A DNA stretch of 64,000 nucleotides from Rhizoctonia solani (lineage: Eukaryota > Basidiomycota > Agaricomycetes > Cantharellales > Ceratobasidiaceae). The position numbers and the translations under genes are program-made. Under the pieces are notes generated by a model. It did no database searches. It was not told where the DNA came from and worked only from the letters and a program-made list of their open reading frames with translations. Below are positions 1 through 64,000 of the stretch, piece by piece. Positions within the stretch are counted from its first letter, which is position 1. Every line of letters starts with the position of its first letter. The DNA lies in assembly GCF_016906535.1 (NCBI RefSeq), contig NC_057380.1, positions 372,001 through 436,000 of the forward strand, written 5' to 3'.

Positions 1-761
1 CAGTAACGTTTGTTCGACTAGAGAATAGTTGATGGGTCAAGAGTTACATTATGAATGGTCATAGACCTACTGTCCCGCGTTGTTTTTGTATCCGTTTAAG
101 TTTCGAAATTCTTCCCACGTACCAGAAGATCCAGGAAAGCTGAACATCGAGTCTTTGTCATCAATTTCCTTCCTTTGTGCATCTCTGCATTAATATCTAT
201 CAACGATTTGTTGTATGCGATGATGCGTTGCTTTACTTGCCGGTCAACGCTCCGGGTCCATACAATACAGTCGATATCGACAAACGGGCGGGCATTATCC
301 CGGATTATATTAGTTAGGACGAGTGTGTGTATCGTATCAGTAAGCTGTTCTCTGGAAAACAACAACTTGAAAAGTTGATGTGAATTTATATGATAGAGTT
401 AACCAGCGATGAAGTGGACGTACTTCTTGGAACAGTCCTTGTCCAGGGGCGTAGCCATCTGCTGGCTCAGACATGACCCCGTCAATTGATACGCTATAGA
501 ACCCATGGTTAAAGCGTTTTGCACCGTATATATACAGCTGTCCCGTGAAATTTAAGTGTAGCCTGAAGTTATATAGCATCAACGGAATGAACAGGCACGG
601 TCCCAGAGCTGACTTACCGTTGAGCCGTTGGTTCGGCTAGAATGAAATGAAGCTCCATTGTATTTATTAACGTGAGGATCTTTTGTTGCTGGTAAATTGT
701 ATGAGTCAAGCCATTGCGGCTGGTACTGGATAAGAGGAGAGTAATCGTCGATAAGAACCAT
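1..761 (-). CDS. Partial two-domain membrane protein gene (gene A paralogue), 3' part off the window
   Basis: Three exons of a first domain are visible: about 761-618 (IDDYSPLIQY, WLDSYNL, FHSSRTNGST, donor GTAAGT), about 571-425 (YIYGAKRFNHGFYSVSIDG) and about 345-237 (LLFSREQLTDTIHTLVLTN, then FVDIDCIVWT). After one more intron a second copy of the domain begins (IDDKDSMFSF, then SGTW and NNAG), so the gene runs past position 1. Exon layout and motifs match gene A at 9573-11370 and 57144-58947 but are clearly more divergent. By analogy it should end in a TM helix and cytoplasmic tail, which lie outside. ATG at 761 fits the sister genes best; ATG at 797 would add 12 residues. Function unknown: such repeats are common in agaricomycete membrane proteins without an assigned role. 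Confidence 0.6.
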
Positions 762-797
762 TCCTGGCTCAAGGTTGTTTAGGCTTGGCCTGCTCAT

Positions 798-1930
798 CTT
801 GGTTCGCTCAAGGCCTAGTCAAAATGTCGAAGTCGATAAATACTACGATGGCGGACGAGATGGCGAACCAACTTCAACCATTGCGATTGTTGCAACTACT
901 ATATTACCGAACAGACATGGCCCCATCGCCACAATGGCGGAGCGCGGCGATGCAGCGAAATACATCAACTCCGGCGACAGCGCCACCACTGCTAAGCATC
1001 CTAAATGAATCAGGAGCCAGCGTGTTATCGTAGCTCTGGGAATGAAATAATGGGTAAATTAGATAGATGGACTTTCAGTGTTGACACAACCATGGTTTCT
1101 CTGGCTATGCGACTAGACCAGTTTTAACAATAGTGTCTTGTCAGCACACAAGTGGGAATACCGTTTCGGCCAGCCTAACCTCGAATAATTAAGACTCGAT
1201 AGCTTTTCTGGCGCAACCAGGCTATGCGCGCTTGAGAAGCACACGTTGATGCGGTGGTGGAGACAAAGGAGCTGTGGATCTGTGGATCTGGGAGGATCAT
1301 TGCTCACGTAATCAGGATCTTGGCATCCATGCAAATGCGTCGGACCATATGGATTAAGTAAATATAAATTGTTTGACGGCCCGCACGCATCTTGTCTAAT
1401 ATTTCAGCATTGTCCCACTAGATTGAGGAGATAATCAACCTTGCCTAAAATATGGAGCTTGATTTCAGTTACCTGCGTCCAGCTGCTTTATCCTTACCTG
1501 GGTTATGAGTTCGAGCCTGTGAGGTGCTCTTTTGTCACATTAAAGCGATTACTATAGGCTCGCCAGCTAATATATCCTGAAAACAAACTTCTAACTCTAG
1601 GTCCATCAAAAGTAATGTCCTGTCCGGCTGATTGTTAGAGCAGCCGTTTTTATTTGAAACAGTCAGCTAGTATTGGCAGAATCGTCGCGCCCACATTGGT
1701 TTGTGCCACTGTATCCAATCAAGGGGCTTCGAATATTGTACTCTTCCACGAGAATAGATTCATTCATTAATTGAAAAAAAAAGTCTAAAACCGAGGCCGA
1801 GTCTTTGTTTACTTCCTTCCCTCACGACTAGAATTCTTGTAACAAATACATCCATTGAAAGTTACATAACTATTGATACAAACTAAGAGTCGCTGTGATT
1901 TGTACACAGAGTATATATACACAAAGTGAC
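798..1930. other. Intergenic, no gene recognised
   Basis: Only short shadow ORFs occur here. This is the upstream side of the partial gene on the left and the downstream side of the transporter. A poly-A stretch near 1775 and the AT-rich part near 1850-1920 may belong to the 3' UTR. I see no RNA gene or repeat. Confidence 0.5.
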
Positions 1931-4032
1931 TCACGGAGATCCGGGTTCATCTCCCCTTTCCCTTATCTGCTTCTTTGCAGCTCTCAGACGTTGGGATGCC
2001 CTGATGCCAAAGTCATCTCTGAAGATGAGCTTGACTTCCTCGAGAGACAAACCGGAAGTCTCAGGATAGCAGAAGATACAAAACAACCAGCCAAGAAAAC
2101 ACAAACCGGCATAGAGTCCAAAGGCACCCGATGGTGTAATGGCGTGCATCAAAGATAGATCTGTAAGTAGTAGTGATTCAGTGTATGTTCCAGAATGTGC
2201 TTAGAGATATTAAACGTACAAGTTGCGCCTATGACAAGGTTGGCCGCCCAACATGTACTAGTTGCAATCGATGCTCCAATTCCACGAACCTCAAGGGCAA
2301 AAAGCTCGCTTTGCTATTAAGGGATTTAGCTCCAAAGCCTTGAGCTTGGATTAAATACGCAGTCATAGCTTACCTGCCATGGGACGTTGCCTAGACCCGT
2401 TGCATATGAAGCAATATAAAAGACCATAGAAAACAGGATGATTCCACTCCACGTCTTCGGGTAGGCTGTGCCTTCAATGAGTTCACCACCGGTACTCTTG
2501 GTCAAATCTTAAATCGAAGCTTAGTGCTATTACTCCACAAAGCTGCATAAAACTCACAGAAGAACGATATTGAAGCAAGTGTGAGGCCAAAGATCATGCC
2601 TGGAGGTGTGAACACCATGATCTTACGACGGCCAACAATATCAATATACTTCAGAGCTACCAATGTGAAAACAAAGTTTGTCCCGGCAACAATTAAGCCA
2701 ACAGCCGTCGGTTTGTCGAACCCGATGCTCTTAAACAGAGTGGCGGAGTAGTACATGAGTGTGTTGAAGCCGCTGAGTTGTTGAAATGCCTGAAGGCCGC
2801 AAGCAACAATGAGCGCACGGCGATTTACTGGTACTACGAGGATGCTCTTGAATCGCTGAAAGAACGTAGTGCTATTTTGGATATCAATGCTCTCTTGAAC
2901 GGAAGCACGTAAAAGCTTGACCTACACTATAAATTAGTCAAAATCCCTTTTTTGTAGATCTAGGTCACAGACCTTTTCTTCCACTTGCTCAGTCGTCGCA
3001 TAAGCGTAGATTTTAGCCATACATTTGTGTGTCTGCTCCATGTACCGCGTCGTGCCGTGATGCGAGCTATCGAGGCCTGTTAGGAATAAGCAACCCTCAA
3101 TGGAACGACCGACTCACGAGACTCTGGTAAGAAAGGCAGCATAATGAGTTGTAATCCGGCTGGGATGGCTCCGAGGCCAACCATCCAGCGCCATCCACCC
3201 CGGGAAGATTCGAAGGCAGCGCCAATACCATAAGCGACAACTGACCACCTATCATCCCTGATCAGTTAACTTAATTTAGCAAAATGCTGTAGACCGTACC
3301 AGTAATAAATACCGAGTTCACGGTCACCAAACGACCACGCAGCTTCGTCGGACTGAGTTCAGCAATGAAAAGAGGGGCCATGCAAGCTGCCAGTCCAACG
3401 CCGATACCTGGAAAGACATTAAAACCATTCAATCCGCTGGGATACAAATGTAGCGCTTACCAATGAGAAACCGACCGCCGATCATGGCAGTGACTGTGTG
3501 ACATGCGGCCTGGCCAATCGCACCACCAATAAAGATGACCTTTTTAAGCAGAAGTTAGATCTAATGAGTGCATGCGGTGGTGGAATAATCCTACATTTGC
3601 AGCGGCAAGGACTGGTTTGCGGCCAACAAAGTCTGAAATCATGCCCCCAGCGAGACCTCCAATGAGTGCTCCAAGGGTTGTAGCCGATGTAATCAATTCT
3701 TTCTGTGTATTGGATAATTGCGCTGGGCCAAGGTCAGATCCAATGCTAACTAGGGCGCCGCTAATAACTCCAGTATCATAACCTACATTCTTGGGTAAGC
3801 AAATGCAGCATGATTAAAAGCGGCATAACTCACCGAACAAAAGGCCTGAAATACTACTGGCAAGGACCAGTATCCATACAAACATCGTTACTTTCTCCTC
3901 GCCTTCTGCGCGAACGGCCTCTTCAGATATCTCTCCTGTTGCCTGGTCACGCATAACTTTAGAGACAGGATCATCAAAGTTCTCATTGTGTCGAATTGAA
4001 ACTTTGGTATCTTTCCCTATGCTGAACGACAT
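1931..4032 (-). CDS. MFS sugar/myo-inositol transporter (ITR-like)
   Basis: A multi-exon sugar porter of the plasma membrane, by family a proton-linked myo-inositol or hexose carrier. Exon 1 (4032-3834) begins [17 protein letters not shown] and ends in TM1 (SSISGLLFG). Exon 2 (3782-3595) carries GYDTGVISG and the signature [12 protein letters not shown]. Exon 3 (3539-3461) gives GGRFLIG and exon 4 (from 3407) gives [10 protein letters not shown]. Later exons carry PES, the loop [15 protein letters not shown], then [39 protein letters not shown] and a C-terminal [11 protein letters not shown], with TGA at 1931. This order is typical of ITR1-type transporters. Odd: between exon 4 and the next exon the conserved GGQ can only be read with a one-base deletion; the frame survives only if splicing moves to the next AG. 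The PESPR motif is also degenerate. It stands alone on the minus strand, unlinked to a pathway. Confidence 0.85.
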
Positions 4033-5796
4033 GGTGAATATCAATGCGGTCGATCAGGGGCAGAAAGAAGAGAAAGGAGGGCGGATGTGGAGGTGTGGAG
4101 GTGCGGGGATGTGGGGTGGTAATCTTTTATTACTTATAATTTCAAGGGCGGTCAGGAAATGAAGTTCTTGTGAGAGAGCGTGACGTGAGCCCAGTGTGTC
4201 CGGTCCGAGTTCCGAGTTATACTTGTCTCATATTCCAGTATAATTGACCGAATAAAGCAGCCTAGAAGCTTCTTGGTCGTCGATAAATCCACATCTTTTG
4301 ACAAAACGAGTCGCCAAGTCGTTCGCATAACTGTTCAGTCGTATTTGAAATGTAGTTGCTCATTCCAACGGATGTCGGATCGGCATCCGGGACTCACGTG
4401 AAGCGATGATGACATAGTACTACGGTACAAATACATCCCGCCTCGTTTTCATAGGCCCACGCAGGACGAGAAGAAGTCCTGAAGGTCAAATTGTAATGCA
4501 CCCGCTAAAATTAGGGTGCCTCCACTGGACACGGACGTAAATCTTTTACTGGAGTTGAGTTGAGCACGCGCCCAGTCGAGTGTCCATTGAGTGGTTGACT
4601 CGATGTAGTTCTCGGTCATTCTCACAATCCGTTTGGTCAGTGCTTTCTTTAGGGGAGCCTTGTTATTCTATCATAGTAATGGAAATGAATCATATAAAAT
4701 CTGTTCCTGCACCGGGCTTAGAGTAATCCCGCTGATTTCGCTTGGGTGCCAGATTTGTTTGACACGAATTGGGATTCATTTCAGCTGGCCTAGATGTAAT
4801 TCTCTGAAATAAACGTCCAGCAGTCGTCATTGGTGCCGCAGTGAGAATCATGGGGCCGATGACGTCTTGGGAAATGTACATCCTCATTTATCGACAGTCA
4901 GTGTCGGTGTCCGGAATGCTTCAAGGAGAGGGCAGTGCTGGTCGTGTATGATCTTTTAGCCGTGCCGCGCAGGGCAATCATAAATCAGATGCAAGGTTGA
5001 AACAACCCTGATTCCGTGAAAGGAGCACAAAAGAAAACAAACCTGAATTCGTAACGAATAGACCTAGTGGAGAGGCACATGATTAAATGGAAAGCAAGGC
5101 TTTCCTCGAAGCTTTGAAGTTCGAAAGAGTCTATTGGGTTGAAACAGAACACGGAAACCTGAATTGCATGTCCATGGGGGCACAGGCCGTATGTTCTACA
5201 ATCGTTTGATCCTCTCTATTGTCCCACAACTAAAAAAGGGAGATGACCGCGTCCGCAATCCAGGGCAGCAGCAAGATTTTAGAAAAGCCCCCTCCAAAAG
5301 AGCAAAAGAGCAGATTCTTTTAGCCATATGGTCTTCATGAGTTATGGAATCAAGAATTCATTCGGAGCATTGTGTCATTGGTAGTGTCATCGAGCCCAAT
5401 ATGACTCCGATCCTCGCTTGCTTGGCTCCTAGTAAAAACCAGATTTCGATACATTCTAAACCGGCCGTACACTCACTCATGTAAAGCGCTCTACCTTTAG
5501 AACGAAGGATTGACGAATGTAATAGATGACGTCGAGAATAGTGATTGTGAGAACAATGACGAGTTATCACATTAACCTAATGAATGAGGGTACTGAAAAC
5601 AGAGGCAGGTAGGAAGTGCATGTATGCCCCGTGACAACGTCACTGTTCCGACTAGCTAAGTAGAATCCAACGAACTATACACTCCGGAATCCCCCGTGTA
5701 TGCGCCGAAATGTTACTCAGGAGGCCCGAAGGGGATACAATCGAATTGCCAATGTTGGGCCATGGCAATTTCTGAAAAAAAGGACCTGGATTTCTA
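4033..5796. other. Transporter promoter side and gene-poor DNA
   Basis: A G-rich purine tract (GGTGTGGAGGTG-like, about 4080-4125) lies just upstream of the transporter ATG and is probably promoter or 5' UTR. The rest shows no ORF with recognisable motifs and no repeat shared with other parts of the window. Confidence 0.4.
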
Positions 5797-6129
5797 TCAT
5801 CGGATTACGGAGTCCGCAAACAAGAATGCCATCCACGTAGCTAAATCGAGTCCCCTACCGGCGTTTTTGTCCTTAGTGGATGTTAGCCGGTGACGGTCTT
5901 CCAAGATCCTCATGACCTCACCCAAGTAAGTCTTGATAACCCCAGATTTATCGGCTGCAGTTTCCCTGAGACCCTTCACAGGACTGCTCAGTACGGATGT
6001 CACTTGTTTCTTACACTCAAGTTTGCATTCGACAGCCTCTGATGCTCGCTGTATGATCCGAGAACGCCAGGTCAACAGCGCCCAACCGGAACATTTGAAT
6101 GGCCCCTTGAGCCTTTCGATTTTCAGCAC
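5797..6129 (-). CDS. Hypothetical ORF, 110 aa
   Basis: A single open frame with ATG at 6129, basic and Ala/Leu-rich, with a helical stretch near its end (LDLATWMAFLFADSVIR). The end is faintly reminiscent of the mid-helix region of fungal P450s (DLATWM.F..AD), but no P450 motif (I-helix, ExxR, heme loop) lies nearby, so it could be a P450 relic or chance. No neighbour extends it convincingly. Unrecognised. Confidence 0.2.
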   Translation of the reverse strand: MLKIERLKGPFKCSGWALLTWRSRIIQRASEAVECKLECKKQVTSVLSSPVKGLRETAADKSGVIKTYLGEVMRILEDRHRLTSTKDKNAGRGLDLATWMAFLFADSVIR

Positions 6130-6624
6130 TGTTGATTGTCCTTATCACCCTCCTCAAATCCCACTCTTCCTAAAGGTACATCACATTGATAGACTTTCGA
6201 GTTCCAACCCTTCTTAGATGCTCCCCATCGAAAGGATTTAGTGTTGGTAACGACAGGACGCAGTATATCGATCATCGTATTGAACAACTTCGTATATAAC
6301 ATTGAAGCTAACCGAGCTGATGAATTACTTAGGGAAAGCTACGGTGATATTCGCGGCAAGCCCTGTCTGACGCGGAAACCATATTCGACCCTATTATGCT
6401 AGGAAACAATGGTAATGGGACTGCTACGAGATCTCCCAAGGACTAGGCTCTTGCAACTTGACTTTACCAAATTTAATGTATTGATGACAAATATTGATAG
6501 CAACACCACTCGTTCGATGTTAATGTCCTATTACCTGAGTGCACCCTCGGAATAGGCACCGAAGTTTCTACTACATATCTGACTTGGTGTATATAAGTCC
6601 GGTCCATTTCTGAGATCGCCTTGG

Positions 6625-7023
6625 TTAGGGTCTTGCTTTGCTAGTGAGGAATAAGGGACGTAGTACCCTCCAGACGAGAGCAAAAGAACAACCAAGGATC
6701 ACAGCTAGCACTAGTTTGGGCCTAAAAATCAGGGTCGATTTTCCCAACTTAGTCAGTACTGTGTTAGTATTACAAGGAGGGCCTCTTGAAGCGCGTTTGA
6801 GGGGATGACATCCTGATTTACAAGGGCTTGACAGAGATAACAATCTTACGGTACTATTAAACCGGTTTAATCTCGAAGTCTGAGTGGACTTCCTAACAGC
6901 ATGGGTTTGCCGATTAGGTCTAGATGTGGTACCTGCCCATGAGCTTAAGGAGCTATACCTCACCCCTCGAGTTGGGTAACATGCCAACTGACCGTTGTCA
7001 CTCCAAAACGCTCCCATATACAC
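6625..7023 (-). CDS. Hypothetical ORF, 132 aa
   Basis: Open frame from ATG 7023, Ser/Thr/Arg-rich, with one hydrophobic stretch near the C-terminus (LVLAVILGCSFALVWRVL) that could be a membrane segment. It lies just left of the duplicated unit and is not repeated at the second copy. No family recognised; it may not be a gene. Confidence 0.15.
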   Translation of the reverse strand: MYMGAFWSDNGQLACYPTRGVRYSSLSSWAGTTSRPNRQTHAVRKSTQTSRLNRFNSTVRLLSLSSPCKSGCHPLKRASRGPPCNTNTVLTKLGKSTLIFRPKLVLAVILGCSFALVWRVLRPLFLTSKARP

Positions 7024-7216
7024 ATATTATAGGACAGCCTTGAAGCTTTACGGCGATCTATGTGTTGTCTGACTGGGGATAAAACACCTACATACGCGCC
7101 CAGTTGACCCCAACGATGCGTGAAAGGCAACCAATTAACCAAGGCTAATTCTACCAAAGGATCGTATGCCTCCCCATACATGTGCTATAAAAAATACACA
7201 AATATAACGTAACCTC

Positions 7217-9032
7217 TCAAAGATATAGGAGAAATGAAAACAAATACAGCCACGTTTGTATTGAGGCACTGGAGGTGGTTGGTTGCGGTGGTAGCGGCCG
7301 TGTCGAGAATACCTACACATGACAAAATGAGATCTGTTCCCACAGCAAATAAGCTTAAATAGTTCACCTGATCGTACATAGGAGGCAAGGTCCCTGCGTC
7401 AGTCTCATGTATTGAAGTTCTATCAACGGAGTTCGTCAATCAGTGCTCTTGTTTAGCCTGTAAATTCCCAACCCACCGGTCACCAGGGCTCATGGGCACA
7501 GATGCCCCGAATTGTGAGCTCAACGCATAGCTTGATTCACCGGATCGAAGCACAGGCAAGGGTGCAGCCAACACGTCGGCTTTCCTTATCGCGGTTGATA
7601 CGCTGGGTGTATGCGTGCTGGGATATATTGTGCCGCCTTCAGTATATCCGACAGGTGGTTGGCCGGAGTTCTCCATGTATGGTGTGATTTGTACTTCGTT
7701 ATTCCAATGCGCCTGTGTTGATGTCACCGAGGACATGGGTGGAAGTTGATCCTCCGATGGCGCATGCCGAGCACGTCTTCGTCTTCGGATGAGGTACCAG
7801 CCCAGAATTGTCAGCACGACAAGCGCACCCAGTACCCCTCCCACCACACCACCTATAAGGCCGCCATTGGAACCAGATCCGGACTTGCTGGTTACGGAAA
7901 GTTAATAACAAGACCAGACTAACGATTGAAGCTCACCCAGGGGTATATTCTGCATAGCCTATCGTCAAAGATTTTCCACCCTCAAGATTCGTGAGCGACA
8001 GCGTATGATCTCCGTTACCGAGACTGCTAATCGCAAACTGCATCAAGGGAGTTTCAACACCGCACATCATTGATATAAAAAAGAAACCCACCAGCGTCAC
8101 AGACGGATGTCCAGCAGCAGCCCTAGTCGCATTGAGCACACCCCAGTCTTGGCCATCAATTTCTACTCCAAACATCCCAAACGCCGGACCAACACCGCCA
8201 TATACGAATCTCAGGGCCACTGAACTGGAGGGTCGCTTTCTCACCCGGGGTATTTGTTGTACTAGTTTTGAACTGATCAGGAGGCCAGAAGCCAGAACTT
8301 GGTTGATATTGACATACTGTGCCGATGAGTTGCGATATCCTTGCAGTTGAGTTGTGTAGTCCATAGGGAAGTGTATGTGAACTGGTCGTGCGAAACTAGT
8401 GTCCGCCGAGAATCGTTAGACCTAATCCCCACCATCCGATCAACTTGAACCACACCAAATTAGAAAAAAATAGTTCACTCACTCATCAACTTCTCTCGTA
8501 ATCACTATATAATCAATATCCACATAATCTAACCCATCTCCCTCCCGAATATTTGTCAACTCCATAGTATTTTCCCCGTCCGGTAATCCTTCTTTGCTGA
8601 ACAACAGCTACGCGATGGCGGAGGATCAGGCTTTCGGGTACATTTCCGCATACGTTGGATCGGACCCAGCTTACAGTTTGAAATTGGTTGGGCTGGCCGG
8701 ATGGAGGGCGCCCCGACACGGCAGGGTTCTCTTCGCCATTCATGGCGACGCGGTAGTAGCCATGGTTGGACCGCTTGGCGCCGTAGACGTATATCGCCGT
8801 GCCACGAAATGTCAAGTTTGCCTAAAGCAAAAAAAAGCAGTAAACAAATGAATGATTTAAATAGTTAGTGATTCGGATGGCTCACCGTTGCACCATCAAT
8901 ATTCGTGCATTGAAACGACTGTCCCTGGTACTTTGCAAACTGGTCATCGAAGCTAGAGTTAAACCCATCGTCCCAGGTGGCATCGTAACGAATCAAAGGG
9001 CTTGCATCGTCCAGCGTAAAGTTACGGAGCAT
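7217..9032 (-). CDS. Gene B copy 1: two-domain single-pass membrane protein
   Basis: ATG at 9032 (MLRNFTLDDASPLIRYD). Domain 1: FHCTN-like strand, then YVYGAKRSNHGYY, then LLFSKEGLPDGENTMELTN and DYVDIDYIVIT. Domain 2: FTYTSLW, VYGGVG..FG, VEIDGQDWG, FAISSLGNGDHTLSLTN. Then GSGSNGGLIGG and a TM helix (VVGGVLGALVVLTILGWYL) followed by RRRRR, and a tail rich in Pro/Ser. An in-frame TGA after KQEH at 7440 is removed by a 57-nt intron (donor GTGGGT, CTGAT branch, acceptor TAG), which restores RTSIHETDAGTLPPMYDQ. Last exon uncertain. No N-terminal signal peptide is visible, so the TM helix may act as signal anchor. Relative to copy 2 it has a -1 deletion near 8346 and a -2 deletion near 8208. Together they keep the frame but rewrite about 27 residues at the start of domain 2. 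Confidence 0.65.
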
Positions 9033-9572
9033 AGTAAAGGAAGGGCAGAGGGGGAAACTTTTGGAACCTGCGGAAGTCGTAGTGTTTTATTGCTCCCAAC
9101 GCTCTCTTCCCTCCCCTGGCCGATCTCATCCAGGACCATCAGCCTTCGATTTTAGGGAATAGAACCAGCTTCCCAGTGTTCTTTTTCTATGAGTATGAAG
9201 GTCTTTCCTTTTTGGGTCATGTCGGCCACTTGGAGACGCAAGTGTGTATAGGATTGTCCGTCTGGGAACTACATAAATTTAACTGGAGACAAACAATGTG
9301 GGAGCGCTAACGATACCAAACAAACCTAAAGTGACAAATGACAAATGAGATAAAACAATATGAACAGCCGGATATCAACAATCAATGAACGCCTAGAAAG
9401 GTGGTAAACAAGTGGAATAATCAATGCGATTCAGCGCAAGATAGAAATGGGGTGTGTTTAAGATAGAGGTTGGGGCAATCGACGGTTAGGGAACGGTTCG
9501 GTTGCCTTGATAAAAAGCAAATCCCAGTAAGCAATCTGTCGAGCGAAATCGAACATATTGAACTAAACATAC

Positions 9573-11370
9573 TTGGTGATAATCCGGAGGCAGCATTCCG
9601 GTGCTCTCGTCCCCGCTCGTACCGGACATTGGGCCCCAGTCCCTAAGACCAACAATCAGTCAAACTTACCAACAGTTACGCTAGAGCTACTACTCACTGT
9701 GCTCGCTCAGGAACTACCATCCTCGACGCTCTGAGCTCGTCCTCGGTCATGTTGCCTCGGCTACCGGTGTCGACGACTAAGACCGCACGGCCTTTGGGAT
9801 CAGGAGGAGGAACCATTTGATGAACGCGAGGATCGGCTTCGTCTTCCTGTGTAAGCGTGCTCAAGGCCTGATGGTGCATCTCGGGCCGACCGGTGCCTCC
9901 ATACGCCGAAGCAGCACCAGCGGACGACCCATCCCCGCCACCACTCCCACTGACCGAGCTGGGTGAGTACATGCCCATCGGGTACGTAGTTTGGGAAGGA
10001 GGGTTCTGAGGATAGCTTCCCGTATACGCCAGATCGTTCGCCCATGGCTGGCTGTTTGGTACCGAGCTCTGTCCATCCCATCCTGGTCCACTGCTGGCAG
10101 GACCGTATCCGGCTGGAGGAACGTCGTACGCCCTGGTCTCGGTGTTTAGCAAGTCGACGCCCTCGCTTCTCTTTCTCCTCCGCATGAACCACCAGACGGC
10201 TGCGATAATTAAGGCAAGGCCGATCACAACGCCGCACACCGTTCCTGCAATGATCGGAGTTTTGGCCTTTCCTCCAGGATTGGATTCGGACGCTTCGCTC
10301 GCGGAAGATTGAAGGACTTGGACGTAGTCTACGTCGAGGTATTTGCCACATTGGTGTTAGTGACTGTAACTTGTGAGTACCTGGACCAAGACCGTCTGCG
10401 TAGTACTGATTGTGAACAGTTGTCAGGGTCCATCCTCAATCAAACGAAGAGAAACGTACGAGTAACACTCGGGAATGATACCCGACCGTCGAACCATTCA
10501 TGCTGACTACCGGGTGATCATTGACTTGGACGTTGAAGGTCCCATGATCGTCCAGCGTGCCACCGTAAAGATAAACCGCATTTCCTTCAAATTGGACGGA
10601 TGCTGTGGCGCCGGCAACATTCGTCACACTACCTTGTGTTGGTCACATAAAACTGGTCAAAACTAAAACACACTTACTGCTCGGTTTGCTGGTAGTAATC
10701 AACAACGGAAGTACCCGAAGTACCCCACTGCTGACCCGACGGTGTATAGGACCAGGCAGGATCAGAGTCATCTATAGTTATGTTCTTGCCACTGCAAAGC
10801 CATTTTAATGAATTTGATACCAAGAGCCGGGAGCGTGCTTACACATCATCATTCGATGTCCAAGTGATGAAATCGATATCGACAAACGATCGAGTGGTAC
10901 TCCCTCCGTTATCGTTGGTGAGTGTGACGGTGTGAAGACCATCCGAGAGACCAGTCCTGGAGAATATGGGCTATGGACTGTGTCAACACAAAGGCCACAC
11001 AAACAAACCAAACTTCACTTACGAATTGGTAAACTCCATCACCGTTCGATTGTTGGGGTGCATAGCCATCGATCCTTTGAGCTTGTTCCCTGTCGATAGT
11101 TACAATAAAATTCCCATGACTTTCTCTCTGGCTCCAAAGATCCATACGTCTGTGCCGTTGAACTGGAAGGTGGCCTAGGTGCAGAGGATGAGATGAGCCG
11201 GAAACGAAGCGGGCTTTGCTTACCTGAGATCCATCTGTCCTGCTAGAATGAAAGGTCTTGCCAAGATATCGGTCGGTATAGGGGTCTGCGGCCAGGTTGT
11301 ATGAATCAAGCCATTGGCCCTGGTAGGTGATGAGGGGAGAGGTGTCGTCTATGGTCACGTTGTACGGCAT
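9573..11370 (-). pseudogene. Gene A copy 1, frameshifted
   Basis: Same plan as gene A copy 2: ATG 11370 (MPYNVTIDDTSPLITYQ), two domains, TM segment (GVRR-like frame shifted; true frame VVIGLALIIAAVWWFMRRRK) and a Gly/Pro/Ser-rich tail ending VVPERAQ, then LPPDYHQ. Compared with copy 2 it lacks one base in the exon coding GAKRGNHG (about 11124), which brings in a TAA. It lacks two further single bases near 10340-10370 (AAGTTACAG for AAGTTGACAG; AATGTGG for AATGGTGG), which put the TM helix out of frame. Either a real pseudogene or uncorrected sequence errors. The same deletions are absent from copy 2. Confidence 0.6.
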
Positions 11371-11766
11371 GGTCGTGGTGGGGAGCAAACCAGCTGCTGC
11401 AAGCCCAGACTTGGACTTTTGATTCCAACACCTCGACCCGTGCTGTGATTAACTGATTTATAAATTTAGATTTGGCAGCTAGGGCAGTCGACTTTGAACC
11501 TGTGGTAAGGATGGAGCTCACCTAGATAGTTCCTTCTGCTATTTATGTCTTTATATAAATTTGGAGAACACCGTGGTGTAACACACGCATACACAAAGAC
11601 AGGAAGTAGCCTAGCAGAGTCGTGAGAGGCAAGAGATGAGTGTTAGAACAGAGCCCTTCAATTATTGTTGTTGGAATGTGACCGGGAAGCTCGGCCAGAA
11701 GGTGCGGGACGTGAGTCCTGATTAGCAGAAAACATCTTCTCAAGCGCCCACATCACTTCTCAACAC

Positions 11767-12580
11767 TGTGGGAAGCCTTGGCAATCAGCCCAAGTGCCGG
11801 ACACTGATAATGAGTGGACTGAACCTACGCCCCGGGGTGGCATCTCACGCGATGGTGGGATGTGTGTTTTAATGTCTTGTCTATCTATCTACATGTATGC
11901 GTACATGCATCGTAGCCAGTCCTCGATGCGCTAGGAGTGGGGGAACCCGGGGCCGCCTTTGGCGGCCTATGGGTGTCGACCGGGCCACCCAAGGCCGCGA
12001 CCGTCTGGATCAAAGACTTGAGGTGTCAGAAAAGGACTTGGTGTGTTGTGTTTGTGCATCGCATGGGGGGATTGTGAGTAGGGAAAGATTTTGGGAAGGC
12101 AGAGTTGCATCGTATCTAGCGCTTGGTGGCTAGTCAAGGTTGGAGTGAGGATGGCTCACGTGACCAACCTCTGCACCCTGGCCAAGTATCTCAAGTGAGT
12201 CCTCCGCGTGCTGCGGTTCACTTGTCACCATTGATTTTCAAGTGACACATGCATACTTGTGCCAAGTAACTCCCATTTTCAAGTGCCTGGACAAGTTTGA
12301 CAGGTTGGGCCAAGAACTATAAGCTGCCCCACCAGACAAAGTATCCATATTTACATATGGCAACTCCTGATCATGTTGATATCCTGTGTATTCCATTTCA
12401 TTCTGTAGAATTCACTTGTATTTGGCTGATATCAGCGTGGCTAACTGTTTTTCCAAGACCAGGGAGTCCACATGAATGCAAGTGAGAATATGAGTGAATT
12501 CATCAGTAATCATGTGGATAAACTGGTCTAGTTGCAGTCTAAGGGTTCTGCAAGCAATGGAGATCATTTACTTCACTATT
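11767..12580. other. Spacer between duplicated unit and transposon nest
   Basis: Not shared with the right flank of copy 2. It includes a GC-rich patch near 11935-12010 (GGGGCCGCCTTTGGCGGCC) and, from about 12140, AT-rich DNA with several CAAGTG/CACTTG words. No ORF of note. Confidence 0.4.
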
Positions 12581-12945
12581 TGTTGTAGACACACATATAC
12601 CAGGGGAATTTATCCCTATTTTCTCAATTTTGAACAAAAACAAACAGACAACATTTTCAATCATGTGACTTTGGCGCTTATATCATATGCTAAGCGCTGA
12701 GCCATCCCCATCCGCGCTTAATCAGCATACATAGCCCTCCACCTATGATGTCATCATGACACGTCAGTGACATGTATGCATGAGTAAGGCCAACTACAGA
12801 GCAGGGTTCTTATTGGTTATGGTATTGGACATAATGTATTTGTAATTTGCTGTCCCTTGTAATATATAAGGAGGCCAACCAACCATGGTAATACCCAGTT
12901 CAATTACCTCTTGTTGCATCCACTCAGTGTACAAGGGCCATACTG
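12581..12945 (+). repeat. 5' part of a G/H-family LTR, truncated
   Basis: Starts TGTTGTAGACACA and follows the family LTR through the CACGTG-like box, the GCGCTTATATCAT..GCTAAGCGC hairpin, the TATATAAGG box and AATTACCTC, then breaks off at GGGCCATAC. The usual last ~200 bp of the LTR is missing. It could be the 5' LTR of element E, whose 3' LTR closes at 54669, but the expected TSD (CCTAA) is not found before 12581, so this stays unproven. Confidence 0.65.
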
Positions 12946-14621
12946 TTATGGATATGACATTTCTCCATTAATCTGTACTTATTTTATTAATTACACTAGT
13001 AATCTTACAGTAAACAAATGAGATAAAGATGCAAACTAAGGTTTTCAAGGTCCCTCTATCCAATAGCAACCTTCACAAACCTATAAACCTCAGGAATACC
13101 CTCAATATGCAATGCCTTTTGCATATATGCTGTTTTCTCACTCATTTAAATATATTAAATTCAGCTGAGTAGATAAACAGTAACAAGTAATATCTCTCTT
13201 GTTTGTAGTATTTATTATTCAAGATTATATCTTGTGGCTACACACAGAAATATTCAGGGTCCCCCCTGTTGCATAGGCAAGTGCTCCAGCGCTTAATCAG
13301 CGCTTAAGCGCTGACACACTAAATGCGCCTTTTCTCCATCACCCGGGCATCCCACACTGCCAAATTGCTTGCGCTTAGGTACGCCTGTTTGTGCGCTCCA
13401 GAACGCTGGATCAAACTCCCAAAAGGACAACATTTGGGAGTTATGCCCCATTTACTGTAAGTACCCAATGCAGCGGTATCTTACCTTTGGGACTGTTTAC
13501 TCCAAGGATGAAACACTTAGCCTTGGGACATCTAAGGACCCACACAGGTAAATACTGCCTTGGGGCAAACATTGCCTTGGGGCAAATATTAGGATCTGTT
13601 GTTTGTTTACTATGTACCAAGGTATTGGCTCCCTCAAGTGTTTCAGTTGCCACATGTACCTCCTGTACCCCCTCTTGGTATCAATCATGTATATACTTGT
13701 TTGTGCACCTTCTCAGGGTATAAAAGGACCCTGTGAAGACGCTTCTAATACATCCACTTATCCATTTATCCATTTATCCACTCTTATATATTAACATATA
13801 CACACAAGCCTTTAACAGCTTATCTGCGCATTTACTTTAGTGATTGACTCACTGTAAATAGCATAGGAGGTTATTTGGCGCACTAAGACCATAGGCCAGT
13901 CCCAACAGACACAGGGTAACCTATTAGTGTACTTACTGCAACCCTGTGCCCCTTGACTGTCACAGTTGTTGAGTTCAACATTGAGTATAGTGCAACAATA
14001 CTGTAAGGATTGTTGTGATTGAGTGATAGTGTTTCAATCCACCATACCCCCTATATTGTAGATAGCTTTATCTACAATATCTCATAAATCCTAGATATAT
14101 TTTAGGTAAACCCCATAAGTCTTAAGTCTTACTTAAGCACATATAAGTCCTATACTTATTAGGCAAACCCTATAAATCCTGTACATTAGTCAGGTAACCC
14201 TCTTACTTAAGGTACTATCCCAGAGACCTTAAGTATACACACCCTTAGTCACTTAGGCTTAAGTAACATTAGTCTAAGGTACTATACATAACCAACCACC
14301 TGCACTTCATAGTTGCTAGACTATTTGTTAGGAGTTGTTATTCCTGATAACCTAGCTTATATTGTGCATATATTCTGTGCATATATTCTGATTCTTAATA
14401 CTAGTTCTCAGTTACTCCCATATACATTTTGTATATAGTAATTCTTTCTTACTCCTGTACTTACACAACTCTTAACAGACCAACTCATATGGTGTAGGCT
14501 TATCAGGGTAGTGAGCATTCTGGATTGGTTTGCTTAGTGAACAAATACATTGTCAAGCTTGACATCCCAGATATCAGTGTTGAAGGTAGTTTGGAGTGTT
14601 GCAAGATAGGTGTTTCAACTC
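12946..14621. other. AT-rich repeat-derived DNA, unresolved
   Basis: No convincing coding frame. Visible are a 17-bp tandem pair GCCTTGGGGCAAA(C/T)ATT near 13556-13590, a TTATCCA tandem near 13759-13782, a GTATAAAAGG TATA-like box near 13718 and a string of TTAAG/CTTAA words from 14100 to 14300. The layout suggests a plus-strand LTR of a further family, but neither end nor TSD can be fixed. An 18-bp stretch (14287-14304) is the exact reverse complement of 20705-20722. Confidence 0.35.
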
Positions 14622-17600
14622 TTAAATCTGATGCTGATGAACGTCTAGACTCCTTGTATTGATTACCGGCAACAGGAGTCCTTTGTCAGTAGATATTGAT
14701 GAATAAATACTTATTTGATTGGTATTATCACCTCTGCTTGGTGTAGTTGGCTCTTCTGGTACTAGACCATTAATTCCAAGATCTAAAACTAACTCTGCTT
14801 GACTAATAACTGGTTTGTCATTAGCTGATTTCTCAGGTAATACAATTTGGAGCTCAGTGTCAATGGCGCTTGACTCAGCGCTTATGCATAAGGCCATAGG
14901 CTGGTAGTTGGGACTTAGATTTCTAATTTCCAACAGCACTAGAGATTCAAATGCGGCGTTTGCAGCAACGCTAATGCTTGGGACTAACATTTCCTGTGTA
15001 CCCAATGAGTTGTATTCATGCAACAAGTTAGAATCTTCCGTGTTTGCAAATATAATAGGTAAGCTTGTATGGGCACTGTCTGGTTCTTCACTGGTATGTA
15101 CTAGCGTCTGCTTGCTAATCCAATTCCTTAGCTGCTTGGAGTGCAAACCAACGTGTTCATTTGTATCTCAGAGCTGATACACTTGGTATCAAAGCTTGGC
15201 GTAGGTGTATTATGTTTCATTCAATAATGCAAGCTTTCCAGAGGCTTGTTCAAGTCTTGCGTCAATAGTTTGTAGTTGATTGTACTTACAGACAATGTCA
15301 AAGAATCCATTGAACTAATAGTCACGCTTCTTGCACCATATTGATTGAAATGTCCTTGAATATACCTGGGCTAGTAGTAGCATAGCTGGCTGAACTTATT
15401 TTAGTTGATTCAAGGCTGCAAATTGTTTCAGACAATGCTGAGTAAGGATCACGTGACAGTGTTGCTTGCAGTGCGTTGTGAATAGTGTTGTTCTTGCCCC
15501 TGTCAATTTTATCTACAAATAAAGATTGTTTGCTTGCTTCAGACTCAAAGATCAGTACCAATGAATGTGCTGGCAATAGTAGATCATTGCTATATTCAGC
15601 CGTGTGACTGTTGGACAGAAGCAAGGAGTCCAAACTCTTAATTGACTTGCTGAGCTTGGCCATTTGCTGGGCCAACTTGCTTGATCAATCCAGCAATGTT
15701 GCTGACATTAGATACTCTGGAACAAGTGGTATTGTTGAGTCTAAAGCTGAATGGCGTTCAATCTCAATAACCGCTGAGTCAGCTGTAGATGTATGCAAGA
15801 CAGTAGGTTCTGCATATATCCATTATTTGCTGAATTTCACAGATAGTTTCAACTAGCCAGTCCTTCATATCCGGCAATAAATCAACTTCCAGCGGTTGAA
15901 AATCTGGAAAATTTCCCAATGTTTTGCTGCAAACACCCATTAGCGTATCACCATGTTCTTGCTGACTAAGTGGTTTGTTTGGCGCATTAGTCTTAGAAGT
16001 GAATTCTTCCATAGTATTTGTATATGAATCCAAGCTAATACTAATACTTGATCCTTCTGAGGTTCTAAATAGTGAACGTTTAGCCAAACCTTGAGGCACA
16101 ATTGCATTTGAATGTTGCTGATAAGCTTCCAAAGATTGCTCTAAGCTATCTAGATATTTGGCACTTAGGTTTCCATAAAAGACTGACAAAGTATCTTGAC
16201 TAATCAAAGGCTTCAAGTCTATTAATGGTTTAAGACTTGAAGGAATCTTGACTATATTGTTGCTATTGCTTGTCACAGTACCATCTGTTTGACTAATTGA
16301 TAGCAAGGGTAGAGCTGACTCAAGAATAAGCTTTTTGGCTGTATTTGGGTGAGTGCCATAGTATTATTACCAATTGGTGGCAGCATAGTATTGGCTGTTG
16401 AGTACAATTGGTCCATGGGCCCTTGGATCAATTGCGTTGCTTTTGGAGAAATTTGAGCAGGTTTGCTTCTTATGTCCAATGCATGTATCTTGACTAATGC
16501 ATTGGCTGAGTTCTCTGAGGCGTTGAGCAGGAAGTTTGTGACCAAAGATTTGGGCACAAATTCAAGTAAGCGTTGCTGAGTAGTGACCAGGGGTAGTTCC
16601 TTATCCGGCAATTCATGAGCCAATAGACCTTTGTCTAATGCTTTGGGTTTGACGCTAGCTGACAGTTTACTTAAGTAACCTATATTGGTATCATCACACA
16701 AATTATACAAGGTGTCTAGGCTAATCACAGGATTTGGCTTCAGCTGTGATTCTCTATGAATAGAGATGAGAGTTGAAACTGTTTCAGTGTTAGTCAATAG
16801 GTCTTGATTTAAGCATGGCTTAGATTGCAACTGTCTAGGTAAGCAACTAGCTAAATCTTCTTCCTTTGTTTGCCTAATACTTGAGGTGTGTACCACATTG
16901 TTATGCAAAGTGTTGATTGCTTGTTTGGTTATCATAGATGAAGATGGATCTGCATCATGGAATTTGTACGGTGAATGACTATCATGTGTATTAGATATGT
17001 GAGTATCTATGCTAGTAGGACCATGACTAGTAAGGCTAGATGGCGTTCCTGTATGCTTAGTGAATCCATCTGTAGTACTATTTGTAACCAATACATGCAA
17101 ATGACTAAGGTTACCAAAAGAGTGATGACTGTTTATGTGTACCAGATTACACAATGCTTCCTCTGGCAGTGGTGTAGTACTTCTGAACTGGTTGCGCGTC
17201 ATCCAGATTGACTCATTGTTTGATTGCTTAATAGGTTTGACTAAGCTATCATTTCTTGATGTAATACTGTTGCGTTCTTTAATTGTAACTACAGGCTGAG
17301 CTACTTTGTTGACTAATAGATTGCTTAGCTGTTCATTAGATGCAATATCTTTTACAGCTTCTACTGGTATCTTATCATTAAAGATGGGCAGTGATTTGTT
17401 GACAGACTTCCAGATGAGCAATGCTGGACTATTGTCACACTCTAGAGTAAATATAGGTATTGATACAGATACTTCCTCTGAGTCAAGAGGGGTAGACGGC
17501 TGAGAGTCATCAAGCAATGAATAGGAGCTTGAGCTCATCATGAAATGATTAGGCTGAGTACCCTTAACCGTTTCAAGGTTGTTAATGGTACTTCCTGCTG

Positions 17601-20427
17601 ACGCATACCTGTACTTGATGCTTGCGCTAGGACTTGTATGCCAATCTAGATGCTCCATTGGTTCTGAATGGGGCAGTCAAGGCTTAGACAATGACTGAAA
17701 CACTTTGGCCACTCTGTAATCATTATTGTACATAGATGACATGGTAGGCAATTTGATTAGTGTTGTTTGAGTCAGCAACTTATCATGTGATAACTCATGT
17801 TGGCTCTTAGCCTTGTTAGGTAACAAGTCTGGTCAGGAATTCAAATTTATTTGTGAGTTATGCTTACATAGATCACCTTGTGGATGATTTGTTGCAGGTA
17901 AATGATTAGTCAATGACTTATGAGGCAAGTCTTGAACTGTTATAGACTTAGTAAGTATGTTGTGTGTTGTATGCCAACTGTAAGGTTGGGTACATGCTAG
18001 TGGGCGGGCGCTTACAGCCGTACTAAACACTGTAGTCTACTATCTAAGGCTATTCTACCTGCTATACTACTGTATCTACAACACTTAAGACGTCCTACTG
18101 GTATCTACTGTTGACAAGGGGGCCTTAGGCCTGGAGGTGTGGTAAGTTAAGATAAGGGGGTTGCGTCAGCAATACTTCTGGGGGCCGGCTACTTAGCTGG
18201 CTGGGGACCTCCTCAATGGATATGAGACAAGGTAAAATTGACTTGGGGTCTCCAAGCAATTTTCCTGCTGTTTATATAGACAAGTGAGAAGTATGTACAT
18301 GGTCAATGCGCGTGAGAAAGGAAGAGTCTATATGAAAAGAGAAGCATGCTGTGGGCTGTGCAGAAGCGTGAATTTCTCCTAAGCGCCCTTGGCACAGCAT
18401 CTTGGTGCAGCATCTTGGCATAATAAGCGCCAAGATCACGTGATTAAAAAACATAAGATAAAGAGTCCGTAAAAAATACTAAAAATAATAGGAAAATTGT
18501 CCAATTCTAATGGTATAATTCTTGGGAGTGTAACATTGTGCAACCTTTGGATTGATTGTTCCATTTGATCCTAAAGCTAACAGCAGCTACTTTGAACGCA
18601 CATGCATCAAACAAGCATTTGGATGCCAGCCATTCTGGTGTTAGAAGCAGTAAGTCCAATTCATTTGATTGCCAAATGGTCTTAGCAACTAAACTATTAT
18701 AGGCAATGTGAAGTTAGCCATATTCAGGCCAGTAATGTATGTCTTGGGCAGGAATTAACTTATTAGTGATAAGGCAGGTTGGTCTGAATGTAGTAACTAT
18801 ATCTAGTAACTCAAATAAATGTACAGCCCATGTTTCACATGATTGGTTTGGAGTGTAACTGTCTTGCTGAGTTGGCATGGGTAGATTATATAAGTTGCGT
18901 GCCAACCGGCAAAGTGTTCTTCTGGCTCAGCTAATTTTTGGGTCCAATTGGGTCTCAGAGATAAGTCCGGCACTAGCAGGCTGAAACAAATAGTCTGCTA
19001 TTTCTTTATCTGTAATTGCATACGCGGGGGTATCAGGCAAATACGGTAAGTACTTCCTTAGTTCTGGACTGCTAGTTGCTGATGAACTACAGCTATTGTG
19101 CAGTGTAACCTGTTCTGGCAAGTGTTGGGAGCTAGTAGTCTCCTTGTGCTGCCATGTTCTAGGCTGTACCAGCCATTTGTCTAGCTGTACTGCAACTGTT
19201 GGTGCGTACTTGCTTAAATCTGGACTCTCTGCAACTGATTTGTTATGGCAGTTGTATGATATAGCCTGGTCTGGCAAGCGTTGAGAGCTAACCATTGCCT
19301 GACCTTGTCAAGTCTTAGGCTTAGTGTGCCATTCCTCTGGCTGTCTTACTGTTGCAGGTAAGTGCTTAGACTCTGTATCAGGTTCAAAGCTTAGTTGACT
19401 GCCTAGGGCTTTGTAGCTGTTGTCCATGTTGTTGACCAGGTAGTGATCCAGCATTGTATCATAGCTGATGCTATGATTCAAAGGATTGACTGGATCCTCA
19501 CTGTTGTGGTTGATCAAGCTGTATGGTGGATTGCTTAGGGCATACAATGGGTCACCTGCAGTATACAGTGGGTTGCATGGGATGTACAACAACGTTCTCT
19601 CAGTTGGCGGTGAGTAAATATCTTTTGGTGATGATTGTTCAGAGCTTAATAGTTGATATGAACGTTTGTGACAGTTGTCCATATAGCTTTCAACACGTTC
19701 ACACTGCGTCATAGCCGTGCAGACCTCATGAGCCAATGGAGACAATGAGACAGCTTCCTTGCAACAATGGCTTGGGTTGAAAGGTGCATTGTGCTCTCTG
19801 TACCGTTCCTTAGATGTATGTATGCTACTATCATGTGCTTGACAAAATATATCCTTGTTAACCACTGCTACGTTGTGCACATCCAAGACCATGAGGCCAT
19901 TGTTCTTGTGCTGGGAGCGTTTGTTACTAATGCTCCAGCGGTGAGAGCTCTGTTGGGAGCGTTGGCTTGAGTTAGACATAGTCTCAGTGTTGTTTGCATA
20001 ACTATTATTTGTATCTAAGTACATCCTAAGAGCATTTTCTAAGTGTACACAATTGTTATTCATGTCGGTGGTAGTAGTGGGATGGGTGTCTTGGTATAGG
20101 GAGCGTTGTTGACCGGGGCTGAGCTGATGAGGAAGTGGAAGGGGTAGCTTTGGAGTAGTTGGTCATTGGACCATGTTTGCAAGCGTCTTGATGGGTTCTT
20201 GGCAACAAAGTTGTTGAGTTGGGCAACCTGGCAGCATTGGTACTGTTGCTGAGGTCAATGGAGTGATTAGGAGAGGTAAGAGGGTGAAGAGCAGCAGGCT
20301 GAGGGGTATTGAAGGCAGTGCTTGTTGACAGCACCTGTTTTGACGTTGTAGAGCAATGATCCCTTGTTGTCCAAAGCCCTAATTCAGATCTAGACAATCT
20401 GTGCAAGTGTTCTGGAGGCTTCCACAT
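14622..20427 (-). pseudogene. W1 internal region: long decayed coding region of unknown type
   Basis: Successive minus-strand frames (20427-20056, 20063-19308, 19295-18927, 18905-18714, 17658-16273, 16306-15779, 15675-15322, 15146-14622) read as one broken coding region of up to about 1,700 codons. They are joined by a few stops, mostly TGA, and frame changes. Composition is rich in Ser, Leu, Asn, Thr and His. A repeat of about 51 residues is visible at 19310-19030: (K/R)TWQ, then SSQ(R/H)LP(D/E)Q and SP(D/E)L.KY.P. One TGA sits where the sister repeat has TGG (Trp). Looser repeats read KP(N)PVIS/KPLIS..DTL. I see no RT, protease, integrase or zinc knuckle. It lies directly 3' of the W1 primer site, so it is the element's own cargo or an extremely divergent gag. 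The first two frames overlap at ATGAATAA. Confidence 0.45.
17965..18535 (-). repeat. Solo LTR of Z family inside W1
   Basis: 571 bp from TGTTGTATGCC to AGTGTAACA, matching the Z LTR in reverse orientation, including the TCAATTTTACCTTGTCTCAT stretch (read on minus) and the GATCACGTGAT box. Flanked by a perfect 5-bp TSD TTGTG (17960-17964 and 18536-18540). Confidence 0.9.
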
Positions 20428-20514
20428 GTAGTGTCAGTACAACTATAGTAGTAAGACTAAGTACAAGTATTAAGAGACTACAGGTAAGAATTAAAGATGT
20501 AACCAACACAAGGC

Positions 20515-20531
20515 CCTGCAGTGGTCACCAA
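20515..20531 (-). other. W1 primer-binding site (TTGGTGACC)
   Basis: On the minus strand the W1 5' LTR ends ..TATAACA and is followed at once by TTGGTGACCACTGC, the position and style of a tRNA-type primer site. W2 has TTGGTGA at the same place. This differs from the self-primed G/H/N and Z elements. Confidence 0.6.
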
Positions 20532-21829
20532 TGTTATAGAGTAGGGTTTTATGACTATGTAATTATATACAGAATATAATAAAGTTATTAATAGATCAGT
20601 TATCTATGGATATAAAAGGTAATAGACTAGCTATATAAGGGTAAATTAGGTTAGTAATCAGGGTGATCCCTACACTAAACAAGCAATCAAGCAATTACTG
20701 CAGATGCAGGTGGTTGGTTATGCTTATACCTATAGTATAAAAGTTAGTATTGAGTCTTAGTTACCTACTACAATTTATCTGGATTTGTTAGTAATTTATT
20801 TGACTGAGATTGCACTCAGTTAAGGTGTATATGCCACTCTCAAGGCCTTAAGCTCTCCCAACTGACTTACTCAAGAGGTTCAGGGTTGCCCTAGAGCCTT
20901 TCCTAGCTACCCAGTATCTGTTGGGACCTTGCTAGAGGCTATATGCGCCAAGATACCTTAAGGTTAAGTTCAGTGAGCTTAAGAGGCTAAGAAAGCAAAA
21001 TAAGACACTCTAAACTAAGTTAAGAAGATCTAATAGATCTTCAAGTTCACACAAGGGGTAAGAATGGGATGAAAAGAAGATTGTATTCAAAGGGTCTCCT
21101 CAGGGGGTTATATACCCCAGAGGGAGAACAAATAACTATATACATGATGTACAAAAGAGGAAGTTACATGAGAGGTACAGTCTGAGCTATTTGACACATA
21201 AAGACCAATTAGTCCCAATAAGTCCTAGTGAGATAGACCCAAGGCTATTTAAAGAATGTTCTAGAGCATACATGACTAAATTACATTAGTGTGAATACTA
21301 AAAATAACCTTGAGGCAAGGTAGGATCTCATAGAAAAAGCTAGAAACTTAAATGGTTAGTATCTCCATCAATTTGGCTCAGAATCAGGCAATTCCTTTTG
21401 AGAAGTGAGATGCTGGAGCCTCCAACCTATTGGTATTTGTCTGCATAGTAATATGCCTATTTCCTGCTGAGATTGGCGTTGGCGCGCCCCGCCAACCTTT
21501 GGCGCTTATTTGCAATGACTAAGCGCCAGCGCTTGCATGCTTACTTGCACTTGTTCTATGGTCTACAAGTACCGTTCCTACATATAAATGCATGATAAAA
21601 AAATGCTATAAATCATAGAAATAATAGTATGACCACTTTGCATAATCAGACGTGTATATATGCAAGCGCAATGAGGAAATAAAGTATAAAAGGTCTTGTA
21701 GCACCGCCAGTTTCCAAATATAGTAATATTCATGCCCATATTTGGATAGAGCAAGTATGATTACTCCAGTTTGCACTATTCACTATTGGCAATTAGGGGC
21801 GCATATGTCTAAATAGTCATTCCATAACA
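20532..21829 (-). repeat. W1 5' LTR (1.3 kb)
   Basis: On the minus strand it runs TGTTATGGAATG (21829) to CTCTATAACA (20532), next to the primer site. It is inserted into the W2 gag region; CTTAA follows at 21830 as the presumed TSD half, but the matching half was not found on the left. No second copy of this LTR is present in the window, so the 3' LTR of W1 is missing or replaced. Confidence 0.6.
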
Positions 21830-21830
21830 C

Positions 21831-23819
21831 TTAATTTGATCCTATAGTCAAAATGGACATCAGTGATTCTATTATTCCCTTGAGGTGCCTGAGGTGCTTG
21901 AGGAAAGTTTCCCCTGGACCTCCTGGACCTCCTGGACCTCCTGGACCTCCTGGGCCTCCTGGCCTTCCTGGTCCTCCAGATCCTCCTGGTTCTCCTGGAG
22001 GTGGTGGACCTGTAGGTGAAGACCTATTAGGCATAGGCTGGTGAGGTGAGCTATTAGGAATATTGAAAGGTAATCCTCCTCCATTTCCTCCATTTCCTCC
22101 ATTTCCTCCATTTCCTCTATTGGGAGGATTAGGTGGAGGGTTCCCAGAACCTGAAAGGACTGGAACCATGGAAGGCTGATTAATAAATGGAGGTGGGTTA
22201 AGATTTGTTCCTCCTGTTAGAGGTACTGAAATAGGTTTATGTGTAGTCAATAACTCAATTCCTGTTGGATTAGGATTCATAACCAGAGTGTTGGAAGATC
22301 CCCCAACATTGGTGGAAAAATTCCAAGGAGTAAGGGACTCATATTGAGCATATCTACTCCTTTGCCTTGGTAAAGCTGATAATGAGGATTTGTGTCTAGA
22401 TCTATTCCTTAATGGAGAGTCTAGAGAATCTTCAGAAGATGATGCTGGAATAACAGATATTAGGTTATTATCTGCATCCATATCAGCTCTAAGGGCTATA
22501 GGCTGAGTTAATTGAGCTGGACGTGGCTGCAACTGAAGGATCAACTAAACCAGAAGCTCTGTTACCTAAAGTCATTCTACTTTGACCCCAACCTGTATTA
22601 GAGATCTTAGTAGTGGATCCAAAGAGATCATTGTATTTCCTCCCCATTCCAGTGGTGTTTGGGCCAATTGGTTTGGGAGGATCTTCTATAAAGATCCTAG
22701 ATGGTTCCTCTGGTACAGTAGGTAACACTGGTAAAGTATTTCTAGCCACAATAGTTTTACTTGTGCTTGCAGCAGAGGGGTTAGTGAAATCCTCTAAGTC
22801 CCTCTGAGCTTGAGATCCAGGTGTAAATAAAGAAGTAGTCACATCTGGACCTTGCATAGGTGTATAGGCAGGAATGAAGGTTCTATCTCCTTTCTTAGGA
22901 GTGTATTGGCTTAATTGAACAATCTCTTCTACAGTTTCCTCTTCTTCCACATCATTGTTCTCAGAGTCCAGAGTAGAAGTATTTAATGCTTCCATGGGAC
23001 TATGAGCTCTATGAATATGTGTAGGATAAGTCCACTCTGAATGAGTATTAGAAAGTTGTTCAACAGCAGGATCATTCTTATCAGAGGTAACTTCCAGTTT
23101 CTTCCTTATTCTAAAATAGAAAGCAAGAAACCTTTCTACTTGATCTCTAAAATGTACAGCTATAATCTCATGTGAGGCTTTAGTGTATAGAGATTCAAGA
23201 GCATCCTCAGGAAGAGATGGTACCTTCATGGTGTGATGATTAGAAAGTGTGTGTGATTTCCATTGATTGTAAATTGTAGTTAACTCCCTAATCAATCCAG
23301 AAAGATTTCTTCTATTGATTATTGATACAGGAGCCCTAGCTGGTTTCAAATACCAATTGGGAGAGAAAGTACAGAATACATCCAGTTTATCTAGAATGTG
23401 TTGGAAAAACAGTCTGCCTTGTAGGGACAAATAAATGTTTTCCACTGCATTTGGTTTCCCATCTAGGTTATAAGCCATGCTATTTGTCTAGCAGTTCTCC
23501 TTCTAGAGTTGACATGGTGATCTTTAGAAACTTCATTTATAAGTTTAGCAGAAGAAGGATAGTATGAGTATCTCTCCTTTTCAGCAGAGGTCAACTCTCT
23601 AAGGTGATTAGGTGTAGTAGGCCCATAAGGAGTATACTTGTCAACATCAATGTCATCAAGGAGACTTGCAGCCTTTAAACTCCAATCAGACATAGCATTC
23701 CTGTTCTCTTTAGGAGGTCTGTTAGCCTGAGATATAGAGTCAGAAGGTGCTAGGTCTTCATCAGAAGTTCTAGAACTGCCAGCTTTGATGGAAGGCTGTT
23801 TGGCTGTTGGTGAAGACAT
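21831..23819 (-). pseudogene. W2 gag-like region
   Basis: Starts about 80 nt after the W2 primer site with ATG at 23819 (MSSPTAKQPSIKAGSS). Three frames in series (23819-23463, 23478-22489, 22544-21831) with two frame changes give about 660 residues. The middle part is helical (YLSLQGRLFFQHILDKLDVF, IRELTTIYNQWK, FRDQVERFLAFYFRIRKKL). The end is low-complexity with GGNGGN and a run of GGP repeats (DNA repeats CCTGGACCT at about 21913-21965 and CATTTCCTC at about 22080-22120). Gly/Pro-rich tails like this are common in gag proteins of agaricomycete LTR elements. No zinc knuckle or pol is seen because W1 interrupts it at 21829. Confidence 0.5.
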
Positions 23820-23899
23820 GGAGGTGTCAGTTCAGAAAATAACTGTAAAAATACTCAACTAGTTGAATATATGGGTAGTTATTCAAGATAACCAGCTGT

Positions 23900-23916
23900 C
23901 TGGGTTGCTTCACCAA
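23900..23916 (-). other. W2 primer-binding site
   Basis: Minus strand TTGGTGAAGCAACCCAG immediately after the LTR end TTTACAACA. Same TTGGTGA start as in W1. Confidence 0.6.
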
Positions 23917-25144
23917 TGTTGTAAATTGGGGGAAAAGAGGTTGAGACTCTGGTGCTGAGCAGAGTCTGTGTTGGAAGATTTCCCAATTTCCAAGCTAAGT
24001 AAAGAAGTAGCTTCTTTAGGGTTCTCTGGGTCTAGTTATCTTGAATACAATCAACCACAGATATATCTTTTCTCAGTGTAAAGTGTCTTAGTAAGTATTT
24101 CTGTAAGAGCAAGAGTACTGGCTCAGGTTCCCTTTGGCAGATATAGTTATGTAAGTTTCACTCCTAGTTGCAGGAACTAACTGGTTACTTAGTATATATC
24201 CTTCTTTAAGGATGATTGCCTTCTGTTCACTTAACCTAAGAACTATGTATCAGGTCTACAACCTTTCCACACTATGGGTACTTGGGAGATCCACTTATAC
24301 AAGTTTAAGTTATTTGAAATCTTGAGGCACAATATATCACACAGTTGAGGGGGGCAAGCCCAAACCCAAGAGTGACAGTCAACAGTAACAGTGAGGTGGA
24401 GTAAAGTGGGTGCCCTCCAAGGGTATGCAAGAGTCCCCTTTTATACCCTAGAGTGGCAAGGTTACTGAGTCATTCACCTAGTCAGAGTATGAGTATGACT
24501 TGCTTAGGACTGTGCTTCCTAAGACTTTGATTGGTGGGTGGGAAGGCACAGATATGACTAGGATGGAATGTGACTGCTCTTGGGTTGAACTGCAATTAGT
24601 TAAAAATAGAAACATCTAAATACATGACTCAGTCTATCAAGAAATGCTTGGCAGCCAATGAGTACTTAGAGTGAGTCATTAGTGTGAGTCATTCTGGTGG
24701 CAAGCAGAATGACTCATAAGCAGGATTTGCAGTGCCACTAGAAATTACTAGATAAGGAGAACTTTAGTAATCTCATGAGAGGTATGACTCAACTGAGCTA
24801 GGAATAAGGTTCATTTCCCAAGTTAGAGCTAGTCATGTGATGAGCTAGATGTAAAGATATAAATATAATGATTAGTAAGGTACTTGAGCCACATAGATAG
24901 AATCTTGTGAAGCTAATATCTCCATGAGATCTTATTGTATGAGCACGTGACAGGCAGCGTTAGAACGAGCGAAAGGAGCTCTATTGAACGATATGTAACA
25001 CATTCAGTCAATATGAGCGTTACATAGAGTAATGACAGGAATAATGGAAAATAAGAGACAAATGGCCATTAAATCAGAAAGTCAGATATATGCAGATTAT
25101 TGTGGATGGTGAGCTGTGAATGCAATATTGTGTGATACATAACA
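23917..25144 (-). repeat. W2 5' LTR (1.2 kb)
   Basis: Minus strand from TGTTATGTATCACAC (25144) to CAATTTACAACA (23917). A CTTTTATACCCTAG stretch near 24440 (plus) may mark the promoter on the other strand. It cuts the pol gene of element E just before LLSKVK; GGAAC (25145-25149) would be the TSD, whose partner is lost with the rest of W2. Confidence 0.65.
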
Positions 25145-25617
25145 GGAACTATTGTCTAAAGTCAAGCAGGATGATAAATGCACCTTCAAAAACCATCCCC
25201 CTTCAGTTACAGTGGATGGGGAAGAGGAATACAAAGTTGAAGGCATTACAGACGCAGAAGAACAAAACAAGAAATGGTTCTTCAGGGTCAAAAGGAAGGG
25301 ATACTGTCATAAACAGAGGAAAATAAAACTAGCTGGAATTGAACCAGCTTGACCACTAAGCCATAGAGCCCTATTATTCCTCTGCTGACAACCCATGATT
25401 ACACCTGCTACCCCCCAAATTTGGGCTTGGGCCAGCATGCAACCACTTGTACTGGTCATGTGAATGTGTCCAGGACAGATACAGCTCAGAAGAAAACACT
25501 TGGAAACCACAAGAAAACCTAAAAAATGCCAAAAAGATTTTGAAAAAGTACAAAAAAGAGATGAAAGAAAAGGACCTTGGCATGGCCAAGGTCCTTAGAG
25601 GGGGGGCAGTGTTGTAG
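25145..25617 (+). pseudogene. Element E pol, C-terminal remnant with chromodomain
   Basis: Only the last ~100 codons of an E pol of the G/H family remain: LLSKVKQDDKCTF, VDGEEEYKVEGITDAEE, KWFFRVKRKGY, then after the 173-bp insertion SSEENTWKPQENLKNAKKILKKYKKEM and LRGGAVL. This is the chromodomain and tail that directs family integrases to heterochromatin. The stop TAG lies at nucleotides 6-8 of the 3' LTR (25610). The N-terminal side is cut by the W2 LTR. WKGYG has changed to RKGYS. Confidence 0.85.
25305..25477 (-). mobile_element. 173-bp tRNA-arm mini-element, copy A
   Basis: Inserted into the E chromodomain codons with perfect TSD GATAC (25300-25304 and 25478-25482). Ends are TGTCATAAACAG and CCAGGACA, so TG..CA like an LTR. 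On the minus strand it holds TGGCTTAGTGG (25353-25363; fits a Pol III A box) and GGTTCAATTCC (25335-25345; near-perfect B box) only 7 nt apart. The latter lies in a perfect T-arm hairpin AGCTGG-TTCAATT-CCAGCT. A CCCAAATTTGGG palindrome lies near 25418. It differs from copy B (53207-53379) at only about 4 positions and has the same length. Confidence 0.9.
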
Positions 25618-25702
25618 ACACACTTGAGACCACAGAATCTATTCCAATTTTCTCAAATTTAAACAAAGACAAACAAAGGACATTTTTAATCACATGACCT
25701 TG

Positions 25703-26157
25703 TGTCATGAGCCACACCCCTATTGTGCCCTTTATTCACATACCAGGGCACTCATGGTACACACTACAGCCACCGAAAAGACGCATATACTCGCACTTAC
25801 GCACTCAGAACCCCCAGGTTCCCACATATAAGAGACTTATGGTCAACATGGCTGGACTTAGTGATATTCTCTAAGTCCAGGTCACATGACCTCCCCCCCT
25901 CCAGTCCTTTATCAAATACTATACTAAACTACTACAGATTTGAGGTGGGGGGGATGACATAATCTCTTCTATAATAATATATTATTCAGACCTTGCCTGC
26001 AGGCTCCCTTAACATTGGCCTGCAGCTAGGGGGGCAGGGGGAGTGCAACATCCCCCAGCAACTTATTATTAATATATCACTGTGCATCATATATACTGTA
26101 TATATCTTTGACAGTGGATATATATGGTAATAATCCCTCCAGATATGGGTTATGACA
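25703..26157. mobile_element. 455-bp TGTC..GACA element of unknown family
   Basis: Interrupts the E LTR with a perfect TSD CCTTG (25698-25702 and 26158-26162). Ends TGTCATGAGCCA and its imperfect inverse GGGTTATGACA. AT-rich, with G-runs (GGTGGGGGGGATG, AGCTAGGGGGGCAGGGGG) and a TATATATCTTTGACAG stretch; no ORF of note. It may be a solo LTR of another family or a compact non-autonomous element. Confidence 0.75.
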
Positions 26158-26512
26158 CCTTGGCACTTATATCACATGCTAAGCACCAAGCCATGTCCCC
26201 ACCTGTGCTTACTCAGCCACATAGCTACCTCCACCTGATGATGACATTATGACACATTGTCCTAGATGTCTGTAAGGATGTTGAGGAGGTGGGCACTTGC
26301 AGCCGGATGTATCTAAGTAGAAACCACTTAAGGCAGTGTGCAAGCTACCTATGACAACAACCAGCTATACTATGACAACCAAGGCTGTAGGGCAATGGCA
26401 AGCTATGTAAGTACAACAGAGAGGCCGCTTAAGGCGGTGTAGACAAGGTGGACTAAGTAGTTACCAGGCAGTAAGGCCCTTGTACAGTGTGGGGATGCAA
26501 CAAGAGGTAATT

Positions 26513-27072
26513 TGTTATAACCTCCTAACATATACCATCAGAATTGCCTGAATTTTCTGTTATTTTTAGTATTTTTTATGGACTTGATATCTCATGTTTT
26601 TTGATCACGTGATCTTGGCGCCTATTCATGCCAAGATGCCGCGCCAAGATGCCGTGCCAAGGGTGCTTAGGAGAAATCCACGCTTCTGCGCAGCCCGCAG
26701 CATGCTTCTCATTTGTCTTCTGTACTTCTTTCTCTCACGCGCACAGACCATGTAGATAGTGCGCTTTGTCTATATACAGCAGGGAAATTGCTTGGAAACA
26801 CCAAGTCAATTTTACCTTGTCTCATCTCATTGAGGAGGACCCATCCAGCCAGCTAAGTAGCTGGCCCCTAGTAGTTCAGTAGATCACCCCTCATTGCGCT
26901 TACCACACCTCCAGGGCTAAGCCCCCCTTGCCAGTAGTTTAGTCAGTAGACGGTTACCTTACGTAACCTTAGTATAGCCTTAGATAGTAGTCATATAGCC
27001 TTGTTTGTAGTAGTACGGCCCCAAGCGCCCAACTCACTAGCGTGTGACCAACCTTACAGTTGGGTCACAACA
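26513..27072 (+). repeat. Z 5' LTR (560 bp)
   Basis: TGTTATAACC to GGGTCACAACA. Contains GATCACGTGATC (E-box core CACGTG) near 26604, repeated GCCAAGATGCCG units and a TATATA box near 26770. About 33 nt after the box lies AAGTCAATTTTAC (26803-26815), the match of the primer site. Ends with the CCAACCTTACAGTTGGG hairpin, into which G inserted in the 3' LTR. Confidence 0.9.
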
Positions 27073-27074
27073 TT

Positions 27075-27087
27075 GTAAAATTGACTT
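27075..27087 (+). other. Z self-primer site (13 nt)
   Basis: GTAAAATTGACTT, starting 2 nt after the 5' LTR, is the exact reverse complement of AAGTCAATTTTAC at 26803-26815 near the predicted 5' end of the Z transcript. This is the Tf1/sushi self-priming layout. Confidence 0.75.
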
Positions 27088-27590
27088 CTTGTAGGCTTGA
27101 TCAACAACAAGAAGAACTCCCGTACTAGCACGAGGGAAAACGGGTGATTGGACTTGCCTTTCAGCTTTAATAATCAAACAGCTGTTGGTCCCACCCAGTA
27201 CCAAATTGCTATAAGGCGGACAGTCTCTAATTGTCCGCATACCACATGTTTTGCTGGAACACAGCAGTTAGCAATCCTAGACAGCTGAACCACCTGCTTG
27301 CAAAAAACCCGCTTGTATCACAATTGCCAGATCTGTTGATTTGTTGTAGGGATTGTTCAACGCTAGGTGTTTGACGCAAGGATTTAGCGTTCACACACTG
27401 CGCAAAAACCACTCATAAGTCCTGAATCAGGCACTCCTATCCCCCACGCCGTCTCCACAATTCCATCTACACGCTCTGGCGTCCCACACCCCTACTCCCG
27501 TCCTCCAGTTGCTCCAGTCACCGCTCTATTCCATCCCATTCCCAACCGCCCACTTGCAGCTCATCTCCCACTTTGCAAGACCTGCCCAGA

Positions 27591-28777
27591 ATGGAACCAG
27601 AGCCGTCCCTTGGCACTCTCCTCAAGGCTATCACAGCCCTCACCACACAGTTGGGTCCCTCCAGGACCAAATCAGAACACAAGGCCAACAGATCAACAAA
27701 CTCAAGGCCATATGCAAGGAGACTGCCAACCTGCTTGGCGACAAGGACCAGGGAAGAACCCAAGCCCAGCCTGGCCCATCAACTGGGCCTATCACCCCTC
27801 CTACTCAGACAGGAGGAGAAGCCCACTCTCCAGCAACGGTTAGGCCTGGGCTCAAGGCCCCTTTCCGCCCTTCAAGGGGTACAGGGTATGACTCAGAAGA
27901 AGAGGAAGACAGGCGAACCCCAAAAAGGGAACCTCGTGACACGCCTAGGCAGGGCCTCAGCTCCCTCACCCCCTTTGACTCAGGGTCCAGTGTAAAGCGG
28001 CCCAAGATGGAACTCCCTGACCCTTACAAGGGCAATACCAGAGGACGCAAGGCTACCCAATGGCTTGACAGAATGCTGCTCTGGGTTGCCCTACACAGGG
28101 ATCAATTTGATGATGAGGAGCAGATGGTTGTGTGGATACTCTACCACATGACGGACAAGGCAGCCGATTGGGCACTCCCCCTTATTGGGGCTATCATCAA
28201 GGGAGAGGGCAACCCTCCATCCACCATCCCGGCCCTGACGGCCAAATTCAAGGAGGCATTTGCCAATCCCAACGCAAAAAGGGCTGCCACCAGGAAGATT
28301 GCCGCGTTGACTCAGACAACCACCATGTCTGAGTATGTTACCAAATTCCGCAACCTCATGGCGGAACTTGACTGGAACACTGAGGCATACATTGCCCAGT
28401 TTACGCGCGGTCTTCACTGGAAGGTGAAGGAACTCTTGTCCACCAAGGACAACATTCCCAACAATGACCTTGAGGCCATATTTGCCGCCTTGGTCAAGAT
28501 TGACAACACTTGTTGGGAAAACAAGGAAAACTGCCCCAAAAAGGTACCTGCCAAGCCCTTGGCCACTGTGGCCACTTCCACTACCACCACTAGGGTCCGC
28601 CTATCCGAGGACCCCAACTACGTCACCCCGGAAGAAAGGGACCGCCGCCGCGCATCAGGGCTATGTGTCAAGTGCGGTCAGAAAGGACACGGGATCAAGC
28701 AGTGCCCCAATGGCTGGAAAGCCACAATCAAGGAGGCTGCCAAGATAGGAGAAGTTGTGGAATCGGAAAAAGAGTAA
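27591..28777 (+). pseudogene. Z gag with CCHC zinc knuckle, one frameshift
   Basis: ATG 27591 (MEPEPSLGTLLKAITALTTQLG). One missing base near 27655 forces a frame change before the coiled coil SLQDQIRTQGQQINKLKA. Then come a Pro/Ser linker, the capsid-like core (WLDRMLLWVALHRDQF, GLHWKVKELL) and the nucleocapsid knuckle CVKCGQKGHGIKQC (about 28666-28707), ending EKE with TAA at 28775. The pol frame is -1 relative to gag, but the slip site here reads GGAAAAA instead of GGGAAAA. Confidence 0.85.
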
Positions 28778-31700
28778 GGCCAAGAGCTGCCGTCAAGCCC
28801 TTGGTCTCAAAATTAGAATTGCATGTATCTATCTCGGAGTTTGTAAATATTGCAATGGACTCAAACAAGAAACCATTACTCTTTCTAGATATGTTACTGT
28901 GTGACTATCCAACGGACCCTATCAAAACACTCATCAACTCTGGCGCCACCTCCAATTTTATATCCCCCTTGTTAGTAGAACAACTCAAAATCCCAAAAAC
29001 CCTACTTGAAAATCCACAAGTAGTGAGAATGCTAGATGGTACCATATCTCAGACTGGTTGCATTTGGCACCAGGTTAAACTCGCGGTCTTGGCCAATGGC
29101 CATCCTCACATTATCCCTTTTCTTGTTTGTCCCATAGGCAAACACACCCGCAATTCTAGGCATGACATGGCTGACTACAGAATCCCCTCTCATTGATTGG
29201 CAACAGGGACTGGTCACCTTCCCTGAACAGGTACAGATTGCCTCCAAAGAAGAAGCAGACCCGGACCCCTTAGCAGACCTACCCCCTCAATATCATGAAT
29301 TTGCTAAGGTATTTGGAGAAGAGGAGTTCAAAGTCCTACCCCCACATAGGGAATACAACATTGCTATAGATCTTGTCCTGGATGCCAAACTTTCCCCTGG
29401 CCCCATATACGGAATGACGGATGTGGAATCCAAGGCACTGAAACAGCATATTGACGAGGAATTGGCAACAGGCAAGATTTGCCCCAGCACCTCATCCGCC
29501 GGCGCTCCAGTCATGTTTGTAAAGAAAGCAGATGGCTCACTAAGACTGGTAGTTGATTATAGGAAGCTAAATGACGTTACGCACAAGAACGTTTACCCAC
29601 TCCCTAGACAGGACAACCTCATGGCCAAACTCAGGCATGCCAAGATCTTCACCAAATTGGACTTGCGTTGGGGATACAACAATGTTTGGATCAAGGAAGG
29701 CAACAAATGGAAGACGGCCTTCAGAACCAAATATGGCCTATTCAAATACTTAGTCATGCCATTTGGCCTCACAAACGCCCCGGCCGCTTTCCAACATTTC
29801 ATGAATGATTTGTTCAGGGACCTAATAGACGTGAATGTAGTAATCTACCTGGACAACATCTTGATCTTCTCAGACAAACCAGAAGAACATCCAACCCACG
29901 TGAGAGAAGTCCTGTCCCGCCTAATGAGGAACCAACTGTTCTGCAAGTTGTCTAAGTGCCATTTCCATGTTACCACGGTTGACTATCTAGGCATTGTAAT
30001 CTCCCCTGCTGGGTTCTCCATGGATCAGAGAAGGTCAAGGCCGTCACATCATGGCCCACCCCCAGGACAGTCAAACAAATTCAGGCCTTCTTAGGGTTTG
30101 TAAACTACCTCCGTTGATTCATTCCCAACTTCAGTTCTGTTGCGCGCCCCTTACACCATCTCACAAAGAAGGAGACCCCTTGGTCATGGGGTAAACCAGA
30201 GGAGGATGCATTCCAGGAACTAAAGAACCTTGTCACCAAATCTCTGGTCCTTATCCACTCCAACCCAGAACTACCCTACTACTTGGAAACAGATGCCTCA
30301 GGGGTAGCTATGGGGGCAATTCTTAGTCAACAAGGTCTGGACAACAGGTTACATCCAATTGCCTATATGTCCAAGTCGTTCTCAGGGGCAGAAGCTAACT
30401 ATGACACCCACAACAAGGAACTTCTGGCTATCATCAAGGCATTGGAGGAATGGAGGATCTTCTTGGAGGCCACAGACAAGCCTGTACAGGTTTTTTCAGA
30501 CCACCGGAACCTAGAATATTGGATGCAGGCACGGACATTCAATAGGAGACACGCTAGATGGCGCATTTTCTTGAGCAACTTTAACTTTGAAATCCACTAT
30601 TGCCCGGGTAAACAGTCAGGAAAGCCAGATGCCCTCTCCAGAAGATTGGACTATGTACACCTACCCTTGGAACCAGAAGTCATGCTACCCGCGGAAGTCT
30701 TTGCAAACACTTTGGAAGAGGAGGTTGAAATTGTTGCGGAAATACGGTCTAGAATCAGAGAAGACCCCTCCCTGGAACCAATCATCCAGTTCCTTACAGA
30801 AGACGCAGATGATGCACCCCCTTCCATCCAAAAGGCTTATCGGGATTATAATTGGGAGGAAGACCTCCTATGGTACCGTGGAAAATTGGTAGTCCCAGAC
30901 TCAGAGCCTCTCAAGGAGCGGTTGCTTAAGGAATTCCACAACTCCCCGTTGGCGGGTCACCCAGGACAACAAAGGACGTTAGAACTCCTTAGCCAAAACT
31001 ACTGGTGGCCAGGAATGAAATCATCTGCCAAGGAATGGGTAGAATGCTGTCCTACCTGCCAAGCCAATTGCTGAGCTCACGCCCCTGCCATTGCCCTAAA
31101 GCCGTTAGAAGTTCCCCCTTTCCCGTTCCACACAATATCCTATGACTTCATCACGGGATTCCCCAAGTCTAATGGGCACAATGCAATTCTAGTGGTAATT
31201 GACTCCTTCTCCAAGTTTGGTCATTTCATCCCAACCACAAAGAAGGTCACAGCTAAGGGCCTAGCCAACCTGTTCATCACCCACGTTTGGAAGTTACACG
31301 GACTACTGGTCAAAACAGTCTCAGACCGCGGGACAACGTTCACAGGGAAATTCCTAAGAGCATTATACCAACGCCTTGGAATCAAACCAGCCTTCTCTTC
31401 AGCCTACCATCCGGAGTCAGACGGACAAACGGAAAGGGTGAACCAATTTATCAAGTTCTACCTTAGGTCCTACATTGCGGCAGATCATTCAGACTGGGCT
31501 ACCTGGTTACCATTAGCAGAATATGCGTACAACAACGCCAGACACTTGGCCACAGGAAAGACCCCCTTTGAACTTGTCTATGGAAGAAACCCTGTCATGA
31601 GTCCATCCAATGTACCAGCAAATGTCCCAGAAGCCAACCACGTAGCCAACACCCTGGCTCAAGAATGGAAGGAAGCAGAATCTGCCCTGAGACTAACAAA

Positions 31701-32187
31701 GGAAAGAATGGCAGGAAACAAAGGAATAACCCCGGAATACGCAATTGGCAAAAAAGTCTGGCTGGATGGGAGAAACGTGGAGCTTAGAACCAACTCCAAC
31801 AAGTTGGACCCTAAGAGACTAGGCCCTTTCAAAGTCTTAGAACAAATATCCAGCCATGCATACCACCTGAAACTTCCGGAAACCTTGAAGATCCATGACG
31901 TATTCTATGTAGGGCTGTTATCCAAAGTCCATGAGTCTCCCAGTCAACCCTTCCCAGAACGTCCCCCTCCAGAAACAGTTGAAGGGGAAGAAGAATACAA
32001 GGTGGAACAGATCATTGACTCCAAAATGCAACAAGGAAAATGGTTCTACTTGATAAAATGGAAGGGCTATGGACCAGAAGATAATTCATGGGAGCCAGAA
32101 GAACTCCTGGAACACAGTCAGGAGGAAATTCAACGCTTCAACAAGTTACGACTGAAAAAGGCTTGTGACTCCGCCAAGAGCCTTTAA
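28752..32187 (+). pseudogene. Z pol (PR-RT-RNaseH-IN-chromodomain), inactivated
   Basis: Protease motif reads INSGAT where the family has IDSGAT (about 28931), so the catalytic Asp is lost. RT is recognisable (VVDYRKLN, TKLDLRWGY, FGLTNAPAAFQ), but the catalytic box reads YLDN for YLDD (about 29848). RNase H starts ETDASG; IN has the H..H..C..C zinc finger (GHPGQQRTLELL, CCPTCQ) and core (VIDSFSKF, SDRGTTF, DGQTERVN); the C-terminal chromodomain reads WFYLIKWKGYGPEDNSWEPEE. Breaks: frameshifts near 29150 and 30030, TGA at about 30114 (from CGA) and TGA at 31072 preceded by Cys (from Arg-Arg). Stop TAA at 32185, before the PPT. Confidence 0.9.
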
Positions 32188-32198
32188 GGGGGGGGCAA

Positions 32199-33306
32199 TG
32201 TTATAACCTCCTAACATATACCATCAGAATTGCCTGAATTTTCTGTTATTTTTAGTATTTTTTATGGACTTGATATCTCATGTTTTTTGATCACGTGATC
32301 TTGGCGCCTATTCATGCCAAGATGCCGCGCCAAGATGCCGTGCCAAGGGTGCTTAGGAGAAATCCACGCTTCTGCGCAGCCCGCAGCATGCTTCTCATTT
32401 GTCTTCTGTACTTCTTTCTCTCACGCGCACAGACCATGTAGATAGTGCGCTTTGTCTATATATACAGCAGGGAAATTGCTTGGAAACACCAAGTCAATTT
32501 TACCTTGTCTCATCTCATTGAGGAGGACCCATCCAGCCAGCTAAGTAGCTGGCCCCTAGTAGTTCAGTAGATCACCCCTCATTGCGCTTACCACACCTCC
32601 AGGGCTAAGCCCCCCTTGCCAGTAGTTTAGTCAGTAGACGGTTACCTTACGTAACCTTAGTATAGCCTTAGATAGTAGTCGTATAGTGTTATAACCTCCT
32701 TACATATACCATTGGAATTGCCTGAATTTTCTATTAATTTTAGTATTTTTTACGGACTCAATATCTCTTGTTTTTCGATCACGTGATCTCGGCGCTTATT
32801 ATGCCAAGATGCCGCGCCGAGATGCCGTGCCAAGGGCGCTTAGGAGAAATCCACGCTTCTGCGCAGCCTGCAGCACGCTTCTCATTTGCCTTTTGTACTT
32901 CTTTCTCTCACGCGCACAGACCATGTAGATAGTGTGCTTTGTCTATATATACAGCAGGGAAATTGCTTGGAGACCCCAAGTCAATTTTACCTTGTCTCAT
33001 CTCATTGAGGAGGACCCATCCAGCCAGCTAAGTAGCCGGCCCTCAGTAGTATCAGTAGTTACCCCTCTTACCCGCACTCACCACACCTTCAGGCCTAAGG
33101 CCCCTTTGTAGTTAGCACCCATTGGAAGCCCGCCTTAAGCGGCATTAGTATAGCCTCAGATACGTAGTTAGATAAGCAGTGTCTGTATTAGTTACAGCCC
33201 TAAGCGCCCATCACTAGCGTGTACCCACCTTACAGTGGTGTACAACATATAGCCTTGTTTGTAGTAGTACGGCCCCAAGCGCCCAACTCACTAGCGTGTG
33301 ACCAAC
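32199..33306 (+). repeat. Z 3' LTR, interrupted by a solo LTR and by G
   Basis: Runs TGTTATAACC at 32199 to 32686, resumes after the solo LTR at 33253 and reaches GTGTGACCAAC at 33306, where G starts. The last 20 bases (CTTACAGTTGGGTCACAACA) are at 53180-53199. Very close to the Z 5' LTR; differences are few (for example ATATAG versus GTATAG), so Z inserted fairly recently. Confidence 0.9.
32687..33247 (+). repeat. Solo Z-family LTR inside the Z 3' LTR
   Basis: 561 bp, TGTTATAACC to GTGTACAACA, with perfect TSD TATAG (32682-32686 and 33248-33252). More divergent from the Z LTRs than these are from each other. Confidence 0.9.
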
Positions 33307-33888
33307 TGTCCTAGACGTCTGTAAGGACGCCAAGGAGGAAGGCGCTTGCGGCCGGATGTATCTAAGTAGAGAACCGCGTAAGGCGGCGGCAAGCTATCCT
33401 ACGGCGACGACCAGCTATACTACAATGACCAAGGCCGTAAGGGCGATGACCAGCTATGTAACTACAGCAAGAAAGCCGCTTAAGGCGGTGTGGACTAAGT
33501 AGCTAAGCGGGTTACTGGGCTTAAGGCCCTTGTACAGCAATGGGGATGCGACAAGAGGTAATTGACCTGGGTGTTACCATGGTCGGTTGGCCTCCTTATA
33601 TATTACAGAGAGTGACTAATTACAAATACAGAATATGCAAAACCTAATCCAATAAGAACCCCGCTCCGCAGTTGGTCTTACTCATGCATACGTGTCACTG
33701 ACGTGTCATGATGACGTCATAGGTGGAGGTGGCTACGTATGCTGATTAAGCGCGGATGGGGACGTGGCTTGGCGCTTAGCGTATGATATAAGCGCCGAAG
33801 TCACGTGATCGAAAATGTTGTCCATTTGTCTTCGTTTAAATTTGAGAAAATGGGAATAAATTCCCTGGTATCGATTGTGTCTACGACA
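33307..33888 (-). repeat. G 3' LTR (582 bp)
   Basis: Reads on plus TGTCCTAGACGTC to GTGTCTACGACA; the PPT (plus CTGCCCCCCCTCT) follows at 33889. U3 holds TGACGTCA (33712-33719) and CACGTGA. U5 holds several GACCAGCTAT / CCGCTTAAGGCGG units. Confidence 0.95.
33712..33719. promoter_or_regulatory. CRE palindrome TGACGTCA in G LTR U3
   Basis: Perfect 8-bp bZIP/ATF site; the same site is at 52998-53005 in the other G LTR, and degenerate forms occupy this place in H, N and R. Upstream of the LTR TATA box in transcript orientation. Regulation by a stress bZIP factor, as for Tf1 with Atf1, is inference. Confidence 0.5.
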
Positions 33889-34120
33889 CTGCCCCCCCTC
33901 TAAGGGCCTTGGCGGCGCCGAGGGCCTTCTTTTTCATTTCTTTTTCAAATTTTTCTAGGATTTTTTTGGCGTTTTTGAGGTTTTCCCTTGGTTCCCAGGT
34001 ATTCTCCTCTGATCCGTAGCCCTTCCATTTTACCCTAAAAAACCACTTTCCGTTCCTCTCTTCCATGTCTGTGATCCCTTCAACCTCGTATTCTTCTTCT
34101 CCATCCACGGTAACAGGTGG

Positions 34121-34692
34121 TGTCATAGACACACTCGATACCAGGGAATTAATTCCCATTTTCTCAAATTTAAACAAAGTTAAACGGACAACATTTTCAA
34201 TCACGTGACATCGGCGCTTATATCATACGCTAAGCGCCGAGCCACGTCCCCACCTGCGCTTACCTCAGCATACGTAGCCACCTCCATCTGATGACATCAC
34301 TATGACACGTCAGTGACACGTATGCATGAGTAAGGCCGACTGCGGAGCGGGGTTCTTATTGGATCAGGTTTTGCATATTCTGTATTTGTAATTAGTCTTT
34401 TCTGTAATATATAAGGAGGCCAACCGACCATGGTAACACCCAGGTCGATTACCTCTTGTCGCATCACACATTGTATGAGGGCCTTACAGCCCAGTAAGAT
34501 TACTTAGATACACGCCTTAAGCGTCGTCCTTGCTGTACATACGTAGTCTGCCACCGCCTTATAGCGCGTGGCCATTGTAGTTAGTTAGTTCGTCGTCGTA
34601 GGGTACCTAGTCACCGCCTTAAGCGGTTCTACTGTATAGATACACGGCCACAAGCGCCCGCACCCTCAACGTCCTTACAGACGTCTAGGACA
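34121..34692 (+). repeat. H 5' LTR (572 bp)
   Basis: TGTCATAGACACACTCG to ACGTCTAGGACA. TATATAAGG box near 34410, then AGGTCGATTACCT at 34442-34454, the self-priming partner of 34695-34707. Confidence 0.95.
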
Positions 34693-34694
34693 CT

Positions 34695-34707
34695 AGGTAA
34701 TCGACCT
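34695..34707 (+). other. H self-primer site (13 nt)
   Basis: AGGTAATCGACCT, 2 nt after the LTR, exact reverse complement of 34442-34454. Same sequence and spacing as in N and G. Confidence 0.75.
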
Positions 34708-35490
34708 TAAGTCGGTTGCAAACCGTGCCCACCAAGCACACCCACTTAGCCACAACAAACGAGAAGACCCCCTGTACTAGCACAAGGGAAAACAGGTGAT
34801 CGAGCTCGCCTTTTGCTGTCAATAATCAAACCAGCGTCGGCTCCACCTAGTACCAAATTGCTATAAGGCAGACGGGTTCTAATCGTCCGCATACCCACGG
34901 TTGCCGCACCCGTTACCAGCGACCTCAGACAGCAGATACACCCGCTTGCAGAGACGAGACCCTACATTACGCCCATCCACGGCTGTAATTAGCGGCACTT
35001 ACTGTCCAACGCTAGGTTGTTTGACGCAGAGGTTTAGCGTTTGCGTAACAAAGCGCTCATAAGTCCTGATATAGGCACTACTTGGCTACACAGCCCTCAC
35101 TCCCCCTTACTCGCCCACCATTACCTTGCGCACTCCCACTTGCTCCTCCTCCCGTGCTTCCTCCCACGCTGGCCGCTCATACCCGCCAACACATCCCATG
35201 GCAACCCGCTCCTGGCCGCCCTCTCGAACCCGCTCCCCTATCGATCAAGGGGACCTGGGACCCTTCCTTCCGCCAGCCGCCCCTATCAAGCTTGGGGAAG
35301 TATCCCTTGAGCGCGTCACACGCCTCCTCCTTGGCCTCCTTGGCCAAGTCAAACGCCTCAAACGGGAAGTCGGGGAAATCAAAGAAGCAGGGATTGAAAC
35401 CCGCACCAACGTCGAAAACATATCCCAAGCCGTCAATGTTGTCAAGGATGGGCTTAGAAGCCTCCAGCTCCACGGGCCCCGGACCCCAGA

Positions 35491-36061
35491 TGTCGTAGAC
35501 ACAATTGATACCAGGGAATTTATCCCCATTTTCTCGAATTTAAACGAAGACAAACGGACAACCTTTTCAATCACGTGACATCGGCGCTTATATCATACGC
35601 TAAGCGCCGAGCCACGTCCCCATCTGCGCTTATCTCAGCATACGTAGCCACCTCCACCTGATGACATCATTATGACACGTCAGTGACACGTATGCATGAG
35701 TAAGGCCAACTGCGGATTGGGGTTCTTATTTGATACAATATTGCATATAGTTGTATTTGTAATTAGATAGCTCTGTAATATATAAGGAGGCCAACCAACC
35801 ATGGTAACACCCAGGTCGATTACCTCTTGTCGCACTCCACACATTGTACAAGGCCTTACAGCCGGTAACACTTAGATACACGCCTTAAGCGTCGTTCTCA
35901 TTGTACTTACATAGCTCGCCACCGCCTTATAGCGCGTGGTCATTGTAGTTAGATAGTTTGTCGTCGTAGGTAGCACTCCCACCGCCTTAAGCGGTCTCTC
36001 ACTCAGTACATACGGCCACAAGCGCCCGCTGCCTCGACGCCCCTTAAGGACGTCTAGGACA
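35491..36061 (+). repeat. N 5' LTR (571 bp)
   Basis: TGTCGTAGACACAATTG to ACGTCTAGGACA. Holds CACGTGA, the GCGCTTATATCAT hairpin, TATATAAGG near 35779, the self-priming partner AGGTCGATTACCT (35813-35825) and U5 units with ACCGCCTTAAGCGGT. Confidence 0.95.
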
Positions 36062-36063
36062 CT

Positions 36064-36076
36064 AGGTAATCGACCT
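36064..36076 (+). other. N self-primer site (13 nt)
   Basis: AGGTAATCGACCT, exact reverse complement of 35813-35825, which starts about 34 nt after the TATA box, where a transcript 5' end is expected. Confidence 0.75.
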
Positions 36077-36548
36077 TAAGTCGGTTGCAAACCGTGCCCA
36101 CCAGCACACACACTTAGCCCAACAACGAGAAGGCCCCTAGTACTAGCACAAGGGAAATCAGGTGATCGGGATCGCCTTTCGCTGTCAATAATCAAACCAG
36201 CGTCGTCCCCACCTAGTACCGAATTGCTATAAGGCTAACGGGTTCTAATCGTCCGCATACCATCGGTTGCCGCACCTTTCGTTAGCGACCCTAGACAGCC
36301 AATCCACCCGCTTGCAGAAGCACTGCCCCGCATCACGCCCGTCCACGGCAGTTGATCAGGGTAAGAACTGTCCAACGCTAGGCCGGTTGAGGCAAGGGTT
36401 TAGCGTATACATACGATAAAGCGCTCATAAGTCCTGATATAGGCACCACTAGTCCTTCACACACACCGTCACCATTACCTCCCGCACTCCTCCTCGTTCT
36501 TCTTCCCGGGCATCCTCCCACGCTGGCCGGTCCTACCCCACACATTCC

Positions 36549-37904
36549 ATGGCAACCCGCTCCCGGCCGCCCTCTTGAGTCCGCTCCCCTATCGATCAGG
36601 GGGAGTTGGGACCCTTTCTTCCGCCAGCCTCCCCTGAGCTCGGCAAAGTTTCACTCGAGCGGGTTATCCGCCTCCTCTGGGGGCTCCAAGCCCAAGTCGA
36701 CCGCATTGAGCGGACCCTCTCGGAACAAACAGAAATTAGCCGAGAGGTTCAAACCAACGTCGAGAATATCTTGCAAACAGTCGATGTTGTCAAGGATGGG
36801 CTTGTCCAGCTCCAACGCGCCCGGGGTCCCTCTACCCCAGAAGAACGAAAACCCCCCGCGGTCGAGGAAACTCCCAGGGCCGTGCCCAAAGCCGAGCCTG
36901 TTGGCAAGGCTCAACCATCCCTCGGGGCCCCAGCCCCCATCATTTCCACAGGGGCCCCAAGGCGCGACCCCCTCACCCTCTTCAACCCCTATCCTTCCTC
37001 CTCTTTCCCTTCGGGACCGGCTCCAGCCACCCAAGGACCTCCACCAGCGCCTGTCATCACCCCGGCGCAGCCTCCAGCCCCCTCCACTGTAAAAGTGGAT
37101 CACCCAGATGCCTTCAAAGGCAAGATTGGCTCAGAGGCCAAACAATGGCTAACACGCATGCTAGCCTGGGTACGCCTAAATCAAAGGCAATTCCCAACGG
37201 ACCTGGAGGTTCTCTCCTTCCTCCTCATGAACATGGAGGAAGCAGCTGGGGCTTGGGCCCATCCCCACTTGGACCAACTGGGGTCCCATCGCGCACTCAT
37301 CCAAACCGTGGATGAGTTCAAAGTTGAGTTCCTGGCCACCTTTGGCAACCCAGATGCAACCAGAGCAGCGGAGCGGAAGATCACCTCCCTCACTCAGACC
37401 GGCACTTGTGCCGAATATATTACTAAGTTCCGCACGCTGCAAATGGAACTCGACTGGAACGATGCCGCACTTTGCGGCCAATTCGCGCAAGGGCTCCACT
37501 GGGAGGTCCGCAAACAAATTGCCACGAGGGAAAGGCAACCAAGAACTCTGAGGGAGCTACAAGATGCCGCCCTCATCATTGACAACGCCCTCCGCAAGGA
37601 GCGAGCCAGCCACCCGCAACAGGGTAATAAGTCTGGCAAAACCTCTTCCACCCCCAACCGGGGGGCGAGTACCGGCCAACAGGCCACCAAAACCGGTCCC
37701 CTCTCCTCCGATCCCAATTACGTTTCGGAGGAAGAGCGCAACCGCCGCCGCGCAGAAGGTCTCTGTGTCAAATGCGGCAAACCCGGGCATAGATTTGCCG
37801 AATGCCGGACTGGATGGAGGGCTACCCCTAAAGAGGACAAGGGGAAAGCCAAGGAAGCTGCCAAGATTGGCGAAGACTCCAAGTACCAATTGGGAAAAGA
37901 GTAA
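36549..37904 (+). pseudogene. N gag with early stop codon
   Basis: ATG 36549 (MATRSRPPS) followed by TGA at codon 10 (36576-36578), where G and H read Arg; TCT-CGA to TCT-TGA is a TCG to TTG change. The remaining frame is open to TAA 37904: coiled coil (QAQVDRIERTLSEQTEISRE), Pro-rich linker, capsid-like core (WLTRMLAWVRLNQRQF, GLHWEVRKQI) and CCHC knuckle CVKCGKPGHRFAEC. Gag could restart at an internal ATG, but the family start is lost. Confidence 0.85.
37892..37898 (+). promoter_or_regulatory. -1 frameshift site GGGAAAA, N gag/pol
   Basis: In gag phase it reads G-GGA-AAA followed by GAG TAA, a textbook X-XXY-YYZ heptamer. The pol frame is -1. A GC-rich stretch (CTGCTGCCGCGCGCAAGG) follows and could form the downstream structure. 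Confidence 0.7.
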
Positions 37905-40900
37905 GGGTACCTGCTGCCGCGCGCAAGGACCCCAAGGACTCTGGCTTGTGTTTGGAATTTTGTAACATATCATCTACCAATAGAATTGCACCTCTCTTCA
38001 CAATTCCAATACGGCCAGAAAAAACAGCGGAAACATTAGAAGTCCTGATTGACTCAGGCGCCACGTCATCATTCTTACACCCTTGCACCGCGGAATCACT
38101 CCGCCTTCCACTCATTGATCTCCCCACTCCACGTACCGTTACTATGCTTGATGGGTCGAGCCCCCAGGCAGGAAAAATCTGGAAGAAGGCAGTACTCACC
38201 TTCACCTATGATGGCAAAAAGATGACGGAAACCTTCCTCATCTGTAACACTGGCAACCATGCGGCCATCCTAGGTTTGAAATGGTTAGATGCTCATAACC
38301 CGGAAATAGATTGGAACACGCGCACCCTATCCTTCCCACACACTCCGCCAGAACATGTGGCCATTGCCGAAGAGGAAGAAGCTGATCAGAACCCTCTTGA
38401 AGGAGTACCCTCCAAATACCACCAATACGCTAAGGTATTTGGAGAAGAAGAATTCAACAAGCTTCCCCCCCATAGGCATTACAATATTGGGATCGAACTC
38501 ACCGAAGAAGGCCCCCTCAATTCTCCCCTCTATAGTATGACAGATGCCGAGTCTGCCACACTAAAAGACTGGCTCAGGGATGAGTTGAAAGCAGGGAAAA
38601 TCCGCCCAAGCAAATCTTCAATCAGTTCCCCCGTCATGTTGTTCCAAAGAAGGACGGTTCCCGCCGCTTGGTTGTCGACTACCGCCGCCTTAACAACCGG
38701 ACAAAGAAGAACGTATACCCGTTACCCCGTCCAGACGATCTTATGGCCCAGCTCCGTGGTGCCAAGGTTTTTACCAAACTGGACCTAAGATGGGGTTACA
38801 ACAACGTCCGCGTCAAAGAAGGCGACAAATGGAAGACCGCGTTCCGAACCAAGTATGGCCTATACGAATCCCTTGTCATGACCTTTGGCCTGACCAATGC
38901 CCCTGCCTCATTCCAACATTTCATGAACAATCTATTTAAGGATTTGTTGGATGTATGCGTCATCATCTACCTTGACGACATCCTGATCTACTCTAAGGAT
39001 GACGCATCTCACACGCAGCACGTTCATGAGGTCCTAAAGCAGTTAATGGAGAATCAACTGTTTTGTAAGGCTTCCAAGTGTACGTTCCACGTCACCTCCG
39101 TGGAATATCTAGGGATCATTGTATCGGATAAAGGTTTTAGCCTGGATAAGCTCAAAATCCAGGCAGTACAGGAATGGCCGGTCCCCACAAAGGTCAAAGA
39201 GGTCCAATCGTTCTTGGGTTTTGCCAACTTTCTCCGCCGATTCGCTGCCAACTTCAGCCACATGGCTAGGCCACTACACAATTTGGTGAAGAAGGACACG
39301 CCATGGAAATGGGATACCAGGGAACAGGAAGCCTTTCAGGGTCTTAAAGACGCTATCACCAATGCCCCGGTTCTTTGCCACGCCGACCCGACAAAGCCTT
39401 ATTTCCTAGAAACGGATGCATCAGGAGCAGCCCTGGGGTCTATACTCAGCCAACAACAGGAAGACGGCCGCCTACACCCATTAGGGTTCCTATTGGAATC
39501 ATTCAAAGGTGCCAAACAAAATTACGACACCCACGATAAGGAACTCTTGGCAATCATAAGGTCGTTTGAATACTGGCGTATCTTCTTGGAGGGGACCCTA
39601 CATCCCATCACCGTCTTCACAGATCACCGGAACTTGGAATACTGGAAGGAGTCCCGTACCTTTAACCGTCGTCATGCCAGATGGCACTTACTCCTTGCCG
39701 GTTACAACTTCCAGATTGTCTACCGCCCAGGGAAACAGTCCGGAAAACCCGACGCTCTATCCCGCCGATCTGACCATGCCGATATTCCCCCTGCAAACCA
39801 GACAATGCTTCCTGACCCCGTATTTGCTAACGTAGCCCTGGTGACTCCCAAAAAAGAACTCCAACGTCAAATAGAGTCCGCCCTAGACCAAGACAAATCA
39901 CTGGAGGAAATATTACAATTTCTCCAAAATGAGTCAAAGGTGCCCCCCTCAATCAAACGAGCTTTCAAGGACTACCAGATGGAGGCCGGGTTACTATTCT
40001 ATCAAGGACGTATTGTGGTCCCAGACGTCGGAACGCTGAGGACTGATCTACTCCGTATCTTCCACAATAGTCCTCTGGCAGGGCACCCAGGAAGGCAGCG
40101 CACTCTGGAATTGATCTCGCGAAACTACTATTGGCCTGGCATCCGTGCAGACACCTACTGGCACGTTGATTCTTGCAAAACCTGCCAGCGGATTCGGAAA
40201 CCCAAATACGCGTCCATTCCCCCTCAACCATTGGAACTACCATCACGGCCTTGGCAACATGTGTCTTATGACATGATAGTGGATCTACCCAAAGACGGAA
40301 ACAATGACTCCATCCTGGTCATTGTGGATAGCTTTACCAAATACGTGATCCTGGTGGAATGCTCCAAAAAGCTCAAAGCCCCGGAATTGGCGGACCTGTT
40401 CTTGCGACACGTGTGGAAGCGTTATGGCATGCCCGAAAAAACAGTATCAGACCGTGGGAGGTGTTCAACAATAAGTTCCTAAGGGCCCTGTACCAGCGCC
40501 TGGGAATAGACCCCCACTTCTCTTTGGCCTACCACCCACAAAGCGATGGGCAAACTGAGCGCGTAAATCCTACAGTCGAGCACTTCCTACGGGCCTATTC
40601 AGGGATCAACCAGAAGGATTGGGTAAAATGGCTACCAATGGCGGAGTTTGCCTATAACAACGCGGTTCATAGCGCCACAGGCAAAACTCCATTCAAGGCA
40701 CTTTACGGTTGGGAACCATTACTCACACCAAGCAACATCCCGACGGACGTCCCGAAGCTGACAATCTGGCCACTCAAATGGAAGCACAATGGCGGGAAGT
40801 GGAAGCGGCACTCCGGCAATCAAAAACACGTATGACAGCCGGGGAGACAGGAGAACCATTAACCTTCGAAATTGGGGAAGAGGCCTGGCTAGATGCCAAA

Positions 40901-41331
40901 AACGTGAAGCTGAAAACTTTAAGTCCCAAGCTAACGGAACAACGCCTAGGCCCATTCAAGGTAACCAAAAAAATTTCCGACCGCGCATACCGCCTGGAAC
41001 TCCCACCATCAATGAGAATCCACGATGTCTTCTACGTAGGACTGCTGTCAAAGGTCAAAAGGGACAAAAACCGCACCTTTGAAAATCGCCCTCCACCAGT
41101 CACCGTGGACGGGGAAGAAGAATACGAGGTTGAGGGAATTACGGATGCCAAAGAAAGGAACGGAAAATGGTTCTTCCAAGTCAAATGGAAGGGATATGGG
41201 TCCAAAGAAACACGTGGGAGCCCCGAGAAAACCTAAAAAACGCCGAAAAAATTTTAGAAAAATACGAAAAAGACATGAAAAAGAAGGCCCTCGGCGCTGC
41301 CAAGGCCCTTAGAGGGGGGGCAGTGTCGTAG
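37893..41331 (+). pseudogene. N pol (PR-RT-RNaseH-IN-chromodomain) with single-base deletions
   Basis: PR IDSGATSSFLH near 38050; RT VVDYRRLNN, FTKLDLRWGY, FGLTNAPASFQ, YLDDILIY; RNase H ETDASGAALGSILS, HARWHLLL; IN zinc finger (GHPGRQRTLEL, SCKTCQ) and core (VDSFTKY, SDRGR, DGQTERVN); chromodomain EEEYEVEGITD..VKWKGYG. All catalytic residues visible are intact. Single bases are missing near 38640, 40460, 40757 and 41208, each at a short run. Stop TAG at 41329-41331 in the LTR. Confidence 0.9.
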
Positions 41332-41894
41332 ACACAATTGATACCAGGGAATTTATCCCCATTTTCTCGAATTTAAACGAAGACAAACGGACAACCTTTT
41401 CAATCACGTGACATCGGCGCTTATATCATACGCTAAGCGCCGAGCCACGTCCCCATCTGCGCTTATCTCAGCATACGTAGCCACCTCCACCTGATGACAT
41501 CATTATGACACGTCAGTGACACGTATGCATGAGTAAGGCCAACTGCGGATTGGGGTTCTTATTTGATACAATATTGCATATAGTTGTATTTGTAATTAGA
41601 TAGCTCTGTAATATATAAGGAGGCCAACCAACCATGGTAACACCCAGGTCGATTACCTCTTGTCGCACTCCACACATTGTACAAGGCCTTACAGCCGGTA
41701 ACACTTAGATACACGCCTTAAGCGTCGTTCTCATTGTACTTACATAGCTCGCCACCGCCTTATAGCGCGTGGTCATTGTAGTTAGATAGTTTGTCGTCGT
41801 AGGTAGCACTCCCACCGCCTTAAGCGGTCTCTCACTCAGTACATACGGCCACAAGCGCCCGCTGCCTTGACGCCCCTTAAGGACGTCTAGGACA
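41324..41894 (+). repeat. N 3' LTR (571 bp)
   Basis: Preceded by the PPT AGAGGGGGGGCAG. Identical to 35491-36061 except for one C to T in a TCG context. Confidence 0.95.
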
Positions 41895-42256
41895 CCAGAG
41901 GACACCAAACCCCCGGTCGTGGAAGCAACGCCACGCCCCCTATCAAAAGTCGACCCTATTGGATCGACTAGTCGGGTCTCATTCTGGCCTGAATCATCCA
42001 AGGGGCTCCCCACCTTTGCCCAGCCCACTCCGGTCCAAGCAGTGCCCCCGCGAGTCCCATCTCCCCCTCCATCTCCGCGTCTCCAATCCCCCATCGGAGC
42101 ACCTGCTCCTCCACCTCCGGCTCCAGTTGCCGCCTATCCCGCTCCGGTCAAGGTTGACCACCCCGACGCCTACACAGGCAAAGTAGGGAGCAAAGCAAAG
42201 CAGTGGCTGACCCGGATGTTAGCCTGGACCCGCCTCAACTCCCGCATGTTCCCCAC

Positions 42257-42841
42257 TGTTGTAGACACACTTGATACCAGGGAATTTATTCCCATTTTCT
42301 CGGATTTAAACGAAGACAAACGGACAACATTTTCAATCACGTGACTTCGGCGCTTATATCATACGCTAAGCGCCAAGCCACGTCCCCTTCCGCGCTTACC
42401 TCAGCACACGTAGCCACCTCCACCTGATGACATCACTATGACACGTCAGTGACACGTATGCATGAGTAAGGCCAACTGCGGAACGGGGTTCTTATTGGAT
42501 TACATATTGGATATGATGTATTTGTAATTAGTCACTCTGTAGAATATATAAGGAGGCCAACCGACCATGGTAACACCCAGGTCAATTACCTCTTGTTGCA
42601 TCCCCATTGTTGTACAAGGGCCTTAAAGCCCAGTAACCCACTTAGCTACTTAGTCTACACCGCCTTAAGCGGCTCCCTCACTGTAGTTACATAGCTGGTC
42701 ATCGCCCATACGGCCTTGGCCCTTGTAGTATAGCTGGTCGTTGCCGTAGGATAGCTTGCCGCCGCCTTACGCGGTTCTCTACTTAGATACATCCGGCCGC
42801 AAGCGCCTCCCTCCTCGACGTCCTTACAGACGTCTAGGACA
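42257..42841 (+). repeat. Solo LTR in H gag
   Basis: 585 bp, TGTTGTAGACACACTTG to ACGTCTAGGACA, TSD CCCAC (42252-42256 and 42842-42846). Removing it restores MFPTDQEVLSF in gag. Its U5 is a distinct variant from that of N and H. Confidence 0.95.
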
Positions 42842-43530
42842 CCCACGGACCAAGAGGTCTTATCATTCCTTCTCATGAACATGAAGGATTCTGCGGGAGC
42901 ATGGGCCCACCCACACCTCGACCAACTTGGATCACACCAAGCCATCATCCAAACGGTCAAAGAATTCAAACTGGAGTTTCTGGCAGCGTTTGGCGACCCT
43001 GATGCCACAAGGGCCGCCGAGCGGAAGATCACCACCCTTACCCAGTCCGGCACATGCGCGGACTACATCACAAAGTTCAGAACCTTAGCCATGGAACTGG
43101 ACTGGAACGACGCGGCCCTCCAAGGCCAGTTTGCCCGCGGCCTCCACTGGGAGGTCAGCCGCCAAATTGCCACCCGCGAGCACCAACCCCGCACCCTCCT
43201 TGAGCTGCAAAACGCAGCACTCGTCATCGATAATGCTCTCCGAGAAGAGCGCGCTAGCCATCCGCCGAAGGATAGTAAGTCTAGCAAAAACCCCGCAAGG
43301 GGAACGAGTACCGGCCATGCCACAACCGGTTCGAAAAAACTCTCCGACGATCCCAACTTTGTGTTGGAAGAGGAACGCAATCGCCGCCGCGCCGCAGGCG
43401 CCTGCATCAAGTGCGGCAAAATGGGTCACAAGTTTGCAGAATGCCGCACGGGCTGGAAAGCAACCCCTGTTGAGGACAAGGGGAAGGCTAAGGAAGCCGC
43501 CAAAATTGGCGAAGACTCCGAGTACCAATC

Positions 43531-43537
43531 GGGAAAA
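43531..43537 (+). promoter_or_regulatory. -1 frameshift site GGGAAAA, H gag/pol
   Basis: Same heptamer, phase and distance to the gag stop (TAA 43541-43543) as in N and G. Confidence 0.7.
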
Positions 43538-46500
43538 GAGTAAGGGTACTGCTGCCGCGCGCAAGGACCCCAAGGACTCTGGTTTTGTTTCGGAAATATG
43601 TAATATATCAAATAGCCACAATAGAATCTCCCCTCTCTTTACTATTTCCATCAAACCAGAGAAACAAGCGGAATACTTAGAAGTCCTGATAGACTCAGGC
43701 GCCACCTCATCCTTCTTACACCCCCGTACAGCGGAACTACTCCGCCTCCCTCTAATAGATCTCCCACAACCACGTACTGTTACTATGCTTGATGGGTCGA
43801 GCCCCCAGGCTGGAAAAATTTGGAAGAAGGCCCACCTAACCTTCCTGTTCGATGGCAAACGCATGACGGAAACCTTCCTGATTTGCAATACCGGATTGCA
43901 CGCTGCCATCTTAGGAATCAAATGGTTAGAGAACCATAATCCCGAAATTGATTGGAACCTGCGCACCCTCTCTTTCCCTCACACGCCCCTGGAACACATA
44001 GCCATTGCCAAAGAAGAGGAAGCTGACAAGAACCCCCTTGAAGGAGTACCCTCCAAGTACCATCAATATGCAAAGGTATTTGGGGAAGAAGAATTCAATA
44101 AACTTCCCCCTCATAGGCACTACGATATTGGTATTGAACTTACGGAAGAAGGACCCCTGAACTCGCCCCTTTACAGCATGACTGATGCCAAATCCGCCAC
44201 ACTCAAGGACTGGCTCAGGGACGAGCTCAAGGCTGGGAAAATCCGCCCCAGTAAATCATCAATCAGCTCCCCGGTTATGTTTGTACCTAAGAAGGATGGT
44301 TCCCGTCGGCTTGTAGTGGACTATCAACGCCTAAACAATTGGACAAAGAAAAACGTCTACCCGTTACCCCGTCCTGATGACCTCATGGCCCAGCTCCGCG
44401 GTGCCAAGGTCTTCACCAAGCTAGACCTAAGATGGGGTTACAATAACGTCCGTGTCAAAGAAGGCGACAAATGGAAAACGGCCTTCCGTACCAAATATGG
44501 TCTATACGAATCCCTGGTTATGACTTTCGGCTTAACTAACGCTCCTGCGGCCTTCCAACACTTCATGAACGAACTGTTCAAGGACCTATTGGATGTATGC
44601 GTCATCATTTACCTTGATGACATCCTAATCTACTTGAAGGACAACGCAACCCATACTCAGCACGTCCATGAGGTCCTACAGCGCTTAATGAAGAACCAAT
44701 TGTTCTGTAAGGCATCCAAGTGCACATTCCACGTCACATCGGTGGAGTATCTAGGAATAATCGTATCGGACAAGGGATTCAGTCTGGATAAGCTCAAAAT
44801 CCAGGCAGTCCAAGATTGGCCCACGCCCACTAAAGTCAAGGAAGTACAATCATTCCTAGGCTTCGCCAACTTCCTACGCCGCTTCGTTGCCAACTTCAGC
44901 CATATGGCACGACCCCTACACAACTTGGTTAAAAAGGACACACTCTGGAAATGGGAAGCCAAGGAACAGGAAGCATTCCAAGGACTGAAAGATGCCATCA
45001 CAGACGCCCCTGTGTTATGCCATGCCGACCCTACCAAACCTTACTTCCTCGAAACAGATGCATCTGGTGCTGCCCTGGGCTCTATACTTAGCCAACGCCA
45101 AGAAGATGGACGCCTCCACCCGCTTGGTTTTCTATCCGAATCATTCAAGGGAGCCGAGCAGAACTATGACACACACGATAAGGAGCTCTTAGCGATCATC
45201 CGCTCCTTTGAGTATTGGTGCATATTCCTGGAAGGCACCGCACATCCCATCACGGTATTCACAGACCATCGCAACTTGGAATATTGGAAGGAGTCCAGAA
45301 CATTCAACCGGCGTCACGCCAGGTGGCATCTATTGTTAGCCGGGTATAACTTCCAAATCGTATACCGCCCCGGTAAACAGTCCGGCAAACCAGACGCTCT
45401 CTCACAACGTTCAGACCATGCCAACATTCCACCGGATGCCCAAACCATGCTTCCCAACCCTGTTTTTGCCAACGTTGCGCTAGTTACACCTGAGAAGGAG
45501 TTACAACGCCAGATCGAGTTATCCCTAGACCAAGACGAGTCCCTGGAGGAAATCCTCCAATTCCTGCAGAATGAGTCCAAGGCTCCACCCTCAATCAACG
45601 CGCCTTCAAAGATTACGAGATGGAAGCAGGTCTGCTATTCTACCAAGGGCGAATTGTAGTACCAGACGTTGGGACATTGAGGACAGACTTACTCCGTATA
45701 TTCCATGACAGCCCCTTAGCCGGCCACCCAGGCAGACAACAGACCTTAGAATTGGTATCCAGAAACTACTACTGGCCTGGCATCCGCGCAGACACGTATT
45801 GGCATGTGGACTCCTGTGAAACGTGCCAACGGATCAGAAAGCCCAAATACGCGCCTATCCCACCTCAGCCGCTGGAAACCCCCGTCAAGCCCTGGCAACA
45901 CTGTCTTACGACATGATAGTAGATCTGCCCAAGGACGGAAGCAACGACTCCATCTTGGTCATAGTGGATAGCTTCACAAAGTATGGGATTTTCGTCAAAT
46001 GCTCTAAGAAGCTCAAAGCACCTGAACTAGCGGAATTGTTCTTGGAGCACGTATGAAACGGCACGGAATGCCCGAAAAACGGTCTCAGATAGGGGAAGGT
46101 TCTCAATAACAAATTCCTGAGGGCACTGTACAAACGCCTGGGTATAGACCCCCACTTCTCCTCAGCGTACCACCCCCAGAGTGCGGACAAACGGAACGGG
46201 TTAACCCATCCATTGAACATTTTCTCAGGGCTTACTCAGGGGTCAACCAAAGGGACTGGACCAAATGGTTACCAATGGCCAAATTTGCATACAACAATGC
46301 GGTTCACAGCAGCACAGGAAAAACACCATTCAAAGCCCTGTACGGATGGGAGCCTACCCTGACACCTTCAAACGTACCCACAGACGTGCCAGAGGCCAAC
46401 GACTTAGCCCAGACAATGGAGGCACAATGGAAGGAAGTGGAATCGGCACTCTGGCAATCCAAGCAATGCATGACGGCCGGAGAAGATGGAAGCCCGTTAG

Positions 46501-46969
46501 AGTTCGAGATTGGAGAAGAAGCCTGGCTGGACGCCAAAAACGTCAACCTCAAAACCTTGAGTCCAAAACTTACGGAACAACGCCTAGGACCATTTAAGGT
46601 TACTGAGAAGATCTCCGACCGGGCGTACCGCCTGGAACTCCCTCCTACCATGCGAATCCACGACGTCTTCTATGTAGGACTCCTGTCTAAGGTCAAAGAG
46701 ACAAGAAACGCGCCTTTGAGAATTGCCCCCCACCAGTCACAGTGGATGGGGAAGAGGAGTACAAAGTGGAAGGAATTACCGACGCAGAGGAACGCAACGG
46801 GAAATGGTTTTTCCGGGTAAAATGGAAGGGTTACGGCTCTGAAGAAAACACATGGGAACCCCGGGAGAACCTTAAAAACGCAGAAAAAATTTTGAAAAGA
46901 TACGAAGAGGACATGAAAAAGAAGGCCCTTGGCGCCGCCAAGGCCCTTAGAGGGGGGGCAGTGTCATAG
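43532..46969 (+). pseudogene. H pol, IN region broken by clustered single-base deletions
   Basis: A -1 frame runs open from the slip site to 45598 with PR IDSGATSSFLH, RT (FTKLDLRWGY, YLDDILIY) and RNase H (ETDASGAALGS). Then single bases are missing near 45597, 45902, 46053, 46075, 46105 and 46185, all within IN, plus one near 46710. The chromodomain frame 46742-46969 (WFFRVKWKGYGSEENTWEP, LRGGAVS) is intact and ends TAG inside the 3' LTR. Confidence 0.9.
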
Positions 46970-47533
46970 ACACACTCGATACCAGGGAATTAATTCCCAT
47001 TTTCTCAAATTTAAACGAAGTTAAACGGACGACATTTTCAATCACGTGACATCGGCGCTTATATCATACGCTAAGCGCCGAGCCACGTCCCCACCTGCGC
47101 TTACCTCAGCATACGTAGCCACCTCCATCTGATGACATCACTATGACACGTCAGTGACACGTATGCATGAGTAAGGCCGACTGCGGAGCGGGGTTCTTAT
47201 TGGATCAGGTTTTGCATATTCTGTATTTGTAATTAGTCTTTTCTGTAATATATAAGGAGGCCAACCGACCATGGTAACACCCAGGTTGATTACCTCTTGT
47301 CGCATCACACATTGTACAAGGGCCTTACAGCCCAGTAAGATTACTTAGATACACGCCTTAAGCGTCGTCCTTGCTGTACATACGTAGTCTGCCACCGCCT
47401 TATAGCGCGTGGCCATCGTAGTTAGTTAGTTCGTCGTTGTAGGGTACCTAGTCACCGCCTTAAGCGGTTCTACTGTATAGATACACGGCCACAAGCGCCC
47501 GCACCCTCGACGTCCTTACAGACGTCTAGGACA
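46962..47533 (+). repeat. H 3' LTR (572 bp)
   Basis: TGTCATAGACACACTCG to ACGTCTAGGACA, followed by GGTGG and the resumption of G pol. Confidence 0.95.
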
Positions 47534-50500
47534 GGTGGGGGCCGGTTCTCAAAGTTGCGCTTTTTGTCCCTTCTGACCTTTGACAGGAGCCCCACGTAGA
47601 AGACATCGTGGATTCTCATGGACGGCGGGAGTTCCAGGCGATACGCGCGATCGGAGATTTTCTTGGTCACTTTGAAGGGACCTAGGCGTTGTTCCGTTAG
47701 CTTGGGACTCAGAGTCTTCAGCTTCACGTTTTTGGCGTCTAACCAGGCCTCTTCTCCAATTTCAAACTCGAGTGGTTCTCCTGCTTCTCCGGCTATCATA
47801 CGTAATTTTGATTGCTGGAGCGTGGATTCTATTTCCCGCCATTGTGCTTCCATCTGTGTTGCCAATTCGTCTGCCTCAGGGACGTCCGTTGGTAGGTTAC
47901 TTGGGGTTAAGGATGGTTCCCATCCGTATAGTGCCCTGAATGGGGATTTGCCTGTAGCACTATGTACCGCATTGTTATAGGCAAATTCCGCCATTGGCAG
48001 CCATTTGACCCAGTCCTTCTGGTTTACCCCTGAGTAGGCCCTCAGAAAATGCTTGACCGTCGGGTTCACGCGTTCTGTCTGTCCATCGCTCTGAGGGTGG
48101 TAGGCCAAGGAGAAGTGGGGGTCTATCCCCAGGCGTTGGTACAAGGCCTTCAAGAATCTATTGTTAAAGACCCGTCCTCGGTCCGATATCGTTTTCTCAG
48201 GCATGCCGTAACGTTTCCATACGTGTCGTAGGAATAGGTCCGCCAGTTCCGGGGCTTTGAGCTTCTTGGAGCACTCTACCAAGATAACGTACTTAGTAAA
48301 ACTGTCCACAATAACTAAGATAGAGTCATTGCTTCCGTCTTTTGGCAGGTCCACTATCATATCGTACGACACATGTTGCCATGGGCGTGAGGGGAGTTCT
48401 AATGGTTGGGGCGGTATGGTTGCGTACTTGGGCTTTCGGATCCGTTGACAGGTTTCGCAGGAGTCAACATGCCAGTATGTGTCAGCGCGTATGCCGGGCC
48501 AATAATAGTTCCTTGATACCAATTCCAAGGTACGCTGTCTTCCTGGGTGTCCTGCCAAGGGGCTGTCGTGGAAGATGCGAAGTAGGTCCGTTCTCAGAGT
48601 TCCAACGTCAGGGACCACGATTCGTCCTTGGTAGAAGAGTAGGCCGGCCTCCATCTCGTAATCCTTGAATGCGCGTTTGATGGAGGAGGGTGCCTTGGAC
48701 TCATTTTGGAGGAATTGTAGTATTTCCTCCAGGGATTTGTCCTGGTCCAGGGCAGCCTCAATCTGGCGTTGAAGCTCCTTTTCAGGGGTCACTAGGGCCA
48801 CGTTGGCAAATATTGGCTCTGGAAGCATGGTTTGGGCGGTGGGTGGAACGTCGGCATGATCAGCACGTCGTGAGAGGGCATCAGGTTTTCCGGACTGTTT
48901 CCCCGGGCGGTAGATAATTTGGAAGTTATATCCTGCTAACAGTAGGTGCCATCTAGCGTGGCAACGGTTGAATGTTCGGGACTCCTTCCAGTACTCCAGG
49001 TTGCGGTGATCGGTGAATACGGTGACAGGATAAGCGGTTCCTTCCAAGAAAATGCGCCAATATTCAAAAGAGCGGATGATAGCTAGGAGCTCTTTGTCAT
49101 GGGTGTCGTAGTTTTGCTCGGCACCTTTGAATGACTTGGATAGGAAGCCTAGCGGATGGAGACGGCCGTCTTCCTGACGTTGGCTGAGTATGGCACCTAG
49201 TGCCGCTCCTGAGGCATCGGTTTCCAGGAAGTAGGGTTTGGAAGGGTCTGCGTGATGTAGTACTGGTGCGTTAGTGATGGCGTCCTTCAGCCCTTGGAAT
49301 GCTTCTTGCTCCTTGATTTCCCATTTCCACGGTGTGTCCTTTTTGACCAGGTTGTGTAACGGTCTGGCCATATGGCTAAAATTGGCAACAAAGCGGCGTA
49401 GGAAGTTGGCAAACCCAAGGAAGGATTGTACTTCCTTAACCTTGGTTGGTACCGGCCATTCTTGTACTGCCTGGATTTTGAGCTTATCCAGGCTAAAGCC
49501 CTTATCGGAGACAATAATCCCAAGGTATTCCACTGAGGTCACGTGGAAAGTACATTTTGACGCCTTGCAGAACAGTTGGTTTTCCATCAGACGCCGTAAG
49601 ACCTCATGAACGTGCTGTGTGTGCAATGCATTGTCCTTTGAGTAGATCAGGATGTCATCAAGGTAAATGATGACGCATACGTCTAGTAGGTCCTTAAACA
49701 ATTTGTTCATGAAATGTTGAAAGGCGGCGGGAGCATTGGTGAGACCAAATGTCATGACCAAGGATTCGTACAAGCCATACTTGGTGCGGAACGCGGTTTT
49801 CCATTCATCGCCTTCCTTGACTCGGACATTGTTGTACCCCCATCTTAGGTCTAACTTGGTGAAGATCTTGGCGCCACGGAGTTGGGCCATGAGATCATCT
49901 GGACGGGCAGCGGGTACACGTTTTTCTTTGTCCGGTTGTTGAGACGACGGTAGTCAACGACCAAGCAACGGGAGCCATCTTTCTTGGGGACAAACATCAC
50001 GGGTGAACTAATGGAAGATTTGCTTGGTTGGATCTTTCCAGATTTCAACTCATCCCTGAGCCAGTCCTTGAGTGTGGCGGACTCAGCGTCTGTCATACTA
50101 TAAAGAGGGGAGTTGAGGGGGCCTTCTTTGGTGAGTTCAATGCCGATATCGTAGTGCCTGTGAGGGGGAAGCTTATTGAATTCTTCCTCTCCAAATACCT
50201 TGGCGTATTGATGGTACTTGGGGGGTACTCCTTCCAGGGGGTTCTCGTCAGCTTCCTCCTCTTTGGCAATGGCCACGTGTTCCAGTGGGGCATGGGGAAA
50301 GGAGAGGGTGCGTTGGTTCCAATCAATTTCTGGGTTGTGGGCGTCTAGCCACTTCAATCCCAAGATGGCGGCGTGAGACCCTGTATTGCAAATGAGGAAA
50401 GTCTCGGTCATTTTTTTGCCATCAAAGGAAAAGGTTAGGTTGGCCTTCTTCCAGATTTTGCCTGCCTGGGGGCTCGACCCATTGAGCATAGTAACGGTAC

Positions 50501-50728
50501 GGGGATGAGGGAGATCTATTAGGGGGAGGCGTAATGCCTCGGCGGTGCGTGGGTGGAGGAATGAGGATGTGGCGCCTGAATCGATCAGGACTTCTATTGT
50601 TTCCGCTTTTTTCTCTGGTTGAATTGGAATTGTAAAAAGTGGGGCATTTCTATTGATACTATTTGATATGTTACAAAATTCGAAACAACCAGAGTCCTTG
50701 GGGCCCTTGCGCGCGGCAGCAGGTACCC

Positions 50729-52081
50729 TTAGTCTTTTCCCGATTCGGGTCCAGACTCTTCGCCAATTTTGGCGGTTTCTTTCTTGACGCCTTCCTCCTT
50801 AGGCGTGGCTTTCCAGCCAGTGCGGCAATCCGCGAATTTGTGCCCTGCTTTTCCGCATTTGATGCAGAGGCCTTCAGCCCTGCGGCGGTTGCGTTCCTCC
50901 TCGGAGACAAAGTTGGGGTCGCTGGAGAGGCGCCCTGGTCTAGTGGCCTGTTGGCCGGTACTCGCCCCCCTATTGGGGGTGGAAGAGCTTCCAGACTTAT
51001 TACCCTTTGGTGGGTGGCTGGTACGTTCCTCACGGAGGGCGTTATCGATGACTAGAGCCGCATTCTGCAGCTCAAGGAGTGTTGTAGGGCGCCGCTCTTG
51101 GGTGGCAATGAGGCGGCTGACCTCCCAGTGGAGGCCTTGTGCAAATTGCCCACGAAGGGCGGCGTCGTTCCAGTCTAGGTCCATGGCGATGGTCCTAAAC
51201 TTTGTGATATACTCAGCACAGGTTCCTGTCTGAGTGAGTTGGGTAATTTGCCGCTCGGCGGCTCGCGTGGCATCCGGGTTTCCAAATGCAGCCAAGAACT
51301 CCGTTTTGAATTCGTCAACTGTTTGGATAAGGGCCCTGTGGGACCCAAGTTGATCGAGATGGGGGTGAGCCCAGGCACCTGCCACGTCCTTCATGTTCAT
51401 CAGGAGGAATGACAGAACCTCCTGATCCGTGGGAAACATCCGTTGGTTTAGACGTACCCATGCCAGCATTCGTGTGAGCCACTGGTGGGCTTCGTTCCCT
51501 ATTTTCCCTGTATAGGCGTCAGGGTGGTCCACCTTAACTGGGGCTTGATAAGCGGCTACAGGGGCCGCTGGTTGTGGGATTTGAGGGGAACGGAGTCGGA
51601 TAGGCGAAGGCGGAGGGGGAGTATGGACTTGCGGGGGAGCCCGGACGGGGGTTGGTTGTGCAAAGGCGGGGGGAGCTCTTGTGGGGTTGGCCCAGGCAAT
51701 GAGGGGTGCGCTAGGCGCTGGAAGAGGGTTGGTTTTTGATAAGGGCCTGGGCGTGGCCTCAACTGCCGGAGGTTTCCGGTCTTCTGGTGTGTGCGGGGCT
51801 CCACCCCTAGCCTCAATGCGAGTGAGGGCTTGGTCGACTGCTCCCATCCAGTCTTGGGCTTCTTTTGCTGCTTCCTTGGTTTCCTTGAGTTCCCGCTCAA
51901 GCCGGAGGACTTGATTTTGCAATCCCAGGATGAGAGAGATTGCTCGGCTGAGGGAAACTTCCCCATAGACCTCTGGTTCGAGGACTGTTGGCTCATCGGT
52001 GGTTGCCAAAATAGTGGGTCCCAACTCTCCTTGATCGAGAGGGGACGGGGGACGAGCGGTGCTCCGGGAGCGGGTTGCCAT
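50729..52081 (-). CDS. G gag, intact, 450 aa
   Basis: ATG 52081 (MATRSRSTARPPSPLDQG) to TAA 50729. Helical/coiled-coil segment (LILGLQNQVLRLERELKETK), Pro-rich linker (about residues 95-180), VKVDHPDAYTGK, capsid-like core (WLTRMLAWVRLNQRMF, GLHWEVSRLI) and CCHC knuckle CIKCGKAGHKFADC near residue 410, with a Lys/Glu tail. Gag packages element RNA in virus-like particles. Pol is reached by a -1 shift at GGGAAAA. It is the only full-length uninterrupted gag here. Confidence 0.9.
   Translation of the reverse strand: MATRSRSTARPPSPLDQGELGPTILATTDEPTVLEPEVYGEVSLSRAISLILGLQNQVLRLERELKETKEAAKEAQDWMGAVDQALTRIEARGGAPHTPEDRKPPAVEATPRPLSKTNPLPAPSAPLIAWANPTRAPPAFAQPTPVRAPPQVHTPPPPSPIRLRSPQIPQPAAPVAAYQAPVKVDHPDAYTGKIGNEAHQWLTRMLAWVRLNQRMFPTDQEVLSFLLMNMKDVAGAWAHPHLDQLGSHRALIQTVDEFKTEFLAAFGNPDATRAAERQITQLTQTGTCAEYITKFRTIAMDLDWNDAALRGQFAQGLHWEVSRLIATQERRPTTLLELQNAALVIDNALREERTSHPPKGNKSGSSSTPNRGASTGQQATRPGRLSSDPNFVSEEERNRRRAEGLCIKCGKAGHKFADCRTGWKATPKEEGVKKETAKIGEESGPESGKD
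50735..50741 (-). promoter_or_regulatory. -1 frameshift site GGGAAAA, G gag/pol
   Basis: Plus strand TTTTCCC; in gag phase TCG GGA AAA GAC TAA. Identical in position to H and N. Confidence 0.7.
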
Positions 52082-52577
52082 TTCATGAGGGTAGGAACGG
52101 CCTTGGTGGGAAGCGGTGCGCTGGGAGGCGCGGGAGGAAGCGCAAGAGGGAGTGCGGGAGGTAATGGTGGGCGATGTGGGGGAGATGGGGGCTTGTGTAG
52201 CCTAGGGTGCCTATGTCAGGACTTATGGGTTGCTTTTACTACTCGAACGCTAAACCTTTGTCTCAACCAACCTAGCGTTGGACAGTCCTTTCAACCAATC
52301 AGCAGCCGTGAGCGGGCGTGATGTGGAGTAGGTTTTCTGCAAGCGGGTGGATCAACTGTCTAAGGTCGCAGGTAGAGGGTGCAGTGACCGGGGGTATGCG
52401 GACGATTAAGACCTATCTGCCTTGTAGTAATTCGGTACTAGGTGGGACCGACGCTGGTTTGATTATTAACAGCGAAAGGCGAGTCCGATCACCTGATTTC
52501 CCTTGTACTAGTACAGGAGGCTCTCTTGTTTGTTGGATCTAAGTGGGTGGGATGCAGAACGGTTTGCAACCGACGTA

Positions 52578-52590
52578 AGGTCGATTACCT
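52578..52590 (-). other. G self-primer site (13 nt)
   Basis: Minus strand AGGTAATCGACCT, 2 nt after the G 5' LTR; the reverse complement lies in the LTR at 52841-52853. Confidence 0.75.
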
Positions 52591-52592
52591 AG

Positions 52593-53174
52593 TGTCCTAG
52601 ACGTCTGTAAGACGCCGAGGAGGAAGGCGCTTGCGGCCGGATGTATCTAAGTAGAGAACCGCGTAAGGCGGCGGCAAGCTATCCTACGGCGACGACCAGC
52701 TATACTACGATGACCAAGGCCGTAAGGGCGATGACCAGCTATGTAACTACAGCAAGAAAGCCGCTTAAGGCGGTGTGGACTAAGTAGCTAAGCGGGTTAC
52801 TGGGCTTAAGGCCCTTGTACAGCAATGGGGATGCGACAAGAGGTAATCGACCTGGGTGTTACCATGGTCGGTTGGCCTCCTTATATATTACAGAGAGTGA
52901 CTAATTACAAATACAGAATATGCAAAACCTAATCCAATAAGAACCCCGACTCCGCAGTTGGTCTTACTCATGCATACGTGTCACTGACGTGTCATGATGA
53001 CGTCATAGGTGGAGGTGGCTACGTATGCTGATTAAGCGCGGATGGGGACGTGGCTTGGCGCTTAGCGTATGATATAAGCGCCAAAGTCACGTGATTGAAA
53101 ATGTTGTCCGTTTGTCTTTGTTTAAATTTGAGAAAATGGGAATAAATTCCCTGGTATCGATTGTGTCTATGACA
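52593..53174 (-). repeat. G 5' LTR (582 bp)
   Basis: Plus TGTCCTAGACGTC to GTGTCTATGACA. CRE TGACGTCA at 52998-53005. Followed by the second TSD copy CCAAC. Confidence 0.95.
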
Positions 53175-53206
53175 CCAACCTTACAGTTGGGTCACAACAT
53201 AATTGA

Positions 53207-53379
53207 TGTCCTGGACACAGTCACATGACCAGTACAAGTGGTTGCATGCTGGCCCAAGCCCAAATTTGGGGGGTAGCAGGTGTAATCATGGGTTGTCAGC
53301 AGAGGAATAATAGGGCTCTATGGCTTAGTGGTCAAGCTGGTTCAATTCTGGCTAGTTCTATTTTCCTCTGTTTATGACA
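53207..53379 (+). mobile_element. 173-bp tRNA-arm mini-element, copy B
   Basis: TSD ATTGA (53202-53206 and 53380-53384), inserted in solo LTR R. A-box-like TGGCTTAGTGG at 53321-53331 and B-box-like GGTTCAATTCT at 53339-53349. The T-arm stem is weaker than in copy A because of two changes (TCTGGCT for TCCAGCT). Confidence 0.9.
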
Positions 53380-54060
53380 ATTGACCTGGGTGTTACCATG
53401 GTTGGTTGGCCTCCTTATATATTCTAAGTACAGGCTATTTACAAATACAAGATATCAAATATGTAATCCAATAAGAACCCTGCTCTGCAGTTGGTATTTC
53501 TCATGCATATGTGTCACTGATGTGTCATGATGACGTTATAGGTGGAGGTGGCTACATATGCTGAGTAAGTGCGGATGGGGACGTGGCTTGGCGCTTAGCG
53601 TATGATATAAGCGCTGTTGTCATGTGATTGAAAAAGTAGTCCAATTGCCTTTGTTTAAAGTTGAGAAAATGGGAATAAATTCCCTGGTATCAAGTGTGTC
53701 TACAACACACATCAGTGACACATAGGTATGAGTAAGGCTGCAGTCAGAACAGGGTTCTTATTGGTTATGGTATTTGATCTATTGCATTTGTAATTAGCTA
53801 CACCTTGTAATATGTAAGGAGGCCAACCAACCATGGTAACACCCAGGTTGATTACTGCTTGTTGCATCCCACACTGTACAAGGGCCTTAAGCCCAGTAAC
53901 TACTAAGTCCCCACTTTTCACACTGCCTTAAGCAACTTCTCTGTTGTACTCCCATAGCTTGCCATTGCCCTTAAGGCCTTGGTTGTTGTAGTATAGCTGG
54001 TTGTTGTCATAGGTAGCTTGCCCACTGCCTTAAGCAGTTCACACATAGATACATACAGCT

Positions 54061-54621
54061 TGTTGTACACCACGGTAATGTGGGTACACGCTAGTGGGTT
54101 GGGCGCTTTAGGCCGTACTACTACAAGGCACTGCTTATCTAATCTATCTAAGGCTATACTACTAACGCGTATGGCGCTTATACTACTAACTATCTACTGC
54201 AAAGGGGCCTGAGGCCTGGGAGAAGTGATGAGCGCAAGTAAGGGGGTTAACTTCTGAATCAACTGGGGGCCGGCTACTTAGCTGGCTGAGATCCCTCCTC
54301 AATGGATATGAGACAAGGTAAAATTGACTTGGGGTTTCCAAGCAATTTCCCTGTTGTATATATAGACAAGAATGTGCTATCTACATGGTCCATGCGTATG
54401 GGAAAAGAAGTACATAAGACAAATGAGAAGCGTGCTGCAGGCTGCGCAGAAGCGTGGATTTCTCCTAAGCGCCCTTGGCATGGCATCTCGGCGCGGCATC
54501 TTGGCATAATAAGCGCCGAGATCACGTGATTGGAAAACATAAGATAACAAGTCCGTAAAAAATACTAAAAATAATAGAAAAATCAGGCAAATCCAATGGT
54601 ATAATTAAGGAGTTTGTAACA
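54061..54621 (-). repeat. Solo Z-family LTR in the E 3' LTR
   Basis: 561 bp, plus TGTTGTACACCAC to GTTTGTAACA, TSD CAGCT (54056-54060 and 54622-54626). Confidence 0.9.
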
Positions 54622-54814
54622 CAGCTGCAAGCACCTGCCTCCTTGATGTCCTTACAGATGTCTAGGACACCTAACAATATGAAAGGCAATTGGTTAACCA
54701 GTGCTAATTCTACCAAAGGATTGTATGTCTCCCCATACATGCGCTATAAAAAATACACAAATATAACATAACCTCTCAAAGATATAGGAGAAATGAAAAC
54801 AAATATAGCCATGT

Positions 54815-56600
54815 TTATGTTGAGGCACTGGAGGTGGTTGGTTGCAGTGGTGGCGGCCGTGTCAAGAATACCTACACAATGACAAAATGAGATCTGTTCC
54901 CACAGCAAATAAGCTTAAATAGTTCACCTGATCGTACATAGGAGGCAAGGTCCCTGCGTCAGTCTCATGTATTGAAGTTCTATCAACGGAGTTCGTCAAT
55001 CAGTGCTCTTGTTTAGCCTGTAAATTCCCAACCCACCGGTCACCAGGGCTCATGGGCACAGATGCCCCGAATTGTGAGCTCAACGCATAGCTTGATTCAC
55101 CGGATCGAAGCACAGGCAAGGGTGTAGCCAACACTTCGCCTTTCCTTGTCGCGGTTGATATGCTGGGTGTATGCGTGCTGGGATATATTGTGCCGCCTTC
55201 AGTATATCCGACAGGTGGTTGGCCGGAGTTCTCCATGTATGGTGTGATTTGTACTTCGTTATCCCAATGCGGGTGTGTCGATGTCACTGAGGACATGGGT
55301 GGAAGTTGATCCTCCGATGGCGCATGCCGAGCACGTCTTCGTCTTCGGATGAAGTACCAGCCCAGAATTATTAGCACGACAAGCGCACCCAGTACCCCTC
55401 CCACCACACCACCTATAAGGCCGCCATTGGAACCAGATCCGGACTTGCTGGTTACGGAAAGTTAATAACAAGACCAGACTAACGATTGAAGCTCACCCAG
55501 GGGTATATTCTGCATAGCCTATCGTCAAAGATTTTCCACCCTCAAGATTCGTGAGCGACAGCGTATGATCTCCGTTACCGAGACTACTAGTCGCAAACTG
55601 CATCGAGAGAATTCCAGCACCGCGCATCATTGATACAAAAAAGAAACAAAGCCCACCAGTGTTACAGGCGGATGTCCAGCAGCAGCCCTAGTCGCATTCA
55701 GTACACCCCAGTCCTGGCCATCAATTTCTACTTGAAACGTCCCAAACGCCCGACCAACACCGCCATATACGAGTATCTCAGGGCCACTGAACTGGAGGGT
55801 CGCTTTCTCACCCGGGGTATTTGTTGTACTAGTTTTGAACTGATCAGGAGGCCAGAAGCCAGAACTTGGTTGATATTGACATACTGTGCCGATGAGTTGC
55901 GATATCCTTGCAGGTTGAGTTGTGTAGTCCATAGGGAAGTGTATGTGAACTGGTCGTGCGAAACTAGTGTCCGCCGAGAATCGTTAGACCTAATCCCCAC
56001 CATCCGATCAACTTGAACCACACCAAATTAGAAAAAAATAGTTCACTCACTCATCAACTTCTCTCGTAATCACTATATAATCAATATCCACATAATCTAA
56101 CCCATCTCCCTCCCGAATATTTGTCAACTCCATAGTATTTTCCCCGTCCGGTAATCCTTCTTTGCTGAACAACAGCTACGCGATGGCGGAGGATCAGGCT
56201 TTCGGGTACATTTCCGCATACGTTGGATCGGACCCAGCTTACAGTTTGAAATTGGTTGGGCTGGCCGGATGGAGGGCGCCCCGACACGGCAGGGTTCTCT
56301 TCGCCATTTATGGCGACGCGGTAGTAGCCATGGTTGGACCGCTTGGCGCCGTAGACGTATATCGCCGTGCCACGAAATGTCAAGTTTGCCTAAAGCAAAA
56401 AAAAGCAGTAAACAAATGAATGATTTAAATAGTTAGTGATTCGGATGGCTCACCGTTGCACCATCAATATTCGTGCATTGAAACGACTGTCCCTGGTACT
56501 TTGCAAACTGGTCATCGAAGCTAGAGTTAAACCCATCGTCCCAGGTGGCATCGTAACGAATCAAAGGGCTTGCATCGTCCAGCGTAAAGTTACGGAGCAT
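54815..56600 (-). CDS. Gene B copy 2: two-domain single-pass membrane protein
   Basis: ATG 56600. Domain 1 as in copy 1 (YVYGAKRSNHGYY, LLFSKEGLPDGENTMELTN, DYVDIDYI). Domain 2: FTYTSLW, GYRNSSA, then a 56-nt intron (donor GTATGT, acceptor CTAG) to TNTPGEKATLQFSG, ILVYGGVGRAFG, VEIDGQDWG, FATSSLGNGDHTLSLTN. TM helix VVGGVLGALVVLIILGWYF followed by RRRRR; tail with YMENSGQPPVGYTEGG. The KQEH-TGA stop is spliced out as in copy 1, giving LPPMYDQ; the last short exon (stop near 54815) is uncertain. All exons stay in frame, unlike the altered segment of copy 1. Surface or wall-associated role is only inference. Confidence 0.7.
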
Positions 56601-57143
56601 AGTAAAGGAAGGGCAGAGGGGGAAACTTTTGGAACCTGCAGAAGTCGTAGTGTTTTATTGCTCCCAACGCTCTCTTCCCCTCCCTGGCCGATCTCATCCA
56701 GGACCATCAGTCTTCGATTTTAGGGAATAGAACCAGCTTCCCAGTGTTCTTTTGTATGAGTATGGAAATCTTTCCTTTTTGGGTCATGTCGGCCACGTGG
56801 AGGCGTAAGTGGGATCAAACTGCGTATAAGATTGTCTGTTCGGGAACTACATAAATTCAACTGGGGACAAACAATGTGGGAGCGCTAACGATACCAAATA
56901 AACCTAAAATGACAAATGAGGTAAAACAATATGAACACCCGGATATCAACAATCAATGAGCGCCTAGAAAGGTGGTAAACAAGTGGAATAATCAATGCGA
57001 TTCAGCGCAAGAAAAAAACGGGGCAGGTTTAAGATAGAGGTTGAGGCAATCGACGGTTCGGGAACGGTTCGGTTGCCTTGATAAAAAGCAAATCCAAGTA
57101 AGCAATCTGTCGAGCAAAATCGAACATATTGAACTAAACATAC

Positions 57144-58947
57144 TTGGTGATAATCCGGAGGCAGCATTCCGGTGTTCTCATCCCCACTGGTATCGGACAT
57201 TGGGCCCCAGTCCCTAAGACCAACAATCAGTCAAACTTACCAACAGTTACGCTAGAGCTACTACTCACTGTGCTCGCTCAGGAACTACCATCCTCGACGC
57301 TCTGAGCTCGTCCTCGGTCATGTTGCCTCGGCTACCGGTGTCGACGACTAAGACCGCACGGCCTTTGGGATCAGGAGGAGGAACCATTTGATGAACGCGA
57401 GGATCGGCTTCGTCTTCCTGCGTGAGCGTGCTCAAGGCCTGATGGTGCATCTCGGGCCGACCGGTGCCTCCATACGCCGAAGCAGCACCAGTGGACGACT
57501 CACCCCCGCCACCACTCCCACTGACCGAGCTGGGTGGGTACATACTCATCGGGTACGTAGTTTGGGAAGGAGGGTTCTGATAATAGCTTCCCGTATACGC
57601 CGGATCGTTCGCCCACGGCTGATTGTTTGGTACCGAACTCTGGCCATCCCACCCTGGCCCACTGCTGGCAGGACCGTATCCGGCTGGAGGAACGTCGTAC
57701 GCCTTGGCCTCAGTGTTCAACAAGTCGACGCCCTCGCCTCTCTTTCTCCTCCGCATGAACCACCAGACGGCTGCGATAATCCAGGCAAGACCGATCACAA
57801 CGCCGCACACCGTTCCCGCAATGATCGGAGTTTTGGCCTTTCCTCCAGGATTGGATTCGGACGCTTCGCTCGCGGAAGATTGAAGGACTTGGACGTAGTC
57901 TACGTCGAGGTATTTGCCACCATTGGTGTTAGTGACTGTCAACTTGTGAGTACCTGGGCCAAGACCATCTGCGTAGTACTGATTGTGAACAGTTGTCAGG
58001 GTCCATCCTCAATCAAACGAAGACAAACGTACGAGTAACACTCGGGGATGATATCCGACCGTCGAACCATTCATGCTTACCGCTGGGTGATCATTGACCT
58101 GGACGTTGAAGGTCCCATGATCGTCCAGCGTGCCGCCGTAAAGATAAACCGCATTTCCTTCAAATTGGACAGATGCCGTGGCGCCGGCAACATTCGTCAC
58201 ACTACCTTGTGTTGGTCACATATAACTGGTCAAAACTAAAACACACTTACTGCTCGGTTTGCTGGTAGTAATCAACAACGTAAGTACTCGAAGTGCCCCA
58301 CTGCTGACCCGACGATGTATAGGACCAGGCAGGATCAGAGTCATCTATAGTTATGTTCTTGCCACTGCAAAGCCATTTTAATGAATTTGATACCAAGAGC
58401 CGGGAGCGTGCTTACACATCATCATTCGATGTCCAAGTGATGAAATCGATATCGACAAACGGTCGAGTGGTGCTCCCTCCGTTATCGTTGGTGAGTGTGA
58501 CGGTGTGAAGACCATCCGAGAGACCAGTCCTGGAGAATATGGGCTATGGACTGTGTCAACACAAAGGCCACACAAACAAACCAAACTTCACTTACGAATT
58601 GGTAAACTCCGTCAACACCATCCGGCTGTCGGGGTGCATAGCCATCGATCCTTTGAGCTTGTCCATTGTCGATAGTTACAATAAAATTCCCATGATTTCC
58701 TCTCTTGGCTCCAAATATCCATACGTCTGTGCCGTTGAACTGGAAGGTGGCCTAGATGCAAAGGATGAGATGAGCCGGAAACGAAGCGGGCTTTGCTTAC
58801 CTGAGATCCATCTGTCCTGCTAGAATGAAAGGTCTTGCCAAGATATCGGTCGGTATAGGGGTCTGCGGCCAGGTTGTATGAATCAAGCCATTGGCCCTGG
58901 TAGGTGATGAGGGGAGAGATGTCGTCTATGGTCACGTTGTACGGCAT
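57144..58947 (-). CDS. Gene A copy 2: two-domain single-pass membrane protein
   Basis: ATG 58947 (MPYNVTIDDISPLITYQ). Exon 1 ends SSRTDGSQ; exon 2 ATFQFNGTDVWIFGAKRGNH, then VTIDNGQAQRIDGYAP; exon 3 PIFSRTGLSDGLHTVTLTN and FVDIDFITWTSNDD; domain 2 GKNITIDDSDPAWSY, VTNVAGATASVQFEG, VYLYGGTLDDHGTF, YYADGLGPGTHKLTVTN and YLDVDYVQVL. TM helix GVVIGLAWIIAAVWWFM followed by RRRKR. The tail is Gly/Ser/Pro-rich, ends VVPERAQ, and splices (GTGAGT..TTAG) to SDTSGDENTGMLPPDYHQ. The final exon beyond 57144 is unresolved. No signal peptide seen. Lies upstream of gene B on the same strand. Confidence 0.7.
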
Positions 58948-59347
58948 GGTCGTGGTCGAGAGTAAACCAGCTGCTGCAAGCCCAGACTTGAACTTTTGAT
59001 TTCAATACCTAGACCCGTGCTGTGATTAACTGATTTATAAATTTAGATTTGGCAGCTAGGGCGTTCAGCTTTGAACCTCTGACAAGGGTGGAGCTCACCT
59101 AGGTAATTTTTTCTCCTATTTATTTATATTTATATAAATTTGGAGAACACCGTATTGTACCACACCCGCGCGCGAACACAGGAAGTGACCAAGCAGAGTC
59201 GTGATGGGCAAGAGATGGGGGTTAGAACAGAGCCCTTCCATTATTGTGTTGTTGGAACATGTCCGGGAAGCTCGGCCAGAAGGTGCGCGGCGTGATTCCT
59301 GATTGGCAGAAAAATGTCTACTTAAGCGCCCATATCACTTCTCAACA

Positions 59348-60085
59348 ATTGGAGTCTGGCACAGCCTATCTATTAGTTTGATGTCTTCCCGGCGGCATGA
59401 GATAAATAGCTTGGAGTGAGTAACGACGGAGGATGTGCCCCTGGAGACCTGCCAGAAAATTATCAACACTAACGCCGGCGGGCTGTTCCTGGAGAGTTAT
59501 CAATCCACGATGACGGCATTGGGGCCAGTGGCACAGGTGTATGTGTCATAGCTTGAGCCCGAGAGGCTGTGGCCTAGTGGTGCATAACGCGGGTGTGAAC
59601 AAGCACGATACTATTTGAACATATCTGCGGTCGCTAATCATAACTCTGTGACCTGAATCGGCCAATCCAGGTCACAAATGTTCGTCAATGCTTGATTCCG
59701 TACCAACTACACCTCTCGGATGGACGGATTCCATACTTGCCACCAGTCATTCAGTTTTGAGTTTGCCCCAACGCTCCCTTATATTTTTACATATAAATCA
59801 GTACAGAAAAGGCTATTATCGTATCAGACAATTATATGCAGTGCGACCCCTCGACTCTGTACCCCCATATATAACAGATAAGAGTGGGGATTTGCTCTCT
59901 TGTAAGCATTTGAAATATAGGAAGCATGCTTACTGATATGTATAGCCGCAGCTGAGAAATAGGCAGCATCTCCACCCGGCACTAAAAGAACCGGAGGAAA
60001 TGTTACGGGAATCTAGGAAATATATAAACGGACGCGCCCCTTCTCGAGAAAACTCGCCTCCATAACTGGCCCCCAATTGTCCTCA
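59348..60085. other. Spacer with one inverted repeat
   Basis: No coding frame of note. A 9-bp inverted repeat TGTGACCTG..CAGGTCACA (59647-59655 and 59668-59676, 12-nt loop) could fold as a hairpin. A GTGGCCTAGTGG word near 59572 resembles a tRNA A box but lacks a partner. Confidence 0.4.
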
Positions 60086-60757
60086 ATGTCACCACTCCCA
60101 AAGTTGAAGAAGTCCCGAGCTCCAAGACGTCCTCGGCCCATTTCCGTTGCTGTGCCTGCACAGAAGAGCACCAGGAGATCGAACCTCACATTTAGCGATA
60201 AGCTCCGTATCATTGATTTCTATCGAGAACATCAAGGTCTCCCCGGAGTCACCCAAGCCTCAGTGGTTCAACACTTTCGCGCCGAGTATCCTACCTTGAG
60301 CCAGTCCACACTCCCAAGCTATCTCTCGAAAGAGGAGCAGATTAGAGACTATATAAGGAAGAACCCGAATCGCCTGGCGTACAAGAAACCTACTCGAGTA
60401 GCCCTCCCCCAAATTGAACTGGCACTAACCGAATGGGTGCAGAATCGCGTGCGTCTGGGCCTTGGATTCACAGGCGACCTCCTTTGCGAACAAGGCCGCA
60501 AACTTTGTGAAGAGCTTGGTGTCCCTGATGACGAAAAGATTGCGTTTTCTCATGGCTGGTTGGATCGTTTCAAGGAGCGCTTAAGACTACGCGAGAGCTG
60601 GCCAAATAGAGAAGTGGCGTCAGCGCCTGTTGAGCAAGTCGCACCTGAGCGGGCACGCCTCCAGCAACTTTTGCCAAAATGTTCATTATCTGAAGGATCT
60701 GACCTTGACGAAAATGACCTACGATATGATCATCCAGAACGTCAGACCTCTGTTTGA
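60086..60757 (+). CDS. CENP-B/pogo-type DNA-binding protein without DDE domain
   Basis: ATG 60086 (MSPLPKLKKSRAPRRPRP): basic N-terminus, then a first helix-turn-helix (LTFSDKLRIIDFYREH, VTQASVVQHFRAEYP) and a second CENP-B-type HTH (YKKPTRVALPQIELALTEWV, GDLLCEQGRKLCEELGV, SHGWLDRFKERLRLRE). This is the N-terminal half of pogo/Tigger transposases and CENP-B proteins; the DDE catalytic half (start usually DETGL) is absent and the frame ends at 60757 after an acidic tail. It may be a transposase relic or a domesticated DNA-binding protein. 223 residues, no intron needed. Confidence 0.7.
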   Translation: MSPLPKLKKSRAPRRPRPISVAVPAQKSTRRSNLTFSDKLRIIDFYREHQGLPGVTQASVVQHFRAEYPTLSQSTLPSYLSKEEQIRDYIRKNPNRLAYKKPTRVALPQIELALTEWVQNRVRLGLGFTGDLLCEQGRKLCEELGVPDDEKIAFSHGWLDRFKERLRLRESWPNREVASAPVEQVAPERARLQQLLPKCSLSEGSDLDENDLRYDHPERQTSV

Positions 60758-61587
60758 TGTTCAAGCTGTGTTTCATCACTTCTCATGTTTCCACACAACC
60801 ATTTTATCTGATGTATTAATCTACGAATGTATACATTTATCCTTATTTACATCCGAACCATATCAGGCTGTATGCACTGTTAAATCTCAAAGTGATCATG
60901 CGACTGCTTGTGACTCCATTTGCACCTGTGGTCGAAAACCCCCCTCATTCTCGATAAGAACACCACCACTGATTTGAAAATTCATCAGTGTATCGGTTTG
61001 AAGGCGTAGCGCTGTATACTGATATAGTTTCGTGTGTATCATAAGCAAACTCTAACAAGTTGGAAGATATACCTTGCAGTCACATACTAGACGAAGTTCA
61101 ACTTAGAATACCCCGGGGCTTCGATCGTCGCGAGAGCTATCTATAGAGACTGTTGCCAGACTCAAGATACGAGGGTCGGCCGCGGCGCGCGGTCGCGCAC
61201 TGGGTAGTCCGGGGCACCGAGATGCAAGCAGAATTTGCGCGTCGGGTGTGTCACGCCTAACGATAGTAAGGATAGACAGGGGGGTGGAGAAGAGACTCCG
61301 TGAACGCCTGTCTGGGAGCATTCGGTCGGGTAGCATAAAATTGCACAGGCAAAGAATGAACTCACTTCGCAGTGACGGGCTGCACCTATGAAAATGGACG
61401 TAGTGTTAGTTGAGGACAGAACGGTCAATTATAAGTTATCGTTAAAAACCAAATTTTATTTCCTTTTCTACGCCTACACCAGTTAATCGAGACGAAAGAG
61501 GAAAAGTGGTGAGTCGTTAGGAGCATACGTGAGCTGTATGGCCAGCGCTACGAGGGAAGTTCTGCGGCCTAGCGGGGTGGCTCGTGT
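60758..61587. other. Intergenic, no gene recognised
   Basis: A GC-rich patch near 61170-61210 (GGCCGCGGCGCGCGGTCGCGC) and otherwise AT-rich DNA. No DDE transposase motif follows the CENP-B-type ORF in any frame I read. Confidence 0.4.
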
Positions 61588-62150
61588 TTATTTGATACTA
61601 AATACATCCCGATTCATGTGTTCGCGTATTATGCAATGGACACAACGCAACTTGTATATCGTCCCATTACATTGTAGTCTAGATCTAATATAGAGCTTGG
61701 CCCCAATGTGACCAAATAAGGATTTTTTTTTTAAAAGGTTGTATGTCAGAGCCTGCAACCCACCATTTTCCTGATACTGTGTGAAAGGTGGGTGTCCCCA
61801 TCGACATCCGTGCTTGGGAATCAAAATAGAGTCCTGTGTATAGCGTACACCAGGCTGTTTCTGGTTGGCATCATGACGCAAAAGAAAATAATATGTATCA
61901 GAATTAGACGATGTTTGAAACACAGGGGCGGCGCCTTCCTGCAGCCAGGTCCCCGTTCGTGCGCTCAGACGCACACCTTCAGCAATGAGCGTAGATATTG
62001 ATCGTGAAATCTAATTCAGCCGACGTATATCCCCGGCTGGGGGCCGGACCAATAGCCACGCATCCTTGGCACATGGTCGACCGCCTTGATGTTGATCGTA
62101 GATTGGTAAATGATCATACCGTTGCTATCGTTGTAGTATCCGATAATAGC
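61588..62150 (-). CDS. Hypothetical protein fragment, two possible exons
   Basis: A frame at 61974-61588 (VRLSARTGTWLQEGAAPVFQ, YYFLLRHDANQ, then HPPFTQYQENGG) seems preceded, across a possible short intron near 61990-62030, by IIGYYNDSNGMIIYQSTINI and GYWSGPQPGIYVG. The alternating hydrophobic pattern suggests a beta-rich domain. Neither start nor end is certain and I do not recognise the family. Confidence 0.3.
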
Positions 62151-62303
62151 TTCTTGACTAATTTAAACTACAGCTCCATAAAAATAACAACAACCGAACA
62201 AGCATAAGGTATTGATATAGTACACATATATGTCCGTTTCAACCATAACTGTGGTATAACCATAAAAAATTCTATCGTGCAGTAATTATCTAACCACAAT
62301 CTA

Positions 62304-64000
62304 CTACTTGAGGGCGCTCTTGAATTTGACCCACATCCCTCCCTGAGTGAACAGTCAGTACGTGGAATGGCAAGCTCCCGACTTTTGGGTACAACTCACA
62401 TGGGAATAAAGCGTGACAGCGCTCTTTGGCCAGATCTTCTCTAAAGGCTTCCTGCCGGTGCCTTGGGCCCATTCGGCAGGCGGGCAGGAACCCTCCGGAG
62501 CCGCGTTCATAGCCAGCTCAAAGCCGGTAAAGTTTTGTAATAACCGGGTGAGAACAAACGAAGCTTCGTTCAGTGCGAATTGCTGTCCAAGGCACTGTCA
62601 TATCAAGTCAAATCGATGAGACATTCATCAGCAAGCAATTATTGTACGCACAATTCTCGGTCCGGCGTTGAACGGGATAAATTTGAACGGGTCAGAGAGG
62701 ACTCGCTTGTGTCTGTGGTCAAGCCACCGCATCGGATCGAATAAATCGGCGTCTGGCCCCCACAGCTCGGGATCCCGCTGCATAAGCATAGTGCTATATA
62801 TCATCGACGCGTGCGGACCCGGCATATATAATGGCGTTTCAGTGGGCTTGGCGGGAAGAACGACTGAATGAGACGATGCTCGCTCATTCAGGGGCACAGA
62901 AGGGAAGAGGCGCAAAACTTCGTTGATAATGGCCCGTTCTGTCACAGAAAATAATGAGCTCGGAGATTCGTACCACCGGTAGTGAAAGAGTATTGCTTAC
63001 GATAGCGCATTTGCTTGATTTGGTCGTAGGTGGGTGCCGCTGACTCGCCTACGGTATCCAACACTTCTGCACGCGCGCGTTCCATGACTTCTGGGTGCAT
63101 TGCAAGAAGGTATACTGAGAATGTCAACAGGCTAGCGGTCTAGGTTATCTGGGTTAGCATTTATGTGCGCTTAGAAGTAGTTAGTTCGGGACTAACCGTG
63201 TCACGCGCGGCCAGTAGAATATTAATGAGCTCGTTTGCAATCATCTTCCTATCTAAAAAAGGGAATGAGCACAGGTGTAATACATATGAAGAGTAACCGC
63301 ATGCTATTCACCATCCGTGCTGGATACCAAATGGTCGATGAAAGTATCCCCAGCTGGCTGCTTCTCGTCTCCTCCGCTCCGCAGCCACGAATCTCTCCGG
63401 CCGAACGCTTGGTCGAGCAAGGGCTGTCACAGAGTCAGTCTATCGGGCATTTAGAGTTCAAAATATCTGCAGTACGTACCTGGATCCAGAAATCTATTTC
63501 ATTTCTGTAAGGTCGTGCCTTGTCTGCCAAAAGCTCCGCCGCTGGCCACAGGTGTTTGCCGAGACGACTCCGAATGGGGAGAAGGATAAGAGCCTTTTCA
63601 AATGCGCTCACAAAGCTACCATATCCACCTGCAATTGTGATGAATCTGTCAGCATCGTGCGGGCTACTATCTCCGAATCATAGGGGCTTACCCTCTGCGA
63701 GTGTGCCCTTCGGTCCCATCTTGGCCTGACCTGCAATTGGGAGCGGAAGATCCAGGGTATTAAGATCTGATGCTCCGAAGAGGAAATCTCCAGCTGCGTC
63801 CATGGTAAACCGGGACTGTTTAACCAAGTGAGAATACAGCAACTGATTGGTTAGAACCTTCTTGCTCACAAATACGTCCTGTGCATCGCATGCAACATCC
63901 CTGCCTTCATGGTTGTGGAATATTGAAAGCACCTTCTGGGTATACCGATCGTAGAGATGGAAGTCGGAGATTCGCTCTCGAGCAAAGAAGGGGCGCGCCA
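62304..64000 (-). CDS. Cytochrome P450, CYP63-like, 5' end off the window
   Basis: A heme-thiolate monooxygenase, by family ER-bound and NADPH-CPR dependent, oxidising alkanes, fatty acids or xenobiotics. Exons from the right edge: [16 protein letters not shown], then [62 protein letters not shown] with [11 protein letters not shown], then [25 protein letters not shown] (I-helix ARDTT), [14 protein letters not shown], and [19 protein letters not shown] (K-helix ExxR as EVLR). The heme loop FNAGPRI/CLGQQFA has its Cys just after a short intron (donor GTGCGT, acceptor ACAG, near 62660-62597). The C-terminus [12 protein letters not shown] with TAG at 62304 is typical of CYP63. Frame appears intact in all exons read. 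Confidence 0.85.

Follow-up and report, generated by a model that had tools for sequence, protein, structure and literature searches.

The 173-bp unit that occurs twice in the window (the whole 64,000-nt stretch of DNA analysed here) is very probably a solo LTR left by a 435-bp TRIM of the Helenus kind, which is young, lacks coding sequence and is mobilised in trans most likely by a Tf1-like gypsy element such as family H. The name Helenus (TRIMp3) was given in 2024 to TRIMs whose LTR derives in part from a tRNA (Kojima, PMC10886601). To these the present element adds a family that is young and abundant in a Rhizoctonia-like fungus, the best protein match being to Rhizoctonia solani. Helenus hosts already include Agaricomycetes (PMC10886601); the main text of that paper contains 0 occurrences of Rhizoctonia, and none of the open-licence PMC papers listed in the literature searches dealt with a Rhizoctonia Helenus or a self-encoded tRNA primer.

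Anatomy and insertions of the TRIM

The two copies in the window, A and B (Table 1), are each exactly 173 bp long and identical at 169 of 173 positions, in agreement with the first-pass annotation, which had described two copies of about 98% identity in opposite orientation with TG..CA ends and perfect 5-bp TSDs. Both begin with TGTC and end with GACA. The empty site of copy A is visible at 46800-46870 and 41160-41240, in gypsy-H sequence paralogous to its flanks.

Table 1. Positions in the window of the two LTR copies, their parts and the gypsy element H1.
Feature	Position	Strand	Basis or remark
Copy A, solo LTR of the TRIM, 173 bp	25305..25477	-	sequence comparison
TSD GATAC, low-coordinate flank of copy A	25300..25304	.	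exact repeat
TSD GATAC, high-coordinate flank of copy A	25478..25482	.	exact repeat
Copy A, box A-like TGGCTTAGTGG	25353..25363	-	exact match
Copy A, box B-like GGTTCAATTCC, 7 nt past box A	25335..25345	-	exact match
Copy A, tRNA-like stretch (LTR 107-154)	25324..25371	-	
H1, Ty3/gypsy; terminal motif, PPT tail and CT spacer as in the TRIM	35491..41894	+	TSD CCAGA on both sides
Copy B, solo LTR of the TRIM, 173 bp	53207..53379	+	sequence comparison
TSD ATTGA, left of copy B	53202..53206	.	exact repeat
TSD ATTGA, right of copy B	53380..53384	.	exact repeat
Copy B, box A-like TGGCTTAGTGG	53321..53331	+	exact match
Copy B, box B-like GGTTCAATTCT	53339..53349	+	one mismatch to GGTTCAATTCC
Copy B, tRNA-like stretch (LTR 107-154)	53313..53360	+	
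AGTTCTA, 3' end of copy B tRNA-like stretch	53354..53360	+	complements TAGAACT of the presumed TRIM PBS
TTTT adjoining 3' end of copy B tRNA-like stretch	53361..53364	+	sequence

The first-pass annotation had suggested looking for copies that flank an internal region, and had named a larger element with a known internal part as the finding that would speak against its reading. Such copies exist, and the unit is largely what that alternative described: the full element consists of an 89-bp internal part between two 173-bp LTRs and is non-coding, a layout of two short LTRs and a short non-coding interior under ~1.3 kb as in TRIMs. A PPT precedes the 3' LTR (AAAAAAGGGGGGCAG|TGTC). The 40.7-Mb genome holds 24 internal regions, all 24 first-look candidates having been scored; one full-element search used the LTR on the + strand plus 2 internal nt as query. 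The 23-nt box string was found with up to 2 mismatches at 315 places genome-wide and at 0 in the reversed control, so that chance does not account for it; exact matches numbered 0 both in the viral contig collection and in the prokaryotic genome contig collection.

From a sample of 140 LTR matches, 6 duplicates recognised by their flanks were removed, which left 134; of these, 14 were incomplete and did not enter the counts of ends and TSDs. TGTC..GACA ends were present in 119 of the 120 full-length copies examined. Exact 5-bp TSDs flanked 71 of 83 solo LTRs, with 12 of 83 lacking an exact 5-bp repeat, and 16 of 17 paired full elements. This tabulation, proposed in the earlier reading, bears out its view that the unit moves as an LTR-type element, with fixed 5-bp TSDs, TGTC..GACA ends and full forms carrying an LTR pair. 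For 43 of 87 distinct exact-TSD insertion sites (one of the 43 lying within another TRIM copy), an element-free window paralogue aligned across the joined flanks. Of the 14 paired elements whose LTRs are equally long, 9 have two identical LTRs, which indicates that the TRIM was recently active. One 'three-prime' LTR, L031, classed by its GGGGCAG flank alone and kept outside the 17 pairs, probably belongs as 3' LTR to the copy in L109, with an insertion of several kb between the two. The idea that L124 represents a sister family differing in U3 was rejected: GGGTGTAACA, at the end of its left part, also interrupts the TRIM copies L152, L182 and, in reverse, L178, and L124 is therefore read as an interrupted copy.

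SINE2 elements have no LTRs, carry a LINE-like 3' tail and show variable TSDs. The first-pass annotation had seen in the 173-bp unit a possible new class that resembles SINEs, has LTR-like ends and would be inserted whole by the LTR integrase. With tRNA-derived SINEs (SINE2) the TRIM shares A and B boxes, shortness and the lack of coding sequence, and the numerical excess of solo LTRs (83 in the sample, compared to 17 full elements with paired LTRs) would fit such a unit; solo copies are, however, also expected from LTR-LTR recombination. A 435-bp form exists with the same ends plus a PPT and a PBS-like sequence, 17 of the 24 internal regions were read as whole pairs, TSDs have a fixed length of 5 bp, and no LINE-type tail was seen. 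As full elements, internal regions and paired TSDs exist, the SINE-like class is refuted in essence, and we regard it as highly improbable. Nor is the kind of element new, having been described as Helenus, and the assumption that TRIM/SMART elements lack Pol III boxes fails for Cassandra (5S), Ajax (5S) and Helenus (tRNA), all of which carry them in their LTRs (PMC10886601). Helenus elements are 311-1263 bp long, and the fungal members have 5-bp TSDs (PMC10886601), values which include those of the TRIM (435 bp, 5-bp TSDs); it also resembles the fungal members in layout, tRNA-derived A and B boxes within the LTR, a presumed PBS, PPT and numerous solo LTRs.

The tRNA-like part of the LTR

The box A-like and box B-like sequences are 7 nt apart in both copies, as had been noted before, and they belong to a stretch in the 3' half of the LTR which resembles a tRNA-Gln gene without the anticodon arm. 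It agrees with such a gene at 34 of 43 positions, compared to a maximum of 28 in 500 shuffles scored against the same 49 ARAGORN predictions, and thereby supports the earlier idea of a tRNA that lost this arm. The box motifs TRGCY..YGG and GGTTC are both found in the LTR; the tRNA-Gln likeness and the missing anticodon arm distinguish the present TRIM from fungal Helenus. Cassandra and Ajax likewise carry the sequence of a Pol III small-RNA gene within the LTR, in their case derived from 5S rRNA and in other hosts, and the Cassandra PBS is of methionine type (PMC10853983). Rfam revealed no match in the window at the gathering threshold and no tRNA or 5S match in L010 up to E 5, hence no 5S-derived LTR in either; ARAGORN predicted no tRNA in the window.

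A perfect T-arm hairpin had been pointed out in copy A. It is indeed there, and represents one state of a CpG (LTR 143-144) that varies between copies. The 3' end of the tRNA-like stretch reads AGTTTTA in copy A versus AGTTCTA in most copies. The four sites with at least 10 variants among 109 LTRs correspond to two CpG dinucleotides; as these sites are CpG and the copies too young, structural conservation is unusable as an argument that the tRNA-like RNA is functional. Folding gave a mixed picture. Taken together with the PBS region, the 3' half of the LTR folds far better than shuffled sequences (z -4.2, 0/200), and LTR 85-173 alone was equalled by 0 of 300 mononucleotide shuffles, but an extended inverted repeat in the flanks accounts for much of this gain. 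By itself, the mini-tRNA with CCA folds no better than its shuffles (z -0.88), with a centroid structure devoid of the acceptor stem; z was -1.06 and -1.88 for two versions of 47 nt and -2.96 for one of 59 nt.

The tRNA-Gln-like stretch may recruit Pol III factors or, alternatively, may act as a structured RNA taking part in priming. The TTTT that follows it could possibly serve as a weak Pol III terminator. Transcription by Pol III is nevertheless doubtful because the boxes are only 7 nt apart, compared to 31-93 nt in yeast tRNA genes (PMC11724288).

The candidate mobilising partner

For packaging and copying, the RNA of the TRIM would depend on proteins supplied in trans by an autonomous LTR retrotransposon. 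The likeliest source is a Tf1-like Ty3/gypsy family, H or one like it, and its integrase would join the TGTC and GACA ends to target DNA cut with a 5-bp stagger; LTR-LTR recombination would then remove the internal part and leave the solo LTRs of the window. H1 represents this candidate family and may itself be inactive. The junctions are GGGGGGCAG|TGTCCTGGACAC..GACA|CTTGG in the TRIM and GGGGGGCAG|TGTCGTAGACAC..GACA|CTAGG in H, and both have 5-bp TSDs. The ends had earlier been likened to the LTRs of both window gypsy families, G and H; TGTC..GACA is common to the TRIM and H only, whereas family G starts with TGTTATAAC. Domain scans, made on H-type ORFs of the window other than H1, identified reverse transcriptase, RNase H, integrase and a Tf2-1-like SH3 domain in the ORF at 47470-49953 (-). 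The SH3 domain was also found in a family-G ORF and is thus not specific to H. In this domain and in their PBS-LTR complementarity the window H elements resemble the Tf1/Tj1-type self-priming Ty3/gypsy elements (PMC4600332), and H shares its terminal motifs with the TRIM; the TRIM differs from this type in having no genes and a direct complementarity of only 7 nt.

Genome searches revealed no autonomous element with the internal sequence or the PBS stretch of the TRIM, and the assignment of the partner therefore rests on short end motifs. With 2 mismatches, the PBS stretch occurred at 22 non-TRIM places versus 5 in the control, and 12 of the 22 are one repeat reading TTGGAAGAAGTTGGAAG. The places read were five of these 12; all five lie inside the repeat and not behind an LTR end, and were rejected as the PBS of an autonomous partner.

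Copia elements have been proposed to mobilise rust Helenus (PMC10886601, section 3.6), and they are present here with 58 RVT_2 matches in the genome. For the TRIM we consider this origin decidedly unlikely: its PBS falls outside the anticodon-loop types listed in PMC10886601, the one Copia junction obtained, AAGGGGGAG|TGTAGAAAT, is unlike that of the TRIM, and the ends of gypsy H fit better. Copia was barely compared with the TRIM, as the PPT-LTR pattern fitted only 1 of 8 Copia loci. The match of ends, PPT tail and spacer to Tf1-like Ty3/gypsy H sets the TRIM apart from the fungal Helenus elements tied to Copia (PMC10886601), and questions the generalisation that Copia moves fungal Helenus.

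Primer-binding site and models of priming

The PBS was read from full-length copies elsewhere in the genome. TGG begins two nt past the 5' LTR, as in a classical tRNA-type PBS, which argues for priming by a cellular tRNA that escaped the searches. We hold this quite possible, if short of probable. No matching tRNA was found among the 49 ARAGORN predictions or in register searches of the genome. The tRNA list is incomplete: of 1859 candidates 63 were scored, which yielded 61 matches, and 59 of these were fetched. A T-arm that reads GTTCAATTC is indistinguishable from the TRIM, and GATCRANTC and unusual T-loops lay outside the searches; the register searches covered G57, A57 combined with a residue 59 other than T, and residue 60 other than T, and none of these gave a tRNA 3' end with TTCTA in register.

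The presumed PBS, TGGTAGAACT, complements the TRIM's own tRNA-like 3' end AGTTCTA plus an added CCA over 10 nt. We tentatively propose, while judging it rather unlikely, that the TRIM encodes its own reverse transcription primer: a mini-tRNA comprising T-arm and acceptor but no anticodon arm (a 12-bp T/acceptor stack with discriminator A) would receive CCA post-transcriptionally and anneal to TGGTAGAACT, relic promoter and primer forming one module borrowed by self-priming Tf1-like gypsy machinery. An LTR-derived RNA of ~50 nt ending in AGUUCUACCA would then be expected. Consistent with this proposal, AGTTCTA, when numbered from the T-arm, falls precisely on tRNA positions 67-73, and a PBS-derived pattern for any tRNA 3' end matched the TRIM's own LTRs. 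Three further patterns gave 3, 5 and 14 non-TRIM matches versus 14, 10 and 13 in reversed controls, with no tRNA detected by ARAGORN in the 17 loci fetched, and the longest 3'-end run to the PBS among the 49 predictions was 3 nt. With CCA, the cDNA would end in GACA-CT, a 2-nt overhang as in H. However, only 7 nt are encoded, and 99 of 2000 LTR shuffles match 7 nt within the first 14 internal nt, while at least 20 of 1000 reach 8 or more within the first 30. The poor fold of the mini-tRNA with CCA, the short distance between the boxes and the incomplete tRNA list also speak against a self-encoded primer, as does the absence of such complementarity from other Helenus elements (Kojima, PMC10886601). 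If true, the self-encoded primer would be a new way to start reverse transcription and would suggest why TRIMs capture tRNA genes; the complementarity itself questions the generalisation that the tRNA-like part of Helenus is unrelated to priming.

A Tf1-like mode, in which R-U5 of the same RNA anneals to the PBS and cleavage then releases it as primer, is suggested by the 13-nt PBS-LTR complementarity, typical of that mode, in three window LTR/PBS pairs of the likely partner H, and by the 7-nt complementarity of the TRIM. We regard it as unlikely: the match in the TRIM is 7 instead of 13 nt long and ends just where CCA would be added (the LTR has TTTT where the PBS needs CCA), and priming in this mode would lengthen the U5 end by 5 nt rather than 2. 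Anticodon-loop priming by tRNA-Gly(TCC), with a match of 7 nt in the genome and 9 nt across the splice, was judged unlikely because the match starts 10 nt away from the LTR end.

Anatomy, copy number and age of the TRIM

The two 173-bp LTR-like copies in the window, A and B, are identical at 169 of 173 positions, carry TGTC..GACA ends and are flanked by 5-bp target-site duplications (TSDs; GATAC for copy A, ATTGA for copy B), all in agreement with the first-pass annotation. The tRNA-type Pol III boxes A and B it had described, only 7 nt apart, are present in both copies, although box B of copy B contains one mismatch. The separate new class it had proposed was not borne out, as the unit is the LTR of a 435-bp non-coding element (TRIM) with an 89-bp internal part.

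In the 40.7-Mb assembly (16 contigs, window included), the unit gave 42 listed matches, with the best 40 of 348 candidates scored; some were paired 89 bp apart, and the two pairs read consist of LTR (173 bp), internal part (89 bp) and LTR (173 bp). The internal part matched 24 places (all 24 candidates scored); 20 of these, read with their flanks, adjoin TRIM LTRs and the other four are bordered by LTR or box-string matches. The box string, allowing up to two mismatches, occurs at 315 places, its reversed control at none.

Loci from the genome match lists and the window yielded 134 distinct LTR matches, 120 of full length, a non-random sample of the best-scoring and first-listed places. The full-length LTRs comprise 83 solo, 19 five-prime and 18 three-prime copies, and 119 have TGTC..GACA ends. 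Of the 17 paired elements, 16 have exact 5-bp repeats, as do 71 of the 83 solo LTRs; L192, the remaining pair, has CCGAT/CCAAT. Both LTRs are identical in 9 of 14 equal-length pairs, which indicates recent activity of the family. Variation across the 109 LTRs compared peaks at four sites, which make up two CpG dinucleotides (LTR positions 12-13 and 143-144), as expected for cytosine methylation decay.

TRIMs with tRNA-derived LTRs were named Helenus and grouped with Cassandra and Ajax as TRIMp3 (Kojima 2024, PMC10886601); fungal members are described there as having 5-bp TSDs and abundant solo LTRs, with Agaricomycetes among their hosts. The present TRIM shares the defining features where testable, except that no cellular tRNA among those surveyed matched its PBS (primer-binding site). 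The TRIM and its solo LTRs are ordinary in kind, namely Helenus-type. The host is taken to be Rhizoctonia-like: for one ORF of the window, the top protein match comes from Rhizoctonia solani (86% identity) and the next from Ceratobasidium (77%). Novelty lies in the host, as far as searched (the main text of PMC10886601 contains no mention of Rhizoctonia), and in two details, one of which, the self-matching primer site, is worth an experiment.

Coordinates of features in the window
Feature	Position	Strand	Remark
Copy A	25305-25477	-	within a gypsy-H remnant
Copy B	53207-53379	+	
H-type ORF	47470-49953	-	RT, RNase H, integrase, Tf2-1-like SH3 domain
H1 complementary stretches (PBS AGGTAATCGACCT against its own LTR)	35813-35825 and 36064-36076		same arrangement in H2, H3
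H paralogues of the copy A site	46800-46870 and 41160-41240		flanks similar to those of copy A, single GATAC-like site
G LTR	26513		preceded by AGGTAATYRACC
Duplicated 4.7-kb segment	7121-11765 and 54680-59347		same orientation

Candidate mobilising partner

Copia was inferred as the mobiliser of fungal Helenus (PMC10886601). Judged from sequence, gypsy fits the TRIM better than Copia, which was compared at one junction only, from one of eight loci. The TRIM and family H, a Tf1-like Ty3/gypsy family of the window, share the polypurine tract (PPT) tail and LTR start (GGGGGGCAG followed by TGTC), a CT spacer ahead of the PBS and 5-bp TSDs. Their LTRs are identical at 10 of 12 positions at the 5′ end (TGTCCTGGACAC versus TGTCGTAGACAC) and at 8 of 10 at the 3′ end (GTTTATGACA versus GTCTAGGACA). 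The SH3 domain alone cannot single out H, because an ORF of family G, another gypsy family of the window, carries the same domain together with a chromodomain. Genome searches revealed no autonomous element with the internal or PBS sequence of the TRIM.

In all three LTR/PBS pairs tested (H1, H2, H3), the H PBS is complementary to its own LTR over 13 nt, with shuffles reaching at most 10. Such self-complementarity is a signature of Tf1-like self-priming (PMC4600332), and at the sequence level family H has this arrangement.

Primer site and tRNA-like part

The presumed primer site of the TRIM, TGGTAGAACT, comes after the LTR end GACA and the spacer CT. It is identical in 18 of the 19 junctions read behind five-prime LTRs; in the other one, L109, both the site and the LTR carry a deletion. 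The complement of the site is AGTTCTA-CCA. A pattern for any tRNA with such a 3′ end (T-loop, five stem bases, AGTTCTA; at most one mismatch) matched 335 places against 67 in the control. As the places listed (about 100 of 335) carry the T-arm of the TRIM, the tRNA-like part of the LTR ends in the very sequence demanded by the PBS, at the correct T-arm distance; TTTT directly follows.

Three primer models remain. Priming by the LTR's own tRNA-like RNA after CCA addition would account for the TGG in the PBS opposite the TTTT and for a 2-nt overhang equal to that of H, but we consider it rather unlikely. The in-register chance of seven matching letters is arithmetically 1 in 16,384, but 99 of 2000 shuffles also yield a match of 7 nt between the first 14 internal nt and some part of the LTR, and with the first 30 internal nt at least 20 of 1000 shuffles match over 8 nt or more. 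Kojima 2024 (PMC10886601) reports having found no complementarity in Helenus between the tRNA-like sequence of the LTR and the PBS. A cellular tRNA ending in AGTTCTA, so far unseen, would explain TGG and overhang equally well, and the tRNA survey scored 63 of 1859 candidates. With patterns written for other T-arms, 3, 7 and 18 places matched (3, 5 and 14 minus TRIM copies), compared with 14, 10 and 13 in controls; ARAGORN, which recognised a known tRNA included for comparison, found none in 17 loci fetched from these matches. In the 49 tRNAs that ARAGORN predicted, 3′-end runs against the PBS reached at most 3 nt. Tf1-like self-priming of the TRIM is the third model.

From about LTR position 88 to the PBS, the RNA is predicted to form an extended rod tipped by D-arm-like and T-arm hairpins (0 of 200 shuffles; z -4.2). 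For the bare, CCA-ended mini-tRNA (52 nt), the predicted minimum-energy fold consists, as expected, of a 12-bp T/acceptor stack and a 3′ ACCA overhang; it shows no excess stability (z -0.88), and the centroid is without the acceptor stem. The PBS region of full TRIMs (internal 3-36, e.g. L010) can also pair into a hairpin with AGTTCTATTCC, which lies deeper in the internal part and nearly duplicates AGTTCTATTTTCC of the LTR.

LTR positions 108-150 resemble a tRNA-Gln gene of this genome, with 34 of 43 positions matching and the middle, which comprises anticodon arm and variable loop, missing; the highest count among 500 shuffles, compared with the same 49 predictions, was 28. Two predictions tie at 34, with the same body and different introns, and we put the Glu label of one down to intron placement. 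In yeast tRNA genes, 31-93 bp separate boxes A and B (PMC11724288); the 7-nt gap lies far outside this range, so that Pol III promoter function is doubtful. Copies with this gap amplified nonetheless.

Insertion sites and nesting

No two of the 87 exact-TSD insertion sites share near-identical flanks. For 43 of them, a window repeat lacking the element aligns across the joined flanks; one of these sites is inside another TRIM copy. The alignments provide direct evidence of empty sites, and they reveal frequent nesting of the TRIM within other transposons.

Three of the 87 sites coincide with H's AGGTAATYRACC motif or lie close to it (L045, L179: H LTR; L158: H LTR end/PBS), as does copy B, judged by its right flank; the motif is possibly a small insertion hot spot. 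Another repeat, ending in GGGTGTAACA, interrupts four TRIM copies (L124, L152, L182, L178). L109 and L031 (C10, about 795-802 kb) are probably one copy split by a several-kb insertion that starts with TGTCATGACC and ends with GTGACA inside the TRIM's PPT, with a GGGGG duplication. L162 and L194 show a TRIM LTR with another, truncated LTR immediately behind it, and a TRIM inserted in a TRIM. In the window, an ORF-bearing segment duplicated at 94.8% identity flanks the transposon block on both sides.
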